A stretch of DNA of 64,000 nt from Parapedobacter pyrenivorans (GTDB lineage Bacteria > Bacteroidota > Bacteroidia > Sphingobacteriales > Sphingobacteriaceae). Shown here in pieces: positions 1-64,000 of the stretch (its first letter is position 1; the number at the start of each line of letters is the position of its first letter). Location: assembly GCF_014636865.1 (NCBI RefSeq), contig NZ_BMER01000001.1:1724718-1788717 (forward strand), given 5' to 3'. A program made the translations under genes and the position numbers. The notes beneath the pieces were generated by a model. That model did no database searches and was not told where the DNA came from. It was given only the letters and a program-made list of their open reading frames with translations.

Positions 1-190
1 TTGGCGATGTCGTGGAAACGGCATCGTAATGATGTTTTAGGATGAGCGCGTCAATTTCCGGAATGAAAACGGCAACGGCACCGGTAAGGCTGAGTACGCC
101 GATGAGGATACCCGTGTAGACACCCACCCAATGGTGAAGCCGCCAGAAAAATTTCTTGCCGTTTTCAGCCTTATCGCCCCGTTTTGACAT
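1..190 (-). CDS. PepSY-associated transmembrane protein, N-terminal part
   Basis: Only the first 63 codons lie in the window; the gene runs off its left edge. The translation has a charged start, then FFWRLHHWVGVYTG, then a hydrophobic helix (ILIGVLSLTGAVAVFIPEID). This is the usual opening of PepSY_TM iron-regulated inner-membrane proteins, in which the HHWVG motif precedes the first membrane helix. The start codon lies 10 bases after the stop of the siderophore receptor, so the two are almost certainly one operon. Family members are generally thought to assist siderophore reduction or iron release at the inner membrane. That role is inferred from the family and the neighbour. Confidence 0.8.
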   Translation of the reverse strand, partial: MSKRGDKAENGKKFFWRLHHWVGVYTGILIGVLSLTGAVAVFIPEIDALILKHHYDAVSTTSP

Positions 191-200
191 CCACCGTTGT

Positions 201-2654
201 CTAAAATGTATAACCTACACCAACCAAGAAATTGCGTGGCGTGCCGGGGAACAACCGGTTGAAATCATAGCCACCTACCCAATGGGTTTTATTGAATATG
301 TTGTTCAGGTTGGCAGATAGCCTGAACTTGTCAATCGTATAATACAGTGCAGCATCGGCAACGGTATACGACGGCAAGGTAAGTACTTCACTGAATGTGG
401 TCCTGGTACTGACGTAATTTGCGCCAGCCCCGATGCCAATCCCATTCAATGCCGGGATGGTGAATGTGTATTTTGCCCAAATGCCACCTTGATGTTTGGG
501 AGCGTTTGGAAGTATATTGCCCACTTCATCGGCATTGTCACTTTCTGTAATCATCGTTTCATTGATGGCGAAATTGGCCGTGACACTGAGGTTGGGGAGT
601 AGTTGGCCGTAGACATCCAACTCCACGCCCCGCGAACGCTGTTGCCCGAGTTGGCGCAGGCGATCGGGATTTCCAGGATCGTTGGCATTGATGAGGATAT
701 TATTCTGCTCGATATGGTAAATCGCCGTATTGATGGCCAGTTGCTTATTTAGGAACTCCATTTTTGCCCCGCCTTCATACATCGTGCTGGTAAGCGGATC
801 GAATGGGCCGCCAAACCGGTCCGGATCGCCAACGGTTCCAGCCCCTTGTGGCTGATACCCTTGGGCGTAGGTAACGTACAGGCTTATCGGTTCGATAGGT
901 GTATATACCAAGCCAAAGCGCGGGATGAATGCCTGCTGTTGGACCTCCTCTTCATTTTCCTTTTGGTAGTTTAGGATATCGGTGTAGAATTCCTGCCTAA
1001 CGGCCAGCAGTGCCTGTATGGGGCCCCAGGTGATTTGATCTTGTACGTATACACCGTTGACGAAGTATTTGGTTACCGCCTGCGCGCTGGAAACGTTGAA
1101 GTATCCAGATATTTCGGAGATGGAATAGTCCGGATTGGTGAGGTCAAAATGCGGAACGTTTGGTACCGGGCGATTACCTTGGATGAGGTAAAGGTCTCGG
1201 TTTTCCGGGTCATAGCTGTTAATTGCACCGGTATTGGACGCATTGCGGTATCCCCTGGCATTGTAGTTGGAACCGCCAACGGGCGATACGTTCTGGATGT
1301 AGTCATAACCAACCAGCAATTTATGTGTCAAAGGTCCCGTGGTGAAATCGTTGACGAGGTACAGCGTGATGTTATCGTTGTAATTCTTTCGTTTTCGACG
1401 GATAGTCTGCATCTCCATTTGCGTAGGGATTTCCGCTCCATCGGCGTCTACAGCGTATTGATTGGACGTGCGGTGCTCCAGCAGATCTTCATCATACAGG
1501 AATTTCATGTATGATGCATTGAATGAGATACGGTCCGTAAATTTGTGCTGTAAGGATGCCGTTGTATACAAACTGAGCTCATTGGCATAGTCATTCTCTT
1601 TACCGATAGCGAATGAAATCGGCGTGGAATAAAGGTCTGTACCTGCGGTTGCTCCGAAGATGGGTTGCCCGCGGTCAAGTCTTGATTTGGTCTTGGAATA
1701 CACAAAGTCGACATTGACCTGTGTGCGGTCCGTAGGGATAAACGAGATGGACGGCGCGATGACCATGTCTTCTCCACCCTGTAATACACGGAAGGATTGC
1801 CCATTTTGGTAGGCTAGATTAAGGCGGTATAGGAGCGTTTTTTCGTTGTTCATCGGTCCGGTAAAGTCGCCTGTCATCCGGTATGTATTGTAACTGCCAG
1901 TTGCAAAGCTAACCGATTTCCGATCGACATCGAGTGGCTTTTTGGTAACCGTATTTACCGTTCCGCCTGGATCTGTGTTCGCGAATAATGCCGAGGCGGG
2001 GCCTTTGATCACTTCTATTCGCTCCACGTTGGGCAGCAATGATTGAGACCAGCTGTTCGTCGCGTCGCGCAAACCGTTAATCAAGGCATTGCCGGCCCTG
2101 AAGCCACGTAGGGTAAAATCATTGTTGTAAAAGGAGAATACATTTACACCGCTGATGTTTTTCAGTACATCGCTGGTTTTGAAGGCCTGTTGATCGTCGA
2201 TGACCTCCTTGGTTACATAACTAATGGCTTGCGGAACAAACTTGATAGGAGTTTCGGTCTTGGTCCCCGAAAATGAGGATGTATTCTTATAAGTTTGCTC
2301 TTTCCGGCCAATGATCTCTACCGCCTGCAACTGGTTTTGGGAAGAGGACAGCGCCACGGAAAGGCGCTCACTAGTGGGTGATGGTAAGGAAATCTGCAGG
2401 CGAGATGACTCATAGCCAAGGTAGGAAAACGTCAGCGTATATTGGCCATTGGCTAGGCCTTCAAAAGAAAACCGACCATTTTCATCGGTTACACGGCCGT
2501 TGGGTATGCCCAATATCCGGACAGTAACACCGGGTAAAGGCTGTTGATTGACGGCGGAAATCACGTGCCCCGAGAGCGAAGTACCTTGGCTATAGCCATA
2601 TTGACAGGTAGCGGCAAACAATATAATGAGGAGCGAAGTAAACACATTCTTCAT
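201..2654 (-). CDS. TonB-dependent siderophore receptor
   Basis: This 817-residue outer-membrane receptor has a signal peptide (about residues 1-22), then a carboxypeptidase-regulatory-like beta domain (about 25-105, from SLSGHVISAVNQQPLPGV). A plug follows at about 135-240 (VTKEVIDDQQAFKTSDVLKN, then IEVIKGPASALFANTDPGG), then a 22-strand-type barrel ending in the aromatic YTF. The plug matches FhuA/FpvA-type ferric siderophore receptors rather than SusC. It uses TonB energy to import a ferric chelate into the periplasm. The next gene downstream is a PepSY membrane protein, which supports iron uptake. I saw no clear Fur box in the upstream 485 bases. The ligand cannot be told from sequence. 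Confidence 0.93.
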   Translation of the reverse strand: MKNVFTSLLIILFAATCQYGYSQGTSLSGHVISAVNQQPLPGVTVRILGIPNGRVTDENGRFSFEGLANGQYTLTFSYLGYESSRLQISLPSPTSERLSVALSSSQNQLQAVEIIGRKEQTYKNTSSFSGTKTETPIKFVPQAISYVTKEVIDDQQAFKTSDVLKNISGVNVFSFYNNDFTLRGFRAGNALINGLRDATNSWSQSLLPNVERIEVIKGPASALFANTDPGGTVNTVTKKPLDVDRKSVSFATGSYNTYRMTGDFTGPMNNEKTLLYRLNLAYQNGQSFRVLQGGEDMVIAPSISFIPTDRTQVNVDFVYSKTKSRLDRGQPIFGATAGTDLYSTPISFAIGKENDYANELSLYTTASLQHKFTDRISFNASYMKFLYDEDLLEHRTSNQYAVDADGAEIPTQMEMQTIRRKRKNYNDNITLYLVNDFTTGPLTHKLLVGYDYIQNVSPVGGSNYNARGYRNASNTGAINSYDPENRDLYLIQGNRPVPNVPHFDLTNPDYSISEISGYFNVSSAQAVTKYFVNGVYVQDQITWGPIQALLAVRQEFYTDILNYQKENEEEVQQQAFIPRFGLVYTPIEPISLYVTYAQGYQPQGAGTVGDPDRFGGPFDPLTSTMYEGGAKMEFLNKQLAINTAIYHIEQNNILINANDPGNPDRLRQLGQQRSRGVELDVYGQLLPNLSVTANFAINETMITESDNADEVGNILPNAPKHQGGIWAKYTFTIPALNGIGIGAGANYVSTRTTFSEVLTLPSYTVADAALYYTIDKFRLSANLNNIFNKTHWVGGYDFNRLFPGTPRNFLVGVGYTF

Positions 2655-2925
2655 ACTTATTTGGACTTAGTTTAAATAACGTGCAATTTTAAAGCAAATA
2701 ATCAGTATATTCAAACTTTTTTTCAAAGAAAAATGGGTTTAATGCAATTCACCGTGCATAATTGGTGTCGGAAAAGTGGCAACAAAGAAAAAGTCGAAAA
2801 GTAGAAGATTGAATCGGGGGTGCATTTGTGGGTAGGCGACGATATACTGTATGAGGTAGCCCAGACCGCCGCGGGAATTGGGCAAAAGCAAAAAAAGTAT
2901 GCAAAAAACCGATTATAGCTGTCCG

Positions 2926-2970
2926 GTTAATCCTTTGTTAAGCTTTTTTTAATACAGTAAGCTATTTTAG
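2926..2970 (+). promoter_or_regulatory. GTTAA direct-repeat element, site A (upstream of GH95 operon)
   Basis: GTTAA occurs at 2926 and 2937 and a variant TTTAA at 2948, an exact 11-base spacing. A -7-like box TATTTTAG (2963-2970, one base off TAnnTTTG) begins 15 bases after the third unit. The core 2937-2953 differs from the core at 13061-13077 by one base. An 11-base direct repeat suggests tandem binding of a winged-helix activator on one face of DNA. Function is inferred. Confidence 0.55.
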
Positions 2971-2991
2971 CGCTTAATTATAAACTTAAAA

Positions 2992-2999
2992 TATGTTTG
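2992..2999 (+). promoter_or_regulatory. Possible Bacteroidota -7 box (TAnnTTTG)
   Basis: TATGTTTG matches the Bacteroidota -7 consensus exactly and lies about 140 bases before the GH95 start codon. The -33 side is poor (TTTTAG about 22 bases upstream). It is an alternative to the weaker box at 2963-2970. Confidence 0.35.
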
Positions 3000-3139
3000 C
3001 TACTAGATTTCAAGCGGTATCTTTTTATTGGTCTGTTTTGTGTCAGCAACTCGTTGGTGACATCGGGGCCGGTTTTGTGCAAATACTACAGGTAAGACTA
3101 CCAGAACGTAACACTAAATAAGGCAACTAAAACTAAACG

Positions 3140-6100
3140 ATGATGATAATCAAGAAATTCGCTGCTGTCGCGGCGCTGTCTTTATTTATTTGCACGGCCA
3201 CTTTTGCACAGGTGAAAGTGGCTTGTGTCGGGGCCAGCATCACGGAGGGATACGGCATTGATAATCCGACCGAAAGGGCCTATCCCGGGCAATTGCAAGC
3301 GCTGTTGGGCCGACGGTACCAGATCGCAAACTTCGGTGTCGGTGGGACTACCCTGCTGCGTAGCGGTGACTCACCCTATTGGGATACCCCAGCGTATCAG
3401 GATGCCTTGAAATTCAATCCGGATATCGTATTCATTGATTTGGGAGGCAACGATGCTAAAGCAGTGAATCGAGCTCATTATAGTGAAATCATCCGCGATT
3501 GCCAGGCTATGGTGCAGTCGTTCCAGGCCTTACCGTCGACGCCTAGGGTAATTCTTTTACTTCCATTTAAATCGTTTGAAACTGATACCAACCAAATATG
3601 GGATAAGGTCATCGTTAACGAGATCGCTCCACGTATGCGGCAGGCGGCGGCCGAAGAAGGCATTGAAGTGCTCGATATGCATGCGCTCCTGATCGATCAG
3701 CCGGCATTGTATATCGATAAGATCCATCCCGGTGAAAAAGCGGCCGGTATGATCGCTCGACGCCTGGCGGAACAGATTAACCAGGAATTCGATACGAAAT
3801 ATGATGTGTTCAAACAACTTGACAGACCCTTCACATCGGGCTCTTTTTATGGTTACGCTGAAGCAAGTTTTACATTGAATGGCCGTGAATGCAAGGTCGT
3901 GAAACCTAAGCGTGTAGCCAACGACCGGCCCTGGGTTTGGCGTGCTCGTTTCTGGGGGCATGAACCGCAAGCGGATATTGCGCTGTTGGAACGGGGCTAT
4001 CACATCGCTTATTGCGATGCGGCAGAAATGTTGGGCAATGAAACGGCTATTTCGTTGTGGAATATGTTCCATGAGATACTTTACAACGCCGGTCTGAATC
4101 GCAAGGCGCTTTTCGAAGGGATGAGCCGAGGAGGTGTATATGCATTGAATTGGGCGGCGGCCAATCCGGACAAGGTTGCGGGTGTATACGTAGACAATCC
4201 ACTGCTCGATATGCGGGCCTATGCGTTACTGAAAAAGGGCATGGCTGATGGCATCCGGCAAGCATACGGCTTAGCGACTGATGAAGCCGTAGCGGGTTTT
4301 ATGGGAAGCCCTATGGATAGAATCACGGATATCGTGCGTGGCAGCTATCCAATACTGATCCTTTGCGCAGATGCAGATGAGGCGGTAGACCCCCAAACGC
4401 AAACGCTTGCTTTTGAAAAGAAAGTGAAGGCTGCGGGTGGTGATATCACGGTTATCATGAAACCTGGATTCAAGCATCATCCCCATGCTTTCCCCAATCC
4501 TGCACCTATTGTTGATTTTATGTTGAAGGCTACGGCAGCAACTTCCGTTGCCAGTTCACGTACCGGAGATATCCGTGCGGAATGGGTAGATCGGACACGT
4601 TTTTCAAGCGAGGGTAACCGGCCGGCGGGGAATAACGTACTCTGGTATAAGCAATCGGCACGCGTATGGGAAGAAGCATTGCCGATCGGGAACGGCCAAT
4701 TGGGAGCCATGGTATTTGGCGGGGTAGCCGATGAGCGGATCCAGCTCAATGAAAGTTCACTTTGGGATGGCTATGCGTTGGACCCAAACAATCCGGAATC
4801 ACTGAAAACACTGCCCGAGGTCCGAAAATTACTTTTTGAAAATAAAAACAACGAGGCCGTAAAGATCGCTGAGCAGACGATGATGGGCCGTCCGCGCGGC
4901 GTGAAACCCTATCAATCGCTGGGTGAACTCTGGTTTGATACCCCCCATCTCGCGGTAACGGACTATACACGGAGCCTCGATCTGGCTACGGGTATTGTCA
5001 CGGTACGGTATCGTCACAACGGCATTTGGTATACCCGCGAAATCTTTGCTTCTGCAGATCATCAAGCCATTATCGTGCGGTTTACCCCCGGGAAAGGGGG
5101 TAAGATTACCGGTTCGTTTACGTTGCGACGTCAACAGGACGCCGTGGTGGAGCGGCACCCCACAGATGCCCAGTCGTTGCTGTTGAAAGGCAGACTACCC
5201 ATCAAAGACGCCAACGGCAATGCCCGTGGTATTCGGTTTGCCGCACAGTTAAAGGCGGTGACAGCTGGGGGTCGTGTCGCTTTTCATGACGATGTGATGG
5301 CTGTGACAGATGCCGATACGCTGACATTATATATCGCCGGGGCAACCAACCACCCAGGTCTTGAGCATATTTCCGATATACACGACTTTTCCGGAGTTCC
5401 GGAAGATACCTGCGCCGCGACCATCGCGCGTGCGATGCGTCAGCTCTATGAAGTGGTGAAAACGGCCCAGATTCGGGAGCATCAACAATACTATGGTCGC
5501 ACAGCGCTTGAACTGGCGGTTTCAGACGAAAAAGGTAAGACGCTGGCCACAGACGAACTATTGGATGATGCAAGGAAAACAGGTCAGCTTCATCCCTCGC
5601 TGGTAGAAACGTACTTTCAATACGGGCGATACCTGTTGATTGCCAGTTCGAGGCCCGGTACGATGCCTGCCAATTTGCAGGGATTGTGGGCATGGCAGAT
5701 GAATCCGCCTTGGAATGCGGATTATCATACCAATATCAACCTCCAGATGAATTACTGGCCGACGGAAATCGCCAACTTACCGGAAATGCATTTGCCCTTG
5801 TTCGACTTGACGGAGGCATTGGTAACGCCAGGCGAGCGCACAGCCAATGTATTATATGGAGCAGATGGCTGGGTAGTACACCACCTAACCGACGCTTGGG
5901 GATTTACGGCGCCTGCGGATGGGCCGCAAGGCATCTGGCCAATGGGGGCTGCATGGTTGGCACAACATCCATGGGAACACTATTGCTACACGTTGGACAC
6001 GGCTTTCCTGCGACAGCGTGCTTATCCATTGATGAAAGGGGCAGCAACGTTTATCCTCGATTTCCTGGTTGAAGCTCCAGCGGGCACACCGGTGGCCGGA

Positions 6101-6943
6101 AAATTAGTGACGAACCCTTCTTATTCGCCGGAGAATGCCTTTTTCCTGCCGAATGGTGAACAGTCGGTGTTTACCTACGGCGCAACAATGGACTTGGAGA
6201 TCATTCATGACCTACTAACAAACTGCATTGCGGCAACTAAGATATTAGGCATCGACAAAGATTTTAGGGAGGTGTGTTTGAAAACGCTTTCCCAGTTGGC
6301 GCCTATCCGGATCAGCGAAACAACCGGCCGGATAATGGAATGGGTAGAAGATTACAAGGAGGTAGAGCCGCACCATCGGCATACTTCCCATTTGTTTGCG
6401 CTTCACCCCGGCAACCAAATATCCGTGACCGGTACGCCTGAGCTTGCGGAAGCCGCCAGAAAAACCTTGATTGCACGTGGAGATGACGGTACCGGCTGGG
6501 GATTGGCCTGGAAGATCAATATGTGGAATCGTTTGCACAATGGTGACCATGCTTATAAACTGTTGGGGGTGTTATTGCGGGAGAAGACCTTGCCCAATTT
6601 GTTCGATAACCATCCTCCCTTCCAGATCGACGGGAATTTCGGTGCTACCGCCGCCATTGCGGAGATGCTTGTGCAAAGTCATGTGCCGCTTAAGGGAAAT
6701 CGCTTCGAAGTGCACTTGTTGCCTTCGTTACCTACAGACCTGGCCAATGGATCGGTAAAAGGATTGCGTGCGCGGGGAGGTTTTGCGATCGACCTTTCGT
6801 GGGAAAATGGAACGTTGAAGGAGGCCCGGATTTTTGCGGAAAAAGGCGGGAAGCTGACACTGCGGCTCGGCGGCAGGGTGGTCAACTTTAAAACCAAGAA
6901 AGGTGAAACATTGGAATTGAACGGTAGTTTGAAGCGTATCTGA
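3140..6943 (+). CDS. Three-domain enzyme: SGNH hydrolase, alpha/beta hydrolase, GH95 alpha-fucosidase-like
   Basis: The 1267-residue exported protein has a signal peptide (about 1-24) and three catalytic-type modules. Residues 25-210 are an SGNH/GDSL esterase: block I GASITEGYG with Ser33, GGND, and the Asp193/His196 pair in DKIHPG. Residues 225-465 are an alpha/beta hydrolase with nucleophile elbow GMSRGG (Ser329). Residues about 497-1267 are a complete GH95 enzyme: LPIGNGQLGAMVFGG, NINLQMNYWPTE with Asn865 and Asn867, and FQIDGNFGA with Asp1164. The Asn pair and Asp match the catalytic trio known in the bifidobacterial GH95 fucosidase. GH95 alone is usually 750-800 residues, so the two esterase-type modules are additions. 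The protein would remove acyl groups and alpha-L-fucose (or L-galactose) from one glycan. It is the first gene of an operon, downstream of a GTTAA-repeat promoter. Exact substrates are unknown. Confidence 0.9.
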   Translation: MMIIKKFAAVAALSLFICTATFAQVKVACVGASITEGYGIDNPTERAYPGQLQALLGRRYQIANFGVGGTTLLRSGDSPYWDTPAYQDALKFNPDIVFIDLGGNDAKAVNRAHYSEIIRDCQAMVQSFQALPSTPRVILLLPFKSFETDTNQIWDKVIVNEIAPRMRQAAAEEGIEVLDMHALLIDQPALYIDKIHPGEKAAGMIARRLAEQINQEFDTKYDVFKQLDRPFTSGSFYGYAEASFTLNGRECKVVKPKRVANDRPWVWRARFWGHEPQADIALLERGYHIAYCDAAEMLGNETAISLWNMFHEILYNAGLNRKALFEGMSRGGVYALNWAAANPDKVAGVYVDNPLLDMRAYALLKKGMADGIRQAYGLATDEAVAGFMGSPMDRITDIVRGSYPILILCADADEAVDPQTQTLAFEKKVKAAGGDITVIMKPGFKHHPHAFPNPAPIVDFMLKATAATSVASSRTGDIRAEWVDRTRFSSEGNRPAGNNVLWYKQSARVWEEALPIGNGQLGAMVFGGVADERIQLNESSLWDGYALDPNNPESLKTLPEVRKLLFENKNNEAVKIAEQTMMGRPRGVKPYQSLGELWFDTPHLAVTDYTRSLDLATGIVTVRYRHNGIWYTREIFASADHQAIIVRFTPGKGGKITGSFTLRRQQDAVVERHPTDAQSLLLKGRLPIKDANGNARGIRFAAQLKAVTAGGRVAFHDDVMAVTDADTLTLYIAGATNHPGLEHISDIHDFSGVPEDTCAATIARAMRQLYEVVKTAQIREHQQYYGRTALELAVSDEKGKTLATDELLDDARKTGQLHPSLVETYFQYGRYLLIASSRPGTMPANLQGLWAWQMNPPWNADYHTNINLQMNYWPTEIANLPEMHLPLFDLTEALVTPGERTANVLYGADGWVVHHLTDAWGFTAPADGPQGIWPMGAAWLAQHPWEHYCYTLDTAFLRQRAYPLMKGAATFILDFLVEAPAGTPVAGKLVTNPSYSPENAFFLPNGEQSVFTYGATMDLEIIHDLLTNCIAATKILGIDKDFREVCLKTLSQLAPIRISETTGRIMEWVEDYKEVEPHHRHTSHLFALHPGNQISVTGTPELAEAARKTLIARGDDGTGWGLAWKINMWNRLHNGDHAYKLLGVLLREKTLPNLFDNHPPFQIDGNFGATAAIAEMLVQSHVPLKGNRFEVHLLPSLPTDLANGSVKGLRARGGFAIDLSWENGTLKEARIFAEKGGKLTLRLGGRVVNFKTKKGETLELNGSLKRI

Positions 6944-6994
6944 GCATCGATACATAATTGCCAATTTTTTTGGATTTGTTTAAATTAATAGCAT

Positions 6995-7735
6995 ATGAAG
7001 ACGAAAAAAATGATGGGTGTATTGGCCATGTTATGCATCGCAGGGCAAGTACTTTTTGCCAGTGATGCATATGCCCAAAAAAGCAAAATTCTGGTTTTCT
7101 GCAAGACCGCAGGATTTCATCACAATTCCATTGAGCAGGGAATCCGAGCCATTCAGGAGTTGGGTTTGGCGAATGGAGTCAGCGTAGACAGTACGGTTAA
7201 TGCAACCAAATTTAATGATGCAACACTAAAGCAATACGATGCGGTGGTTTTTTTAAGCACAACGGGTGACGTGCTGGACGATGCTCAACAGCAAGCTTTT
7301 GAGCGGTACATTCAAGCCGGCGGTGGGTTTGTGGGTGTTCATGCCGCAACCGATTGCGAATATGACTGGCCTTGGTTCGGCAAATTGGTAGGGGCATATT
7401 TTGCAGGTCATCCGGCACCGCAGGAAGCATTGTTGGAAGTGATCAACCGGGATTTTCCGGCCACCAAGCCATTGCCGTCACAATGGAAACGGAAGGATGA
7501 GTGGTATCGGTTCAGGAAGCGGCCGGAGGGTGTTGAGGTGTTGATCAACCTAGACGAAGAAAGCTATGACGCCGGCGAGCAGGGTATGGGGAATCCGCAT
7601 CCGATTTCATGGTATCATGAATACGATGGCGGGAGATCCTTTTACACCGGACTTGGGCATACGGAGGAATCCTTTTCCGAACCGCTTTTCCTGCAGCACT
7701 TGTGGGGAGGTATCACCTATGCGATGGGGAAGTAA
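6995..7735 (+). CDS. ThuA-like domain protein, exported
   Basis: This 246-residue protein has a signal peptide ending near AYAQ (about residue 28) and one ThuA-like domain, which has a glutamine-amidotransferase-like fold. Recognisable blocks are KTAGFHHNSIEQG, YDAVVFLSTTGDVL, GGGFVGVHAATD, YFAGHP, HPISWYHEYDGGRSFYTGLG and a closing FLQHLWGGITYA. ThuA relatives in Bacteroidota usually sit beside DUF1080 proteins, oxidoreductases and cytochrome c dehydrogenase-like proteins and are linked to keto-sugar metabolism. Their reaction is poorly established. It lies 51 bases after the GH95 gene and 47 before the dehydrogenase-like lipoprotein, and is probably co-transcribed with both. Confidence 0.88.
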   Translation: MKTKKMMGVLAMLCIAGQVLFASDAYAQKSKILVFCKTAGFHHNSIEQGIRAIQELGLANGVSVDSTVNATKFNDATLKQYDAVVFLSTTGDVLDDAQQQAFERYIQAGGGFVGVHAATDCEYDWPWFGKLVGAYFAGHPAPQEALLEVINRDFPATKPLPSQWKRKDEWYRFRKRPEGVEVLINLDEESYDAGEQGMGNPHPISWYHEYDGGRSFYTGLGHTEESFSEPLFLQHLWGGITYAMGK

Positions 7736-7782
7736 TTGACTAACTAAGAAATTTAAAAGCGCAGATAACTAAAATCAAACAG

Positions 7783-9996
7783 ATGATTAAACAGTATGTA
7801 ATTGGGTTGATAGGAGCACTTTCGGTTGCAGGACTTTCGATGTCATGTAACGGGCCGATTAAGTCGCTCAAACGGGACGAAAACGGAAAAGTTATCGTCG
7901 ATACATTGCCATCGCCGTCGTACCTGTCGCCGGAGGAAAGCATGGCGCAGATTTACTTACAGCCCGGGTACCGGCTGGAGTTGGTGGCAAGCGAGCCGAT
8001 GATCCATGAGCCTGTTGCGATTGCATGGGATGCCAATGGGCGGATGTTTGTTGCGGAGATGAATACGTACATGCAGGACGTAAACGGTACCGGCGAAATG
8101 CAGCCGGTATGCTCCATCAAACGGTTGGAGGACACGGACGGAGACGGGAAGATGGATAAGGCGGTAGTCTTTATCGATAGTTTAGTACTGCCCCGGATGA
8201 TTCTCCCATTGGATGACCGGCTTTTGGTGGCGGAGACGTTCGATAACAGCATCTATAGTTACCGCGATAGTGATGGCGATGGAGTGGCCGATGAGCGGGA
8301 AAAGGTTTTCGTCAATGATCGGCAGAATACCAACAACCTCGAACACCAACGAAGTGGCCTGGTTTGGAATTTGGACAACCGGATTTACCTGACCGTCGAA
8401 AACGTACGTTACCGTTACGAACAAGGTAAGCTGGTTGCTGAAGAGCTGGAAGAAAGCCCCGGTGGACAATGGGGGCTGGCCAACGACGATTACGGCCGGT
8501 TATTTTACTCCGCCGCCGGGGCCGAGATCCCGGCACTGGGTTTTCAGCAGAATCCCTATTATGGCCGGCTCGATTTCAACGATCAGTATGATGACGAGTT
8601 CAAGGCCGTATGGCCGGTGATTTCCACACCCGACGTGCAGGGTGGGCTGAACAGGCTTCGCCCGGATAGCACGTTGAATCACTTTACGGCATGTACCGGG
8701 CAGTCGATTTTCCGGGGAACATCGTTGCCTGAAGATATGGTGGGAGACCTGTTGATCTGTGAACCGGTGGGAAGATTGATCAGGCGGGCAAAAGTAGCCA
8801 ATAATGGGGGTAAAATCTCGTTAACGAATGCATACGATCACGAAGAGTTCATTGCATCGTCTGACATGAACTTCAGGCCTGTAAATACACAAACCGGTCC
8901 CGACGGCAATCTCTACATCGTGGATATGTACCGGGGGATTATTCAGGAAAGCGAATGGACAAAAGAAGGAAGTTTCCTGCGGCCTAAAATTGTGGAGCGC
9001 GGACTAGACAAAAATATTGGCCGTGGCCGGATTTACCGACTGGTTTATGATGGAATGAAGCCAGACACAACCCGTCCAAAAATGCTGGACGAAACTCCGG
9101 CCCGGCTTGTTCAATACCTGCAGCATCCGAATGGTTGGTGGCGTGATAATGCACAGAAATTGTTGGTACTGCGCGGGGACACCAGCGTCGGAGATGCACT
9201 TCGAAAATTGGTCGCATCGTCGCCCGCACAGCTGGCACGTATCCATGCGTTATGGACATTGGATGGTTTGGGAATATTGAATCGGGCAACACTTGAAGCC
9301 GCGTTGGGTGATAAGGATGCCAAAGTTCGCAAGAATGCCGTATGGGTAGCTGATGGGGCTGCATGGGAAAACGATGCCGCGTTGTTCGATGCCTTGTACC
9401 CGTTGAAAGACGATCCGGATCCGGAAGTACGTTTTCAATTGGGACTTAATATGCGATTTGATGACTCCACCCCTGTCAAAGGACTCATCGATGAACTCCT
9501 AAAAACGTATCCGAATGATCTATTCGCATTATCGCAGCAACGGTATACAGACCGGTTGGTTGAACGGGCTAAAGCAGCAAAAGAAGCAGCATTGCTCGCC
9601 ATTGAAGACCAGAAACGGGTTAAACAAGGAGCGGTCATCTATAAGGAGTTTTGTGCATCGTGCCATGGGGCAGATGGCAAGGGGCTGAGTATCGGCGGTG
9701 GCGCAGCAGCTGCGCCCACACTTGCGGGCAATGCCGATGTAAACGGAGATCCGAACAAACTCATCAAAATTCTATTGCACGGACTCACCGGACCGATCGA
9801 TGGGAAGACGTATACCAATATGATGCCGGCGGTAGGTTCCAATGATGATGAATATATCGCTGCTGTGCTGAGTTATATCCGGAATGACCTGGGCAATAAG
9901 GCACCTGCCGTACGACCGGGTAGGGTAAAACGGGTCCGCGAAGAAACAGCGGGTCGGACCCAACCGTGGACAAAAGAAGAACTCGACAACAACTAA
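7783..9996 (+). CDS. Membrane-bound dehydrogenase-like lipoprotein with C-terminal cytochrome c
   Basis: The 737-residue lipoprotein has its lipobox cysteine at Cys22. A beta-propeller of the PVC-type dehydrogenase family (TIGR02604-like) covers about 55-430, with two EF-hand-like loops (DTDGDGKMD, DSDGDGVAD) and the family motif PDGNLYIVDMYRGIIQ. A helical HEAT-like stretch (about 450-600) and a cytochrome c domain (CASCHGADGKG, Cys624/Cys627/His628) follow. The fold suggests periplasmic oxidation of a sugar or polyol with electrons passed to haem. No family member has a firmly assigned substrate that I can name. It probably shares the operon of the GH95 and ThuA genes. The lipobox is loose (LSMSC), as is common in this phylum. 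Confidence 0.86.
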   Translation: MIKQYVIGLIGALSVAGLSMSCNGPIKSLKRDENGKVIVDTLPSPSYLSPEESMAQIYLQPGYRLELVASEPMIHEPVAIAWDANGRMFVAEMNTYMQDVNGTGEMQPVCSIKRLEDTDGDGKMDKAVVFIDSLVLPRMILPLDDRLLVAETFDNSIYSYRDSDGDGVADEREKVFVNDRQNTNNLEHQRSGLVWNLDNRIYLTVENVRYRYEQGKLVAEELEESPGGQWGLANDDYGRLFYSAAGAEIPALGFQQNPYYGRLDFNDQYDDEFKAVWPVISTPDVQGGLNRLRPDSTLNHFTACTGQSIFRGTSLPEDMVGDLLICEPVGRLIRRAKVANNGGKISLTNAYDHEEFIASSDMNFRPVNTQTGPDGNLYIVDMYRGIIQESEWTKEGSFLRPKIVERGLDKNIGRGRIYRLVYDGMKPDTTRPKMLDETPARLVQYLQHPNGWWRDNAQKLLVLRGDTSVGDALRKLVASSPAQLARIHALWTLDGLGILNRATLEAALGDKDAKVRKNAVWVADGAAWENDAALFDALYPLKDDPDPEVRFQLGLNMRFDDSTPVKGLIDELLKTYPNDLFALSQQRYTDRLVERAKAAKEAALLAIEDQKRVKQGAVIYKEFCASCHGADGKGLSIGGGAAAAPTLAGNADVNGDPNKLIKILLHGLTGPIDGKTYTNMMPAVGSNDDEYIAAVLSYIRNDLGNKAPAVRPGRVKRVREETAGRTQPWTKEELDNN

Positions 9997-10006
9997 AAGG
10001 AAGCGC

Positions 10007-10200
10007 ATGAAGGCAACCTTCACGCTGTTATTCAGTGTAGTTTCTTTTTTTCGTGTAAGGGATAAAAATGTGTCAGATACGTATAAGTATATCGGATCTG
10101 CCCGGTTAAACGGCAGGAAATTGAAAAGACCTTTTCTCTCACATGCTGATATCATGAATGGGGGGATGTTAGAGTTAGCGATGACCGACCGACCAACGAG
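10007..10200 (+). pseudogene. Remnant of a GH92 alpha-mannosidase (signal peptide fused to C-terminal end)
   Basis: The 64-codon frame starts 10 bases after the preceding stop. It opens with a signal-peptide-like stretch (MKATFTLLFSVVSFF) and passes directly into DKNVSDTYKYIGSARLNG, then LSHADIMNGG and LELAMTDRP. This matches the extreme C-terminus of the intact GH92 protein at 32477-34753 (NNVSETNKYIQSAKLNG, VSHEAVSQGG, LEFEMGDK). A full GH92 is about 750 residues, so around 90 percent of the gene has been deleted internally, leaving both ends joined. It cannot be catalytic. It implies this operon once ended with its own alpha-mannosidase. Confidence 0.72.
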
Positions 10201-10414
10201 GTAGTTCAGCGGTATCTAGCCTCATATCCTTGGGGTAGCAACGGATGGGGTCCGATAGACATGCCTCCGTTTGACAATTTGGCGTACATCCATTGCAGAT
10301 ATTGGCAAGTTTATCGATATTTGGAAGGCGAACGTAATCGCTGATTGATATCCATAATGCATCCGCTGGTTTAAGGCGTCTGTTGGCTATCGGTGAACTG
10401 CAATCTATAAATCT
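10201..10414 (+). other. Non-coding or degraded stretch after the GH92 remnant
   Basis: No intact gene is visible. Shifting frame by one base near 10190 lets translation continue to a stop at 10342-10344, with a non-random-looking run (YPWGSNGWGPIDMPPFDNLA, then aromatic-rich YIHCRYWQVYRYLEG). This may be the frameshifted tail of the deleted gene or of a second lost gene. I do not recognise it. The promoter of the regulator at 10415 should lie in 10345-10414, but I see no clear consensus box. Confidence 0.35.
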
Positions 10415-12979
10415 ATGTGGGCATTGAAATCGTGGGCTTTTGTTTTTTGTGTAATTGGGTGTATTCTGGGAAGTATCGCTATACTTCCCTTAGCTGTTAA
10501 TGCCCAATACGGATTAGGTTTTGCCGGCCATGAAGCCGTTTTAGACCAACGGACTGGGTTGGACTTAAGCAGCGGTGAGCAAATCTGTTTTGGCGACGAC
10601 ATGGAGTTATCATTTGAACTCTCATTCATGCCTAACCGCACCGATTATTTTGGCTATGTTGTAAGGATTATCGCTGATGACAAGACCAATATTGATTTAA
10701 TCTATGATCGTCTTGATAATGTAGAAAAGCACTTCAGAATCGTGCTTGGCGATAAATTTTCCAATATTGCTTTTAACATTGATTCCAATAAGCTTTTCAA
10801 AGAGTGGGTGCGCATTGCCATCAAGTTGGATGCACAGTCAGATTTATTAACGGTAACATGTGGTGATAGCGTGTATACCGGAAAACTGACTATCGGCACA
10901 TATCGTTGTTTAAAAGTGCTCTTTGGGTATAACGACTACAAAACATTTAAAACCACCGATGTGCCTGCGATGAAGATACGGAATGTCCAGGTCTGGAAAG
11001 GGAAGCGCTTGGCGCGCCACTGGCCGTTGGACGAAGAAGAAGGCACGGAAGTAACTGATGTCCTAGAGGGAATGACCGCTTCGGCGATCAATCCGCAATG
11101 GATTAAACGATCCCATTATGAATGGGGATTGCTTCAGGATGTCAGGATCGGCGGGCGTGCCAGCACGGCATTCGATCCCCAAACAGAAAGTGTATTCGTC
11201 GTGGGGCGGGATTCGCTATTGCGTATCCATGTCCCGACGGGTGAGCGCAGTGTTTTCAAGTATGAATCGGGTCCGTTGCTATTGATCAATGGAAGCCAAT
11301 CTTATTTTGATACGTTAACTAATCAATTACTGAATATATGTATCGACCAGCAAACGGTTTCGGTTTTTGATTTTACATCGCTGAGTTGGTCAAAGAACTT
11401 TACCTATCCAGGGGAGGGCACCAGCTACCTTCATTTTAACAAATTTCACTCACCGATTGATAGTAGTTTGTACTTTATCGGGGGATATGGGCATTTCCTC
11501 TTCAAAAATGAGATTCATCGGTATGGGTCAAATGGGCAATGGGATCTCCTTACAGCTGGCGGAGATCCGCTGATTCCCCGATACCTCGCCGCTTTGGGGT
11601 CGACTCCAAACGGTGCCTATATTTTGGGGGGATACGGAAGTGTTTCCGGCCAGCAAATGCTTAATCCAAGGCATATTTACGACCTGGTTTTCTTTGATGT
11701 TAAAGACAAAAAGCTGTCAAAAGTCTATGAGTTTGACCCGGGGGAAGAAGGGATTGCGTGGGCCAATTCATTGATTATAGACGAGAAAAGCAACCAATTT
11801 TATGGCCTGGTATTCCCGAAAAACAGGTATCATTCGAGTTTACAGTTGGTTGCGGGCTCGTTAACCAAGCCTGGCTTAACCGAGCTGGCAGCCCCTATTC
11901 CCTATTTCTTCTATGATATCCAATCATTCGCTGATCTCTTTTATTGCCCAGGTAGTAAGCGATTTGCGACAGCAACATTATACTATAACGAGCAAAACGA
12001 AATCACTACAGCTAAGATTTATGCGTTATCCAGTCCGCCGCTTCCTTACGATGCGACGCATGAGTCACAAGGGGAAACACGGAAAGCATGGCATTTGTTG
12101 TACCTAGGTTTGGGCGCAGCAGCGCTCATAGGCATATTCGCTTTCCTAAGGAAAAGAAATTTGAAGAAAAAGCACGTGGTCTCAGCCAGCTCTCGGTCAG
12201 CAGCGGGGCAAAAGGAAGATCGGACACGTCATCCGATTGTGCTCGAACAACAGCCAGATAAGCGCAGTATCTTTCTTTTTGGTGGGGATTTGCAGCTTTT
12301 TGATTTAGAAGGAGCGGATATGACTCGCAGTTTCACGCCACTTATTAAAGAAGTATTTTTGGTTATATTGCTCCATACGCTCCGGCGGGGCAGGGGCATC
12401 AGCTCAGAAAAGCTGACCGAACAGTTTTGGTTTGATAAATCTGCCGAGAGCGCTCGCAATAACCGCTCCGTCAATATTGCTAAAATCAACACCATATTAG
12501 AACGACTGGGAAGTGCAAAGGTCTCTAAGGAGACGGGCTATTGGAAGTTTCAAGCAGATAATGATATTTACATCGACTATGAAAACTACCTATCCATCGT
12601 GACCAACAAGGATATGTTGGATAAAGAGCGCATTCAAGAATTGTCAGCCATTGTGCAACGAGGCGGATTCCTCTCGGAGACAGACTACGAGTGGCTCGAT
12701 TCGTTCAAGGCGGAAGTTTCCATCCAAGTGATCAATACGTATATGCGTTTTGCGGAAAATGTTCAGGTTGCTGAAGATCCGGAATTCATGGTGGAGCTAG
12801 CCAATTATATTTTCGACTTTGATCCCGTTCACGAAGAGGCTATGACCATCAAATGCAAAGCCTTAGCACACATGGGTAATCATTCGCTGGCTACGCAGAC
12901 ATTTGAAAATTTCTGTAACGAATACCGCCAGATTTATGGCGAAGCGTTCGGAAAAGACTACAAAACGATCCTCTCCTAG
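10415..12979 (+). CDS. Membrane-spanning SARP-like transcriptional regulator with extracytoplasmic propeller-like sensor
   Basis: The 854-residue protein joins three parts. After an N-terminal hydrophobic segment comes a LamG-like beta sandwich (about 30-215; LSFELSFMPN, NVQVWKGKRLARHWPLDE). A kelch-like beta-propeller follows (about 230-545; FIGGYGHFLF, YILGGYGS). One transmembrane helix lies at about 559-578 (LGLGAAALIGIFAFL) followed by KKRNLKKK-type basic residues. The cytoplasmic part has an OmpR/SARP-type winged helix (about 616-720; FTPLIKEVFLVILLHTL, SEKLTEQFW, SARNNRSVNIAKINTILERL, wing ETGYWKF). A BTAD-like helical domain closes it (about 725-850; GGFLSETDYEWLDSF, FDFDPVHEEAM). It probably senses a periplasmic sugar and acts on DNA without a kinase. 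Its genomic place and the 11-bp repeats point to the surrounding operons as targets (inferred). Confidence 0.85.
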   Translation: MWALKSWAFVFCVIGCILGSIAILPLAVNAQYGLGFAGHEAVLDQRTGLDLSSGEQICFGDDMELSFELSFMPNRTDYFGYVVRIIADDKTNIDLIYDRLDNVEKHFRIVLGDKFSNIAFNIDSNKLFKEWVRIAIKLDAQSDLLTVTCGDSVYTGKLTIGTYRCLKVLFGYNDYKTFKTTDVPAMKIRNVQVWKGKRLARHWPLDEEEGTEVTDVLEGMTASAINPQWIKRSHYEWGLLQDVRIGGRASTAFDPQTESVFVVGRDSLLRIHVPTGERSVFKYESGPLLLINGSQSYFDTLTNQLLNICIDQQTVSVFDFTSLSWSKNFTYPGEGTSYLHFNKFHSPIDSSLYFIGGYGHFLFKNEIHRYGSNGQWDLLTAGGDPLIPRYLAALGSTPNGAYILGGYGSVSGQQMLNPRHIYDLVFFDVKDKKLSKVYEFDPGEEGIAWANSLIIDEKSNQFYGLVFPKNRYHSSLQLVAGSLTKPGLTELAAPIPYFFYDIQSFADLFYCPGSKRFATATLYYNEQNEITTAKIYALSSPPLPYDATHESQGETRKAWHLLYLGLGAAALIGIFAFLRKRNLKKKHVVSASSRSAAGQKEDRTRHPIVLEQQPDKRSIFLFGGDLQLFDLEGADMTRSFTPLIKEVFLVILLHTLRRGRGISSEKLTEQFWFDKSAESARNNRSVNIAKINTILERLGSAKVSKETGYWKFQADNDIYIDYENYLSIVTNKDMLDKERIQELSAIVQRGGFLSETDYEWLDSFKAEVSIQVINTYMRFAENVQVAEDPEFMVELANYIFDFDPVHEEAMTIKCKALAHMGNHSLATQTFENFCNEYRQIYGEAFGKDYKTILS

Positions 12980-13060
12980 ACTCTTTCGATTATTTAGTTA
13001 CGTAATTTTTTTGGCTTACAGTGAGGTTTTTGGGTGGTGTTTTGCCGCCTAATCCTTGTT

Positions 13061-13106
13061 GTTAAGCTTTTGTTAATGCTTTGTTAGCGGGTTGGCGTTA
13101 GTCTTG
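13061..13106 (+). promoter_or_regulatory. GTTAA direct-repeat element, site B (upstream of oxidative operon)
   Basis: Three units GTTAA, GTTAA and GTTAG begin at 13061, 13072 and 13083, exactly 11 bases apart, separated by GCTTTT and TGCTTT. A -7-like TAGTCTTG (13099-13106) starts 16 bases after the third unit, the same spacing as at site C. No -33 TTTG sits at standard distance from the -7 box, which would fit an activator-dependent promoter. Confidence 0.6.
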
Positions 13107-13160
13107 GAGAAGTTTTGCGGAGGGGATCGCATTACACCAATTTCAAAACCATTAACCAAT

Positions 13161-14534
13161 ATGGAATCAAAAAACAAAGAAACATTAGCTAACCGCCGTG
13201 ATATGCTCAAGATGCTGGGCTTAGGGTCCGCGGCCGGAATGTTTGGTCTTCTTGGCGGTACCTCTACCGCTAAAGCCCAAGTGGGCGATCGGGAAAAACC
13301 TCAGTATGCGCGGGGTACTGCGCCTGTTACCATTACTAACGTTCGCGCAATCACGACGGCGCCGGGTGGAAACAACCTGGTCATCGTCAAAGTAGAAACT
13401 TCCGAACCGGGACTGTATGGTCTTGGATGCGCCACGTATACCCAACGGGCAGCGGTTGTGGTTCCGGCTATCAATACCTACCTGAATGAATTTTGCCAGG
13501 GACGGGACGTCGACAATATCGAAGATATGTGGCAAGCGGCCTATGTGAGTTCGTATTGGCGCAATGGCCCTGTGTTAAATAATGCGCTCTCCGGCTTAGA
13601 TCAGGCATTGTGGGACATCAAGGGAAAGCGGGCAAATGTGCCGGTACATCAACTGTTGGGCGGCAAAACCCGCTTTGCAATCGACACCTATGCGCACGCC
13701 AGCGGACGCGATTTCGAAGAAGTATGTGAGAACGTAGGCCGGTATATTGAACGCGGATTCAGACACATCCGCATTCAGCAGGGCGGATACGGCGGTGTCG
13801 GGTTGAATAAAGATTTTGTTCCGGATTTTCAACAGGCAGGTTACGGAAAGACAAGCGATGAGTTCATGGATCAACGGACCTATCTGAAGAATGTGCCAAA
13901 GATGTTTGAGGCGGTAAGAAAGCGTTTTGGTGAAGACATCCAGTTGTTGCACGATGTGCATGAGCGGGTTGACCCCATGGATGCGATCAATATGATCAAG
14001 CGATTGGAAGAATACCGTCCCTTTTTCATCGAAGATCCGTTCTCGCCTGAGAACATGGGGTGGTTCAGAAAATTACGCGCCGCCACGACCGTCCCCATTG
14101 CAATGGGCGAACTATTTAATAACATCAATGAGTTCAGGGATTATATGGTGGATCAGCTCTTCGATTATATCCGGATCCATATTTCCCAGATCGGAGGCAT
14201 CACACCAGCCATGAAAGTTGCCCGGCTCGGTGAATGGTTTAATGTCCGCACGGCATGGCACGGCCCGGGCGATACATCGCCCGTGGGTCACGCAGCGAAT
14301 AACAACATCAATATTGCGGTTTGGAACTTCGGCATCCAGGAATCGCAATTTTTTAACGAGCGCGTACACGAAGTATTTCCAGGTACCCCCACAATAGAGA
14401 ACGGCTATTTCAAAGTGAACGAAACGCCGGGCTTGGGTATTGATATCAACGAAAAGGAAGCGGCCAAATACCCGATCGGCACACGATCGAAATGGACGAT
14501 CCGGAAGTATGATGGAACCATTATCCGACCATAA
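13161..14534 (+). CDS. Tat-exported enolase-superfamily acid-sugar dehydratase (mannonate dehydratase / RspA-like)
   Basis: This 457-residue protein starts at the ATG at 13161. An upstream in-frame start at 13092 would only add 23 unlikely residues before the signal. It begins with a twin-arginine leader (NRRDMLKMLGLGSAAG, Arg12-Arg13) cleaved near AKAQ. The mature part is a mandelate-racemase-group enolase of the ManD/RspA subgroup: HDVHER (Asp265, His267), EDPFSPEN (Glu291), GELFN (Glu317), HISQIGGIT, and TAWHGPGDTSPVGH. The three acidic residues would bind Mg. ManD enzymes dehydrate D-mannonate or D-gluconate to 2-keto-3-deoxygluconate in the cytoplasm; a Tat leader puts this one in the periplasm. 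The neighbouring PQQ dehydrogenases could supply an aldonate there. Substrate is inferred. Confidence 0.87.
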   Translation: MESKNKETLANRRDMLKMLGLGSAAGMFGLLGGTSTAKAQVGDREKPQYARGTAPVTITNVRAITTAPGGNNLVIVKVETSEPGLYGLGCATYTQRAAVVVPAINTYLNEFCQGRDVDNIEDMWQAAYVSSYWRNGPVLNNALSGLDQALWDIKGKRANVPVHQLLGGKTRFAIDTYAHASGRDFEEVCENVGRYIERGFRHIRIQQGGYGGVGLNKDFVPDFQQAGYGKTSDEFMDQRTYLKNVPKMFEAVRKRFGEDIQLLHDVHERVDPMDAINMIKRLEEYRPFFIEDPFSPENMGWFRKLRAATTVPIAMGELFNNINEFRDYMVDQLFDYIRIHISQIGGITPAMKVARLGEWFNVRTAWHGPGDTSPVGHAANNNINIAVWNFGIQESQFFNERVHEVFPGTPTIENGYFKVNETPGLGIDINEKEAAKYPIGTRSKWTIRKYDGTIIRP

Positions 14535-14546
14535 ATTCGTTTCCTT

Positions 14547-16724
14547 GTGATCAGAGCGAGCCTTTTCAGATACTTATTAATAGCGGCTTCCGCGCAGATG
14601 GCGTGCACAGCGCCTGATACCTATTCGTACAAAGCTGGCGCCGACTGGCCGGTTTACGGGGGTAACAAAGCCGGGAACCGCTATTCACCGCTGACTCAGA
14701 TTAATGCCGACAACGTTCATGAGTTGGAGGTTGCCTGGATGTTCAATGCTGCGGAGGAAACCGAGCCCGGCAAGCAGCCCAGGGCCATGCAAATCCAGTG
14801 TCAGCCCATTGTGGTCGATGGTGTCTTATACGGTACCACGCCGGCCTTAAAGCTGTTCGCATTGAACGCAGCCACGGGTGAGCTGATTTGGAAATTTACG
14901 CCGCCGGAAACCAGGATTCATGTAAGCCGCGGGATAACCTACTGGGAAGCGGATGAAGACAAGCGGATTTTGTATACAGTAGGGCCCAGTTTGTATGCCA
15001 TAGACGCCGTGAGCGGGAAGCCGGTGCTGCATTTTGGTGAGCAAGGTGTGGCCAACCTGCATGAAGGTATTGCCGCCGGATTGGCAACGGATGTCTCCAG
15101 GTTGTCCATCAATGCCACTAGTCCGGGCGTCATTATGGACGACGTGTACATCGTCGGTTCTGCCACTTCCGAAGCAGGCAATGCAGCTCCGGGCCATATT
15201 CGCGCATTTGATGTGAAAACCGGTCAGTTAAAATGGGTATTCCATACCATCCCGCATCCCGGTGAACCAGGCTATGAAACATGGCCGGATAGCGCCTACC
15301 TGAAGATCGGTGCCGCCAACAGTTGGGCGGGGCTTGTGGTGGATGAAGCACGGGAGCTGGTGTTTTTCGGTACGGGGTCGCCGGCGTCCGATTTTTACGG
15401 CGGCGAACGCGAAGGAGCGAATCTGTTCGCAAACTGTGTGGTGGCGCTTCATGCCAGAACGGGTGCCCTCGCTTGGCACTATCAGGTCATCCAGCACGAT
15501 TTGTGGGATCGCGATATTTCCTGCCAGCCTAATTTGGTCACCGTAAATCACAGTGGAAAGCGGGTGGACGCGGTAGCACAAGCTACAAAAGACGGACTGT
15601 TATACCTGTTGGACAGGGAGACCGGTGAGTCGTTGTTTCCTGTTGAGGAAAGACCTGTGCCCATCGACGGGCTGCCCGGAGAGCATCCTTATCCAACGCA
15701 AAAATTCCCACTTAAGCCCATGCCTTTTTCCCGGCAAGTGTTTACTGAAGGAGACATCTCGGATATCTCGCCCGAGTCATACGCCTATATCAAAGAACAA
15801 TACCTGAATTACCGATCCGATCATAAATTCGCACCGCCGAGCGTATCCGGAACGCTTTTGTTCGGGTATAGCGGCGGCGCGGAGTGGGGCGGTACTGCGG
15901 CAGATCCGGAAGGCGTGTTGTATGTCAATGCAAATGACGAACCCTGGATTCTTCAGATGATCGATACTGCCTCATTGAATAAAGAAACGGCAGCACTGTC
16001 GAGGGGCCATGCGCTGTATGCGATGAACTGCGCCGCTTGCCACGGGAGCGACCGTAAAGGTAACGGATTGGAGTTTCCGGGTCTGACAGATATTGGCAAC
16101 CGCATGTCTCCGGCTCAATTGAAACAAGTGGTGTCGGCTGGCACCGGGCGGATGCCTTCCTTCCAGCATTTGGCCGAAAGCGATCGGGAAGCGATTGTAC
16201 AATATGTGCTGAATCCTCGTGCGGCATCGCCGCAGTCTGCCGGCAACCGGCGGCCAGCGGAGCGGAGCGGAGAACGTCAGCCCTCATTTGGGTTTAAACC
16301 ACAGTATGTCAAAAAAGTGTGGGAGCGGTTGACAGACGAGGCGGGCTACCCGGGTGTGAAGCCACCTTGGGGAACGTTAAATGCTATCGATCTGAATACC
16401 GGCGAATACCGGTGGCGTGTGCCGCTCGGAGAATTCCCGGAGCTGACAGCGAAAGGCGTGCCCATCACGGGTACAGAGAACTACGGCGGCCCCATTGTTA
16501 CGGCAGGCGGGTTGGTGTTTATTGCGGCCACGCGCGACGAGAAAATTCGTGCATTCGATAAGAATTCCGGGAAAGTATTATGGGAAAATCAGTTGCCGGC
16601 GGGCGGATTTGCCACGCCGATTACCTATGAGATTGCCGGTAAGCAGTATGTAGTAATCGCAGCAGGCGGCGCGCGGGGAGCCAAACTTGGCGGGAACTAT
16701 GTGGCCTTCGCACTTAAGCAATGA
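14547..16724 (+). CDS. PQQ-dependent dehydrogenase with inserted cytochrome c domain (copy 1)
   Basis: This 725-residue lipoprotein has lipobox cysteine Cys20 and probably starts with GTG, 12 bases after the enolase gene. It is an eight-bladed quinoprotein propeller: DWPVYGGNKAGNRYSPLTQI, tryptophan-docking repeats such as LNAATGELIWKF and DVKTGQLKWVFHTIPHPGEP, and QHDLWDRDI. A cytochrome c domain (CAACHGSDRKGNG, Cys495/Cys498/His499) is inserted at about 480-560, before the final blades (AIDLNTGEYRWRVPLGEF). Such enzymes oxidise aldoses or polyols in the periplasm and pass electrons through haem to the respiratory chain. A second copy follows at 19465. No PQQ synthesis genes are in the window. 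The substrate is unknown; the enolase next door suggests an aldose-to-aldonate step. Confidence 0.88.
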   Translation: MIRASLFRYLLIAASAQMACTAPDTYSYKAGADWPVYGGNKAGNRYSPLTQINADNVHELEVAWMFNAAEETEPGKQPRAMQIQCQPIVVDGVLYGTTPALKLFALNAATGELIWKFTPPETRIHVSRGITYWEADEDKRILYTVGPSLYAIDAVSGKPVLHFGEQGVANLHEGIAAGLATDVSRLSINATSPGVIMDDVYIVGSATSEAGNAAPGHIRAFDVKTGQLKWVFHTIPHPGEPGYETWPDSAYLKIGAANSWAGLVVDEARELVFFGTGSPASDFYGGEREGANLFANCVVALHARTGALAWHYQVIQHDLWDRDISCQPNLVTVNHSGKRVDAVAQATKDGLLYLLDRETGESLFPVEERPVPIDGLPGEHPYPTQKFPLKPMPFSRQVFTEGDISDISPESYAYIKEQYLNYRSDHKFAPPSVSGTLLFGYSGGAEWGGTAADPEGVLYVNANDEPWILQMIDTASLNKETAALSRGHALYAMNCAACHGSDRKGNGLEFPGLTDIGNRMSPAQLKQVVSAGTGRMPSFQHLAESDREAIVQYVLNPRAASPQSAGNRRPAERSGERQPSFGFKPQYVKKVWERLTDEAGYPGVKPPWGTLNAIDLNTGEYRWRVPLGEFPELTAKGVPITGTENYGGPIVTAGGLVFIAATRDEKIRAFDKNSGKVLWENQLPAGGFATPITYEIAGKQYVVIAAGGARGAKLGGNYVAFALKQ

Positions 16725-16730
16725 TAGGAT

Positions 16731-17705
16731 ATGAAGAAAGAACTAAGCTTTCTGTTTTTAGTAGTTGGCGTGCTTTCGATTGCCAAAGCCGGCGACCGAC
16801 CGTTTCCGAGCGTCAAGATCGCCAATGGAGTAGTCCAAGCAACGCTGTATCTTCCGGACACCAGCGTCGGCTTTTACCGCGGAACCCGATTTGATTGGTC
16901 CGGCGTTATACCTGAGCTCGTCTACGAAGGTCATCAGTACCATGGCGAATGGTTTACGGAACACGATCCGCTGGGGCATGACGGCATTGTGGGTCCGGTG
17001 GAGGAATTTACGCCATTGGGGTTTGAGCAGGCGGCAATAGGCGATGCATTCGTGAAAATCGGTGTGGGAAGCCTGGTCAAACCCGACGAGAAGCCCTATG
17101 CCTTTCACCGACGGTATGCGTTTTCCGATCGGGGGCGCTGGCAGGTGAAGGCCGGGAAGCAACAGGTGGATTTTACCCACGTGCTAAACACGGCCGGCTA
17201 TGCCTACGTGTACAAAAAAACGGTTCAATTACCAGACGGAGCCGCCAAGATGGTGCTAACGCATTCCTTGGAAAATACCGGCGAGAAAGTGATTGAGACC
17301 CGCGTGTACAACCATAATTTTTTTGTGATCGACAAGGAGCCCACCGGTCCGGGCTATCGTATTACGTTACCCGGTGATACGTTGCATCCGATTGGCGCCA
17401 AGGGGTTAAATGATATTGCCCGCTTGGAGGGCAACGAACTTATTTTTCTTCGCACCCTGAAGCGCGGCGAGCAAGCGTATTTTGCAGACCTCGGCGGCGG
17501 GCAACCCGTCGACTATGACATTACAGTACGCAACGTAAAAAGCGGAGCCGGCGTTAGAATCACGGGCGACCGACCCATTTCCAAGATGGTATTCTGGTCG
17601 TCGCCCACAACGGTCTGTCCGGAGCCTTATCTAGATGTCCGGGTAGCACCCGGAGAAACCTATCGTTGGACGATTGCCTACGAATATCATCGCAATACTC
17701 AATAA
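16731..17705 (+). CDS. Exported galactose mutarotase-like protein of unknown function
   Basis: This 324-residue protein has a signal peptide (cleavage near AKAG, residue 21). I see no catalytic signature of a named enzyme. Aldose-1-epimerase-like features support a mutarotase/GH-type beta-sandwich fold: GFYRGTRFDWSGVIPEL, YEGHQYHGEWFTEHDP, TLTHSLENTGEKVIETRVYNHNFF-type blocks, and a late VFWSSPTTVCPEP YLDV segment. It starts 6 bases after the PQQ enzyme and is translationally close. A periplasmic aldose epimerase would supply the beta-anomer that quinoprotein aldose dehydrogenases usually prefer. That role is inferred from context only. Confidence 0.65.
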   Translation: MKKELSFLFLVVGVLSIAKAGDRPFPSVKIANGVVQATLYLPDTSVGFYRGTRFDWSGVIPELVYEGHQYHGEWFTEHDPLGHDGIVGPVEEFTPLGFEQAAIGDAFVKIGVGSLVKPDEKPYAFHRRYAFSDRGRWQVKAGKQQVDFTHVLNTAGYAYVYKKTVQLPDGAAKMVLTHSLENTGEKVIETRVYNHNFFVIDKEPTGPGYRITLPGDTLHPIGAKGLNDIARLEGNELIFLRTLKRGEQAYFADLGGGQPVDYDITVRNVKSGAGVRITGDRPISKMVFWSSPTTVCPEPYLDVRVAPGETYRWTIAYEYHRNTQ

Positions 17706-17720
17706 ATCTAATAATATACG

Positions 17721-18164
17721 ATGAAGAGAACAATGATTGTATTAACGGTTGTAACCATGGCTATGGGTTGCAATACCCCCAACAAAGCAGTGGTTTCGGA
17801 AGCAGACGTTACCGCAGCGGTTGAATCCTTCCGCGAGGTGATGCTGAATCCGGATCAGTCCGCATTTGAGGCGCTTTTTCACGAGGCGTTGACGTATGGG
17901 CATTCCAACGGATTGGTGGAGTCCCAAGAAACATGTATTGCATCGATGGTGAGCGGCAAGTTTAAGTTCACCGGTTTAACTTTTTCCCAGCAGACCATCG
18001 ATATCGTAGGCAATACGGCCATCGTGAGGCATGAGTTAGTCGGCCAAACGCATGATGCAGACAAGGAGCCGGGCGAAGTGCACCTGAAGGTGATGATGGT
18101 ATGGGTACAAGATAGCGGAAAATTGCGATTGGTCGCTCGGCAGGCGGTAAAAATTAATTCATAA
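17721..18164 (+). CDS. NTF2-like (DUF4440/SnoaL-type) lipoprotein
   Basis: The 147-residue protein has a lipobox MAMGC (Cys17). The rest is a single NTF2-like cone fold: a first helix (VTAAVESFREVMLNPDQSAF), LFHEALTYGHSNGLVESQE, then alternating strands (VGNTAIVRHELVG, HLKVMMVWVQDSGKLRLVARQ). The pattern is that of DUF4440 proteins, which bind small ligands and occasionally act as isomerases. It lies 15 bases after the mutarotase-like gene and 11 before the transporter, so it belongs to the operon. A ligand-binding or accessory role at the periplasmic face is possible; no catalytic residues can be assigned. Confidence 0.75.
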   Translation: MKRTMIVLTVVTMAMGCNTPNKAVVSEADVTAAVESFREVMLNPDQSAFEALFHEALTYGHSNGLVESQETCIASMVSGKFKFTGLTFSQQTIDIVGNTAIVRHELVGQTHDADKEPGEVHLKVMMVWVQDSGKLRLVARQAVKINS

Positions 18165-18175
18165 GCATTTTTAGG

Positions 18176-19429
18176 ATGAATACCTTAGCACCCTCCCGTT
18201 GGTATCGGATTATCCCGATTGTTTTCATTACCTATAGCCTTGCGTACCTCGATCGGGCCAACTTCGGTTTTGCCGCTGCAGGCGGCATGGCCGAAGACCT
18301 GGGTATTACCCCGGGTATGTCGTCGCTGCTGGGCTCGCTTTTTTTTCTGGGTTATTTTTTCTTTCAGATTCCCGGAGCACATTATGCCGCGCATAGAAGC
18401 GCAAAGAAGCTCATTTTTTGGTCGCTGATCCTTTGGGGCGGATTCGCAACCGCCACGGGTATGGTGAACAACGTAACCGCCCTGGTGGTCATTCGTTTTA
18501 TGCTGGGCGTCGTAGAAAGTGCGGTCATGCCGGCGATGCTGATTTTGCTGAGCCAATGGTTTACCAAAGGGGAGCGTTCGCGGGCAAACACCTTTCTGAT
18601 TTTGGGCAATCCGGCAACCGTGCTTTGGATGTCGGTGCTCTCCGGCTACCTGATTGACTCGATGGGGTGGCGTTGGATGTTTATCATACAAGGCCTCCCG
18701 GCGATTCTATGGGCCGTCATCTGGTGGAAGATGATCGACGAGAAGCCCACGGATGCAAGTTGGTTGACCGAGCCGGAACGCGATGCCATCGAAGCGCAGT
18801 TAAAGGAAGAACAGCAAGGAATAAAGGCGGTAAAAAACTACGCCGAAGCGTTCCGCTCGAAGACCGTGATTTTACTGTGCCTACAATACCTGCTCTGGAG
18901 CGTAGGGCTCTATGGTTTTGTCATGTGGCTGCCCTCCATTATTAATTCCGTACCCGATATGGATATCGTTACAACGGGGTGGCTTTCATCGGTACCGTAT
19001 CTGTTGGCCATTGTGTCGATGCTGGCAGCTTCGTATTACGCAGATAAGACATTGAACCGGAAGCTATTTATATGGCCGTTTTTGCTGGTGGGCGCGGTGG
19101 CATTCTACCTGTCTTACCTGGTAGGTACGGACAATTTCTGGCTATCATTTAGCTTGTTGGTTATCGCAGGCGGCGCAATGTATGCCCCCTACGGTCCGTT
19201 TTTCGCGGTCATCACCGAAATCCTACCGCGCAATGTGGCGGGAGGTGCGCTGGGCTTAATAAACAGTATGGGTGCGTTGGGTTCATTCGGCGGCGCATAC
19301 GTGGTGGGCTACTTAAATGGCCATACCGGTGGTTTCGGTGCGTCTTACATCCTGATGGCGGCTTCCTTGCTCTTTTCGGCTATCTTAACGATGGTGGTCG
19401 TCAAACAGCCAAGTAATAAGACCGCTTAA
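18176..19429 (+). CDS. MFS transporter, anion:cation symporter type (acid sugar importer)
   Basis: This 417-residue inner-membrane protein shows twelve hydrophobic segments. The ACS-family signature is near the start (YLDRANFGFAAAGGMAEDLG), followed by GSLFFLGYFFFQIPG and the long central loop after helix 6 (residues about 185-220). The family (ExuT, GudP, DgoT relatives) imports hexuronates, galactonate, glucarate and related anions with protons. Placed between two PQQ dehydrogenases and in the operon of a dehydratase, it most likely imports the acid or keto-deoxy acid made in the periplasm. Ligand choice is an inference. Confidence 0.88.
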   Translation: MNTLAPSRWYRIIPIVFITYSLAYLDRANFGFAAAGGMAEDLGITPGMSSLLGSLFFLGYFFFQIPGAHYAAHRSAKKLIFWSLILWGGFATATGMVNNVTALVVIRFMLGVVESAVMPAMLILLSQWFTKGERSRANTFLILGNPATVLWMSVLSGYLIDSMGWRWMFIIQGLPAILWAVIWWKMIDEKPTDASWLTEPERDAIEAQLKEEQQGIKAVKNYAEAFRSKTVILLCLQYLLWSVGLYGFVMWLPSIINSVPDMDIVTTGWLSSVPYLLAIVSMLAASYYADKTLNRKLFIWPFLLVGAVAFYLSYLVGTDNFWLSFSLLVIAGGAMYAPYGPFFAVITEILPRNVAGGALGLINSMGALGSFGGAYVVGYLNGHTGGFGASYILMAASLLFSAILTMVVVKQPSNKTA

Positions 19430-19464
19430 TAGTTAACTAGTGAATTAACCAATTTTAAACTAAC

Positions 19465-21726
19465 ATGGCAATCATGCAAAAGGCTCCTTTTTTGGGAGCT
19501 GCCCTTTTATCAGTATGTTGGGGGTGTCAGACAACGAACGACACCCGGTATAAAGAATGGAGTGATTACGGTGGAGGCCCCGATCATTCCAAATACGTGG
19601 ATTACAAGCAAATTACCCGTGAAAATGTCAATCAGCTGGAGGTAGCATTTGTTTATCCGAGCGGCGATAATGTGAATTACCGTTTCAATCCGATTGTCGT
19701 TGACGGGGTCATGTACGTGCTGGCGAAGAACAACTCGCTGGTAGCCATCAATGCCGCCACCGGCGAAGAGTTGTGGATCCACGCCAACCTGCGTGGAATT
19801 ATACAGCGGGGGGTGAACTTCTGGCAGAGCAAAGACAAGAAGGAAAAGCGGTTGCTGATCTGCCTGAATAATACCTTACAGGCCATCGATGCAAACACCG
19901 GGCAATCCATTACTACCTTTGGGAATGGAGGGTATGTAGATCTCAAACAAGGGCTCGACCGCGATCCGGCTACATTTGGCCGGGCCACGTCCACTACTCC
20001 GGGTAAGGTGTTTGACGACTTGATTATCCTTGGCTCTGCGCCCGGCGAAAATCTTTTTTCGGGACCTGGCCACTTACGTGCGTACAACGTCATTTCCGGC
20101 GAACTGGAATGGGTATTCCATACCATTCCGCATCCCGGCGAGTATGGGTACGATACCTGGCCCGAAGAAGCCTATAAATATGTAGGCGGCACCAACACAT
20201 GGGGTGAAATTTCGGTCGATGAAGACCGTGGTATCGCGTATTTTCCCTTAGGATCACCTACTTACGACTATGACGGGGCAGACCGCGCCGGCAGTAACTT
20301 GTTTGGAAATTGCATCCTCGCATTGGATGCACGCACCGGCAAGCGGCTTTGGCATTTACAGACCGTTCATCACGATATCTGGGATTATGACCTTGCCGCA
20401 GCGCCGCAGCTCATTACGGTAAACCACGAGGGTAAAAAAGTTGATGCAGTGGCGGTTGCCTCCAAGCATGGATTTCTCTTTGTGTTCGACCGGGTAACGG
20501 GCGAACCGCTTTGGCCAATCGAAGAGCGGCCGGTTCCCGCCAGTGATATGCCGAACGAAGAGGCGTGGCCTACGCAGCCATTCCCTACCGTAGTACCGCC
20601 CTTTAATCGTCAACTGGTCAGCGAAGACGACATCAATCCCTATTTTTCGGCCGAGGAGAAGGAAAAATGGACCGCACGGGTTGCGGCCGCAAAAAAGGGC
20701 CTTTTTCACCCGCTTTCCGACCAGTATGAGGTCGTAACCAATCCCGGAGCGGTGGGTGGCGCAAACTATGGGAATACTGCGGCCGACCCTCAGAACGGGA
20801 TTGTGTATGTGCAGACCCAAGAGCTTGTAGACTTTTACAGTCTCAAAAAGCGCGAACCCGCACCCCAACGGGGCGGCTTCGGCGGCGGCCGGAACCCCGG
20901 GGTATCGCCCGAGCGCATTGCCCAGGGTAAGGCCCTGTACGCGCAGCACTGCATCGCTTGCCACGGTGAGAACCGGGCGGGCATCGATGGGTTGGGTACC
21001 ACGTTGGTGAACCTAAGCACTAAAGTTAATAGCGAAGCCTTCAAGAGCATCTTGGCAGTGGGTAAGGGGCGCATGCCGGGATTTCCCCACCTGAATGAAA
21101 CGGATGTCGCAGCAATTTACGCTTACCTTACACCAGAGGCGCAGCGGGGAGGAGGAAATCGGGGCGGCGATGCACCCGAGTTGCCAGAAGGCCCGGTGGT
21201 AGCCTCCGGTGGCGTCGCGGTCGATCTGCCCGCATCGGGTGGCCAGCGCATGACCGACTACCCCAGCACCTATACCGGACCGCGATCTGAGTACGTCGAA
21301 ACCAATAACTGGGGGCTCGGCGTGCCCAATTTATTGACGCCTCCCTGGTCGCTTATCGTTGCCTATGATTTGAACGAAGGGAAAATCAAATGGAAAATTC
21401 CACTGGGGAATGACGATAGCATACCCGGTAGCGAAAACCTGAGCATGCCCAACGGGTCACAAGGAAAAGGGATGGTGGTTACATCAACAGGCCTATTGTT
21501 TTCCACCTGTTTGGACGGCCGCGTTTACGCTTATAATACAGATGATGGCCAGATGGTCTGGTCGGCCGATTTAGGCAGGAACAATCCCGGTGGGCTTCCG
21601 GCCATGTATGAGGTAGATGGTAGGCAGTACTTGGTCGTCTGTTCGGTAGGCAGTTTGAAAGACAAGTCGAAAGCCGAGTCTGATGTGCCCAAAGGATATG
21701 TAGTCTATGCCTTGCCGAAGAGGTAA
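19465..21726 (+). CDS. PQQ-dependent dehydrogenase with inserted cytochrome c domain (copy 2)
   Basis: The 753-residue lipoprotein has its lipobox at CWGC (Cys21). It shares the architecture of the enzyme at 14547: quinoprotein propeller (WSDYGGGPDHSKYVDYKQIT, AINAATGEELWIHAN, HHDIWDYDLAAAPQLI), inserted cytochrome c (CIACHGENRAG, Cys496/Cys499/His500) and closing blades (VAYDLNEGKIKWKIPLGND). Gly/Arg/Pro-rich linkers (RGGFGGGRNPG; GGGNRGGD) flank the cytochrome insert and are absent from copy 1. The two copies are diverged paralogues in one operon, so they may oxidise different sugars or successive positions. It sits 35 bases after the MFS gene. Confidence 0.88.
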   Translation: MAIMQKAPFLGAALLSVCWGCQTTNDTRYKEWSDYGGGPDHSKYVDYKQITRENVNQLEVAFVYPSGDNVNYRFNPIVVDGVMYVLAKNNSLVAINAATGEELWIHANLRGIIQRGVNFWQSKDKKEKRLLICLNNTLQAIDANTGQSITTFGNGGYVDLKQGLDRDPATFGRATSTTPGKVFDDLIILGSAPGENLFSGPGHLRAYNVISGELEWVFHTIPHPGEYGYDTWPEEAYKYVGGTNTWGEISVDEDRGIAYFPLGSPTYDYDGADRAGSNLFGNCILALDARTGKRLWHLQTVHHDIWDYDLAAAPQLITVNHEGKKVDAVAVASKHGFLFVFDRVTGEPLWPIEERPVPASDMPNEEAWPTQPFPTVVPPFNRQLVSEDDINPYFSAEEKEKWTARVAAAKKGLFHPLSDQYEVVTNPGAVGGANYGNTAADPQNGIVYVQTQELVDFYSLKKREPAPQRGGFGGGRNPGVSPERIAQGKALYAQHCIACHGENRAGIDGLGTTLVNLSTKVNSEAFKSILAVGKGRMPGFPHLNETDVAAIYAYLTPEAQRGGGNRGGDAPELPEGPVVASGGVAVDLPASGGQRMTDYPSTYTGPRSEYVETNNWGLGVPNLLTPPWSLIVAYDLNEGKIKWKIPLGNDDSIPGSENLSMPNGSQGKGMVVTSTGLLFSTCLDGRVYAYNTDDGQMVWSADLGRNNPGGLPAMYEVDGRQYLVVCSVGSLKDKSKAESDVPKGYVVYALPKR

Positions 21727-21769
21727 CGCAGTATATATAAAAAATTGAGAACACTGATTATAAAATACT

Positions 21770-22681
21770 ATGGATAGAAAAGCATTTATTTTTCGGGCCG
21801 GTGGCATTGTCTTGTCGGCGTGGGTATCACCCGCATTGGCTAAGGTTGGATTACCCAAGTCGGGGATGGATCGTATTGCCCTGGGCACACTGCTCTTCAG
21901 GTATCGATTCCAACGGACAAAACCCAAGCAATGGGATGTAATCAAAGACGAATTGACCTTATTGGATGTCCCAGAACATCATCGTGATAAATTTGGCATT
22001 CGCAAGATCGAATTCTGGAACGAACATTTTGAGTCGTTGGAACTGGATTACCTGGGGAAACTGCGTGATAAAATCAAGTCGGCCAAGGCGGAACTGCTGA
22101 ACATACAGATCGACCGGATTTCCTATAACCTGGCCGCTACCGACGAAGGCGAACGCCAGCGGAGCCTGGCAGACGTGAAGCAGTGGATGGATGCCGCATC
22201 CTTTCTCGGGTCGAAGTGCGTACGGATAAACCCCGGTGCACCAAGTGGTTCCGTCGAAAAAAGCATCGAATCACTCACGGAGCTGAATCGCTATGCAAAA
22301 CAGAAAAAGCTGACCATCATTACTGCCAATCATTTCGGCATCGAAATGGATGCCGACAAACACGTGCAGATTGTTCGGGGATCGGGGGTTTATACGGAGC
22401 CCGACTTCGGCAATTACATACCCCAATACAGCACGGAGGTCATGATGGAATCGCTTGCTAAGATTCTGCCTTATGCCCATGTAGTTTCGGCTAAAATGGT
22501 CGACTTCAACGACCAGATGGAGCATGTCTCGTACGATTTTGATCGGTGTATCCAATTAGCTGAAAACGCGGGGTTCAGAGGCACCTATGTTATTGCTCAA
22601 TGGAGCGGCAAATTTCAGGACATCGATTACGACAACGTAGCCAGGTGGGGAATCGACCATGTGAGGAATCATATCAAATAA
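21770..22681 (+). CDS. Exported sugar phosphate isomerase/epimerase-like TIM barrel
   Basis: This 303-residue protein begins with a hydrophobic leader (RKAFIFRAGGIVLSAWVSPALA), so it is probably exported. A xylose-isomerase-like (AP endonuclease family 2) barrel follows: GIRKIEFWNEHFESL, SLADVKQWMDAASFLGSKCVRINPG, LTIITANHFGIEMD, HVVSAKMVDFND, and GFRGTYVIAQWSG. Candidate metal ligands are Glu in the IEFW block, His in NHFG and Asp in VDFND. Despite the family name, exported members are unlikely to act on phosphosugars; isomerisation or epimerisation of a free or keto sugar is more plausible. It is the penultimate gene of the oxidative operon, 13 bases before the next start. Confidence 0.78.
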   Translation: MDRKAFIFRAGGIVLSAWVSPALAKVGLPKSGMDRIALGTLLFRYRFQRTKPKQWDVIKDELTLLDVPEHHRDKFGIRKIEFWNEHFESLELDYLGKLRDKIKSAKAELLNIQIDRISYNLAATDEGERQRSLADVKQWMDAASFLGSKCVRINPGAPSGSVEKSIESLTELNRYAKQKKLTIITANHFGIEMDADKHVQIVRGSGVYTEPDFGNYIPQYSTEVMMESLAKILPYAHVVSAKMVDFNDQMEHVSYDFDRCIQLAENAGFRGTYVIAQWSGKFQDIDYDNVARWGIDHVRNHIK

Positions 22682-22694
22682 TGGGGGATTGGTA

Positions 22695-24635
22695 ATGAAA
22701 AAGATAGTAATTGTATTGTCGGTCCTGGCGTGTACCATTGGGTTTTCCCATGCACAGCAGGCTGGGGAGACCGAAGGTCGGGGACTTAGTTTTCAGCCCG
22801 ACTACCGATTCGAAGGATCTAGTCTCACCCGTTGGAGGAAATTTGGAACAGCCGACTGGCGGGCCGAAAGCGGTGAATTGATTGGAAAGCCCAGAGATAC
22901 CTCAAGCGCAAGTTTATTGATACTGGACCAATCTTTCCAGGATGTGACCGTAAATACCTTGGTCAGGATGGTTGGCGATGGAGAAGCGGGGATACTTTTC
23001 AGGTTGGAAAAAGCCGATACGGGGTGGACCGGTGTTTTGGTCTCGTTGAAAAACGAGGAATCGGCAGCCTATGGTTTGGTGCTTGATCCAGAAGGAAAAG
23101 AATTAAGCCGTACACTTTTACGGCGTGCCGGGGGAATGATGCGGGTAGCGCCGCCGCCCGATCCCAACGCTTCAAATCCATCTAGCAACAACAGGAGACA
23201 ACCCAGTCGGGGTGGGGACCGGATAGAACCGGTTTTGCCGATACCACGGCCCCAGACGGCTTTCCAAGTCAATGCGTGGAACCAAGTGGAATGTGTATTG
23301 GATATGAATATTTTGCGCGGGTTTATCAACGATGGCAATGGTCCGGGCGGGGCAGCGGACAGTGAATTTGGCGAGTACGGCCCCCTCGCTTTGTATGTGA
23401 AGGGCGACGCGGAAATACGATACAAAGACTTCAAATACAAAGATCTCGCAATTCGGAATACGCCAAAAGAAGCAACGTCGGCGCGTTATGAAGTGCAGCA
23501 GCTTAGCGATATGTATTATTCATTTAGCTCCGCGGCAGCAGATTTCAATCGGGATGGCATCATGGATATCGTCGCTGGTCCCCATATCTATTATGGTCCG
23601 GATTATACGTCCTATCGCGAGATTTTCCAAGGGGTGACGTACAATCCCTCCCAGCAATTTTCGGAAGTGAATTGCCAGTATGCCTATGATTTTAATGGCG
23701 ATGGCTGGCCAGATGTGTTTTCTGCGGCCCCATTTGGCCGCTTGTACATCAATCCTAAAGGCGAGTCCCGGCGCTGGGAAATGCATGCTGTCATTCCGGG
23801 TAACATCAACTCAGAAGTGACAGTGTTTACGGATATCGATGGCGATGGTCGGCCCGAAATTGTATACGGAACCAGTGGCGACCGATTGCTTAACTATGCA
23901 AAATTTGATCCAGCAGATCCTACCCAGCCTTGGGAATCTTATCCGGTATCTGATACCGGATATTATACGGCACATGGCTTCGGTGTCGGCGATATCAACG
24001 GCGATGGCCGGCCGGACATTACCAATCCTAACGGATGGTGGGAGCAGCCCGCGCAGCTTGATACGAGTGCTCCTTGGGTATATCATCCCGTGGCTTTCGG
24101 GCGATACGGTCATCGGGGCGGCGGGATGGGAGGCAGTATTATGGCGGTATACGATGTAAATGGAGACGGATATAACGATGTGGTAACCAGTCTTAATGCA
24201 CATGGATTCGGTTTGGCTTGGTACGAACAGCAGCGCAATGAACGCGGTGAAATCGCATTCAAGCGTCATATGATTATGGATGACTACTCAACAGCCAATG
24301 CCGGTGATGTCACATTTTCACAGTTGCATGGTACCACATTTGGGGACATCGATGGCGATGGCATCCCTGATTTTATCGCTGGGAAGCGGTATTGGTCGCA
24401 CCTGGATACACACCTAGACCCCGACCCTAGCGGTGCCGCGGTACTGTATTGTTTCCGGACGGTCCGCGATATCAATGCGCCCGGTGGCGCACGCTTTGAA
24501 CCGGAACTGGTGCATAATCGATCGGGTGCCGGATCTGATTTATTAGCGGTCGATTTGAACGGTGACGGTAAGTTGGAAATCGTTTCATCTACAAATCGGG
24601 GTACATTTATTTTTTGGAATAAAACTACTGATTAA
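22695..24635 (+). CDS. DUF1080-like domain fused to FG-GAP/VCBS repeats, exported
   Basis: I start this at the ATG at 22695 (646 residues); a TTG two codons upstream is less likely. After a signal peptide (to about HAQQ) comes a concanavalin-like DUF1080-type domain (about 30-245; SLTRWRKFGTADWRAESGEL, FQDVTVNTLVRMVGDGEAGI, GLVLDPEGKELS). A propeller of FG-GAP/VCBS repeats follows with seven calcium loops: DFNRDGIMD, DFNGDGWPD, DIDGDGRPE, DINGDGRPD, DVNGDGYND, DIDGDGIPD and DLNGDGKLE. Some DUF1080 proteins hydrolyse 3-keto-glycosides. Combined with oxidoreductases in the locus, a keto-glycoside binding or hydrolysing role is possible but unproven. It ends the oxidative operon. Confidence 0.82.
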   Translation: MKKIVIVLSVLACTIGFSHAQQAGETEGRGLSFQPDYRFEGSSLTRWRKFGTADWRAESGELIGKPRDTSSASLLILDQSFQDVTVNTLVRMVGDGEAGILFRLEKADTGWTGVLVSLKNEESAAYGLVLDPEGKELSRTLLRRAGGMMRVAPPPDPNASNPSSNNRRQPSRGGDRIEPVLPIPRPQTAFQVNAWNQVECVLDMNILRGFINDGNGPGGAADSEFGEYGPLALYVKGDAEIRYKDFKYKDLAIRNTPKEATSARYEVQQLSDMYYSFSSAAADFNRDGIMDIVAGPHIYYGPDYTSYREIFQGVTYNPSQQFSEVNCQYAYDFNGDGWPDVFSAAPFGRLYINPKGESRRWEMHAVIPGNINSEVTVFTDIDGDGRPEIVYGTSGDRLLNYAKFDPADPTQPWESYPVSDTGYYTAHGFGVGDINGDGRPDITNPNGWWEQPAQLDTSAPWVYHPVAFGRYGHRGGGMGGSIMAVYDVNGDGYNDVVTSLNAHGFGLAWYEQQRNERGEIAFKRHMIMDDYSTANAGDVTFSQLHGTTFGDIDGDGIPDFIAGKRYWSHLDTHLDPDPSGAAVLYCFRTVRDINAPGGARFEPELVHNRSGAGSDLLAVDLNGDGKLEIVSSTNRGTFIFWNKTTD

Positions 24636-24673
24636 CAGTTATTTATGATAATAATACCTCGTGTATTAATCTT

Positions 24674-24719
24674 GTTAATCTTTTGTTAATTATTTGTTAT
24701 AGTCCCATCTGTATCCTTG
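24674..24719 (+). promoter_or_regulatory. GTTAA direct-repeat element, site C (upstream of SusC operon)
   Basis: GTTAA, GTTAA and GTTAT start at 24674, 24685 and 24696, 11 bases apart. TATCCTTG (24712-24719) starts 16 bases after the third unit, as at site B. The 17-base core matches site B in 16 positions. Confidence 0.6.
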
Positions 24720-24892
24720 AAACGATTTAAAGAACGCGTTAAGCGAATTGTACAATTATAAATTTTCGGTTCCTGTTACGGTTTAATTTCTGATACCGGC
24801 TTGAAACTTTTCTGACATCATTATTTCTATATATGCTGTCGCGAATACCGTTTCGAAATTGGAAAGTAGCGAGAATGAATTTAAAACTAATC

Positions 24893-24934
24893 ATGATGAA
24901 AACAATCAATAATGACCCACCACCACCGACGTAG
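24893..24934 (+). CDS. Possible 13-residue proline-run leader peptide
   Basis: The frame reads MMKTINNDPPPPT and stops at 24932-24934. Four consecutive proline codons lie directly before a short hairpin, AGTCTT (24933-24938) pairing with AAGACT (24949-24954). Ribosomes stall on proline runs unless EF-P is active, so this could be a leader-peptide control element for SusC translation or transcription. The frame is very short and may be chance; no ribosome binding site is evident. Confidence 0.2.
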   Translation: MMKTINNDPPPPT

Positions 24935-25037
24935 TCTTACGTAAAAGCAAGACTTATCTGGGCAAATTATCGAAACAGGAATCATGCTCAGATACCACTT
25001 AATCAGCAATTATTTAACCAATTATCTTTTTTTTGGG

Positions 25038-28000
25038 ATGAAAAAATTAACATACTTATTTTATTTATTGATCATGCTTGCTCCGCTGTATGGCCTTGCC
25101 CAAACGCGGACCATTCAAGGGCGAGTAACCGATGCCCAGACCGGTGAGGCACTGGCAGGTGTGAGTGTGGTAGCTAATACGGCCACGGGACGTCAACAAG
25201 CTACGTCCACCAATGACGAAGGTGCATACAACATCCAGGTATCCGGCGAAGCGACGACCCTGGTATTTGCTTACGTAGGCAAGACGACGCTGACCGAACA
25301 GATCGGCAACCGGACGTCTATATCCGTCCAATTGGAAGGCGACGCAGGCCAACTGGATGAAGTAATCGTTACCGGTTATTCCACAACGACAAAAGCAACA
25401 CTGACCGGTGCCGTCTCATCCATCGGCGGCGACGACATGATCCGTACGAAAAACGAAAACGTGGTAAACATGCTGACCGGTAAAGTACCGGGCTTGCGTG
25501 TTCAACAGCGAAGCAGCGCGCCGGGTGATTACAGCACGCGTCTTGATATACGTGGGATGGGTGACCCGTTGGTGGTGGTGGATGGTATTCCCCGCGACAA
25601 AGATTATTTTTCACGGATGAGCGGTGATGAAATTGAGAGCGTATCGGTTTTGAAAGACGGCACGGCCGCGATCTATGGCTTGCGTGCCGCCAACGGGGTC
25701 ATTTTGGTAACCACCAAAAGCGGCGGAGACATGGACGGAAAGGTAGATATTACGTTCAGCACCAACACTTCCCTGCAACAGTTTTTGAATGTTCCTGAAA
25801 CAACCAATGCCATTGACTATTTTACGTTAAGAAACGAGAGAAACTGGCAGGATTTCGGGGGCAACTACATGGTGCGCCGCAATCCCCTTGTACCCGAGGA
25901 ACAATTCCAACCTTACCTGGACGGCACGTTGACCTCCTACAACTGGATGGATAAGGTATTTAAGAAAACCACGCCGCAATCCCAGCATAACCTGAGTGTG
26001 AATGGAGGCAGCGACAAAATACAGTATTTCTTTAACCTCGGTTATTCAAAGCAATCCGGTTCTTATCGAAGCGACGATTACAATTCCGATCGTTGGAATA
26101 TGCGCTCAAATATTGACGCACAGATTACCAAACGGTTGAAAGCCCGGGTATCCCTCGGCGGCATCATGCTCAACACTACGAAACCGAATGGTGTCGATTG
26201 GACGGCCTATAAGATGACGTGGTTGACTCGTCCAAATGCGCCTTTCTATGCGAACGACAACCCGCTGTATCCCAATGGCGATCCTCAGGTGCTGAACGAA
26301 AGTGTGAACCCGATGGTACAGACCGATGCCGATTACGTAGGGTACAACCTCAATAAGGATCGCCGGTTCAACGGAACGTTCCAGCTGGAATATCAGATCC
26401 CGGGAGTGGACGGCCTGTCAGCGAAAGGATCGTATGATTACGCGGTTAGTTTGCCCGATTACCATAACTACCACCGTACGTTCACCGTCTATCAGTATAA
26501 TCGGGATAGCGATACCTATTCGCCCATTCAAAAAGGTACACCGGCCACGGTCACCCGGGGGGTGAACATTAACAATAACACGAACATGCAGTTAGGTTTG
26601 TTTTACAACAAATCCTTTGGCTTGCATAATTTTAATAACTTCCTGCTTTACGAAGAAACCTACAGCAACTGGGATAGCTTCAGCGCGTTCCGGGAGATGC
26701 ACGTCGATTCGGAATACCTGTTTGCAGGAGCAGATGCCAATCAGCGTGCGCAGGGCGGCGGTGTGGGCGACCGTTCCAGCAAATCGATGGTGGGCCAGAT
26801 CGATTATAACTATGCGGCTAAGTACATGTTCGCCTTTAAATTCCGGTACGATGGATCGTCCCGCTTCCCCGAAGGAAAGCGTTTCGGATTCTTCCCGTCG
26901 GTTTCAGGCGCTTGGCGAGTCAGCCAGGAGAATTTCATGAAAGACAATGTGGACTTCGTGAATGAATTGAAGATCCGCGCTTCGTACGGAGAGATGGGTG
27001 ACGACAATGCGGCAGGAAACTATCCGCCGACACTGGGTTATAACCTTGACCCCAACGCGGTTGGATGGATGTTCGGTGGCGGCCTTCAAGGAGGCGTGAC
27101 CACGCAACCCATCCCGAATCCCAATTTAACATGGTATCACATCAAATCGTATAATGTTGGCTTGGATGTAAGTTTCCTGCAGAACAAACTGAACGCTACG
27201 TTCGACGTGTTCCAGCGTGATCGTTCGGGGCTGCTGGCCACCAGCGGTGCAGTGATTCCGGCGACCGTAGGGGCCAATTTGCCACAGGAAAACCTCAATG
27301 GCGACCGAAACTACGGGTATGAGGTTTCGTTGGACTACCGCAGCCGGGTCAACGAATTTTATTACAACGTAGGCGGCCAGATTTCTGCCACCAGAATAAA
27401 AAGAACTGATTGGCTCGAAACGCCGGCCAACAATTCATATGACTATTGGCGGAACCGCACCGCAGGCCGTTACACCAATATCTGGTGGGGAACGGAATCG
27501 GGCGGCATGTTTACCAATTATGAGGACATCCGCAACTTCTCCGTCCCTCAGGGACAGGGCGCGTTGCCGGGCGACTGGTACCTGAACGACTGGAACGAAG
27601 ACGGAGTCATTAACGATCAGGATAACCATCCCATCGCCTCCATCGGATTACCGGTATTCAACTACGGGATTTCCCTGGGTGCTTCGTGGCGGGGGATCGA
27701 TCTTGCGCTCGATTTCCAGGGTGTACATGGTGTCTTCGTGAAGTATAACGAGCTGCTGGTTGAGGCGTTACCCTTCGGCGAACAAAATACGCTGTCGTTT
27801 TTCATGGACCGTTGGCGTCCGGTTGATCCGAACGCCGATTATTTTGACGCAAGCACAGAATGGATCCCCGGATTTTTCCCGGTTACCGGCCGCGATGGTC
27901 GCCGCACCGGAACGAACGGGATTCAGAGCGCAGCGTATATGCGGCTGAAAACCGCCGAATTGGGGTACACCTTGCCTGATCGTTGGGTATCGAAAGCAGG

Positions 28001-28181
28001 AGTAAAGAACCTGCGGATTTATTTCAGCGGATACAACCTGCTGACGTTCACGGGGCTTGATCACATGGATCCGGAACGTCCGGGTCAACGGATAAACAAC
28101 GAACCCGGGGTGGGTGATGTTGACTTGTACAATTATCCGAACAATAAAACGTACACGTTTGGTGCAAGCATTAAATTCTAA
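25038..28181 (+). CDS. SusC/RagA-type TonB-dependent glycan importer
   Basis: I choose the ATG at 25038 (1047 residues), which gives a normal signal peptide (MKKLTYLFYLLIMLAPLYG). Next come a carboxypeptidase-like domain (about 23-105; TIQGRVTDAQTGEALAGVSV), the SusC linker LDEVIVTGYSTTTK, a plug with the family signature DGTAAIYGLRAANGVILVTT, and a long barrel ending in FGASIKF. It imports oligosaccharides across the outer membrane with the SusD partner immediately downstream. The leader is long and carries the GTTAA repeats. Genes after the pair encode GH99-like, GH92 and other enzymes, suggesting an alpha-mannose-containing ligand. Confidence 0.95.
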   Translation: MKKLTYLFYLLIMLAPLYGLAQTRTIQGRVTDAQTGEALAGVSVVANTATGRQQATSTNDEGAYNIQVSGEATTLVFAYVGKTTLTEQIGNRTSISVQLEGDAGQLDEVIVTGYSTTTKATLTGAVSSIGGDDMIRTKNENVVNMLTGKVPGLRVQQRSSAPGDYSTRLDIRGMGDPLVVVDGIPRDKDYFSRMSGDEIESVSVLKDGTAAIYGLRAANGVILVTTKSGGDMDGKVDITFSTNTSLQQFLNVPETTNAIDYFTLRNERNWQDFGGNYMVRRNPLVPEEQFQPYLDGTLTSYNWMDKVFKKTTPQSQHNLSVNGGSDKIQYFFNLGYSKQSGSYRSDDYNSDRWNMRSNIDAQITKRLKARVSLGGIMLNTTKPNGVDWTAYKMTWLTRPNAPFYANDNPLYPNGDPQVLNESVNPMVQTDADYVGYNLNKDRRFNGTFQLEYQIPGVDGLSAKGSYDYAVSLPDYHNYHRTFTVYQYNRDSDTYSPIQKGTPATVTRGVNINNNTNMQLGLFYNKSFGLHNFNNFLLYEETYSNWDSFSAFREMHVDSEYLFAGADANQRAQGGGVGDRSSKSMVGQIDYNYAAKYMFAFKFRYDGSSRFPEGKRFGFFPSVSGAWRVSQENFMKDNVDFVNELKIRASYGEMGDDNAAGNYPPTLGYNLDPNAVGWMFGGGLQGGVTTQPIPNPNLTWYHIKSYNVGLDVSFLQNKLNATFDVFQRDRSGLLATSGAVIPATVGANLPQENLNGDRNYGYEVSLDYRSRVNEFYYNVGGQISATRIKRTDWLETPANNSYDYWRNRTAGRYTNIWWGTESGGMFTNYEDIRNFSVPQGQGALPGDWYLNDWNEDGVINDQDNHPIASIGLPVFNYGISLGASWRGIDLALDFQGVHGVFVKYNELLVEALPFGEQNTLSFFMDRWRPVDPNADYFDASTEWIPGFFPVTGRDGRRTGTNGIQSAAYMRLKTAELGYTLPDRWVSKAGVKNLRIYFSGYNLLTFTGLDHMDPERPGQRINNEPGVGDVDLYNYPNNKTYTFGASIKF

Positions 28182-28278
28182 AAATTATGAAGATGAAACC
28201 TACCATGTCAGCGCCTACTGACTAAAAAGGCGATGAAAATGCAGGTTCCATTAGGCCATTAAAATAAATTATTTTCTG

Positions 28279-30207
28279 ATGAAAAAGAGATTGTTAGCAT
28301 ATATTGCACTGTTAGGTACGCTCGTTTTCTCCCAATGCCGGCAATTGGATTTGGAGCCGAAAGGGATCATGGGTGAGCCGGAACTTTTCGGGACCGAATA
28401 CGGCGTAAAGATGTACTTCACCGGGCTTTACAATTGGCTGCCCATTGAAGATTTTCAGTATTACGCGAACGACGGCTACCGTAGAAACGACTGGGCTACG
28501 GAGAAAAACAGCCAGGGCGCCATGAGCGGCGAGTATTTCAATACTTGGATCAGTGTCGATAACGATGGGTTCGGCTACTGGCCGTACGACCGCATCCGCG
28601 AAGTGAATAACTTTATCCAAAGTTTCCCGAACTATAAAGACAAGTTCCCCGACGAGACGTTTAATAAGTTGTTGGGCGAAGCCCATTTCCTACGGGCTTA
28701 TTTCTATTTCGGCATGGCGAAGCGTTACGGCGGGGTTCCGATCGTAACCGAAGTCCAGAATCCGCTGGCAGGTCCTGAGGTATTGAACGTGTCACGTAAT
28801 ACGGAGTACGATACATGGAAATTCATTCACGACGATCTGCAATTTGCAATTGATAACATGTCCGACGATACTAAGGAAACCGGCCGTGCCAATAAATACG
28901 TAGCCGCCGCCTTGATGTCTCGCGCGATGTTGTACGCCGGTTCCGTTGCAAAATATACCGAATCACTGGGATTTAAGGCCACTGAACTTGCTACCCAGCA
29001 AGGCTTGGCAGGCATGGAACCTTCACAGGCAAATGAGTTCTTCGAGTATGCGGTGGCAGCCGGGAAAGTGGTAGAAACGGGTCCTTTTTCCCTGTATAAC
29101 AAACATGCAGACAAAGCAACCAATTTTGCCAGCCTGTTCCTTGACGCCAGTTCGCCGGAAACCATCTTTGTCAAAGAATACAATAGGAATTCGCCGCGTG
29201 GCAATGCGTTGCAGCATAATTACGACGCATTGATGTCTCCGGCACCCGATATGTCCTCCTTTGTCGGTGCAGAAAGCTTCGTGCCACTCGACTTCATGGA
29301 ATTGTACGACATGCCGGCCTACACCAACCCGGACGGAACTCCCGTTCGCTTTGACAACCGCGGTGACATCCGCGATGGAATGGAACCCCGTGCACGCGGT
29401 ACCATGTACTTAGACGGCGACGAGTTGCGGGGAAAAACGTTCAGTATCCAGCGCGGTATCTACCGGACATTCGACGGTGTTGCCACTGATATCCAACGCG
29501 GTGTGAATTCGGCACCGATCAACAGCAACGGCAACCGCATTTTGGGTGGTAAGGGCTGGACTACCGAAATCAACGGCGTGACCTATACCATCACCGGTGC
29601 ACATGGGAATTTCGAGGATCAAGGCGGCGAGAATAATGCGTTCGGGTCGGCGTTTATCCGTAAATACATCAACCCCGACATGCCGACCGCTGATGTCCGG
29701 GACTGGAGGAGTGATCAATCTTGGGTGGTGTTCCGTTTGGGTGAGGTTTACCTGAATACCGCGGAGGCTTTGTATGAATTGGGTCAACGCGAGGAAGCCT
29801 TTGATTACATCGCGAAGATCCGCGAACGGGCAGGTGCCAAGGTGGTTCGCCCGGCCATTGACATGACAATGACGAACATCGGTTCCATCAACAAGGCCAA
29901 CTACACGTATTCGCTTGAAAAATCGTTGCAGTTCATCCGCGACGAGCGTCAGCGCGAACTATATGCTGAAAATCACTGGTGGTGGGACATCCGCCGCTGG
30001 CGGACAGCCGACCAGATCCTGAACAATTTCCGGCAACGGCTATTGAGCTGTTATTATGTGGCCGATGAAGGGAAATACATTTACCTCGACGAAGATAACC
30101 GGTTTAACCGCCAATGGAATGCCTCCAAGAGTTGTTATTATGAACCGATTCCCTGGGGTGAAATTGGCAAGAACAATAACTTGCTGCCACAAAACCCACT
30201 TTATTAG
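28279..30207 (+). CDS. SusD/RagB-type glycan-binding lipoprotein
   Basis: The 642-residue protein has a lipobox at FSQC (Cys20). The TPR-based SusD fold is recognised by FNKLLGEAHFLRAYFYFGMAKRYGGVPIVT in the N-terminal half, the SusD C-terminal WVVFRLGEVYLNTAEALYELG, and the closing DERQRELYAENHWWWDIRRW. It caps the SusC barrel at the cell surface and binds glycan first. It is longer than typical SusD proteins (500-600 residues). Spacing to SusC is 97 bases, which contain no clear terminator. Confidence 0.95.
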   Translation: MKKRLLAYIALLGTLVFSQCRQLDLEPKGIMGEPELFGTEYGVKMYFTGLYNWLPIEDFQYYANDGYRRNDWATEKNSQGAMSGEYFNTWISVDNDGFGYWPYDRIREVNNFIQSFPNYKDKFPDETFNKLLGEAHFLRAYFYFGMAKRYGGVPIVTEVQNPLAGPEVLNVSRNTEYDTWKFIHDDLQFAIDNMSDDTKETGRANKYVAAALMSRAMLYAGSVAKYTESLGFKATELATQQGLAGMEPSQANEFFEYAVAAGKVVETGPFSLYNKHADKATNFASLFLDASSPETIFVKEYNRNSPRGNALQHNYDALMSPAPDMSSFVGAESFVPLDFMELYDMPAYTNPDGTPVRFDNRGDIRDGMEPRARGTMYLDGDELRGKTFSIQRGIYRTFDGVATDIQRGVNSAPINSNGNRILGGKGWTTEINGVTYTITGAHGNFEDQGGENNAFGSAFIRKYINPDMPTADVRDWRSDQSWVVFRLGEVYLNTAEALYELGQREEAFDYIAKIRERAGAKVVRPAIDMTMTNIGSINKANYTYSLEKSLQFIRDERQRELYAENHWWWDIRRWRTADQILNNFRQRLLSCYYVADEGKYIYLDEDNRFNRQWNASKSCYYEPIPWGEIGKNNNLLPQNPLY

Positions 30208-30229
30208 TTAACGTGTTGATACAAGTATT

Positions 30230-30967
30230 ATGAAGAAGTTAATCATCTATTCAATTTTAGGCGTAATGCTATTGTCGGTTACCTCGTGTTACAAGGCCGA
30301 CAACTGGGACGCACCGAGTGTGCGTGTCCACGGGCGTGTGATTGATTCATACACCGGGGAAAACCTGCTTTCCTCGCAAAACGACTGGAGTATCCGTATC
30401 TGGGAACGAAGCTGGACAGCCTCGGAGCCGACCAATCAAAATTTGCCGGTGAAGCAGGATGGTTCCTATAACAACAGTAAACTGTTTGCTGGAACCTACG
30501 ACATGCTTCCCTACGGCGGTCCGTTCTGGCCGGTTACGGATACCGTAAAAAACGTCGCCTTTAACGGAACTACGGAACAGGACTTTACGGTTACGCCGTA
30601 TCTGCAACTGCTGGATTTTGAAACCCGTTTAGAAGGAACCAACCTTTTTATGAGTTGCCGCCTCAAGGCTCCTATTCGTACGGGATTGCCCAATCTGGTG
30701 GAAGTTAAGCCGTTCCTGAGCCTCACAACGTTTTGCGGTGCAGGTGCGAATAGTAACATCGACATTGGTGAGTATTCCAACAAACGGATACAAATCAACA
30801 AATCGTGGCAAGACGAGGTGGGTGATTCCGAAACCAGTAATGTGTATACCATCGGCCCATTGCCTGTAAAAGCGGGTTATACGTATTACGTCCGTTTGGG
30901 CGCGAATGTGAACGATGCCAACCGGAAATATAACTACACAGAAATTGTGCGGGTAGATGTTCCGTAA
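30230..30967 (+). CDS. DUF3823-type surface lipoprotein
   Basis: The 245-residue lipoprotein (SVTSC, Cys20) starts 22 bases after SusD. The first half is a carboxypeptidase-like beta domain (VRVHGRVIDSYTGENLLSSQ, DWSIRIWERSW, VKQDGSYNNSKLFAGTYDML), the mark of DUF3823. The second half is a further beta domain (NLFMSCRLKAPIRTGLPNLV). Proteins of this family follow SusC/SusD pairs and are thought to be surface glycan-binding accessories. A terminator just downstream makes this the last gene of the SusC-SusD transcript. Confidence 0.85.
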   Translation: MKKLIIYSILGVMLLSVTSCYKADNWDAPSVRVHGRVIDSYTGENLLSSQNDWSIRIWERSWTASEPTNQNLPVKQDGSYNNSKLFAGTYDMLPYGGPFWPVTDTVKNVAFNGTTEQDFTVTPYLQLLDFETRLEGTNLFMSCRLKAPIRTGLPNLVEVKPFLSLTTFCGAGANSNIDIGEYSNKRIQINKSWQDEVGDSETSNVYTIGPLPVKAGYTYYVRLGANVNDANRKYNYTEIVRVDVP

Positions 30968-30984
30968 GGTAGCCTAATCATTTG

Positions 30985-31025
30985 ACGGTTGTCTGGCACC
31001 GCTGCGTGCTGGACAACCGTTTTTT
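30985..31025 (+). terminator. Rho-independent terminator after SusC-SusD-DUF3823
   Basis: Nine-base perfect stem (ACGGTTGTC at 30985-30993 with GACAACCGT at 31012-31020), 18-base loop, then six T residues. It lies 18 bases after the stop and separates the binding genes from the enzyme genes that start at 31102. Confidence 0.88.
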
Positions 31026-31101
31026 ATGGTGCAACCCTGCCATCCAGAACGTTGGCCCGACTGCGTGACCCACTCCATGAAATAAGTTTACGTAAATTGT
31101 T

Positions 31102-32436
31102 ATGACTACACATAATAGATTTTATGCTTTTGTCCTCCTAGGCTTTTCCCTGTTGTTGGCAGCCGCCTGCAAAAAAGGCGGCGGTACGGTTAGTAAGCCC
31201 GGCGATAAACCCGAAGAAGTCCCCGAAGCCGTATACGATGAAACGGGATGTTTATACACGTCATATACCGGATTGGTTATGGCTGGATACCAAGGCTGGT
31301 TTGCCGCAGAAGGTGATGGCTCAAACCGCGGATGGTATCATTACCAAGGCCCTAATAATACATTTAAACCCGGCATTACCAATATTGATTTCTGGCCGGA
31401 TGTATCCGAATATGCAAAAACCTACAAATCCCCCTTCCAATATGCAGATGGCTCGGATGCATACCTGTACAGTCCATATGATGAAGCGAGTGTAGACCTC
31501 CACTTCAAATGGATGAAAGAATACGGATTAGACGGCGTGCATATGCAGCGGTTTGTGGGGGAGATTAAACCATCCAATGCCTCCGGGAAGCGGCACTTCA
31601 ACCAGGTATTGGGCAATGCCTTGAAGGCGGCAAAGAAATACGAGCGGGCAATCAGTGTGATGTATGACCTAAGCGGTTCGAACGGCGAGGACGTTGCTTA
31701 TTTGGAACAGGATTGGAACGAGTTGCAGGAAACGTTTAACTTGTTTGACAATATTGAACACCCCACATACCTGCGGCACAACGGCAAGCCACTGGTCACC
31801 ATCTGGGGAGTCGGCTTTAGCGATGGTCGGCAATATTCGATTGCCGACGTAAGCCGGTTGGTCGACCGCCTGAAAGGCCCATCCAATAGGGTCTCCATTA
31901 TGCTCGGTGTGCCTTATTTCTGGCGGGAACTGAAAAATGATGCCGAAAGTAACCCCGCACTGCATGAACTCATTAAAAATGCAGATATCATTATGCCATG
32001 GGGGGTGGGACGATACAATAACGATACCTATAACAGCACCGCCGCCACCCTGGTCGGAGATATGCTATGGTGTAAACAAAACGGGGTGGATTACGTGCCC
32101 TTGGTGTTTCCGGGGTTCACCTGGGGTAACATGCACAATGATCCGTCGAAGTACAATGAGATTCCGCGCTTGAAAGGGGATTTCCTATGGAGGCAGGTAG
32201 CAGGGGCTAAAGGTGCCGGGGCAGAATCCCTGTACGTGGCAATGTTCGATGAAATCGATGAAGGCACAGCGATTTTCAAATGTGCGCGCGAAAATGAGGT
32301 GCCGCTTAACGGTCATCTGCAATTCATGGGCATTGAACAAGGTTTGGAAACAGACCATTACCTTTGGCTTACCGGTCAGGCAGCTAACTGGTTTCATGGC
32401 GAGTCGGGTTATGGGGCTGCCAAGCCGGATCGATAA
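31102..32436 (+). CDS. GH71/GH99-like glycosidase lipoprotein (copy 1)
   Basis: The 444-residue lipoprotein has lipobox AAAC (Cys23), then a TIM barrel of the GH71/99-like group: YTGLVMAGYQGWFAAEGDGS, YSPYDEASVDLHFKWMKEYG, DGVHMQRFVGEI, GKPLVTIWGVGFSD, and FPGFTWGNMH. Near the C-terminus FDEIDEGTAIF aligns with the NEWHEGTQIE motif of GH99 endo-alpha-mannosidases. Glu384 and Glu387 correspond to the two catalytic glutamates of that family. It probably cleaves an internal alpha-mannosidic bond at the cell surface. A close paralogue without lipobox lies at 37291, suggesting one surface and one periplasmic enzyme. Relatives are often labelled xylosidase without proof. Confidence 0.82.
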   Translation: MTTHNRFYAFVLLGFSLLLAAACKKGGGTVSKPGDKPEEVPEAVYDETGCLYTSYTGLVMAGYQGWFAAEGDGSNRGWYHYQGPNNTFKPGITNIDFWPDVSEYAKTYKSPFQYADGSDAYLYSPYDEASVDLHFKWMKEYGLDGVHMQRFVGEIKPSNASGKRHFNQVLGNALKAAKKYERAISVMYDLSGSNGEDVAYLEQDWNELQETFNLFDNIEHPTYLRHNGKPLVTIWGVGFSDGRQYSIADVSRLVDRLKGPSNRVSIMLGVPYFWRELKNDAESNPALHELIKNADIIMPWGVGRYNNDTYNSTAATLVGDMLWCKQNGVDYVPLVFPGFTWGNMHNDPSKYNEIPRLKGDFLWRQVAGAKGAGAESLYVAMFDEIDEGTAIFKCARENEVPLNGHLQFMGIEQGLETDHYLWLTGQAANWFHGESGYGAAKPDR

Positions 32437-32476
32437 GTTGAGCCACTACTTTCCGAATACGTAACTAATATGATAT

Positions 32477-34753
32477 ATGATAACTGCTAAAACAATCAAG
32501 AACAAGACACGTACATTCCTCTCCTACACATGCATCGCTGCGGTATCGCTCGTCGGCATGCATGGAAACAGCAATGCCGAGGTGCCGGTCAGACAACCCG
32601 TAGATTACGTCAATCCGTATATGGGAAACATCAGCCATTTACTGGTACCTACTTATCCTACGGTTCACCTTCCCAATAGTTTCCTGCGCGTTTATCCAGA
32701 GCGGCATGATTATACCGGCGACCGATTACATGGGCTTCCGCTCATTGTCACCAGTCACCGGGGTAGTTCGGCTTTTAACTTAAGCCCTTTTCAAGGCGAG
32801 AACAAAGACATCCAACCGGTCGTCTCCTACAGCTACGACCAAGAGGTGATCAAGCCTTATGCTTACTCCGTTTACCTAGACGAACAACAGGTCGGCGTTG
32901 ACTTTGCCCTCTCTCATCAATCAGCACTGTATGAATTGGCCTTCCATAAAAAAAACAATCCAGTGTCGATTATCATCAACTCCCGTAACGGGAAATTACG
33001 CTGGGATGGCAAGGCATTGTCCGGGTATCAGTCGCTCGCCAACCATACGAAAGTCTACATCTATTTGGAAACTGCGGAGGCCCCGGCTCAAGCCGTTGTG
33101 TTAAGGGACAACGCATTGGTAGACGGCAACGAAGCCGAAGGGCGGAATGCCGCTATGGTATTGCAATTCGCGGATGGTGTCCGTCAACTAGGTTTACGTT
33201 ATGGTATTTCCTTCATTGATGAAGCCCAGGCGCGAGAAAATCTACGCCGGGAAATTAAGGACTACAATCTCGCTGCATTGAAGGAGACAGGACGCAAAGT
33301 GTGGAACGATGCATTGGGCAAAATCCAGGTTACAGGCGGTAGTCTCGATGATCAGACGGTCTTTTACACGTCACTATACCGCACGTTCGAACGGCCTGTA
33401 AACATTTCCGAAGATGGTCGTTACTTCAGTGCTTTTGACGGTAAAGTACATCACGATGAGGGTATTCCTTTTTTTACGGATGATTGGATTTGGGACGCTT
33501 ACCGGGCACATCACCCGCTGAATGTACTGATTGATACAGAAAAGGAAGAGCACATCCTCCATTCGTTTGTGACGATGGCCGAACAGATGGAACACTTCTG
33601 GTTACCCACGTTTCCGGAGATTACGGGTGATAGCAGGCGGATGAATTCCAACCATGGGGTTGCAACGTTGCTGGATGCCTATGTTAAAGGGGTGAGAGGA
33701 TTTGATCTGGAAAAAGCCTATCAGGCGGCAAAAGGAGCGATTACCGAAAAGACACTGGCTCCGTGGTCGGGTGCACCTGCAGGTGAGTTGGATCGGTTCT
33801 ATAAAGAAAACGGATACATCCCCGCTTTGCGGGAAGGGGAGGAAGAGACGATTCCGGAGGTGAATGGTTTTGAGCGAAGACAACCTGTCGCTGTGACGCT
33901 GGGTACATCATATGACACCTGGTGCCTCGCTCAATTGGCGAAAGCATTGGGCAAAGACGACGAATATGAATATTTCCTCCAGCAATCCTTCAATTACCGA
34001 AATCTATTCCACCCGGAAACCCACTTTTTCCATCCCAAGGATGCAAAGGGGGAATTTATAGAACCCTTCGACTATGTGTTTTCCGGCGGGCAGGGAGCGC
34101 GGGGATATTACGGGGAAAATAATGCCTGGATTTACCGTTGGGACGTGCAGCACAATATTCCCGACCTGATTGCCCTCATGGGAGGCAAAGAAACATTCAT
34201 CAAGAACCTGGATGATATGTTTAATCAACCATTGGGTAAGTCAAAGCAAGATTTCTACGCGCAGCTTCCGGATCATACCGGCAATGTTGGCCAGTTTTCG
34301 ATGGCGAATGAGCCATCGTTGCACATTCCTTACCTCTACAACTATGCCGGTCAGCCATGGAAAACGCAGAAGCGTATCCGGACATTGCTTAAGCAATGGT
34401 TCCGCAATGACCTGATGGGTGTGCCGGGCGATGAAGATGGTGGGGGGATGTCAGCTTTTGTTGTTTTTTCGAAACTGGGTTTTTATCCAGTCACACCGGG
34501 AACACCGAGTTATTCGATTGGCAGTCCCGCATTTGAGCGGGCGATTATCCAACTTCCCAACGGGAAGGTGTTTGAAGTGATTGCAAATAACGTGTCCGAA
34601 ACCAACAAATACATCCAGTCTGCCAAACTGAATGGACAACCGCTTCTCACACCGTGGGTTTCGCATGAGGCCGTGAGTCAGGGAGGAACACTGGAATTTG
34701 AAATGGGTGATAAGGCCAATACCTCTTGGGGAGTAGAAAAACCAAAAGGATAA
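32477..34753 (+). CDS. GH92 alpha-mannosidase
   Basis: This 758-residue exported protein (signal peptide to about residue 35) is a full-length GH92 exo-alpha-mannosidase. It has the N-terminal beta sandwich (VDYVNPYMGNISHLLVPTYP, GSSAFNLSPF), the helical barrel with FFTDDWIWDAYRAHHPL and NNAWIYRWDVQHNIPDLIAL, and MANEPSLHIPYLYNYAGQPW (Glu612). The C-terminal GDEDGGGMSAFVVFSKLGFY has Asp652 and Asp654 as candidate calcium/catalytic-base aspartates. The usual glycine-rich GTGGxGHTFPG motif is replaced by ISHLLVPTYPTVHLP, an atypical feature suggesting an unusual substrate. It would trim terminal mannose after the GH99-like enzymes. A remnant of another GH92 lies at 10007. Confidence 0.9.
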   Translation: MITAKTIKNKTRTFLSYTCIAAVSLVGMHGNSNAEVPVRQPVDYVNPYMGNISHLLVPTYPTVHLPNSFLRVYPERHDYTGDRLHGLPLIVTSHRGSSAFNLSPFQGENKDIQPVVSYSYDQEVIKPYAYSVYLDEQQVGVDFALSHQSALYELAFHKKNNPVSIIINSRNGKLRWDGKALSGYQSLANHTKVYIYLETAEAPAQAVVLRDNALVDGNEAEGRNAAMVLQFADGVRQLGLRYGISFIDEAQARENLRREIKDYNLAALKETGRKVWNDALGKIQVTGGSLDDQTVFYTSLYRTFERPVNISEDGRYFSAFDGKVHHDEGIPFFTDDWIWDAYRAHHPLNVLIDTEKEEHILHSFVTMAEQMEHFWLPTFPEITGDSRRMNSNHGVATLLDAYVKGVRGFDLEKAYQAAKGAITEKTLAPWSGAPAGELDRFYKENGYIPALREGEEETIPEVNGFERRQPVAVTLGTSYDTWCLAQLAKALGKDDEYEYFLQQSFNYRNLFHPETHFFHPKDAKGEFIEPFDYVFSGGQGARGYYGENNAWIYRWDVQHNIPDLIALMGGKETFIKNLDDMFNQPLGKSKQDFYAQLPDHTGNVGQFSMANEPSLHIPYLYNYAGQPWKTQKRIRTLLKQWFRNDLMGVPGDEDGGGMSAFVVFSKLGFYPVTPGTPSYSIGSPAFERAIIQLPNGKVFEVIANNVSETNKYIQSAKLNGQPLLTPWVSHEAVSQGGTLEFEMGDKANTSWGVEKPKG

Positions 34754-34757
34754 AACA

Positions 34758-36020
34758 ATGAACATGAACAGATCAATACGAATATCGGTCGTCGCTTTTC
34801 TGTTATTGCTATTGATGCAAGGCTATACGGTTACGGCAAAAGGCGACATCGATTCATCCTACCATTTCGACAATGGTGTCATATCCCGCCAGGTGTTGTC
34901 AAACTACCTAAGCAGAAGCATTACGCAAGCCGAGGTAATCGCCAGCGACGGCTGTTACAATGACGGGCCTTATCCAAATAAGGAGGACGATTTCCGCATG
35001 CTGAAAAACATCGGGGCGAAGTTTATTGGTCGGTCAATATATTCTTGGGGCAAGGAAAATTTTTTCCTTATGCCCTCATTTTGGGCCAATGCAAAGGCGG
35101 CAATCGATGACTACCACGCATATGACAGTACAGTGGTCTTCCAAGCTGCGATTTTCGAAATCGTGACTGAAAAAGTGGAAGATATACCGGTACCGGCATG
35201 GGTGTTTGAGGCATTCGGCCTGCCCGTCGAACAGCGGAATTTCGGCTACCAAGCGATGCTTAATAGCGAAGGACACAACGTGGATCACTGGCGTAAGGGG
35301 AGCAGTGTGCCCGATATTACCCAACGGGAGACCAGGTTGTTTTTCTATTACCTCGCCCGCAGGTATATGGAAATAGGCATCGAGGCCATCCATTTTGGGC
35401 AAGCGCAATTGATGGCGATGTCTGGCCGTGAAGCGGGTTTGGCAGCTTGGAATGAGTTGCTGGACAAGGTCCGCCTATCGGCGTTGACGGTAGCCCGCCG
35501 AGGCACGGTCATCTGTGACTCCCATTTGCCCAACGGGGGCATGGTCTTAAACGGCGAGTTGCTGTTTGACTACGTTTCGTTTCCGCTCCGTTTGAAAGAA
35601 GTCATTGAAGAACCGCAGAAAGTTGAACTGGAGATAGGGTACTACGACGGTATCTACCAGAAAACGGTGGGTGGGGTCGCACCTAGTGGCTGGACCTGCG
35701 AACGCAGTTTGTTCCTGGTAGAATTTGATAATTTCGGTATCAGCAAGCACCGGGATGAACCCAATTGGAAGGACCATTATGCATGGGGCTACGATGAAAT
35801 CACCTGGTTTTCAAAACAACCCGAAGCTTATCGGAACGAATTCCTCCATTACGCCTACCAATGGGTGAAGAAAGCCGATCCTTACGGATTCTTACAGATG
35901 CCCGGCAGCCGCATCATCACCGGAGCCGAAACCAACCGATACCGCGCAAATACCCGGGGTCCCAATTGCCCAACGGGTAAAAGTCAGGAAAACACCATCA
36001 AAGAAATTTGGGAAAATTAG
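34758..36020 (+). CDS. Exported protein of unknown function, probable glycosidase-like barrel
   Basis: I do not recognise the family of this 420-residue protein. It has a signal peptide (SIRISVVAFLLLLLMQGYTVTAKG), then a mature part rich in aromatic residues. The strand/helix alternation is suggestive of a TIM barrel: MLKNIGAKFIGRSIYSWGKE, YDSTVVFQAAIFEIVTEKV, IEAIHFGQAQLMAMSGRE, RGTVICDSHLPNGGMV, and ERSLFLVEFDNFG. Acidic residues at strand ends (Glu in FEIVTE, Asp in ICDSH, Glu in LVEFD) are candidates for catalysis. It starts 4 bases after GH92 and precedes a beta-helix protein, so it belongs to the same degradative operon. A new glycoside hydrolase or lyase family is possible but unproven. 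Confidence 0.7.
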   Translation: MNMNRSIRISVVAFLLLLLMQGYTVTAKGDIDSSYHFDNGVISRQVLSNYLSRSITQAEVIASDGCYNDGPYPNKEDDFRMLKNIGAKFIGRSIYSWGKENFFLMPSFWANAKAAIDDYHAYDSTVVFQAAIFEIVTEKVEDIPVPAWVFEAFGLPVEQRNFGYQAMLNSEGHNVDHWRKGSSVPDITQRETRLFFYYLARRYMEIGIEAIHFGQAQLMAMSGREAGLAAWNELLDKVRLSALTVARRGTVICDSHLPNGGMVLNGELLFDYVSFPLRLKEVIEEPQKVELEIGYYDGIYQKTVGGVAPSGWTCERSLFLVEFDNFGISKHRDEPNWKDHYAWGYDEITWFSKQPEAYRNEFLHYAYQWVKKADPYGFLQMPGSRIITGAETNRYRANTRGPNCPTGKSQENTIKEIWEN

Positions 36021-36046
36021 TAATCAATTAGTCAAATACCAGATCC

Positions 36047-37285
36047 ATGAAACAAACACGTTTTGTACTGATGCTCTTTTTGGCAGTTGGAGTGCTGTCA
36101 ACTGCAGGAGCACAAATGAAAAGTATCCAGGAGTTTGGGGTACTTCCTACCAATACTCCATCCGTAAATGCGAAGAACCTGCAAAAGGCTATCGACTGGG
36201 CTACCCGCAGCGGTGCAGCGTTGTATATCGAACCCGTTGAAGTGCCCTACCCGATGGATGGGGGTATTGTCCTGAAAAGAAACGTTTCGCTGGTAGGCGC
36301 CAATGGTCCCACCCCCAGAGGTACGCGGCATCCGGATGCGCAGCGGCCGGTGGGCAGCGTATTCAACATCATGGACGATAGCCAGCCGTTTATTGTGGTC
36401 GAATCGGGTACGCGCATCGAAGGCATCCAGTTCTGGTATTCAAAACAGGAACTCAGCGACCCCGAGAAGATTATCCCGTATCCGGCGACGATACAGGTGA
36501 ATAAAACGGCCTTCACCCAGGGCGTTAAGCTGGCGGATTTGACGTTTTACGGCGAATATCTGGCGATGGATTTCAACTCCGACCCGAATTTCAAAAATGA
36601 GTTGATCCTGATCGAACACTGCTACGGCTATCCGTTGAGCGGCGAGTTTATCCGCATCGACTATTGTTACGATATCCCGAGGTTTCTGCACTGCCACGTA
36701 AACCCTGCCATCATGCGCGAAATCGGCTTCCGGTTTTCGAAGGAGGTGATCGACTCGGTAGTTGACCGCAAGACCTTTGCGTTTAGCGTAAACCATACCG
36801 ACAACGCCCAGTTGATCGACCTTTTTACCTTCGCTACGTGGGGCGGCATACACCTGGGTGCGGAAAGCTACGGTCAGCTGACCAACTTCAACCTGGATTG
36901 CGTGGCTGTAGGTATTTACAAGGAAGGAGCCAATACCAAAAACCGGAACTGGCAGATTGCGCAGGGTTCCATCATCGCCAATGCCGGCAATACGCTGGAG
37001 GAAACGCGCCCCATCATCGTCGAAGGCCAGGGCCACACCGCCTTCACCAATGTGGAGGCATTTTCCGGCGGCAATGGCGCATTGACCAACCTGGAGAAAT
37101 CGTATGATTTTCTGTGGGTAAAGGGCGACAAGCGGCTGACCATCTCGCTGTTTGGATGCCGCATGCGCAATTACACCGCGGCAGAACCGCTTACGGTAGA
37201 CAACCCGAATGCCGTCATCCAGGCGGTTGCCTGTGTAGATCACAACGAAAACTTATATAATCGTACCATCCAACCCGTTAACTAG
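36047..37285 (+). CDS. Exported right-handed beta-helix protein (pectate lyase 3-type fold)
   Basis: The 412-residue protein has a signal peptide (to about GAQM). The N-terminal cap (SIQEFGVLPTNTPSVNAKNL, QKAIDWATRSGAALYIEP) is typical of pectate-lyase-3/GH28-like beta-helix proteins. Repeating strand turns follow (VSLVGANGP, FIVVESGTRIEGIQF, LADLTFYGEYLAM, LILIEHCYGYPLSG, FTNVEAFSGGNGALTN). I see no classical polysaccharide lyase or GH28 catalytic signature, so binding, epimerase or lyase activity all remain open. It lies 26 bases after the unknown barrel gene and 5 before the second GH99-like gene. Confidence 0.75.
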   Translation: MKQTRFVLMLFLAVGVLSTAGAQMKSIQEFGVLPTNTPSVNAKNLQKAIDWATRSGAALYIEPVEVPYPMDGGIVLKRNVSLVGANGPTPRGTRHPDAQRPVGSVFNIMDDSQPFIVVESGTRIEGIQFWYSKQELSDPEKIIPYPATIQVNKTAFTQGVKLADLTFYGEYLAMDFNSDPNFKNELILIEHCYGYPLSGEFIRIDYCYDIPRFLHCHVNPAIMREIGFRFSKEVIDSVVDRKTFAFSVNHTDNAQLIDLFTFATWGGIHLGAESYGQLTNFNLDCVAVGIYKEGANTKNRNWQIAQGSIIANAGNTLEETRPIIVEGQGHTAFTNVEAFSGGNGALTNLEKSYDFLWVKGDKRLTISLFGCRMRNYTAAEPLTVDNPNAVIQAVACVDHNENLYNRTIQPVN

Positions 37286-37290
37286 TTATC

Positions 37291-38556
37291 ATGAAGAAAA
37301 TCCATCTTATCAGTACCGTTATTTTCGCATGCATATGCCTGCATGTGTCGGCACAAAACAAGACAAAAGCAAGACCCGTTTATCCATCGTACACCGGGCT
37401 GGTGATGGCCGGCTACCAAGGGTGGTTTGCCGCCGAGGGGGACGATTCCCAACGCGGTTGGTACCACTACCAGGGCCGCGGGCGCGTTTTTGCCCCCGGA
37501 AATACCAATGTGGACATGTGGCCCGATATCCGGGAATACAAGAAGACCTACAAGTCGCCCTTTAAATTTGCTGACGGCCGGGATGCCTACCTGTACAGCC
37601 CGTATGATGAAGAGAGTGTAGACCTCCATTTCAAGTGGATGAAGGAATACGGCATCGATGGCGTGCACATGCAGCGCTTCGTAGGCGAAATCAAAAACCC
37701 ATCGGGCAAAAGGCATTTCAACCAGGTGCTTGCCAACGCCCTGAAAGCCGCTAAGAAATACGGCCGGGCCATCAGTGTGATGTACGATCTGAGCGGCTGC
37801 CGCAGCGAGGATATTGCGTTGGTAGCGGCCGACTGGAAAGAGCTCGTAGAAACCTTCAAGTTGACGGACCCTTCGGTTAACCCGACGTACCTGTGGCACC
37901 GCGGCAAGCCGATGATGACCATCTGGGGCGTAGGCTTCAACGACCGCCGCCGTTATACCATTGCCGATGTGGATGCGGTGGTCGATCAGTTAAAATCGCC
38001 CGAGAACAACGTTTCCATTATGCTGGGCGTGCCGTACTACTGGAGCAGCCTGGGCCGGGATACTGAGCCCTCGGAGACGCTGCATGCCCTCATCAAAAAA
38101 GCCGATATCGTGATGCCGTGGGCGGTGGGCCGTTACAACAGCAAGACGTTTGATCCTTCGGTCGTGGCAGCTGATATTGCGTGGAGCGCTGCCCACGGGG
38201 TGGATTACGTGCCGTTGATATTTTCGGGCTTCAGCTGGGGCAATATGCACCACGACCCGAAGATATACCACCAGATTCCGCGTCTGAAAGGTGACTTTTT
38301 CTGGCAGCAGGTAGCAGCTGCCAAGCAGGCGGGAGCGAAGTCGTTGTACATCGCGATGTTTGATGAGATCGACGAAGGTACCGCGATTTTTAAAGTGGCC
38401 AACGAGAAGGATACACCGCTCAATGGCGATAAAGGACTCCGGTTTATCGGTATTGAAGACGATTTGCCTACGGACCACTACCTGTGGCTTACCGGTCAGG
38501 CTGCCGCTTGGTTCCATGGAAAGCCGGGATATGGCGCCAAGCGGCCCCAGCGATGA
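37291..38556 (+). CDS. GH71/GH99-like glycosidase, periplasmic (copy 2)
   Basis: The 421-residue protein has a Sec signal peptide without lipobox (ACICLHVSAQ). It is closely similar along its length to the lipoprotein at 31102 (YTGLVMAGYQGWFAAEGDDS, YSPYDEESVDLHFKWMKEYG, FDEIDEGTAIF). The GH99-like catalytic pair is Glu359 and Glu362. The two genes flank GH92 and two accessory genes. Loss of the lipid anchor suggests this copy works in the periplasm on imported oligosaccharides while the other works at the surface. It is the last gene of the glycan locus. Confidence 0.82.
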   Translation: MKKIHLISTVIFACICLHVSAQNKTKARPVYPSYTGLVMAGYQGWFAAEGDDSQRGWYHYQGRGRVFAPGNTNVDMWPDIREYKKTYKSPFKFADGRDAYLYSPYDEESVDLHFKWMKEYGIDGVHMQRFVGEIKNPSGKRHFNQVLANALKAAKKYGRAISVMYDLSGCRSEDIALVAADWKELVETFKLTDPSVNPTYLWHRGKPMMTIWGVGFNDRRRYTIADVDAVVDQLKSPENNVSIMLGVPYYWSSLGRDTEPSETLHALIKKADIVMPWAVGRYNSKTFDPSVVAADIAWSAAHGVDYVPLIFSGFSWGNMHHDPKIYHQIPRLKGDFFWQQVAAAKQAGAKSLYIAMFDEIDEGTAIFKVANEKDTPLNGDKGLRFIGIEDDLPTDHYLWLTGQAAAWFHGKPGYGAKRPQR

Positions 38557-38601
38557 TGAAGCCTTTCGGCCTTGTTTTCAATTTTTGACACAATGGTTAG
38601 G

Positions 38602-38687
38602 CAGCATATCGATTTTTTGGCTAACTTGACCCGCCTTAATTTGGCATCAAATTTAGGGTGGCGAGTTGCTAATTAATCGATATGCTG
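38602..38687 (+). promoter_or_regulatory. 13-bp inverted repeat ending at the rpiB start
   Basis: CAGCATATCGATT (38602-38614) is the exact reverse complement of AATCGATATGCTG (38675-38687), with 60 bases between. The right arm ends one base before the rpiB ATG. In RNA it could hide the start codon; in DNA it could be paired operator sites. Confidence 0.5.
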
Positions 38688-38688
38688 T

Positions 38689-39150
38689 ATGGCGATGAAG
38701 ATAGGTATTGCGGCCGATCATGCTGGCTTTGAACAAAAGCGGGATCTGATTGTCAAACTTACCGAGATGGGTTATGATGTGCATGACTACGGGGCGTTGG
38801 ACTATGATCCAGCCGATGATTATCCGGATATTATTGTGCCGTTGGCGAAGGCGATAGCCGATAAAAAAATAGCACGCGGTATCGCTGTCTGCGGTAGTGG
38901 TGTGGGGGTATCTATTGCAGCCAATAAAATAAAGGGTGTGCGTGCCGCCCTGATTACCGACACGTATTCAGCCCGCCAGGGTGTGGAGCACGACGATATG
39001 AATCTCATGTGCCTGGGTGGACGTGTCATTGGCCCGATGCTCATCTGGGAATTGGTGACTGCTTTCCTACATGCCCAATATGATGGTGGCGAACGTTTTG
39101 AACGGCGCCTCCAGAAAGTCATCGCACTTGAAAAACAACTGCATACCTAA
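38689..39150 (+). CDS. rpiB: Ribose-5-phosphate isomerase B
   Basis: The 153-residue cytoplasmic enzyme interconverts ribose 5-phosphate and ribulose 5-phosphate in the non-oxidative pentose phosphate pathway. It shows the RpiB/LacAB phosphate site ADHAGFEQKR (Asp10, His11), the catalytic cysteine in AVCGSGVGVSIAANK (Cys68), and GVEHDDMNLMCLGGRVIG. Length is normal for the family. It heads a likely operon with zwf, pgl and an H1-like gene. The Bacteroidota-type motif CGSG rather than CGTG is a common variant. Confidence 0.92.
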   Translation: MAMKIGIAADHAGFEQKRDLIVKLTEMGYDVHDYGALDYDPADDYPDIIVPLAKAIADKKIARGIAVCGSGVGVSIAANKIKGVRAALITDTYSARQGVEHDDMNLMCLGGRVIGPMLIWELVTAFLHAQYDGGERFERRLQKVIALEKQLHT

Positions 39151-39222
39151 TAAGGTAGTTCAAGCAAGCTTCATTGCCGCTAAAACAAACTATTTTAAAG
39201 AACAACATGTTTTAAACCAAAA

Positions 39223-40725
39223 ATGAAATCAAGTAAAAAACTATCCCCTACGATTATTGTGATTTTCGGCGGAACAGGGGACCTTACCAAGAGAAAATTA
39301 ATACCCGCATTTTACAATCTATATATCGATGGGTGGATGCCCGAGAAGTTTGCGGTGATCGGACTTGGCAGGACCAAGCTTAACGACGAAGACTATAGAG
39401 AACACTTATATGAAGGGTTGGTCGAATTTTCCCGCAAGGGAAAGCCTGATGATGCACAATGGGATCAGTTCAATCCTTCCATTTCTTACTTTGAGTCGAA
39501 TATCAACGATGAGGCTGCTTACAAAGGTTTGGCTACCAAACTAGATGCGTTGGACAAGGAGTGGGGAGTAAGGGCCAATCGCTTATTTTACTTGTCTATC
39601 GCCCCGCAATTCATCGAAGCGGCTACGGTCAACATCAATAAATATAAACTGGCTAATATACCGGCGTCCGATCGGATTGTGGTCGAAAAACCGTTTGGAT
39701 ACAACAAACAGACTGCGGTAGCCCTCAATCAGCTTTTGGGAAATACATTCCAGGAAGAACAAATCTATCGCATCGATCATTACCTGGGTAAGGAAACGGT
39801 ACAGAACATACTTGCCTTCCGGTTTGCCAACGCGCTTTTTGAACCGCTATGGAATCGTAATTACATTGACTATATCCAGATAACCGTAGCAGAACAGGTA
39901 GGTGTGGAAGACCGTGGAAGTTACTTTGAAAACTCTGGTGCGTTACGTGATATGATTCAGAATCACTTGTTACAGGTATTGTGTATGATCGCTATGGAGG
40001 CACCGATTTCATTTCAAGCAGAAGAGATACGCAACCGTAAGGTAGATGTGATGCGGGCTATCCGTAGGTTGAAACACGAAGAAGTACATAAGTATGCCGT
40101 AAGGGGACAATACGGCCCAGGTTGGATAAACGGAAAGAAGGTGCCCGGTTACCGCCAGGAGGCAGGGGTTGATCCCAATTCCAACGTGGAGACCTATGCG
40201 GCCGTTCAGCTTTACATCGATAATTGGCGGTGGCAAGGTGTGCCCTTCTACCTACGTACTGGAAAGCGTATGCAGGAGAAGACCTCTTCCATCACGATCC
40301 AATTCCGCCCTGTGCCGCATTCGACTTTCTCGTCATCGCAAGCAGGGAATCTAATGCCCAACCGGCTGACGATCAACATCCAGCCGACGATGGATATCCG
40401 ACTACGGTTTACCGCTAAAAAGCAAGGCTTGGAGATGAGCCTCAATCCCGCGGAAATGGTGTTTAACTACGATACGTGTTCAACGCAAACGCCCGAAGCG
40501 TATGAGACGCTTCTACTGGATGCAATGCGGGGTGATACGACCCTGTACATGCGCTCAGATCAAGTGGAAGAGGCGTGGGATGTGATTACACCGATATTGG
40601 AAACATGGGAAAGCAGGGATTCACTGGATTTCCCTAATTATGCGGCAGGTGCCTGGGGGCCCGAAAGTGCTGAAGCATTGATTGCACGGCAAGGTCATAT
40701 TTGGGCATTGAATTTGCATACGTAA
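39223..40725 (+). CDS. zwf: Glucose-6-phosphate 1-dehydrogenase
   Basis: The 500-residue cytoplasmic enzyme oxidises glucose 6-phosphate to 6-phosphogluconolactone with NAD(P). The nucleotide-binding motif is [12 protein letters not shown] (16-27), then EKPFGYN, the substrate/catalytic block RIDHYLGKE (183-191, His186 and Lys190), and [19 protein letters not shown]. Length matches bacterial Zwf. It is 72 bases after rpiB and followed 8 bases later by pgl, giving the first two oxidative pentose phosphate steps. A gnd gene is not in this window. Confidence 0.96.
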
Positions 40726-40733
40726 TAAAAGAG

Positions 40734-41450
40734 ATGATTAGGAAATTTGATGATTTGAAGCAACTTGATAGCGAAGTTGCGCAATTGTTTGTTAAGGTGG
40801 CCCAGGAAGCTATTGCTAAAACGGGACGCTTTACTGTGGCATTGACGGGCGGCTCTTCGCCTATTGGTTTGTATCGGTTGTTAGCCACTCCACCTTATCG
40901 TGCTCAAGTCCAATGGGAACAAGTATATGTGTTTTGGGGTGATGAACGGTGGGTACCTTTGGATGATGAGCGAAGCAATGCACGCATGGCTTCAGAAACA
41001 CTACTTGCACATGTGCCTATCCCGAAAGCGCAGGTCTTTCCTATGTGGGCCGATGGCATCTCTCCGGAAGAATTTGCACGTGAATACGAGCAATCGCTGC
41101 GGGATCACCTCCATCCGGCCGGTTGTTTTGATTTAGTCCTCTTGGGTATGGGCGCTGATGGGCATACGGCATCTTGGTTTCCCAATACGGGCGTGCTTCA
41201 TGAGTACGACAAATGGGTGGCGGCCTATTATTTGAATGCCCAAGATATGTACCGTATTACGTTGACCGTACCGCTGATTAATCGAGCAGCGAATGTTGCG
41301 GTGGTTGCTTTTGGTGCCAATAAAGCGGATGCCTTGTACGAAGTATTACAAGGAGCGCGCAATTTTGAGCAATACCCGGCACAACTCCTCGACACCGACG
41401 ATGCGCGGGTTACCTGGTTTGTTGATGATGCCGCGGCCGGCCGACTTTAG
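40734..41450 (+). CDS. pgl: 6-phosphogluconolactonase
   Basis: The 238-residue cytoplasmic enzyme hydrolyses the lactone produced by Zwf. Motifs are TGGSSPIGLYRLL, WGDERWVPLDDERSN, and LLGMGADGHTASWFPN, all typical of Pgl/SOL/DevB proteins. I prefer the ATG at 40734, 8 bases after the zwf stop. An in-frame ATG at 40701 would overlap zwf and add 11 residues. The pair is clearly translated together. Confidence 0.94.
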   Translation: MIRKFDDLKQLDSEVAQLFVKVAQEAIAKTGRFTVALTGGSSPIGLYRLLATPPYRAQVQWEQVYVFWGDERWVPLDDERSNARMASETLLAHVPIPKAQVFPMWADGISPEEFAREYEQSLRDHLHPAGCFDLVLLGMGADGHTASWFPNTGVLHEYDKWVAAYYLNAQDMYRITLTVPLINRAANVAVVAFGANKADALYEVLQGARNFEQYPAQLLDTDDARVTWFVDDAAAGRL

Positions 41451-41520
41451 CGGACAGCATGGTTTGGCGGTTCTTTTTGATAAAATGAGTACTTTTAATT
41501 CGTAATAACTAGCAAATAGT

Positions 41521-42258
41521 ATGGCAAAATCGAAAGTTAAGGATAGCGAAGTGCTCGCCTATCTTCAGGAACGCAAGCAGGCTTTACGGGATGAGCTGGA
41601 AAAGATCGAAACGATGCTGTCAGTCGTTGGCGCCAATTCAAAGTCAGCAATAAAAAAAGGCAAAAAAAGGGGTAAGAAAAAGCTGGAGAAGGCCGTTAAG
41701 TCTATCCGTAAGAAGGTAACCCAGGCTATTGAGGGAGCTAAAACGCAAACTGAGAAATTGGTCGGTCGTATAGTTTCGTCAGATGCAGAGGAAACTGGGG
41801 TAAAGAAGCGCAGGGCTGTGTCCGATGCGCCCCTCGCAGCTGATGCTCCTAAACGGACTCGCTCACGTCAAGTAGCCAAACCCGCCAGCTCCGCGAGCGC
41901 AGCTGTTGAGACCGATCAAGTGACCACTAAGCAAGAACCGGTGAAGAAGGCGGTTGCCACCAAGGCATCAAAGGTCCCAACGCCGGCTTCACCGAAGCCT
42001 GCTACCAAGAAGGCCACTGGTAAAACTATTCCCGTATCTTTTGATCCCAAAGCTAAAATGGATGATAAGATTAGATTTGCGTTGGCGCAAAAAAAGGGTA
42101 GCACCAAGGCCGAAGTGATTGATTACCTGAATAACTTGGATCCGGAATACGGCTTGACCAAGCTGAAGAAAGTGGTCGCCTTCCGGTTGAATCATCTCTT
42201 GAAGACCGGACAGGTCAAAGGTAGTGAGCATAAGGATGGATTTCGCTACGCGAATTAA
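41521..42258 (+). CDS. Histone H1-like basic protein with N-terminal coiled coil and C-terminal winged-helix-like domain
   Basis: The 245-residue protein has three parts. A helical start is predicted to coil (about 5-40; VLAYLQERKQALRDELEKIE). A low-complexity Lys/Ala/Pro tail-like centre (about 45-165) includes KKGKKRGKKKLEKAV and many AxKKA/TKAS repeats. A compact C-terminal domain (about 170-245; MDDKIRFALAQKKGSTKAEV, LKKVVAFRLNHLLKTGQVKG) looks like a small winged helix. The composition suggests non-specific DNA binding, as in bacterial Hc1/H1-like nucleoid proteins. It closes the rpiB-zwf-pgl operon with a 70-base gap and could be separately transcribed. Function is inferred. Confidence 0.72.
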   Translation: MAKSKVKDSEVLAYLQERKQALRDELEKIETMLSVVGANSKSAIKKGKKRGKKKLEKAVKSIRKKVTQAIEGAKTQTEKLVGRIVSSDAEETGVKKRRAVSDAPLAADAPKRTRSRQVAKPASSASAAVETDQVTTKQEPVKKAVATKASKVPTPASPKPATKKATGKTIPVSFDPKAKMDDKIRFALAQKKGSTKAEVIDYLNNLDPEYGLTKLKKVVAFRLNHLLKTGQVKGSEHKDGFRYAN

Positions 42259-42283
42259 ATCAGCTTCTTTTCTAAAAGACCTG

Positions 42284-42313
42284 CTGCACTGCTGTGGAAT
42301 TACGGCAGTGCAG
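42284..42313. terminator. Convergent hairpin terminator
   Basis: CTGCACTGC (42284-42292) pairs perfectly with GCAGTGCAG (42305-42313) in the short space between two converging genes. On the minus strand it is followed by a T-containing stretch (GGTCTTTT), so it probably serves mostly the minus-strand gene. Confidence 0.65.
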
Positions 42314-42320
42314 TTGATTA

Positions 42321-45300
42321 CTAATCGTCTTCCGTAAGAGCCGCCAAAAAGCTCACCACATCGCGGATTTCGCGTTTGGACAAAATGCCTTTCATGTCCA
42401 GCATGCTGGATGGCGAAAAGGTCTTTTTCTTGATTTGGCTATGCGGGATAACTTGATCAGGCTCCTGTCCTTTCCGGATTTTTACACCACGTGCATCTTC
42501 ACCCTGAAAAATTCCCGATAGGCTTTGCCCATCTTTTAATTCCAGCATAACGATGCCGTACCCGGGAGCGATCCGCTTGCCTGGATCGATTAGTGATTCT
42601 AGCAATTGCTCATGCGAAAGGCGGTTGCCTACGCCGTTGAGGCGCGGCCCGGCATTGCCACCGCGGTCATCGTAGGCGTGGCATTTCATACATTGCGCCT
42701 GCTGATGCTGGAAGAAAATCTGTCGGCCCCTATTCGGATTGCCCCCCTGCAAGCTACTGGCATAGGAAGCCAGTAGTTGGTCTGGCGAAAAATGTTGGCT
42801 GATGGCCTTATAGCGAGCGGCGAGCGGTTCGGAGCGCACACTATCGATGGCCTCACCTAGTTCCAGATAGACCTCTGGGCTTAAGCGGCCCTTTTCCATG
42901 TCATCCAGGAGGCTACTGAAAAGCGTGTTCGAATTGCCGAGCGGCAGTTTGCCCAACGTGACGATGGCAGCCTGCTTTTCTTCGATGGTCTTCGTGGCAA
43001 TAACATTTGCCAATAAATCTACGATAACCTCTCGCGGAATCGTCATGTTTTCCAGTAGATCGAGCCCAGCGACACGCACGGACCGCTCACGGTCGGCAAG
43101 TGCCAACTTGATGGCCTCTTCTTGCTTCGGGTCTTCCAAGGCAACGAGTGCCGTGAGGCATGCTACCCGCATGGCCGCTTCCCGGTCGTTTTTCAAACCG
43201 GCCAATAGGGCAGACGAAGCTTGCTGAAGCTGCAATTTATTGACGGCTTTGGCAGCACTCAATCGTACAGAGAGTTCGCGGTCAGCTAATAGGTCGATGA
43301 AGGTAGCGGTCGCCTCGTTTTCCAGCGCGTTTACATCGCGCTCGATCGTACCCCGATAACGACCGTCTACACGGTCCAGTACCGAAGGCTTGGCCCAAGT
43401 ACCCAATGCATCAATGGCTTCCGAGCGCATGTCAGCAGGATGGCTGCTATTTTGGGTATATTGGATGAGGTGTTGCAGGTTATCAGGTTTTCCTACCCGG
43501 AGGTTGGCGTTAATGATCCTACGTATCAGCGCCTCGTTGGAAAACGACGTCGTATTGAGCAGGCTTGCAAGGGCAGGTAGTGCCCCCTCGATAGAGAGGT
43601 CGTCGTTGATCGCCCGAGCAGCTTCTGTTACGACGAATTCGTCTTTGTCGTTGAGGAATCGGGCAATGCCCGAATCACCCATGTGCCTCAATGCCACTAC
43701 GGCGGCAATGCGTAGTGCCCGCGAAGGATTATCGGCCAGGGATACAAGCGGTTCGGCTTTGCCGATACGGGCCAATGCCAATGCGCCGGCGTGCCGTAAA
43801 AAAGCATCATCGTCGTCATTTGCTTGCAGCATGGCGATAATGGGCGCAATGGCAGGAGCGTATTCGATCCGTCCCAATGCCTCGGCCGCGAAAAAGCGTG
43901 CCCGGCTGTTGGAATCGTTTAACAACGGCAGGAGTGCTGTCCCAGCTTCTTCGTATCGGATATCGCCCAGCCATTTGGCCGCCTGGGCACGTATTTCCGA
44001 ATCGGTATCTTGAAGTAGGGGCAAGAGAAGCGCTGCGTTTTGCTCATCCTGCCGCGCCAACTGGCTGATGCCCCATATGGCGTGTACGCGCGCCAGCTGA
44101 TCGTCGGTCTGTGCAAGCGCTTGTTTGAAAACTTCTATTCCTTTTTTCCCCTGTTTTACCAAGGCAAACTGGGCCTTTTGCCGGATACGCATATCCTCGT
44201 GCCGGAGCAGGTTACCCAATTCGGATTTGTTTTTCCCGCTAAAGTCGGTCGCCAACAACGTTTTCACTTCTTCGCGAAGGGCTTTTGTGGTCCCATCTGC
44301 ATGGTCCAATTTCCAGATACGGCCGTAATCGTGCGTGCCCCATCCATCAATCCAGTCAGCTACGTACAATGCTCCATCCGGTCCAAAATCGAGACCAGTA
44401 GCCAGTATGCCACCCAATACTTTCTTATGTTCACCCAATTCAAATGTGGCGCCCTTGGGTTTCAGCTTGAAACTATGGACTCCGGAACTGGCCGGATTAC
44501 CTACAAATTCGGCAACAAAGAAGGTGTTTTTATAAGCCGGACTTAATGCCGTTCCGGGGTTATAAACCACGCCCGCTGGCCCACTCACAAAGTTGCTGAT
44601 GCAAGGTGTGATATATGCCGCCTGGCCCTCGAAACGGGGGAGATGCATTTTCTCATCCATCCATACCTTATAGGTGTTGTTATCCGGATCGCGGTATTTG
44701 CCGTACTGCCAGTTGCTGCGCCAGCCCGCATCCGAGCCATTGACGATATACACCAAGCGCTCTTTTTCGCCCGCATGGTCGCCATCGTTATCTTCACTGA
44801 TGATATTGCCGTATTCATCAAATACAAATTGATGGGTGTTGCGCAAGCCATGGGCGAAAACCTCGAAATCGCTGCCATCGGGGTTCGAACGCACGATTAC
44901 CCCCGAATTGGAGTGCTCCCATTTTTTTCCATCGGGTCCCTCGCCGTTGAAACCGATGTCTCCGATTTGCCAATAAATCCGTCCGTCCGGTCCCATCTTC
45001 ACACCAGACATGCCATGGCCGCTGAAACCCACATGTATGCCATAGCCGTGCGAAATTGATTTCTTTTCATCGGGAATGCCATCACCATTTTTATCGGTCA
45101 TACGCCATAGATCTGGAGCAACCGCTACATACAGGTCGTCCCCGTCTGCAAAGATTCCGCCTGCGACGTCGGTTATCTCTTCGTGAAAATCATCCACTAC
45201 CAATTGAGATCGATCGGCTATGCCATCGCCGGAAATGTCCTCCACGCGGTATACCTTTTCTTTCTGGATGGTCAGGTCGCGCCAATCGTGTGAACCGTCT

Positions 45301-45707
45301 CCATTGAGGTCGGCGAGCCAGGTATTACGGGCGCTGTTTTCGGGAGCGAGTTCCTCGCGAAGGAAAGCCCGCCGATCCTCCACCGTTTTAAAGCTAATGG
45401 AAGGTATTTCCCAGTCGCGGTGGCCCCGAATATCAAATTCAGAATTTTTCTGCCTGTCTGTCGTCGTATAGAATAGCCGTCCATGGTCATCGATGTCGAT
45501 GGCGATGGGCGAAATAACCAATGAATCAATGCCCCATAATTTCAGCGTGAATCCACTATCCAGCTCAGCGTTTACGCTTTCCTCGATGGTTGTCGCCAAT
45601 TGGGCGGTCTGGATGGGGTCCATTTCTTTGGCGGGTAGATTGGCGGTCTTATTTTGGCAGCTCCACAACAGAGCGGTAGCAGCTATTGCAATACCTGTTT
45701 TATTCAT
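42321..45707 (-). CDS. Large dehydrogenase-like lipoprotein with HEAT repeats and cytochrome c domain
   Basis: The 1128-residue lipoprotein (ALLWSC, Cys17) opens with a PVC-type dehydrogenase propeller (about 60-460; DLNGDGSHDW, DISGDGIAD, DKNGDGIPDEKK calcium-type loops, GLRNTHQFVFDEYGN, GPDGALYVADWIDGWGTHDY). A long HEAT/armadillo solenoid follows (about 480-960; repeated AAxALGRI / AVVALRHMGD-like helices), then a cytochrome c domain (CMKCHAYDDRGG, Cys1006/Cys1009/His1010) continuing to DVVSFLAALTEDD. It resembles the 7783 product with a much longer solenoid. It probably oxidises a sugar-type substrate at the periplasmic face. It is monocistronic and divergent from the sigma-factor gene, with no enzyme partner beside it. 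Confidence 0.85.
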   Translation of the reverse strand: MNKTGIAIAATALLWSCQNKTANLPAKEMDPIQTAQLATTIEESVNAELDSGFTLKLWGIDSLVISPIAIDIDDHGRLFYTTTDRQKNSEFDIRGHRDWEIPSISFKTVEDRRAFLREELAPENSARNTWLADLNGDGSHDWRDLTIQKEKVYRVEDISGDGIADRSQLVVDDFHEEITDVAGGIFADGDDLYVAVAPDLWRMTDKNGDGIPDEKKSISHGYGIHVGFSGHGMSGVKMGPDGRIYWQIGDIGFNGEGPDGKKWEHSNSGVIVRSNPDGSDFEVFAHGLRNTHQFVFDEYGNIISEDNDGDHAGEKERLVYIVNGSDAGWRSNWQYGKYRDPDNNTYKVWMDEKMHLPRFEGQAAYITPCISNFVSGPAGVVYNPGTALSPAYKNTFFVAEFVGNPASSGVHSFKLKPKGATFELGEHKKVLGGILATGLDFGPDGALYVADWIDGWGTHDYGRIWKLDHADGTTKALREEVKTLLATDFSGKNKSELGNLLRHEDMRIRQKAQFALVKQGKKGIEVFKQALAQTDDQLARVHAIWGISQLARQDEQNAALLLPLLQDTDSEIRAQAAKWLGDIRYEEAGTALLPLLNDSNSRARFFAAEALGRIEYAPAIAPIIAMLQANDDDDAFLRHAGALALARIGKAEPLVSLADNPSRALRIAAVVALRHMGDSGIARFLNDKDEFVVTEAARAINDDLSIEGALPALASLLNTTSFSNEALIRRIINANLRVGKPDNLQHLIQYTQNSSHPADMRSEAIDALGTWAKPSVLDRVDGRYRGTIERDVNALENEATATFIDLLADRELSVRLSAAKAVNKLQLQQASSALLAGLKNDREAAMRVACLTALVALEDPKQEEAIKLALADRERSVRVAGLDLLENMTIPREVIVDLLANVIATKTIEEKQAAIVTLGKLPLGNSNTLFSSLLDDMEKGRLSPEVYLELGEAIDSVRSEPLAARYKAISQHFSPDQLLASYASSLQGGNPNRGRQIFFQHQQAQCMKCHAYDDRGGNAGPRLNGVGNRLSHEQLLESLIDPGKRIAPGYGIVMLELKDGQSLSGIFQGEDARGVKIRKGQEPDQVIPHSQIKKKTFSPSSMLDMKGILSKREIRDVVSFLAALTEDD

Positions 45708-45820
45708 TGAAATCTACTTAAGTCAATTCTTGGCAAATGCGAGAACCGGTAACTGTATGACTAACATTTCTTTGGTTAGCTGTGCTAATATAAGAAGGAT
45801 TATGGAAAACCCGCATTGTA

Positions 45821-45836
45821 TCTTCAATTTTGAAGA
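45821..45836. promoter_or_regulatory. Inverted repeat in the divergent promoter region
   Basis: TCTTCAA (45821-45827) and TTGAAGA (45830-45836) form a 7-2-7 inverted repeat between the minus-strand cytochrome gene and the sigma-factor gene. It may be a repressor site. The rest of 45708-45900 shows nothing distinctive. Confidence 0.3.
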
Positions 45837-45900
45837 CGCTTAATAATTTATTCTTTTTTATTTTGTGTTTAATAAATATGAATTGCTATTCTTTGTCGGT

Positions 45901-46515
45901 GTGAAAACCAACCAGCAAAACGGCATAAAAAATCCTACGCTATTGCCTGACGAACAGCTTTTTGTGCGGTTACATGAAGCATCCTGGCCGGTATTGTTTC
46001 CATTGGCCTGCCGGAAATTGGGCGATTCAGATGAGGCATACGATGTCTTGCAGGATTTGTTTATTGAACTTTGGGATAAAAGGGAAGTCTTTCCGTTAGA
46101 TAACCTGTCTATAGTTTGGCTGAAAAGACGGTTGTGGTTCAAATTGCTCGCCCATTTCCGTCGCCAGGGTTTCAAGCGGCAGCATCTGGACAATTTTCAG
46201 CATTTCATGGAAAAAGAAACCTTGGTCGTGCAGCCCGGAGAGTCCGCAAACCAAATGCTTGAGCGTGATTACGAACTTATCATGGATGCCATAGCGATTA
46301 CGGTGGCACAAATGCCTGAGCGGATGCGTGAGGTTTTCCTGCTAAATCGTGAACAGCATTTTACCATCAACGAAATAGCGGGGCATCTGGGCCTTTCTCC
46401 CAATACGGTTCGCAATCATCTGCAAACCGCCATGAAACGCCTCCGCAAGGCCTTGGAAGTCCAGAACCTGACCTCTCCTAGTTTTGTGCTGCTTTGGTGG
46501 CTCGTTGCGAGCTGA
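45901..46515 (+). CDS. ECF RNA polymerase sigma factor (FecI-like, Bacteroidota type)
   Basis: About 204 residues from the GTG at 45901; an in-frame GTG at 45865 would add 12 hydrophobic, unlikely residues, and no ATG is available. Region 2 is LPDEQLFVRLHEASWPVLFP, then YDVLQDLFIELWDKRE. Region 4 is MPERMREVFLLNREQHFTIN EIAGHLGLSPNTVRNH LQTAMKRLRKAL. The factor would direct polymerase to the operon of the STN receptor once released by its anti-sigma partner. The FecR gene follows, giving the standard FecI-FecR-FecA-like surface-signalling order. Confidence 0.9.
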   Translation: MKTNQQNGIKNPTLLPDEQLFVRLHEASWPVLFPLACRKLGDSDEAYDVLQDLFIELWDKREVFPLDNLSIVWLKRRLWFKLLAHFRRQGFKRQHLDNFQHFMEKETLVVQPGESANQMLERDYELIMDAIAITVAQMPERMREVFLLNREQHFTINEIAGHLGLSPNTVRNHLQTAMKRLRKALEVQNLTSPSFVLLWWLVAS

Positions 46516-46666
46516 TATTAAAAAATCATTAATCATTATTCACGGAAACTTAATATCCAAACACTGGTACGTTTGGGCTTGTGACGCTTTAATAAGGTAA
46601 ACGGAGACCCAAGTGTCGATTAGCGAGGGAAGCGTAAGCATCTCCGTAAATGAATGGAATCCCGTG

Positions 46667-47626
46667 ATGAAAAGTGTCAAAAAGCTAAAAGAGCGGTATC
46701 AAAAGATACTTGGAGGAACTGCATCCACCATGGAACAAGAGTTGATCGCGCGGTGGCTGAAACAGCTGGATATCGGCGAAGCCATGGATAAAAAGGCATT
46801 AGCTGAATGGCAGGAACGCTCCATGACTGAGCTTCAGGAGAGGGCTAAACCTCCTGTTCTCGTTAGGTCACGAACCAGGAAATTTATCTGGTTAGCAGGT
46901 GCGGCAGCGGTTCTGCTGCTTGGTATGGTATGGTTAGTAAAACCTTACCGCGACTATTCAGCCCGATCGGCACAGCAGGTACCTGCCTATATTGAGCACA
47001 GTACGGCTGCCGGACAGCGTAAAATGCTCACACTTGCCGATGGTTCGCGTGTATGGCTGGGCAATGCCAGCAAAATCCGGTACCCGGAAAATTTCCAACC
47101 TGATAAACGCAGGATTTTCCTTGAGGGACAGGCTTTTTTTGAGGTGAAGCCGGATTCGACAAGGCCTTTTTTTGTATACACAAGTGGATTGGACGTCAAA
47201 GTGTTGGGTACATCATTCGACGTTAAACACTACCCGGCGGACGCTGAGCCGGCGGTCACCGTGGCCAGTGGAATAGTGTCGGTAAAACCTGTACATGAGG
47301 GACGGGGATGGATGCTCGAAAAAGGGGAGCAGTTAACCTATCGTCTGCTGGATAAAACGGCGACCGTGGAAGAGGTTGACTTGCGGGTCGCGTTGAGTTG
47401 GAAAGATGGCGAACTTATTTTCAGGGAAACACCCTTGGAAGCGATCGCCGTACGGCTCGAAAGATGGTATGGGGTAGAGATCCAAATTGCTTCGCCGTCA
47501 CTTCAGACGAAGCAAATGTCGCTTTCCGTGAAGAACGAACCCCTGCAAACCGTATTCGGCATGCTCTCGGAAGCGGGCGATTTCAACTTTGATATCCAGA
47601 AAAGGAAGGTGACGGTTTGGAAATAG
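46667..47626 (+). CDS. FecR-type anti-sigma factor
   Basis: I start at the ATG at 46667 (319 residues); the GTG at 46613 adds 18 unlikely residues. The cytoplasmic part (about 1-80) binds the sigma factor. One membrane helix lies at about 89-105 (FIWLAGAAAVLLLGMVWLV). The periplasmic FecR domain has TAAGQRKMLTLADGSRVWLG, FLEGQAFFEVKPDSTRPFFV and VKVLGTSFDVKHYP. A C-terminal STN-interacting part follows (ETPLEAIAVRLERWYGVEIQ). It holds the sigma factor until the receptor signals substrate binding. It lies 151 bases after the sigma gene. Confidence 0.92.
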   Translation: MKSVKKLKERYQKILGGTASTMEQELIARWLKQLDIGEAMDKKALAEWQERSMTELQERAKPPVLVRSRTRKFIWLAGAAAVLLLGMVWLVKPYRDYSARSAQQVPAYIEHSTAAGQRKMLTLADGSRVWLGNASKIRYPENFQPDKRRIFLEGQAFFEVKPDSTRPFFVYTSGLDVKVLGTSFDVKHYPADAEPAVTVASGIVSVKPVHEGRGWMLEKGEQLTYRLLDKTATVEEVDLRVALSWKDGELIFRETPLEAIAVRLERWYGVEIQIASPSLQTKQMSLSVKNEPLQTVFGMLSEAGDFNFDIQKRKVTVWK

Positions 47627-47802
47627 GCAGCCATAGCGATGAAGTGTCACGATAAGGAAGGAGGTCTGTTATGCACGTGTAAAAGCTGACAAAAAAACTA
47701 TTCAGGATGAAAAAATAGAGCGGAAGCTTCTCACCACCCCGCCCTGTGTGTTTTCAAAATTCATTTAATGGAAAAGAATTATAAAAAACAATCAACAATT
47801 TT

Positions 47803-50800
47803 ATGAATAAAAATTCAATAAAAAGAATTTGTAATATGTCGCGATTATTGTTTCTGGTTGTGGTGATATCCTGTACAACCGGTGGCGTCATTATAGCATC
47901 GGATGTGATGTCACAGCACTTGCGTGAAATCAACATCACAGTTGGTGATGATGACAGCCGTAGCCTCGGCAGTCTCTTTCGGAAAGTAGAGCAGCAGTCG
48001 AGGTTCCGATTTTATTACGATAAGGCGGTGGGCGAAATCACGGGAGCCGGATTAGGAAATATAGGCGAAACCAATCTGTATGAATTGCTGGAAAGAATTG
48101 CTGGCGATTTTAACCTGAAGATTGCCCAAAATAAGCATATTATTGCGGTAACCAAGGTTATTCCGCAGGAACCTGGCCGGATCATTGGTCGCATCACGGA
48201 CGCTTCGACCGGTGAGGCATTGGCCCATGCAACGGTCCAAGTACAGGGTTCGTTGGCAGTCACAGTGGCTGATAATCGGGGCCACTACCGTTTGAATAAC
48301 GTGCCGGTCGGACGAGTGGAACTGGTGGTACGGTATCTCGGATATGTAGCGCAGCAGGTCACGGCCAGTGTGCAGGCGGGTGGGTCGGTGCAGATGAATG
48401 TTTCGCTCGCAGCGCAGCTGACCGAGCTGGAAGGCATTACGGTGGAGGGAATCCGCCGCGGAGAAGTCAAGTCGCTGAATACCATGAAAAATGCCGAAAA
48501 CATCAAGTATGTACTGTCGCAGGAACAAATGGAGCGGTTTCCAGACAATACCGTGGGCGAAGCACTCCAACGGGTGCCGGGCGTAGCGGTCGAATACAGC
48601 TATGGTCTTGCCCGCAATGTCATTATCCGTGGGCTTTCCCAAGATCAGGGTTCCGTGACCCTGAATGGTAATCGCCTGCCTTCTACCTCGGCGGGATACC
48701 GGACAACGGACCTCAACGGGATTCTTTCGAACACCGTGGAAGCGATTGAGGTCATCAAAACCCTGACACCCGATCAGGATGCGGACGGAACCGCGGGCGC
48801 AGTCAATATCATCACGAAGACACCCCCGGAGTACTCAAGGTCAATGGACGCCAAGGCTTCGCTTGGAAACAACCTGTTGGTGGGCAAAAACCTTTATGAG
48901 GTAGGCCTCAACTATTCAGAACGGAAAACCAGGTGGGGATATCAGCTGGGGGCGAATTACATGAGATCGCTACGTGGGGAAGACCGCATCCAAAAGAGCT
49001 ATGGCAATTATACGGTAGAAGGCATAGATCGTGAAAACTGGCTCCGTGTTATTTCGTTGGAAGATACGCAGCTAAAGCGCGACAACTTGGGCATCCATGC
49101 CGAACTGAATTTTTTTCCAAATCAGGATGTCCATTTTTATCTTCGAGGCAATTACAATAAATATTACGAGATACAATCCCGCAACAACCGCAATTTTGTA
49201 ATCGGCGATTACCAAAGCACCGACCGGGTGACCGGTGTGACTGTGGAGCATGGCGGCAACGACCGCGATTATAACCGCGACCTGTTGATGTTGTCACTCG
49301 GTGGTAAAAGAAACAGGGGCAATTGGGAGATGAATGGCGACCTTACCTACAGCCGGGGGCTGTATGACCAGCCGATTTATTATAACGCCAATTTCACCCG
49401 TGGCGGGTTGAGTGGGGCCGTAGACGTGTCGTCTTTACGTACACCCATGATTGCGCTTGAAGGAGATGACGTATACGATCCCGTAGCCTATACCGCCCGG
49501 GAATATGTAAACAGGCACGACTCGTCGCTTGATCACGATGGCCAACTGACGTTGAATGTCATCAGGTCGTTTCGCTTCAGCGAGCGCGATAAGGGGATTA
49601 TCAAATTCGGTGGCCGCTTCCGGTACAAGTATAACGAGCGGACAAGGAATTATTACAGGCATGTGCTGAAAGATGGGAACTTTTCGCTAGCGGACTTCAA
49701 TACCGGTATTGAGCGGGATGATTACTATCAAAACAAATACAATATCGGTACATTCCCGGATGTGGAGAAGATGGAGCGCTATTTCCGCGATAACGGAGAT
49801 CTCTTTATCGACGACGAAACCTATACCCGGCAAAATACCGACCCTGATTCCTATACCGGTACGGAGTATCTGGGAGCGGCGTATGCGATGACACGGTTCA
49901 ATGTGGATAAGTTGGAGGTTACGGCTGGTGTCCGGTATGAGCAGACCGGGTTTGACTATCAAGGCAACGAAGTGATCCTGGATGAAGATGGCGCTTATGT
50001 ACGCACAAATCCCGTGAATACAGACAAAGTGTTCGACGGTTTTTTTCCTAGTCTCAACCTCAAGTATGCGCTGACACCGCAGACCAACCTCCGCGCGGCT
50101 GCCACACGCTCGCTTTCGCGCCCCAGCTATTACGACCTGGTGCCGTGGGAAGAAGTGCTCAACCGCAATCAACGGGTCAACAAAGGCAATCCCGATCTAC
50201 AGCAGTCTACGGCTACGAACCTGGATTTCCTTTTTGAGCATTATTTCAAAAAGATAGGCTTAGTGTCGGGAGGTGCTTTTTACAAACGCATAAATGACTA
50301 TATCTATAGCCGGTCATTCCAACAGGTAGGCGGGGAGTACGATGGGTGGCGTATCGACCAGGCTGCGAATGGCGCTGCGGCAGACGTTTATGGGTTTGAG
50401 CTTGCCTGGCAGCAGCAGCTTACCTTTTTGCCCGGATTCCTGAACGGTTTTGGTATTTATGCCAATTATACGCAGATCCAATCCAGTTTTGAAGTACCCG
50501 GCATTGAGATGGATCGCACGGTGCGCTTGCCAGATATGCGGCCGAAGGTTGGCAATCTAGCCCTGTCATACGAGAAGTACGGTTTTTCAGGTCGGATATC
50601 TGCTTATTTTTATGAAACATTTACCATGGAGCTGGCGGATACACCAAATGAAGACTTGATTGAAGCAGGTAGGATGCAGCTGGATTTCTCAGCCTCCCAG
50701 CGGATAAATAGCAAAACCAAAATCTTTCTTGGTGTCAGCAACCTTACCAATGAGCCAATAAGGAATTATTATGGGGATGGCCGACCGGACAATGACCGGA

Positions 50801-50847
50801 TTTACTCCGTGTGGGGTAATATTGGGATACGGTACAAACCCTTCTAA
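47803..50847 (+). CDS. STN-domain TonB-dependent receptor (FecA-like transducer)
   Basis: The 1014-residue protein has a signal peptide (to about residue 36) and a secretin/TonB N-terminal signalling domain (about 50-110; LFRKVEQQSRFRFYYDKAVG, NLYELLERIAGDFNLKIAQN). Next come a carboxypeptidase-like domain (115-200; IIGRITDASTGEALAHATVQ), a plug (VGEALQRVPGVAVE, NVIIRGLSQDQGSVTLNG, DADGTAGAVNIITK) and a barrel ending in IGIRYKPF. The plug resembles the TonB-Xanth-Caul group linked to carbohydrate or phosphoester uptake rather than iron. The STN domain contacts FecR upstream. The purple acid phosphatase gene follows, suggesting a phosphorylated ligand. Confidence 0.93.
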   Translation: MNKNSIKRICNMSRLLFLVVVISCTTGGVIIASDVMSQHLREINITVGDDDSRSLGSLFRKVEQQSRFRFYYDKAVGEITGAGLGNIGETNLYELLERIAGDFNLKIAQNKHIIAVTKVIPQEPGRIIGRITDASTGEALAHATVQVQGSLAVTVADNRGHYRLNNVPVGRVELVVRYLGYVAQQVTASVQAGGSVQMNVSLAAQLTELEGITVEGIRRGEVKSLNTMKNAENIKYVLSQEQMERFPDNTVGEALQRVPGVAVEYSYGLARNVIIRGLSQDQGSVTLNGNRLPSTSAGYRTTDLNGILSNTVEAIEVIKTLTPDQDADGTAGAVNIITKTPPEYSRSMDAKASLGNNLLVGKNLYEVGLNYSERKTRWGYQLGANYMRSLRGEDRIQKSYGNYTVEGIDRENWLRVISLEDTQLKRDNLGIHAELNFFPNQDVHFYLRGNYNKYYEIQSRNNRNFVIGDYQSTDRVTGVTVEHGGNDRDYNRDLLMLSLGGKRNRGNWEMNGDLTYSRGLYDQPIYYNANFTRGGLSGAVDVSSLRTPMIALEGDDVYDPVAYTAREYVNRHDSSLDHDGQLTLNVIRSFRFSERDKGIIKFGGRFRYKYNERTRNYYRHVLKDGNFSLADFNTGIERDDYYQNKYNIGTFPDVEKMERYFRDNGDLFIDDETYTRQNTDPDSYTGTEYLGAAYAMTRFNVDKLEVTAGVRYEQTGFDYQGNEVILDEDGAYVRTNPVNTDKVFDGFFPSLNLKYALTPQTNLRAAATRSLSRPSYYDLVPWEEVLNRNQRVNKGNPDLQQSTATNLDFLFEHYFKKIGLVSGGAFYKRINDYIYSRSFQQVGGEYDGWRIDQAANGAAADVYGFELAWQQQLTFLPGFLNGFGIYANYTQIQSSFEVPGIEMDRTVRLPDMRPKVGNLALSYEKYGFSGRISAYFYETFTMELADTPNEDLIEAGRMQLDFSASQRINSKTKIFLGVSNLTNEPIRNYYGDGRPDNDRIYSVWGNIGIRYKPF

Positions 50848-50939
50848 TGACGACAGTCATTGATATCCGTCGATTGGAGGAAAAATGGGTTACAATGAGT
50901 TAATTAATATAAATAGGTGAAATTAAATTGAACTACACG

Positions 50940-52157
50940 ATGAATCTAATTTTCCGCGCGGGTATACTCGCCTGCTTACTGCTATTCAACGTCGCCGTGC
51001 TGTGTGCGCAGGAGTTTCAACCATCGGGTTATCCCGACCGGGTCACCCTCACCTGGTCGGCCGACCCGGCTACGACACAAACGGTGACTTGGCGTACGGA
51101 TGCCACGGTCAACAGGGCAAAAGCCCAGTTCAAAAAGGAAGATGCTTCACCGGATATGGAGCATGGCATTGAGGAATTTCCGGCTACGACACGATCACTA
51201 GCGACCAAAGAAGGGCGTGAAGATCGGTACCATCATGCGACTTTCAAAGGGCTTCAACCTGCTACGGTCTACATCTATCGCGTGGGAGACGGGGAGCATT
51301 GGAGCGAGTGGTACCAATTCCGCACAGCAGATGCTGCCGACGGCAACTCTACTTTTTCCTTCGTTTACCTCGGCGACGGTCAAAACGACCTGAAATCACG
51401 GTGGTCACGCACCGTCCGCCAGGCATTCCGGCAGCAATCCGATGCGCGGTTCATTATCCACGCGGGCGACTTGATAAACCGCTCCAATACCGATTCGGAA
51501 TGGGGTGAATGGCACTATGGCACGTCATTTATACACGGAATGATACCCGCAGTGCCTACGCCAGGTAATCACGAGTACTTCCGAGATGACAACGAACAGC
51601 TCACGTTGGACCCACATTGGGCAGCTCAATTTACCTTGCCAACCAATGGGCCGGATGGGATGCAAGAGTCGGTGTATTACCTCGACTATCAGAACGTGCG
51701 TATCATTTCGCTCAACAGCCAGCTGATCATGTTGGATGAAGCCGCTAGGAGCGCACAATTGCAATGGCTCGAAGCGGTATTGAAAGACAATGCCCAGCGT
51801 TGGACAATCGTAACAATGCACCATCCGGTATATTCCACATCGAAGCGGAGAGACAATGCTGTACTGCGGGAACTGTTCAAACCTTTGTTTGACCGTTATG
51901 GCGTGGATCTGGTATTGCAGGGTCATGACCATACCTATGCCAGGGGCAAGGGGCCTGATGCGCAGCCAAACAGTCCGGTATATGTGCTTTCCGTTGCCGG
52001 GCCGAAGATGTACGAATCCGATTCAGATCGCTGGATGGATGTATCGATTACGGATATACAACTTTACCAGACGATCCAGGTCTCAAATGAAACGCTGGAG
52101 TACAAGTCGTATAAGGTATCAGGCGAATTGTTTGATTCATTTGAATTGACGAAATAG
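50940..52157 (+). CDS. Purple acid phosphatase-like metallophosphoesterase, exported
   Basis: Start taken at the ATG at 50940 (405 residues); a TTG four codons upstream is possible. A signal peptide (to LCAQ) precedes a fibronectin-like N-terminal domain (PDRVTLTWSADPATTQTVTW). The catalytic domain shows all five metal-ligand blocks: GDGQND, AGDLINRS, GNHEY, MHHPVYS and GHDHTYARG. These are the dinuclear metal motifs of purple acid phosphatases, which hydrolyse phosphomonoesters. It lies 92 bases after the STN receptor and just before a strong terminator. It would release phosphate or dephosphorylate the receptor's ligand in the periplasm. Confidence 0.92.
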   Translation: MNLIFRAGILACLLLFNVAVLCAQEFQPSGYPDRVTLTWSADPATTQTVTWRTDATVNRAKAQFKKEDASPDMEHGIEEFPATTRSLATKEGREDRYHHATFKGLQPATVYIYRVGDGEHWSEWYQFRTADAADGNSTFSFVYLGDGQNDLKSRWSRTVRQAFRQQSDARFIIHAGDLINRSNTDSEWGEWHYGTSFIHGMIPAVPTPGNHEYFRDDNEQLTLDPHWAAQFTLPTNGPDGMQESVYYLDYQNVRIISLNSQLIMLDEAARSAQLQWLEAVLKDNAQRWTIVTMHHPVYSTSKRRDNAVLRELFKPLFDRYGVDLVLQGHDHTYARGKGPDAQPNSPVYVLSVAGPKMYESDSDRWMDVSITDIQLYQTIQVSNETLEYKSYKVSGELFDSFELTK

Positions 52158-52199
52158 CCGCTTGTATCCTTTTTTCAACGCGTTTGGATAAGTAAGGAA

Positions 52200-52241
52200 A
52201 AGCCGCCATGATGTCAACACCGGCATCTTGGCGGCTTTTTT
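52200..52241 (+). terminator. Rho-independent terminator after the purple acid phosphatase gene
   Basis: A 14-base stem with one mismatch (AAGCCGCCATGATG at 52200-52213, CATCTTGGCGGCTT at 52224-52237), 10-base loop and a T run ending at 52241. Confidence 0.92.
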
Positions 52242-52287
52242 GGCCATTCTCCCAAAATGAAATATCTTTGCGCCCAAGAGTACGCAC

Positions 52288-52860
52288 ATGAAAGAAGACA
52301 TTCTCATCCAAATTGCAAATCAAATCAGGGAACGAAGAAAGAGTAAAGGAATTACCGTACAAGAGCTCGCTGAGCGCGCGTCAGTAAGCAAGGGCCTGAT
52401 TTCTCAGATCGAAAACAGCCGTGCCGTTCCATCCTTGATTGTATTGATAGCGATTATCAAGGCCTTGGATGTCGACCTGAATGTCTTCTTTAAGGAAATT
52501 GATACGGCGGATTCGACCAAAACCATTCTGGTTAAACGCCGGGACGAATATTACTATTTCGAAAAAGAACAAGCGTTGGGTTTCCGGTACCATCGGATCT
52601 TTACTCGGAACATCGAAAAATCAACAGTAGACATTGTATTGCTTGAACTGGAACCGAATGCTAAACGACCTATGGTGGAAACTGAGGCGTTCGAGTATAA
52701 ATACATGTTGTCTGGTGAAGTTGAATACCAATTTGAACACGAGAATATCCGACTAAGCGCAGGGGACTCCATGCTATTTGACGGGCGTATCCCACATACG
52801 CCGAAAAATATCGGAGCCTACAATGCCGTCATGTTGGTCATCTATTTCTTTGAGAATTAA
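52288..52860 (+). CDS. XRE-family regulator with C-terminal cupin domain
   Basis: The 190-residue cytoplasmic protein has an N-terminal helix-turn-helix (about 8-62; IRERRKSKGITVQELAERAS, VSKGLISQIENSRAVPSLIV). A cupin sensor domain lies at about 110-188 (IVLLELEPNAKRPMVETEAF, EYKYMLSGEVEYQFEHENIR, LSAGDSMLFDGRIPHTPKN). The layout is that of PuuR/SutR-type regulators that bind a small metabolite in the cupin. It sits alone between a terminator and the next SusC operon, so that operon is the likeliest target (inferred). Confidence 0.92.
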   Translation: MKEDILIQIANQIRERRKSKGITVQELAERASVSKGLISQIENSRAVPSLIVLIAIIKALDVDLNVFFKEIDTADSTKTILVKRRDEYYYFEKEQALGFRYHRIFTRNIEKSTVDIVLLELEPNAKRPMVETEAFEYKYMLSGEVEYQFEHENIRLSAGDSMLFDGRIPHTPKNIGAYNAVMLVIYFFEN

Positions 52861-53190
52861 CTGACAGACCAAACAAAAACCCTAAAGCTTAAGCCTTTCC
52901 ATTCCTGCATTTCGATTTCTCGATGGCATTGCCAGCCGGTTTAATGATTTTTTAATTTTCCCGGTTTATTGACTTAATAAACATTGTTTAGTATTGCTTA
53001 ACTTTTCTGAACAAGCAGTTGGGGCTTTGATAGTTAAGTGACGTACTTATTGGGTGCGTGTTTGGAAATGAACGTGACGAGGTAGATGCGATTAGTATTT
53101 GTAAACGACTGGTTGGATGACGCAATCTCAAGGCAACGAAATTTCAATCAAAACTAATGTAATGCATATGAATCACTTATTAACTAAAAA
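52861..53190 (+). other. Promoter / leader region of the second SusC-SusD locus
   Basis: These 330 bases contain no full gene. At 52984-53012 there are three imperfect units (TTGTTTAG, TTGCTTAA, TTCTGAAC) spaced 10 and 11 bases apart, distantly like the GTTAA repeats but without a -7 box at the matching distance. A 28-codon frame (53117-53203) overlaps the SusC start in another phase. The rest is featureless. Confidence 0.4.
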
Positions 53191-55626
53191 ATGGAGCAGG
53201 TAACCCTTGGTATTCGTATGATGGACTTACTCCCGAAATTTTTTTGGAGGGCAATTTTCTGCGTCATTTTGCTTCCGGCGGGGTTGGTGCACGTAAGTGC
53301 ACAGGAGGTCGTCCAGGTGGACAGCGTGCTGTGGCCGGTGCGGAATGGGGTGGAAAGCCTATTGCAGGGCAGCACGGCAGGTCTTCGCGTGAAAAGCTGG
53401 TCCGGCGAGGCCGGTATACAGTCGATCATTAATCTTCGAGGGCTAAGCATGGATCCCACCGATGAGTCCACCATGCCGATGATTTTGGTCAATGGCGTGC
53501 CGATCGTTGCAACCCCTTCCAGCGTGACCGCGATTAACCCGTTGAGCTATTACACACCCGATCAAATTGAACGTATTGAAATCATCAAATCCATTGACCA
53601 ATTGGCGGCGTACGGCGTTTTAGCGGCAAACGGGGCGATTAACATCGTATTGAAAGAGGGGCGCAGCGGACCACTGCACGTCACTGCATCTGCATTTGCC
53701 GGGACCAATTATTTAAATGATTTCAACTATCGTAAAGACGCGTTCTACGATTTCAACACCACGGCACGGCGGAAAGTATACCGGCCGCAAATCACCCATA
53801 GCCAGCAAGCCATCATTGATGGTGGCGGAGACTTCGGGTCGTATTTATTTGGCGTAACGAATTACCAGGACAATGGTGCGGTAGCAGAAAGTAAGTTTAC
53901 GCAGCAATCTTTATTTTTAAACGCCACGTATCACATTTCTAAGCAGCTCAAAGCCCAATTTTATAGTAATTTGACGTTGGCAAACCGGAAGGGACGTTAC
54001 GCTGGTGGATACGAACGTGGACTAGCTAGGCCGGTGCTGAGTGATGAGACGTTCTTTATGGACGATAATAAAAACACCGCCCAGCTTTCGTCGCTGCGCC
54101 TAAGTTACCAGTTGGCTCCGGCGTGGTCCGTTTCGTCCCTTGCGGGTATATCTTACGAAGGCGCCAAACGCGACTTTTTTATCCCGTCGGATGTGTTGGA
54201 CGGATATGTCCGTGCAGCCAGTGCTGCCGTAAGGCGACAATTGATTTCCGTCAATACAGCCGTGGAATATCGTCACCGTTTTTCAGACCGGCTGGGCCTG
54301 TCCATGACACTGGGTAATGAAGTCCGGATGACGGACAACCGCATCACGTCTGTTGATGGGAGCCGGAGCTTGGAATATGGCGGTTCCAACTTTGTAAAGG
54401 TGGTAACCGGTTACAATGCCAATCAGACGGACGCACTGTCCGGCCATGACCAGGAGAACCTCCTTTCTTTCTACGGCTTATGGAATGTTGATTTCAACCC
54501 GGACCTCAAACTGAATGCAACACTGCGCGCTGACGCGAGTTCGTTATATGATCAAAAATGGGGTTTTTATCCGGCTGCGGGAGCGAGTTATAGCTTCAAA
54601 AGCACCTTGCAACTACCGCTGACAGTTAGCGCATCGGTGGGTAAGACGGGGATACTGTCCCGCCCGGAAGTATACCGAGGTGAATTGACGGCCTTTGGCG
54701 ACTATTTCAGTGGCAATGAGTTGGGAATCGGCAAGCTATACGCAGCATTCGAGGGCGCAAAAAGTATCGACGTTTTCCAGATTGACGGCGGCATCAGTTA
54801 TGCGTTTAAAGACGCGTTGGTTTTATCGGTCAACTACTTCGATAAGCGTTATTCGGATTTCACCTATCGGAGATATTTGCCCAACATTTATGGCATAGAC
54901 TACCGGTACGAAACCGGCGGAAAACTGGCTTTATCGGGGGTGGAAGTGGAGTTGGATGGAACGCTGATCCAAAACGACAGGTTCCAATGGACAACCAATA
55001 TCAACCTGGCATCTTACAGCAACGCGGTCAACGCATTGCCGGAAGACCCGGCGAATACCAGCTTTGCTTATCTCCAGGCGCTGCAATCCGGAGATGCGCT
55101 GACTTCCATCATTGCAACGGAGGGGCAGCAGGCCAGGGTAATAGGCAATAGCGAAGCCAGCCTGTTTGGTGGCGTAACCAACACCTTCCGGTATAAAGGA
55201 TTTACGCTGGGCCTTGGAATCAACTATGCCCTGAATGCCGATGTGGCCGCGGAGTCGTTTTCCAGCCGCTATTCCGCATCGCAGGTGGGGGGCTTCTTCC
55301 CGTTGAAAACCGCCGAGACCCCGTACTATTTCGTGGAAGAGGATGCCGACGGTGGCACGGTGTATCAGGGCATCCGATCCATTGAAAACGGGAGTTTCAT
55401 CCGATTGGGCAGAGCCGTGTTGTCGTATCAATTCGGGTCTTTCCTGCAGGGGCTGCCCATCCGTCAGGCCGAATTATTTGTGCGGGGAGACAACCTGCTA
55501 ACGCTGAGTGCGTATAGCGGGTTCAATCCCGAAGAAAATATAACGGGTATTCGGCGTACCGACCTTTTCAGTACGGGTATGCCGCTTCCATCATCGGTTG
55601 TATTGGGTTTAAAACTGGTGCTTTAA
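53191..55626 (+). CDS. Short SusC-like TonB-dependent receptor lacking the N-terminal beta domain
   Basis: This 811-residue receptor has a signal peptide best read from Met10 or Met11 (MMDLLPKFFWRAIFCVILLP, ending near VSAQ); the true start could be 53218. The plug follows almost at once: VESLLQGSTAGLRVKSWSGE, INLRGLSMDPTDESTMPMIL, IERIEIIKSIDQLAAYGVLA, ANGAINIVLKEG. There is no carboxypeptidase-like domain or DEVVVVGYG linker, and the total is 200 residues shorter than usual SusC. The barrel ends in SSVVLGLKLVL. Its SusD partner begins 1 base after the stop. A second, full-size SusC/SusD pair follows in the same direction. Confidence 0.88.
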   Translation: MEQVTLGIRMMDLLPKFFWRAIFCVILLPAGLVHVSAQEVVQVDSVLWPVRNGVESLLQGSTAGLRVKSWSGEAGIQSIINLRGLSMDPTDESTMPMILVNGVPIVATPSSVTAINPLSYYTPDQIERIEIIKSIDQLAAYGVLAANGAINIVLKEGRSGPLHVTASAFAGTNYLNDFNYRKDAFYDFNTTARRKVYRPQITHSQQAIIDGGGDFGSYLFGVTNYQDNGAVAESKFTQQSLFLNATYHISKQLKAQFYSNLTLANRKGRYAGGYERGLARPVLSDETFFMDDNKNTAQLSSLRLSYQLAPAWSVSSLAGISYEGAKRDFFIPSDVLDGYVRAASAAVRRQLISVNTAVEYRHRFSDRLGLSMTLGNEVRMTDNRITSVDGSRSLEYGGSNFVKVVTGYNANQTDALSGHDQENLLSFYGLWNVDFNPDLKLNATLRADASSLYDQKWGFYPAAGASYSFKSTLQLPLTVSASVGKTGILSRPEVYRGELTAFGDYFSGNELGIGKLYAAFEGAKSIDVFQIDGGISYAFKDALVLSVNYFDKRYSDFTYRRYLPNIYGIDYRYETGGKLALSGVEVELDGTLIQNDRFQWTTNINLASYSNAVNALPEDPANTSFAYLQALQSGDALTSIIATEGQQARVIGNSEASLFGGVTNTFRYKGFTLGLGINYALNADVAAESFSSRYSASQVGGFFPLKTAETPYYFVEEDADGGTVYQGIRSIENGSFIRLGRAVLSYQFGSFLQGLPIRQAELFVRGDNLLTLSAYSGFNPEENITGIRRTDLFSTGMPLPSSVVLGLKLVL

Positions 55627-55627
55627 C

Positions 55628-56944
55628 ATGACTGCGATGAACAAAAAGAAACACATAATTTATTGGCCTGTCGGATTACTCCTGGTAGCGGTACTGGCTT
55701 CGTGCAGTGATTACCTTACACTGGAAGAATTGGATAATCGCACCGTAGCTGAAGGATACTATACGTCGACCCAACGGGTCGAACAGGCAGTCATCGGTGG
55801 CTATGTCGATCTGCGCCGGGCACTGCTGACCAACCATGCCTGGCTGATGTATGGTGAAGCGAGAACCGGTGAACTGCAGGTCGAGGTTGCGTACTATCCC
55901 AAGGTAGCCGGTCAGCAACTGACGGTTGCCGACCGGCAGCTTGCCCGCCTGGCGGATTGGGAATATTTTTACGATGTCATATATGATGCCAACGAAGTAT
56001 TGCGCCTGATTGATGCAGCAGATGGTGACGTACTGTCGACCTACCACTATAACCTGTTTAAAGGGGAGGCTTTAGCGCTCAAATCAATGGCTTACTTTTA
56101 CATTGCCCGGATCTGGGGTATCGCGCCGTCGGCGGAAGAGGCCGATTTCGGGCAACCGATGGATGAAGCAATGGCAATTGAACGTGCTGCCGGATTTGCC
56201 CGCGAAGCGCACGGCCTGTTGCCGTGGATACTCCTTAACGACGACCAGATTGAAAGTGCCGCGGTTACTGCGGTGAGGTTCAATAAAACAGCGGCAGCCA
56301 TCTTATTGGCGCAGGAAAATCTATGGCTTGGCAACGACCAGGAAGCCTACCAATTGATGGCGGACCTGGCTACCGAAGCGCGGGCAGACAGCCTGTCTGA
56401 TTTCGGACTGGCGATGGGCAAAGATGAGCGGGGAGGTGTTACCGAGGAGCCGCTGAACGCCAGCATGGTCAGCATATCCGCAGCGAACCTGGCCGCCATC
56501 TACCCGGATGGTGATGCCAGGCAAGGCGTAATATTTCGCCTATCGGCCGATGAACAGAAAGCGACATTTATTGTCAGGGATCAGGAGCGCCTCGGTCTGT
56601 TGACGATAAATGAACACTACCTGCTAATGGCTGAGGCCGCTTGGAAAACCGGCAAGCTGGAGGAAGCCAGAACCTGGCTGACGGAAGCAGCTGACGGTGG
56701 CACGGAAAATTATAGCGAACTCACTGAGGCGGAGTTTGGAGATGCGCTGCTGCGCGAACGGCAACGGATACTGATTGGGAGCGGGCAACGCTTCTTTGAT
56801 CTGAAGCGATTTGGCAAGGTCAGTGCCTACCTTCCCATTTTCTCTACGGCTGACATCCAAAATGGGGCTGCCCACTGGCCGCTCGCCCAACGAAGCCTCA
56901 ACGGGAATGGTCTGACTCAACATTCTTACTGGGAACATGAATAA
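55628..56944 (+). CDS. Short SusD/RagB-like lipoprotein
   Basis: The 438-residue lipoprotein (LASC, Cys26) is shorter than typical SusD proteins. The TPR-like SusD pattern is visible in YTSTQRVEQAVIGGYVDLRR, YNLFKGEALALKSMAYFYIARIWG and the C-terminal ITINEHYLLMAEAAWKTG-like helix (LTINEHYLLMAEAAWKTGKL), followed by LRERQRILIGSGQRFFDLKR. It partners the short SusC immediately upstream. Both partners being small suggests a small ligand or a simplified surface complex. Confidence 0.85.
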   Translation: MTAMNKKKHIIYWPVGLLLVAVLASCSDYLTLEELDNRTVAEGYYTSTQRVEQAVIGGYVDLRRALLTNHAWLMYGEARTGELQVEVAYYPKVAGQQLTVADRQLARLADWEYFYDVIYDANEVLRLIDAADGDVLSTYHYNLFKGEALALKSMAYFYIARIWGIAPSAEEADFGQPMDEAMAIERAAGFAREAHGLLPWILLNDDQIESAAVTAVRFNKTAAAILLAQENLWLGNDQEAYQLMADLATEARADSLSDFGLAMGKDERGGVTEEPLNASMVSISAANLAAIYPDGDARQGVIFRLSADEQKATFIVRDQERLGLLTINEHYLLMAEAAWKTGKLEEARTWLTEAADGGTENYSELTEAEFGDALLRERQRILIGSGQRFFDLKRFGKVSAYLPIFSTADIQNGAAHWPLAQRSLNGNGLTQHSYWEHE

Positions 56945-56976
56945 TCAACACAACTGATAGTGAAAATTTTGATCCA

Positions 56977-59900
56977 ATGAAGACAGTAATAAAGCGGCTC
57001 GGTTTCTTTTTCGCAGTGGTCCTGTTTCCGGTGCTGGCCTGGAGCCAGGAGCTGCAGACAGGGACAGTGCATGATCCGCAGGGCACTCCCATCGCGGGCG
57101 CTACGATCAAGGTGAAGGGCACAAGCCAAGCAACGTTAACTGACGAAACCGGAACGTACAGGCTACGACTGAACGCAGGTGATGTATTGGTCTATTCGTT
57201 TGTCGGATATAAAGCGCGGGAAGTGACGTTTAACAACAAGGCGGATTTGAATGTTCGGCTCGAACAGGATAGCCAATTGTTGGACGATGTCGTCGTTGTG
57301 GGCTATGGCTCACAGAAAAAGCAGGAAGTTACCGGATCTGTGGCAACGGTAGAGATGGAACAGTTGACCGAAGTTCAGGCTGCCGAATCGTTTGAATCGA
57401 TGCTGCAGGGACGTGTCGCCGGGGTCAACATCCAGCTGAATTCGGGTGAACCGGGGGCAACGCCCACCATCATCATCCGTGGGCTGGCAGCCGTGAGCCG
57501 CGACGATGCATCGGCGGTATCGGAACCGTTGTATGTAGTGGATGGCGTGCCCATCATCTCGCGCTCCAGCGATGAATTTGCCATTACGAGTACGAATGTG
57601 CTTGCTGACCTGAATCCCAGTGATATTGAAGAGGTGGTCGTATTGAAAGATGCATCGGCCGCAGCGATTTATGGGTCGCGGGCAGCCAACGGGGTAATCC
57701 TGATCACTACCCGGAAGGGAAAGCGTGGGAAGCCACAGATTGATTTCAATGTGCGTAACGGGGTGAACATGGTGCCGCAATTGCGCGACGTCGCCGGTGG
57801 TGTAAAGGAGCGTGAGCAGGTATTGCGGCTGTACGAATTGTACGCGCCCTACGGTGTTTCGGCCCCAGGTATGTATACCGATGTGACCAATCCGTTCTAC
57901 AGCAATTCATCCGACTGGCAAGGGTATCTGTATGACACGTCGCTGACGCAAGACTATAACGGGTCGATCCGCGGTGCGGGGGACTTCGGTCAATACAGCG
58001 TGAGCCTAGGGTATATGGATAATGAAGGGATCCTGTTTAATACCGGGTTCAAGCGGTACAGCGCAATGACCAATACCAGTTTCAATGCCTTGAACGGCCG
58101 GTTGGTTATCAATAATACGTTGGCCTTATCGCGGACGGACCAAAGCCGGACCCCCGATGCCCTTTCGAGCAACTTCTCTTCCTTGCTGCCCTTGCCAAAC
58201 AGCCCGCTCGTGAAAGGTGCAGACGTATATGGAATCGGCTACAATGCCAATGTCAACGACCGGATCCGGTTCAGCCCGGATATCACCCTGAAAATATGGA
58301 ATGACCTGACCTACAAAGTCAGCCTGAGCCTGGAGTATACCCGGTCCATGCAGGATTTGTACAGCGAATCCAGGCGTACGCTGCGGGCGACAAACAGCAG
58401 TGGGGTTGGGGAAAACGCCAATCTGCTCTTCCAGAATACACTGACCTACGCGCCTAAGTTTGGCGATGATCACAGCATCAGTTTATTGGTGGGCCAAAGT
58501 GCGGAAAAAATCGAGTCAAAAATCACGAAGGTCAATAGCGTGGCCGCAGCGCCTACACTTTCCCATTCGGTCAATTGGTCGGGCAATAATAGCATTGGTT
58601 CCAGCGACTATACGGCCTCGACCCTGTTGTCTTACTTCAGCCGCCTGGACTACGCCTATAAGCAGAAATACCTGTTCGGTGCATCACTCCGTGCAGACGG
58701 GTCTTCCAAATTCGGCCAGGCAAACCGCTGGGGGATATTCCCCGCCGTATCCGCCGGATGGAACTTCTCTGACGAAGCGCTATTTGCCGGCTCGGATTGG
58801 CTGGAAAGCGGTAAACTAAGGGGTAGTTACGGCGTTTCGGGTACTACCTGGGACAACAATTACCTGGCCCTGGGCGTGATGGACGGCGGTTCGCTCGACC
58901 AGTATAGCTCGTTGTTGGAAATCAGCTATGGCGGGATATCGGGCTTTACGCCCACCTGGTACGATGGTTTTAAAAACGAGGACCTTACCTGGGTGAAAAG
59001 CCAGATGGCGAATATCGGCATGGACCTGTCGCTATTTAATGGTAAGGTCGGGTTTATAGTTGACGCCTACGAAAAATTGACCAAGGGCCTCTTGCTTACC
59101 ACGGCCCTGCCTACCACCTCGGGATACAACGAGGTATACCGCAATGCCGCAGATGTCTTGAACCGCGGGCTGGAATTTACCATAAACACCAGCGTGGGCC
59201 GGCAATCCGGCCTCCGATGGGATATGGGTCTCAATTTCGCCTATAACCAAAACCGGGTGGTGGCGCTTCCCGATGGGAACGCCGATATCATCAAGACCAG
59301 CACATCAGGGCAGGACTTCGGTTCCATCGTTCGGGTAGGAACGCCGCTCAATGGTTTCTTTTTCTACGAATCACAGGGGATTTATCAAACGGAGCAGGAA
59401 ATCCCGGTTAATCCGAATACCGGAAAGCGGCTGGTCAGCCTTCAGAACAAGAAGCTGGCTGTTGGCGACCGGAATTTCAAAGACCAGAACGGCGACTACA
59501 TCATCGATGTGCAGGACCGCATTTATGCCGGCGACCCCAACCCGGAGTGGACCGGTGGGTGGACCAATGATTTCACCTATAAAAATTTTAGCCTGAGTGT
59601 CATCTCGGCATTTATGATCGGCCGCGATGTGGTCAACTCGGACGTGTTGGGCAGGCTTAACCTGGGTAAAGAGTTTGCAGGCAGCGGAGCGCTCCCCAAT
59701 TTTGATAACTATGCCATCTGGGAGAAAAGCGGCGACGTGGCCACCTATCCGACATTGAACCCGTGGAACGACGCCTCCCAGATCATCAACTACGATTCGG
59801 AGTATATCGAGGATGGTTCGTATTTCAAGATAAAAACGGCCACGCTGTCCTATCGCTTGGATAAAAAGCTGCTCGGACGCATCCCGATCGATAAAGCACG

Positions 59901-60045
59901 GGTGTATTGCACGGTGGATAATATTGCTACGTTCTCGCGGTATAGCGGGCCTGATGCCGAGTTGATGACCGTCGGCGGGTTTGACAATTCTTCCGGTTAT
60001 CCGATGCGTAGGATGGTGCTGTTCGGGATTTCATTCGGACTGTAA
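56977..60045 (+). CDS. SusC/RagA-type TonB-dependent receptor, full length
   Basis: The 1022-residue protein has a signal peptide (to about LAWSQ), a carboxypeptidase-like domain (about 25-100; LQTGTVHDPQGTPIAGATIK), the linker LLDDVVVVGYGSQKKQEVTG, and a plug with the SusC signature DASAAAIYGSRAANGVILIT. A large barrel ends in MVLFGISFGL. It imports an oligomeric ligand with the SusD protein downstream. It starts 32 bases after the first SusD, so all four genes are probably one transcript. Ligand unknown; nearby phosphatase-fold and fasciclin genes do not define it. Confidence 0.95.
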   Translation: MKTVIKRLGFFFAVVLFPVLAWSQELQTGTVHDPQGTPIAGATIKVKGTSQATLTDETGTYRLRLNAGDVLVYSFVGYKAREVTFNNKADLNVRLEQDSQLLDDVVVVGYGSQKKQEVTGSVATVEMEQLTEVQAAESFESMLQGRVAGVNIQLNSGEPGATPTIIIRGLAAVSRDDASAVSEPLYVVDGVPIISRSSDEFAITSTNVLADLNPSDIEEVVVLKDASAAAIYGSRAANGVILITTRKGKRGKPQIDFNVRNGVNMVPQLRDVAGGVKEREQVLRLYELYAPYGVSAPGMYTDVTNPFYSNSSDWQGYLYDTSLTQDYNGSIRGAGDFGQYSVSLGYMDNEGILFNTGFKRYSAMTNTSFNALNGRLVINNTLALSRTDQSRTPDALSSNFSSLLPLPNSPLVKGADVYGIGYNANVNDRIRFSPDITLKIWNDLTYKVSLSLEYTRSMQDLYSESRRTLRATNSSGVGENANLLFQNTLTYAPKFGDDHSISLLVGQSAEKIESKITKVNSVAAAPTLSHSVNWSGNNSIGSSDYTASTLLSYFSRLDYAYKQKYLFGASLRADGSSKFGQANRWGIFPAVSAGWNFSDEALFAGSDWLESGKLRGSYGVSGTTWDNNYLALGVMDGGSLDQYSSLLEISYGGISGFTPTWYDGFKNEDLTWVKSQMANIGMDLSLFNGKVGFIVDAYEKLTKGLLLTTALPTTSGYNEVYRNAADVLNRGLEFTINTSVGRQSGLRWDMGLNFAYNQNRVVALPDGNADIIKTSTSGQDFGSIVRVGTPLNGFFFYESQGIYQTEQEIPVNPNTGKRLVSLQNKKLAVGDRNFKDQNGDYIIDVQDRIYAGDPNPEWTGGWTNDFTYKNFSLSVISAFMIGRDVVNSDVLGRLNLGKEFAGSGALPNFDNYAIWEKSGDVATYPTLNPWNDASQIINYDSEYIEDGSYFKIKTATLSYRLDKKLLGRIPIDKARVYCTVDNIATFSRYSGPDAELMTVGGFDNSSGYPMRRMVLFGISFGL

Positions 60046-60082
60046 TTTTTTTTGAAGGGTATTAAAGAAAGATAATCAAAAG

Positions 60083-61609
60083 ATGAAACGAAGACAATTG
60101 ATTGTATGCCTGGCCGTATTGGTAGTGATAACAGGGAGCTGCAGGAACTGGCTGGATGAATTGCCACTGAATACCGTTACCGAAGACCAGGCTTGGCAAA
60201 ATGGCAGCGATGCAGAGGGTGCAGTGGCAATCGCATTTGCCATTTTCCGCAGGGCCCTGGCAGGGCTTACGAAAGACGATACCCCCGCCACCACCCGCAA
60301 TGGTGCCTGGGGCGACCACTTTTTCTGGGGCGATGCCCGTTCGGGCGATTGGATTACCCCGAATAACGATGGTGATTGGCAGGCCAGTTTCGAGAACCGC
60401 CTGATCCAGCGTACGGAGCTGGAGCCGTTGACCAATTGGCGGCTGTTTTACCGGACAATCGAACAATGCAACCTCGCACTGGAGGAATTGCCCGCAATAA
60501 CCGAAAATTTCAGCGAGGAGCGCAAAACGCAACTGCTGGCCGAGGCACGTTTCCTGCGCGCCATGGCCCATTTTTACGCGGCACGCGTGTGGGGAGACAT
60601 ACCGATCAACCTCACGGCGCGCAATGTAGAGCCATTGGGCCGTGAGCCCCTTGACGCGGTGATGCGTATGGTGGTGGAGGAGGCAGCCACAGCCGCGGAG
60701 GGTCTGCCTTGGCAGTATGAAGGTCCGCGGAAAACCGTGATGTCGCGGGGGACCAAAGGAGCCGCACTGGTCTTGAAGGCCCATGCCCACATGTGGCTGG
60801 AAGAATATGAAGACGCTTCTGCTGTACTTCAGCAGGTAATCGACTCGAAAGTGTTCCGGTTGGTGACTGTTGATGAGTTCCGTGCGTTGTTTGATACTGG
60901 CGATTCGGACGAGACCATCTTTCACCTGTATTACGACGAAAGCAAGGGCGAGTATTCGGATTACTACGGTCACATCATGACCTACTACCTGAGTAATCCC
61001 TATACGCCACGGACTAACCTGACGTTGGCCGTGCCACGGCAGCGCATCCTGCAGATTTACCCCGATTATGCGCGCGACAGGTCGGATAAGCGTGTGGCTG
61101 CATTCTTCGAGAGCGTGGACTTCTCCGTCAGTGGCACAGAGCTGCGGCCTATTCATGCAGATCCGTTACAGAACGGCGAACGCGAAATCATGTTTGCCAA
61201 GTTCCGCAAGCCTAAAGATCTATCATATAGCCGTATGGATGCCCCGGTCCCCGTTTTCCGTTATGCCGATGTGCTGTTGCTGAAGGCCGAAGCCGATGCC
61301 CGGCTGAACCGGATTCCGGAGGCCTTGGCCAATTTGAATGCGGTTCGCCAACGTGCTGGCTTGGGGACATACGACCGGATCGATCAGCCGCTCGTCATCG
61401 AAGAAGTGCTGGAAGAGCGCCGGCGGGAGCTGATCGGCGAATATTACCGCGTATATGACTTGGTACGTTTGGGTCGGTTGCACGAATTTAATCCGGATAT
61501 CAGTGAGCGGGACGAGCGGATAGGCGCAGGCTTTGTCCCCGTTAGCAGGGAGGCTTTTGCAAATAACCCGAATATGACGCAGACCGAGTACTGGCAATTC
61601 AATCAATAA
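60083..61609 (+). CDS. SusD/RagB-type lipoprotein
   Basis: The 508-residue lipoprotein (ITGSC, Cys20) shows WLDELPLNTVTEDQAWQNGS near the N-terminus, the core helix LLAEARFLRAMAHFYAARVW GDIP, PVFRYADVLLLKAEADARLN, and the closing VLEERRRELIGEYYRVYDLV RLG. These are standard SusD elements. It forms the lid of the preceding SusC and lies 37 bases after it. The fasciclin lipoprotein follows 7 bases later, so it is co-translated. Confidence 0.94.
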   Translation: MKRRQLIVCLAVLVVITGSCRNWLDELPLNTVTEDQAWQNGSDAEGAVAIAFAIFRRALAGLTKDDTPATTRNGAWGDHFFWGDARSGDWITPNNDGDWQASFENRLIQRTELEPLTNWRLFYRTIEQCNLALEELPAITENFSEERKTQLLAEARFLRAMAHFYAARVWGDIPINLTARNVEPLGREPLDAVMRMVVEEAATAAEGLPWQYEGPRKTVMSRGTKGAALVLKAHAHMWLEEYEDASAVLQQVIDSKVFRLVTVDEFRALFDTGDSDETIFHLYYDESKGEYSDYYGHIMTYYLSNPYTPRTNLTLAVPRQRILQIYPDYARDRSDKRVAAFFESVDFSVSGTELRPIHADPLQNGEREIMFAKFRKPKDLSYSRMDAPVPVFRYADVLLLKAEADARLNRIPEALANLNAVRQRAGLGTYDRIDQPLVIEEVLEERRRELIGEYYRVYDLVRLGRLHEFNPDISERDERIGAGFVPVSREAFANNPNMTQTEYWQFNQ

Positions 61610-61616
61610 GCATACG

Positions 61617-62264
61617 ATGGTACATTACATGATAAAATCAATTGTGCTCTTTATAGCCCTTGCAACCCTTTTTGTGTCTGCCTGCAGTGATGACTATTTC
61701 GCAGACGGCGGGATACTTCCGGAAAATGCCGGTGTTTTTGAAGGGTCAACTTTGGAATACCTGGAAAGTCATCCCGAAACATTTGACACACTGGCCACAT
61801 TAATCAGGCTATGTGGATTGGAAAATGCGGTAAACCAGGAAGGAAATACCTTCCTGGCACCCAAGGATTATTCTATCCATAACTATTTCAAGCTGTTGTT
61901 TGCCGAAATGGATGCCTGGCCAGCTTCCCTTTCCGATATCGGCGCCGACGAACTCACGGAGATCGAGCAAAACATCAGGAACTATATCATTCCGGACCGG
62001 AAAATCATCCGGAGCGACTTAAAGACTTCCTACAGCTATGTGCCCACCTATGGCGGGGGCAAGGCCCGGTTTAACCTGGTCCGTGAGGACTACCTAGGGA
62101 ATGTGAATATGGGTGCACAGGCCATCATGTTCTCCCTGAACATGGCGGAAGAAGGGCAGAAGGAACACTATCAATCGGTACGTGTGGTGGTTTCAGACCT
62201 GCAGTCAGCCAATGGGGTGATTCAGGTGCTTGATTCGGATACACACATCTTTGGATTTAACTAA
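61617..62264 (+). CDS. Fasciclin-like domain lipoprotein
   Basis: The 215-residue lipoprotein (FVSAC, Cys23) carries one fasciclin (FAS1)-type domain: SHPETFDTLATLIRLCGLENA, GNTFLAPKDYSIHNYFKLLF, IEQNIRNYIIPDRKIIRSDL, then QSVRVVVSDLQSANGVIQVLDS near the end, as in FAS1 H2 boxes. FAS1 domains bind proteins or polysaccharides outside the cell. In Bacteroidota they often follow SusC/SusD pairs as surface accessories. Its stop codon overlaps the next start by one base. Confidence 0.83.
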   Translation: MVHYMIKSIVLFIALATLFVSACSDDYFADGGILPENAGVFEGSTLEYLESHPETFDTLATLIRLCGLENAVNQEGNTFLAPKDYSIHNYFKLLFAEMDAWPASLSDIGADELTEIEQNIRNYIIPDRKIIRSDLKTSYSYVPTYGGGKARFNLVREDYLGNVNMGAQAIMFSLNMAEEGQKEHYQSVRVVVSDLQSANGVIQVLDSDTHIFGFN

Positions 62265-63121
62265 TGGAGCGAATGAAGAACAAACGAATAAACCGGCTCT
62301 ACAGCGGTGCACTGATCACATTAGGGCTGTTCCTAGCAGGTAGCTGCGTGGATATTCCCAAAGAAGGCAGTCTTGCCCCCGATATTAACTACCGGAACAG
62401 GAAGCAGCAGGCTATTGCCGGACTGGCACAGTCAATCGGCGATTTCCAGGTATCTACATCAACCTTGCCGCTGTATTTCGAGATTGTCAACATCACCGAG
62501 GCGAATGGCAACGATGTATCGGCCTTGCAGCAGGAAATTCCGGTCATCCGGTACACCAAGCCGGTTGTTGGCGACGAGACAGCGGAAGAGCTTAAACTCA
62601 AATCAGACACCGTGCGGATTCCGGCCGTTGCCATCAATCAGCATACCGGACGTCTGGAAATCCAGGAAGGGAATGGTATCCGGGCGGGAGAGTATCATTT
62701 CGATATCCAGGTATCCAATTCATCGGGCACGAGGCTGCTTAAAGACGCACTTGTTATCGAATTTGCCGAATATGAGTTGAAATCATGGTCGGGAAGCATG
62801 GCAAAAGCACCCGAGATCGAACGTGTTGGCGATGCACCGAACCAGATCTTGTTTGTCGGGCACCTCGATGGCATGCCGCTCCACGGCAACCGGATTGATT
62901 TTACCGAGAGTAGGGCATTAGGATTCAAAGGAACGTTTGTAGACGATACGCAGCAAGGCGAAATCTGGAATGTCGGCTTTCCTGTCAAGGAGGCTACAAC
63001 CTACTGCAACTGGAAAATCACAACGAACGAAAGCGGGGTCGGGGCCAGCACGTATGAAAACGCCGAGTTTAATTTCGTGTTAGGCCGCCCGGGAAGCTAC
63101 ATAATTCGGCTGTACAAATAA
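62264..63121 (+). CDS. DUF5007-like surface lipoprotein
   Basis: The 285-residue lipoprotein (LAGSC, Cys28; an alternative start at 62273 is possible) is mainly beta. FQVSTSTLPLYFEIVNITEA, then a region of acidic spacers, then FDIQVSNSSGTRLLKDALVI resemble DUF5007 proteins that accompany fasciclin genes behind SusC/SusD pairs. The last part (LDGMPLHGNRIDFTESRALG, NAEFNFVLGRPGSYIIRLYK) looks like a separate beta-sandwich binding domain. Family naming is from memory of motif pattern and is tentative. It probably binds ligand on the surface. Confidence 0.65.
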   Translation: MERMKNKRINRLYSGALITLGLFLAGSCVDIPKEGSLAPDINYRNRKQQAIAGLAQSIGDFQVSTSTLPLYFEIVNITEANGNDVSALQQEIPVIRYTKPVVGDETAEELKLKSDTVRIPAVAINQHTGRLEIQEGNGIRAGEYHFDIQVSNSSGTRLLKDALVIEFAEYELKSWSGSMAKAPEIERVGDAPNQILFVGHLDGMPLHGNRIDFTESRALGFKGTFVDDTQQGEIWNVGFPVKEATTYCNWKITTNESGVGASTYENAEFNFVLGRPGSYIIRLYK

Positions 63122-63131
63122 ATATCACGGA

Positions 63132-64000
63132 ATGAGAACTTTTTTTAGATTTTCCATCATGGTGCTGACCCTTAGTGTTGCGGTCTGCCGGTTATCATTG
63201 GCCGCTGCCGATGGTACAAAGAAAATTCTGGTGATCGGTGTCGATGGAATCATCAATACCGCCATAGATTATGCAACAACACCGGGTATTGACCAATTGA
63301 TTGCCAATGCCTCCTACAGCATGAACGGCTTCAGCGGCGTGCCGGCGTACGCGTCGACGGGTTGGGCTACGATGCTGACCGGAGTCTCGGTTGGTAAGCA
63401 CCACGTGACTTCCAATCACTCTTTTGAAGGCAATCAGTTCGGTCTTTACCCGTCCGTCGTAACCCGTATCAAGTCGGCCAATCCCGGTATATCGGTAGCG
63501 TCCATTGTACGTAATGCGTCCATCAACGATTTACTGAATAGCGCTGCGGACGACAAGTTCCACTTCGCTTCTGACGAAGCGGTTTATGCCAAATCGGAAG
63601 AGTTGCTGAAGCAGGCCGATGCGGATGTGGTGTTTGTGCAGTTCAGCAGCCCCGAGGAAGTCGGCGAGGAGACTGGGTTCCAACTGCGGGAGGCGCGGTA
63701 CGTACAGGCCATCCAAAAGATCGACCAATATGTCTCGAAACTGCACGCAGCCATCCAATCGCGGCAAAATTATGCCAGTGAGGACTGGGCGATTTTTCTG
63801 GTGTCGTCCCATGGCGGAACGGAATCCGGCGCGTATACGAACAACAGCGAGGAAGAAATCAACGTGCCCATCATTCTTTCGGGTGCAAGCCTGGACAACA
63901 AAGAATTGGTGGGCAGTGCATTGAGCCCCCGCGAAAACACAGACAACATACTGACCATCAGTAAAAACCCATCTGGCGACCGCACCTACGTCCGAGTTCC
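63132..64000 (+). CDS. Alkaline phosphatase-fold nucleotide pyrophosphatase/phosphodiesterase-like protein, 5' part
   Basis: The gene starts at the ATG at 63132 and runs off the right edge after 289 codons. A signal peptide (to about LSLAAA) precedes an alkaline-phosphatase-superfamily domain: metal ligand Asp in ILVIGVDGIINTA, nucleophile region PAYASTGWATMLTGVSVGKH (Ser or Thr), and LVSSHGGTESG with the metal-binding His. Type I phosphodiesterases and phosphopentomutase-like enzymes share these. It lies 10 bases after the DUF5007-like gene, so it belongs to the SusC/SusD operon and may cleave a phosphodiester or sulfate-like group on the ligand. The C-terminal ligands are outside the window. 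Confidence 0.82.
   Translation, partial: MRTFFRFSIMVLTLSVAVCRLSLAAADGTKKILVIGVDGIINTAIDYATTPGIDQLIANASYSMNGFSGVPAYASTGWATMLTGVSVGKHHVTSNHSFEGNQFGLYPSVVTRIKSANPGISVASIVRNASINDLLNSAADDKFHFASDEAVYAKSEELLKQADADVVFVQFSSPEEVGEETGFQLREARYVQAIQKIDQYVSKLHAAIQSRQNYASEDWAIFLVSSHGGTESGAYTNNSEEEINVPIILSGASLDNKELVGSALSPRENTDNILTISKNPSGDRTYVRV

Follow-up and report, generated by a model that had tools for sequence, protein, structure and literature searches.

PhoB/OmpR proteins carry a winged helix and bind head-to-tail DNA repeats of 11 bp. SARP regulators, such as AfsR of Streptomyces and EmbR of Mycobacterium, follow a rule of direct repeats of 11 (or 22) bp whose 3' copy lies near the -10 box; the rule is given in PMC10936776, where AfsR is described with two 11-bp repeats from -40 to -19 and a contact to sigma region 4. 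With regard to the glycan loci of Bacteroidota, PMC3878776 names three regulator types: SusR-like, HTCS, and ECF. The SusR-like type, from Bacteroides, is a membrane protein with a periplasmic sensor and a cytoplasmic C-terminal DNA-binding domain that serves glycan genes, and its predicted motifs in that paper consist of two boxes with 67 or 77 bp between their centers. The HTCS type joins a large periplasmic sensor and a DNA-binding domain in one polypeptide, beside SusC/SusD, and the two examples of its repeats given there have boxes of 14-16 bp and spacers of 5-6 bp.

The window analyzed here is a stretch of 64,000 nucleotides from Parapedobacter pyrenivorans, in which the sequence-only reading had described one repeat element before three operons:

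2926-2970, + strand: site 1, upstream of the GH95 operon; units GTTAA at 2926, GTTAA at 2937, and TTTAA at 2948; -7-like box TATTTTAG at 2963-2970, 15 bases from the start of the third unit
13061-13106, + strand: site 2, directly 3' of the regulator gene and 5' of the enolase/PQQ operon; units GTTAA at 13061, GTTAA at 13072, and GTTAG at 13083; -7-like box TAGTCTTG at 13099-13106, 16 bases from the start of the third unit
24674-24719, + strand: site 3, upstream of the SusC operon; units GTTAA at 24674, GTTAA at 24685, and GTTAT at 24696; -7-like box TATCCTTG at 24712-24719, 16 bases from the start of the third unit

When the window sequence was read again, these coordinates, the 11-base steps between units, and the box distances of 15, 16, and 16 proved exact to the base. 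The first two units are GTTAA in all three sites, the third is TTTAA, GTTAG, or GTTAT, and each box matches five of the six fixed bases of TAnnTTTG. At up to three mismatches, TTGTTAAKNNTTTGTTA has 10 matches in the window versus 3.4 expected, a number that none of 100 shuffles reaches; its four exact matches all lie within sites 2 and 3, and site 1 contributes one match with one mismatch and one with two. The bare GTTAA triple is a weaker signal in the window (12 matches at up to three mismatches versus 4.7 expected, with 2 of 100 shuffles reaching 12). Three TTAA words in 11-bp steps produce stop codons in all six frames; consequently, the intergenic location of the sites, which this content dictates, was rejected as a sign of function.

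The refuting observation named in advance was a motif equally common elsewhere. In the genome of 5,925,444 bases (5.93 Mb), the pattern GTTAAN4TTGTTAAN4TTGTTA, whose string was taken from the window only, has three matches at up to one mismatch, and these are exactly the three window sites, all of them <12 kb from the regulator gene at 10415-12979. Six more matches appear at two mismatches, and the reversed control gives one at up to two mismatches in the whole genome.

Each site precedes an operon on its own strand, with limits inferred from gene order:

3140-9996, + strand: target operon 1, after site 1; GDSL esterase-GH95 fusion (3140-6943), ThuA (6995-7735), DUF7133-cytochrome c (7783-9996)
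13161-24635, + strand: target operon 2, after site 2; first an enolase-superfamily gene, a PQQ dehydrogenase, gene 16731 (no assigned function), DUF4440, and MFS, then a second PQQ dehydrogenase, a TIM-barrel gene (AP_endonuc_2), and an FG-GAP/3-keto-disaccharide hydrolase-like gene
24984-38556, + strand: target operon 3, after site 3; SusC, SusD, DUF3823, GH99-like gene 31102, GH92 (32477-34753), genes 34758 and 36047 (no assigned family), GH99-like gene 37291

The product of 3140-6943 is composite: one protein combines a GDSL esterase with a GH95 domain, and the part between them has hydrolase matches that are weak and fall short of the Pfam cut-off. In operon 3, the GH99-like pair (31102-32436 and 37291-38556) shares 69% identity and represents paralogues; the two products have no Pfam match themselves, and the name derives from their 45-50% identity to proteins with weak GH99 matches. 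In operon 2, both PQQ dehydrogenases (14547-16724 and 19465-21726) carry cytochrome c domains, and their sharing an operon with sugar genes suggests that sugar oxidation is coupled to glycan uptake.

The candidate reader of the repeats is encoded between sites 1 and 2, in a single copy in the genome:

10415-12979, + strand: proposed regulator, 854 aa
residues 6-21: predicted signal helix
residues about 34-203: predicted jelly roll
residues about 238-539: predicted Kelch-type propeller
residues 554-581: predicted transmembrane helix, one only
residues about 618-713: predicted winged helix, cytoplasmic
residues 721-853: predicted BTAD-like helices, cytoplasmic

Pfam recognizes only Kelch-like repeats in this protein, and the leading Kelch model also matches 30 of 30 aligned relatives. 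AlphaFold2, applied to the full protein with 30 relatives (mean pLDDT 82.0, pTM 0.57), places the elements in the order signal helix, beta sandwich, propeller, transmembrane helix 554-581, and cytoplasmic part; the names jelly roll and propeller are a reading of the strand order plus the Kelch matches. The cytoplasmic 250 residues, modeled alone with 43 sequences, reach a pLDDT of 92.6. A Foldseek comparison of this model with the PDB gives six matches at E ≤ 0.001, split evenly between chains of AfsR complexes and chains of EmbR, with best E values of 2.0e-5 (AfsR) and 3.7e-5 (EmbR), TM scores of 0.58-0.67, and identities of 12-14%. Because all six are AfsR or EmbR, the cytoplasmic part is predicted to have a SARP-like fold.

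Sequence searches of the cytoplasmic domain against NCBIfam, Pfam, and PDB gave nothing useful: no Trans_reg_C or BTAD Pfam profile matched at E ≤ 0.1 among 30 regulator members, and a PDB search with the 43-sequence profile had no match at E ≤ 1. A receiver domain, for which these 30 members have no Pfam match, is likewise absent from the element order of the model. The sequence-only reading had offered both PhoB/OmpR and SARP proteins as owners of such a winged helix, and the predicted match to AfsR and EmbR, with no PhoB/OmpR-type receiver, favors the second option.

How, then, does this protein compare with the described systems? Like SARPs, it has a predicted winged helix followed by a BTAD-like helical domain, and the sites linked to it are direct repeats with an 11-bp step that keep a short, nearly fixed distance to a -10-type box, here a -7 box. 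It differs from them in its 12-14% identity and lack of a SARP profile match, in its predicted C-terminal DNA-binding part, which in the model lies behind a periplasmic propeller and a transmembrane helix instead of at the N-terminus, in its three units versus the two of AfsR, and in its setting, a Bacteroidota -7 promoter and genes for glycans, not antibiotics. Since profile recognition and an N-terminal DNA-binding domain are classical features that it lacks, the 10415 product is a variant of the SARP kind and is not filed as a SARP member. It shares with the SusR-like type the predicted membrane location, periplasmic sensor, cytoplasmic C-terminal DNA-binding domain, and glycan genes, but its three units at 11 bp set it apart, by motif description, from a 67/77-bp direct repeat. 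With HTCS it has in common the large periplasmic sensor and DNA-binding domain in one polypeptide beside SusC/SusD, although neither the 10415 product nor the 30 members give a Pfam match to kinase, receiver, or AraC domains. Finally, it resembles PhoB/OmpR proteins in its predicted winged helix and 11-bp head-to-tail repeats, whereas a BTAD-like helical domain is predicted and no N-terminal receiver was found.

Relatives of the regulator occur in 141 of the 400 order-level genomes searched, P. pyrenivorans included. The neighborhoods compared, with flanks of up to 10 kb, are the best 80 of 303 loci from a scan of named genomes; among these, the closest named relatives belong to Parapedobacter species (70-76% identity). 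In these 80 loci, the triple TTTGTTAA, another string taken from the window only, has 21 matches per strand at spacing 11 and up to four mismatches, versus at most one per strand at spacings of 7-10 and 12-16; reversed and scrambled control units never exceed three per strand, whatever the spacing. A sequence-free search for 11-bp periodicity over any nine columns was too insensitive to use (at its loosest threshold, 9 of the 80 close loci at spacing 11, 9 at 12, and 8 at 14, and 0 of 20 distant loci).

A consensus from 68 sites reads RTTAATSNTTTRTTAATSWTTTNTTAAK, then about ten unconserved bases and a TAnnTTTG-like box. From it a loosened pattern of 26 bases was built and counted at up to two mismatches in 81 sources, the 80 loci plus the window; it finds 115 sites (95 distinct sequences) in 69 of the 81, a count that is partly circular, as are those in the 24 regulator-bearing and 20 negative genomes below, because the pattern was loosened after regulator-near sites had been viewed. 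The real sequence gives 18, 63, and 35 matches with zero, one, and two mismatches (34 of the last once overlaps are merged), and none of six Markov simulations has any match at zero or one mismatch or more than one at two. Sites are present in the sources from Parapedobacter (4 of 4), Pedobacter (13 of 16), Mucilaginibacter (23 of 28), Dyadobacter (15 of 17), Sphingobacterium (3 of 4, two of the four being MAGs), Hufsiella (2 of 2), Paraflavitalea, Ferruginibacter, and Niastella (1 of 1 each), other MAGs (5 of 6), and the window. Twelve of the 81 sources have no site at up to two mismatches; six of these (L082, L085, L089, L097, L103, and L132) show a weaker match of two units plus box beside the regulator, in a search that has no chance level.

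Orientation is nearly uniform: 114 of the 115 sites point at the next ORF (at least 120 aa, simple ORF caller), versus 2786 of 4735 random intergenic places, and beyond the remaining one there is no ORF before the locus ends. In 42 of the 81 sources, a total of 44 sites directly flank the regulator gene (19 just 3' of it, 23 divergent before it, and 2 before it on its own strand). The position of these last two (L065 9630 and L067 9421), immediately upstream of the regulator gene, suggests that the protein controls its own expression in those genomes.

What do the sites front? The 113 ORFs that follow them were clustered, and Pfam was searched with a single representative of almost every cluster. 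The genes are mostly glycan-related: SusC (23), GH92 (20), GH3 (15), DUF5703/GH95-like (14), GH99-like (11, with a match below the Pfam cut-off), GH95 (6), and GH2 (4), then the enolase family, PQQ, and ROK kinase (3 each), the regulator (2, in L065 and L067), and cytochrome c (2). Single ORFs are CBM6, GH31, MG2, fasciclin, and an ECF sigma factor, whose gene lies 685 bases beyond its 2-mismatch site, together with SASA esterase, found twice. Counted over the 32 largest clusters of ORFs of at least 120 aa, the families around the regulator in the 81 sources are GH92 (58), GH99-like (47), SusC (33), DUF3823 (25), SusD (24), GH3 (19), DUF5703/GH95-like (17), GDSL (16), GH43 (13), and GH95 (9). 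GH92 and GH99 are families of enzymes that cleave alpha-mannose, so one may guess that the ligand of the regulator is a mannoside.

The loosened pattern was run on 24 regulator-bearing genomes, and distances to the listed close-clade regulator genes were counted in 21 of them (G064, G280, and G103 were left out). Within 20 kb of a regulator lie 25 of 29 perfect sites (0.3 expected), 25 of 40 with one mismatch (0.4 expected), and 19 of 81 with two (0.8 expected). A near site with zero or one mismatch is present in 20 of the 21; the exception, G248, has a single 2-mismatch site near its regulator. The same pattern at zero or one mismatch is absent from 20 genomes, four of the same genus, drawn from the 259 without a regulator relative at E ≤ 1e-10, and their 39 two-mismatch places compare with 50 for the reversed control. 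The refuting case set by the sequence-only reading, a motif equally common inside genes or before unrelated housekeeping genes, finds no echo at zero or one mismatch in these related genomes. Outside the own genome, all five domain matches lie in four stretches of DNA, taken from three genomes that belong to other families; these stretches contain no site at up to one mismatch, and their one 2-mismatch match is not before a same-strand ORF.

Some sites lie elsewhere. Four of the 29 perfect sites in the 21 genomes are away from a listed regulator, and three of them front glycan genes. Two belong to a remote cluster in G081, on the minus strand of L161 (sites at 4930, 11478, and 14378), where they precede a GH99-like gene with a weak Pfam match and a SusC gene, the third site, with two mismatches, fronting a DUF5010-CBM35 gene; as the contig has no listed regulator gene, the three sites suggest control in trans. 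Another precedes a GH2 gene in G161, and the last, in G187, fronts an ORF of 136 aa of no recognized family. In P. pyrenivorans itself, the loosened pattern has a 1-mismatch site at C1:395393, with a box-like sequence ~3 bases too near and no recognized glycan gene among the neighboring ORFs (those on the left we take to be for pantothenate synthesis); this site counts against a glycan regulon with one regulator.

The regulator family itself offers a further control. Distant relatives (L141-L160, 25-32% identity) keep the SARP-like domain. Their predicted recognition helix is KVKNSRGVTINHLRK or similar in 17 of 20, and L158 to L160 have an intermediate helix; the 14 close-clade sequences shown have SARNNRSVNIAKLK or nearly so. 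The triple TTTGTTAA at spacing 11 and up to four mismatches is absent from all 20 distant-clade neighborhoods, including that of L158, whose helix is partly similar. A mostly different helix and no motif in the distant clade point to the regulator clade, rather than glycan operons generally, as owner of the motif. A word search in the distant clade finds 10 of 20 loci with TTTTAA words spaced by 11 bp and 7 of 20 with a spacing of 12 bp, and TTTTAAT triples at up to three mismatches number 11 at 11 bp versus 2 at 12 bp; TTTTAAT is not claimed as their operator, since the sites inspected looked irregular.

Might another regulator, e.g., a PhoB/OmpR response regulator encoded elsewhere, bind the repeats, with 10415 as a mere neighbor? 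The binding mode of that family, likewise head-to-tail at 11 bp, and the perfect sites far from a listed regulator gene are in its favor, but nine or more named genera have the sites together with this gene while the other neighbors change. The sites are missing at zero or one mismatch from the 20 genomes that lack the gene, and the 20 distant-clade neighborhoods lack them as well. Moreover, other transcription factors are seldom seen nearby: among those seen in the clusters of ORFs of at least 120 aa, the LacI type leads with 7 of the 81 sources, followed by AraC types and LuxR-type response regulators (5 each), and none of the 11 non-regulator families present in more than 7 sources is a transcription factor. 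We regard this explanation as unlikely.

The preferred reading is that of one local glycan regulon, in which the three elements would be operators of the 10415 product acting as a transmembrane SARP-like activator, and judged from the sequence data it is very likely. It builds on computed features, i.e., the sites, their 11-bp spacing, the tie to the regulator clade, orientation, a near-fixed -7 distance, target functions, and a SARP-like predicted fold. The comparative tests agree with three points of the original proposal: a single regulon, 11-bp repeats read by a winged helix of the SARP type, and the product of 10415 as putative binder. In this regulon, the protein would span the inner membrane and sense a glycan-derived ligand on the periplasmic side, by means of its jelly roll and propeller. 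In the cytoplasm, its SARP-like winged-helix domains may dock next to one another on three RTTAAT(S)NTTT units, with one unit to each helical turn. We infer direct binding, activation over repression, the number of protomers, and the nature of the ligand.

The distance to the promoter box gives this picture its geometry. A TAnnTTTG box (at least five of six bases) stands at offset 11-13 in 81 of the 115 sites and at other offsets within 0-26 in 15; 34 lack such a box at offset 11-13, and 7 lack even four of six. In a Flavobacterium study (PMC9723704), the sigma-A box TAnnTTTG spans -12 to -5; the third unit would therefore start at -28/-27, the second at -39/-38, and the first at -50/-49, and, compared with the -40 to -19 of AfsR, units 2 and 3 would be nearly in its register, with an extra unit one turn upstream. 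Units 2 and 3 would thus occupy the -33 region, 15-16 bases before the sigma-A -7 box, and the bound array could contact sigma region 4 and substitute for the -33 element. By analogy with AfsR, the array would most naturally activate by replacing the -33 contact. The outcome would be the switching on of SusC/SusD uptake, GH92/GH95/GH99-like hydrolases, and PQQ sugar oxidation.

The same geometry could serve a repressor, with the array covering the promoter until a ligand releases the 10415 product, and the overlap of the repeats with the would-be -33 region fits this. However, the -7 box keeps an almost constant distance from the repeats, which a repressor would not need and which SARP activators share (their 3' repeat lies 8 bp from the -10; PMC10936776), and repression is rated as unlikely. 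That no specific protein reads the repeats, which would then be AT-rich promoter DNA of the UP-like or curved kind or have arisen by chance, is highly improbable: the motif is indeed AT-rich and just 5' of promoter-like boxes, but enrichment is confined to the 11-bp spacing and falls to background at 10 and 12, and no site with zero or one mismatch appears in 20 related genomes or in simulated sequence.

The transmembrane activator reading has implications beyond this window. No earlier description of such a regulator was found among the best literature matches for SARP/BTAD in Bacteroidetes and for Kelch in Pedobacter polysaccharide utilization, a search that covered few subscription papers. 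We consider it probable that these proteins form a further class of Bacteroidota glycan regulators, beside the HTCS, SusR-like, and ECF sigma systems: one transmembrane protein would combine a jelly-roll/Kelch sensor with a SARP-like activator, read a three-fold 11-bp operator, and act directly on the sigma-A promoter, with no phosphorelay.

For the biology of these bacteria, the finding provides a testable operator code, three RTTAAT-like units in 11-bp steps plus TAnnTTTG, together with a named candidate binder, and this code would serve glycan operons of Parapedobacter, Pedobacter, Mucilaginibacter, Dyadobacter, Sphingobacterium, Hufsiella, and others. To our knowledge, promoter activation in the SARP style is known only from Actinobacteria; these data suggest that it also works in Bacteroidota, and from the membrane.
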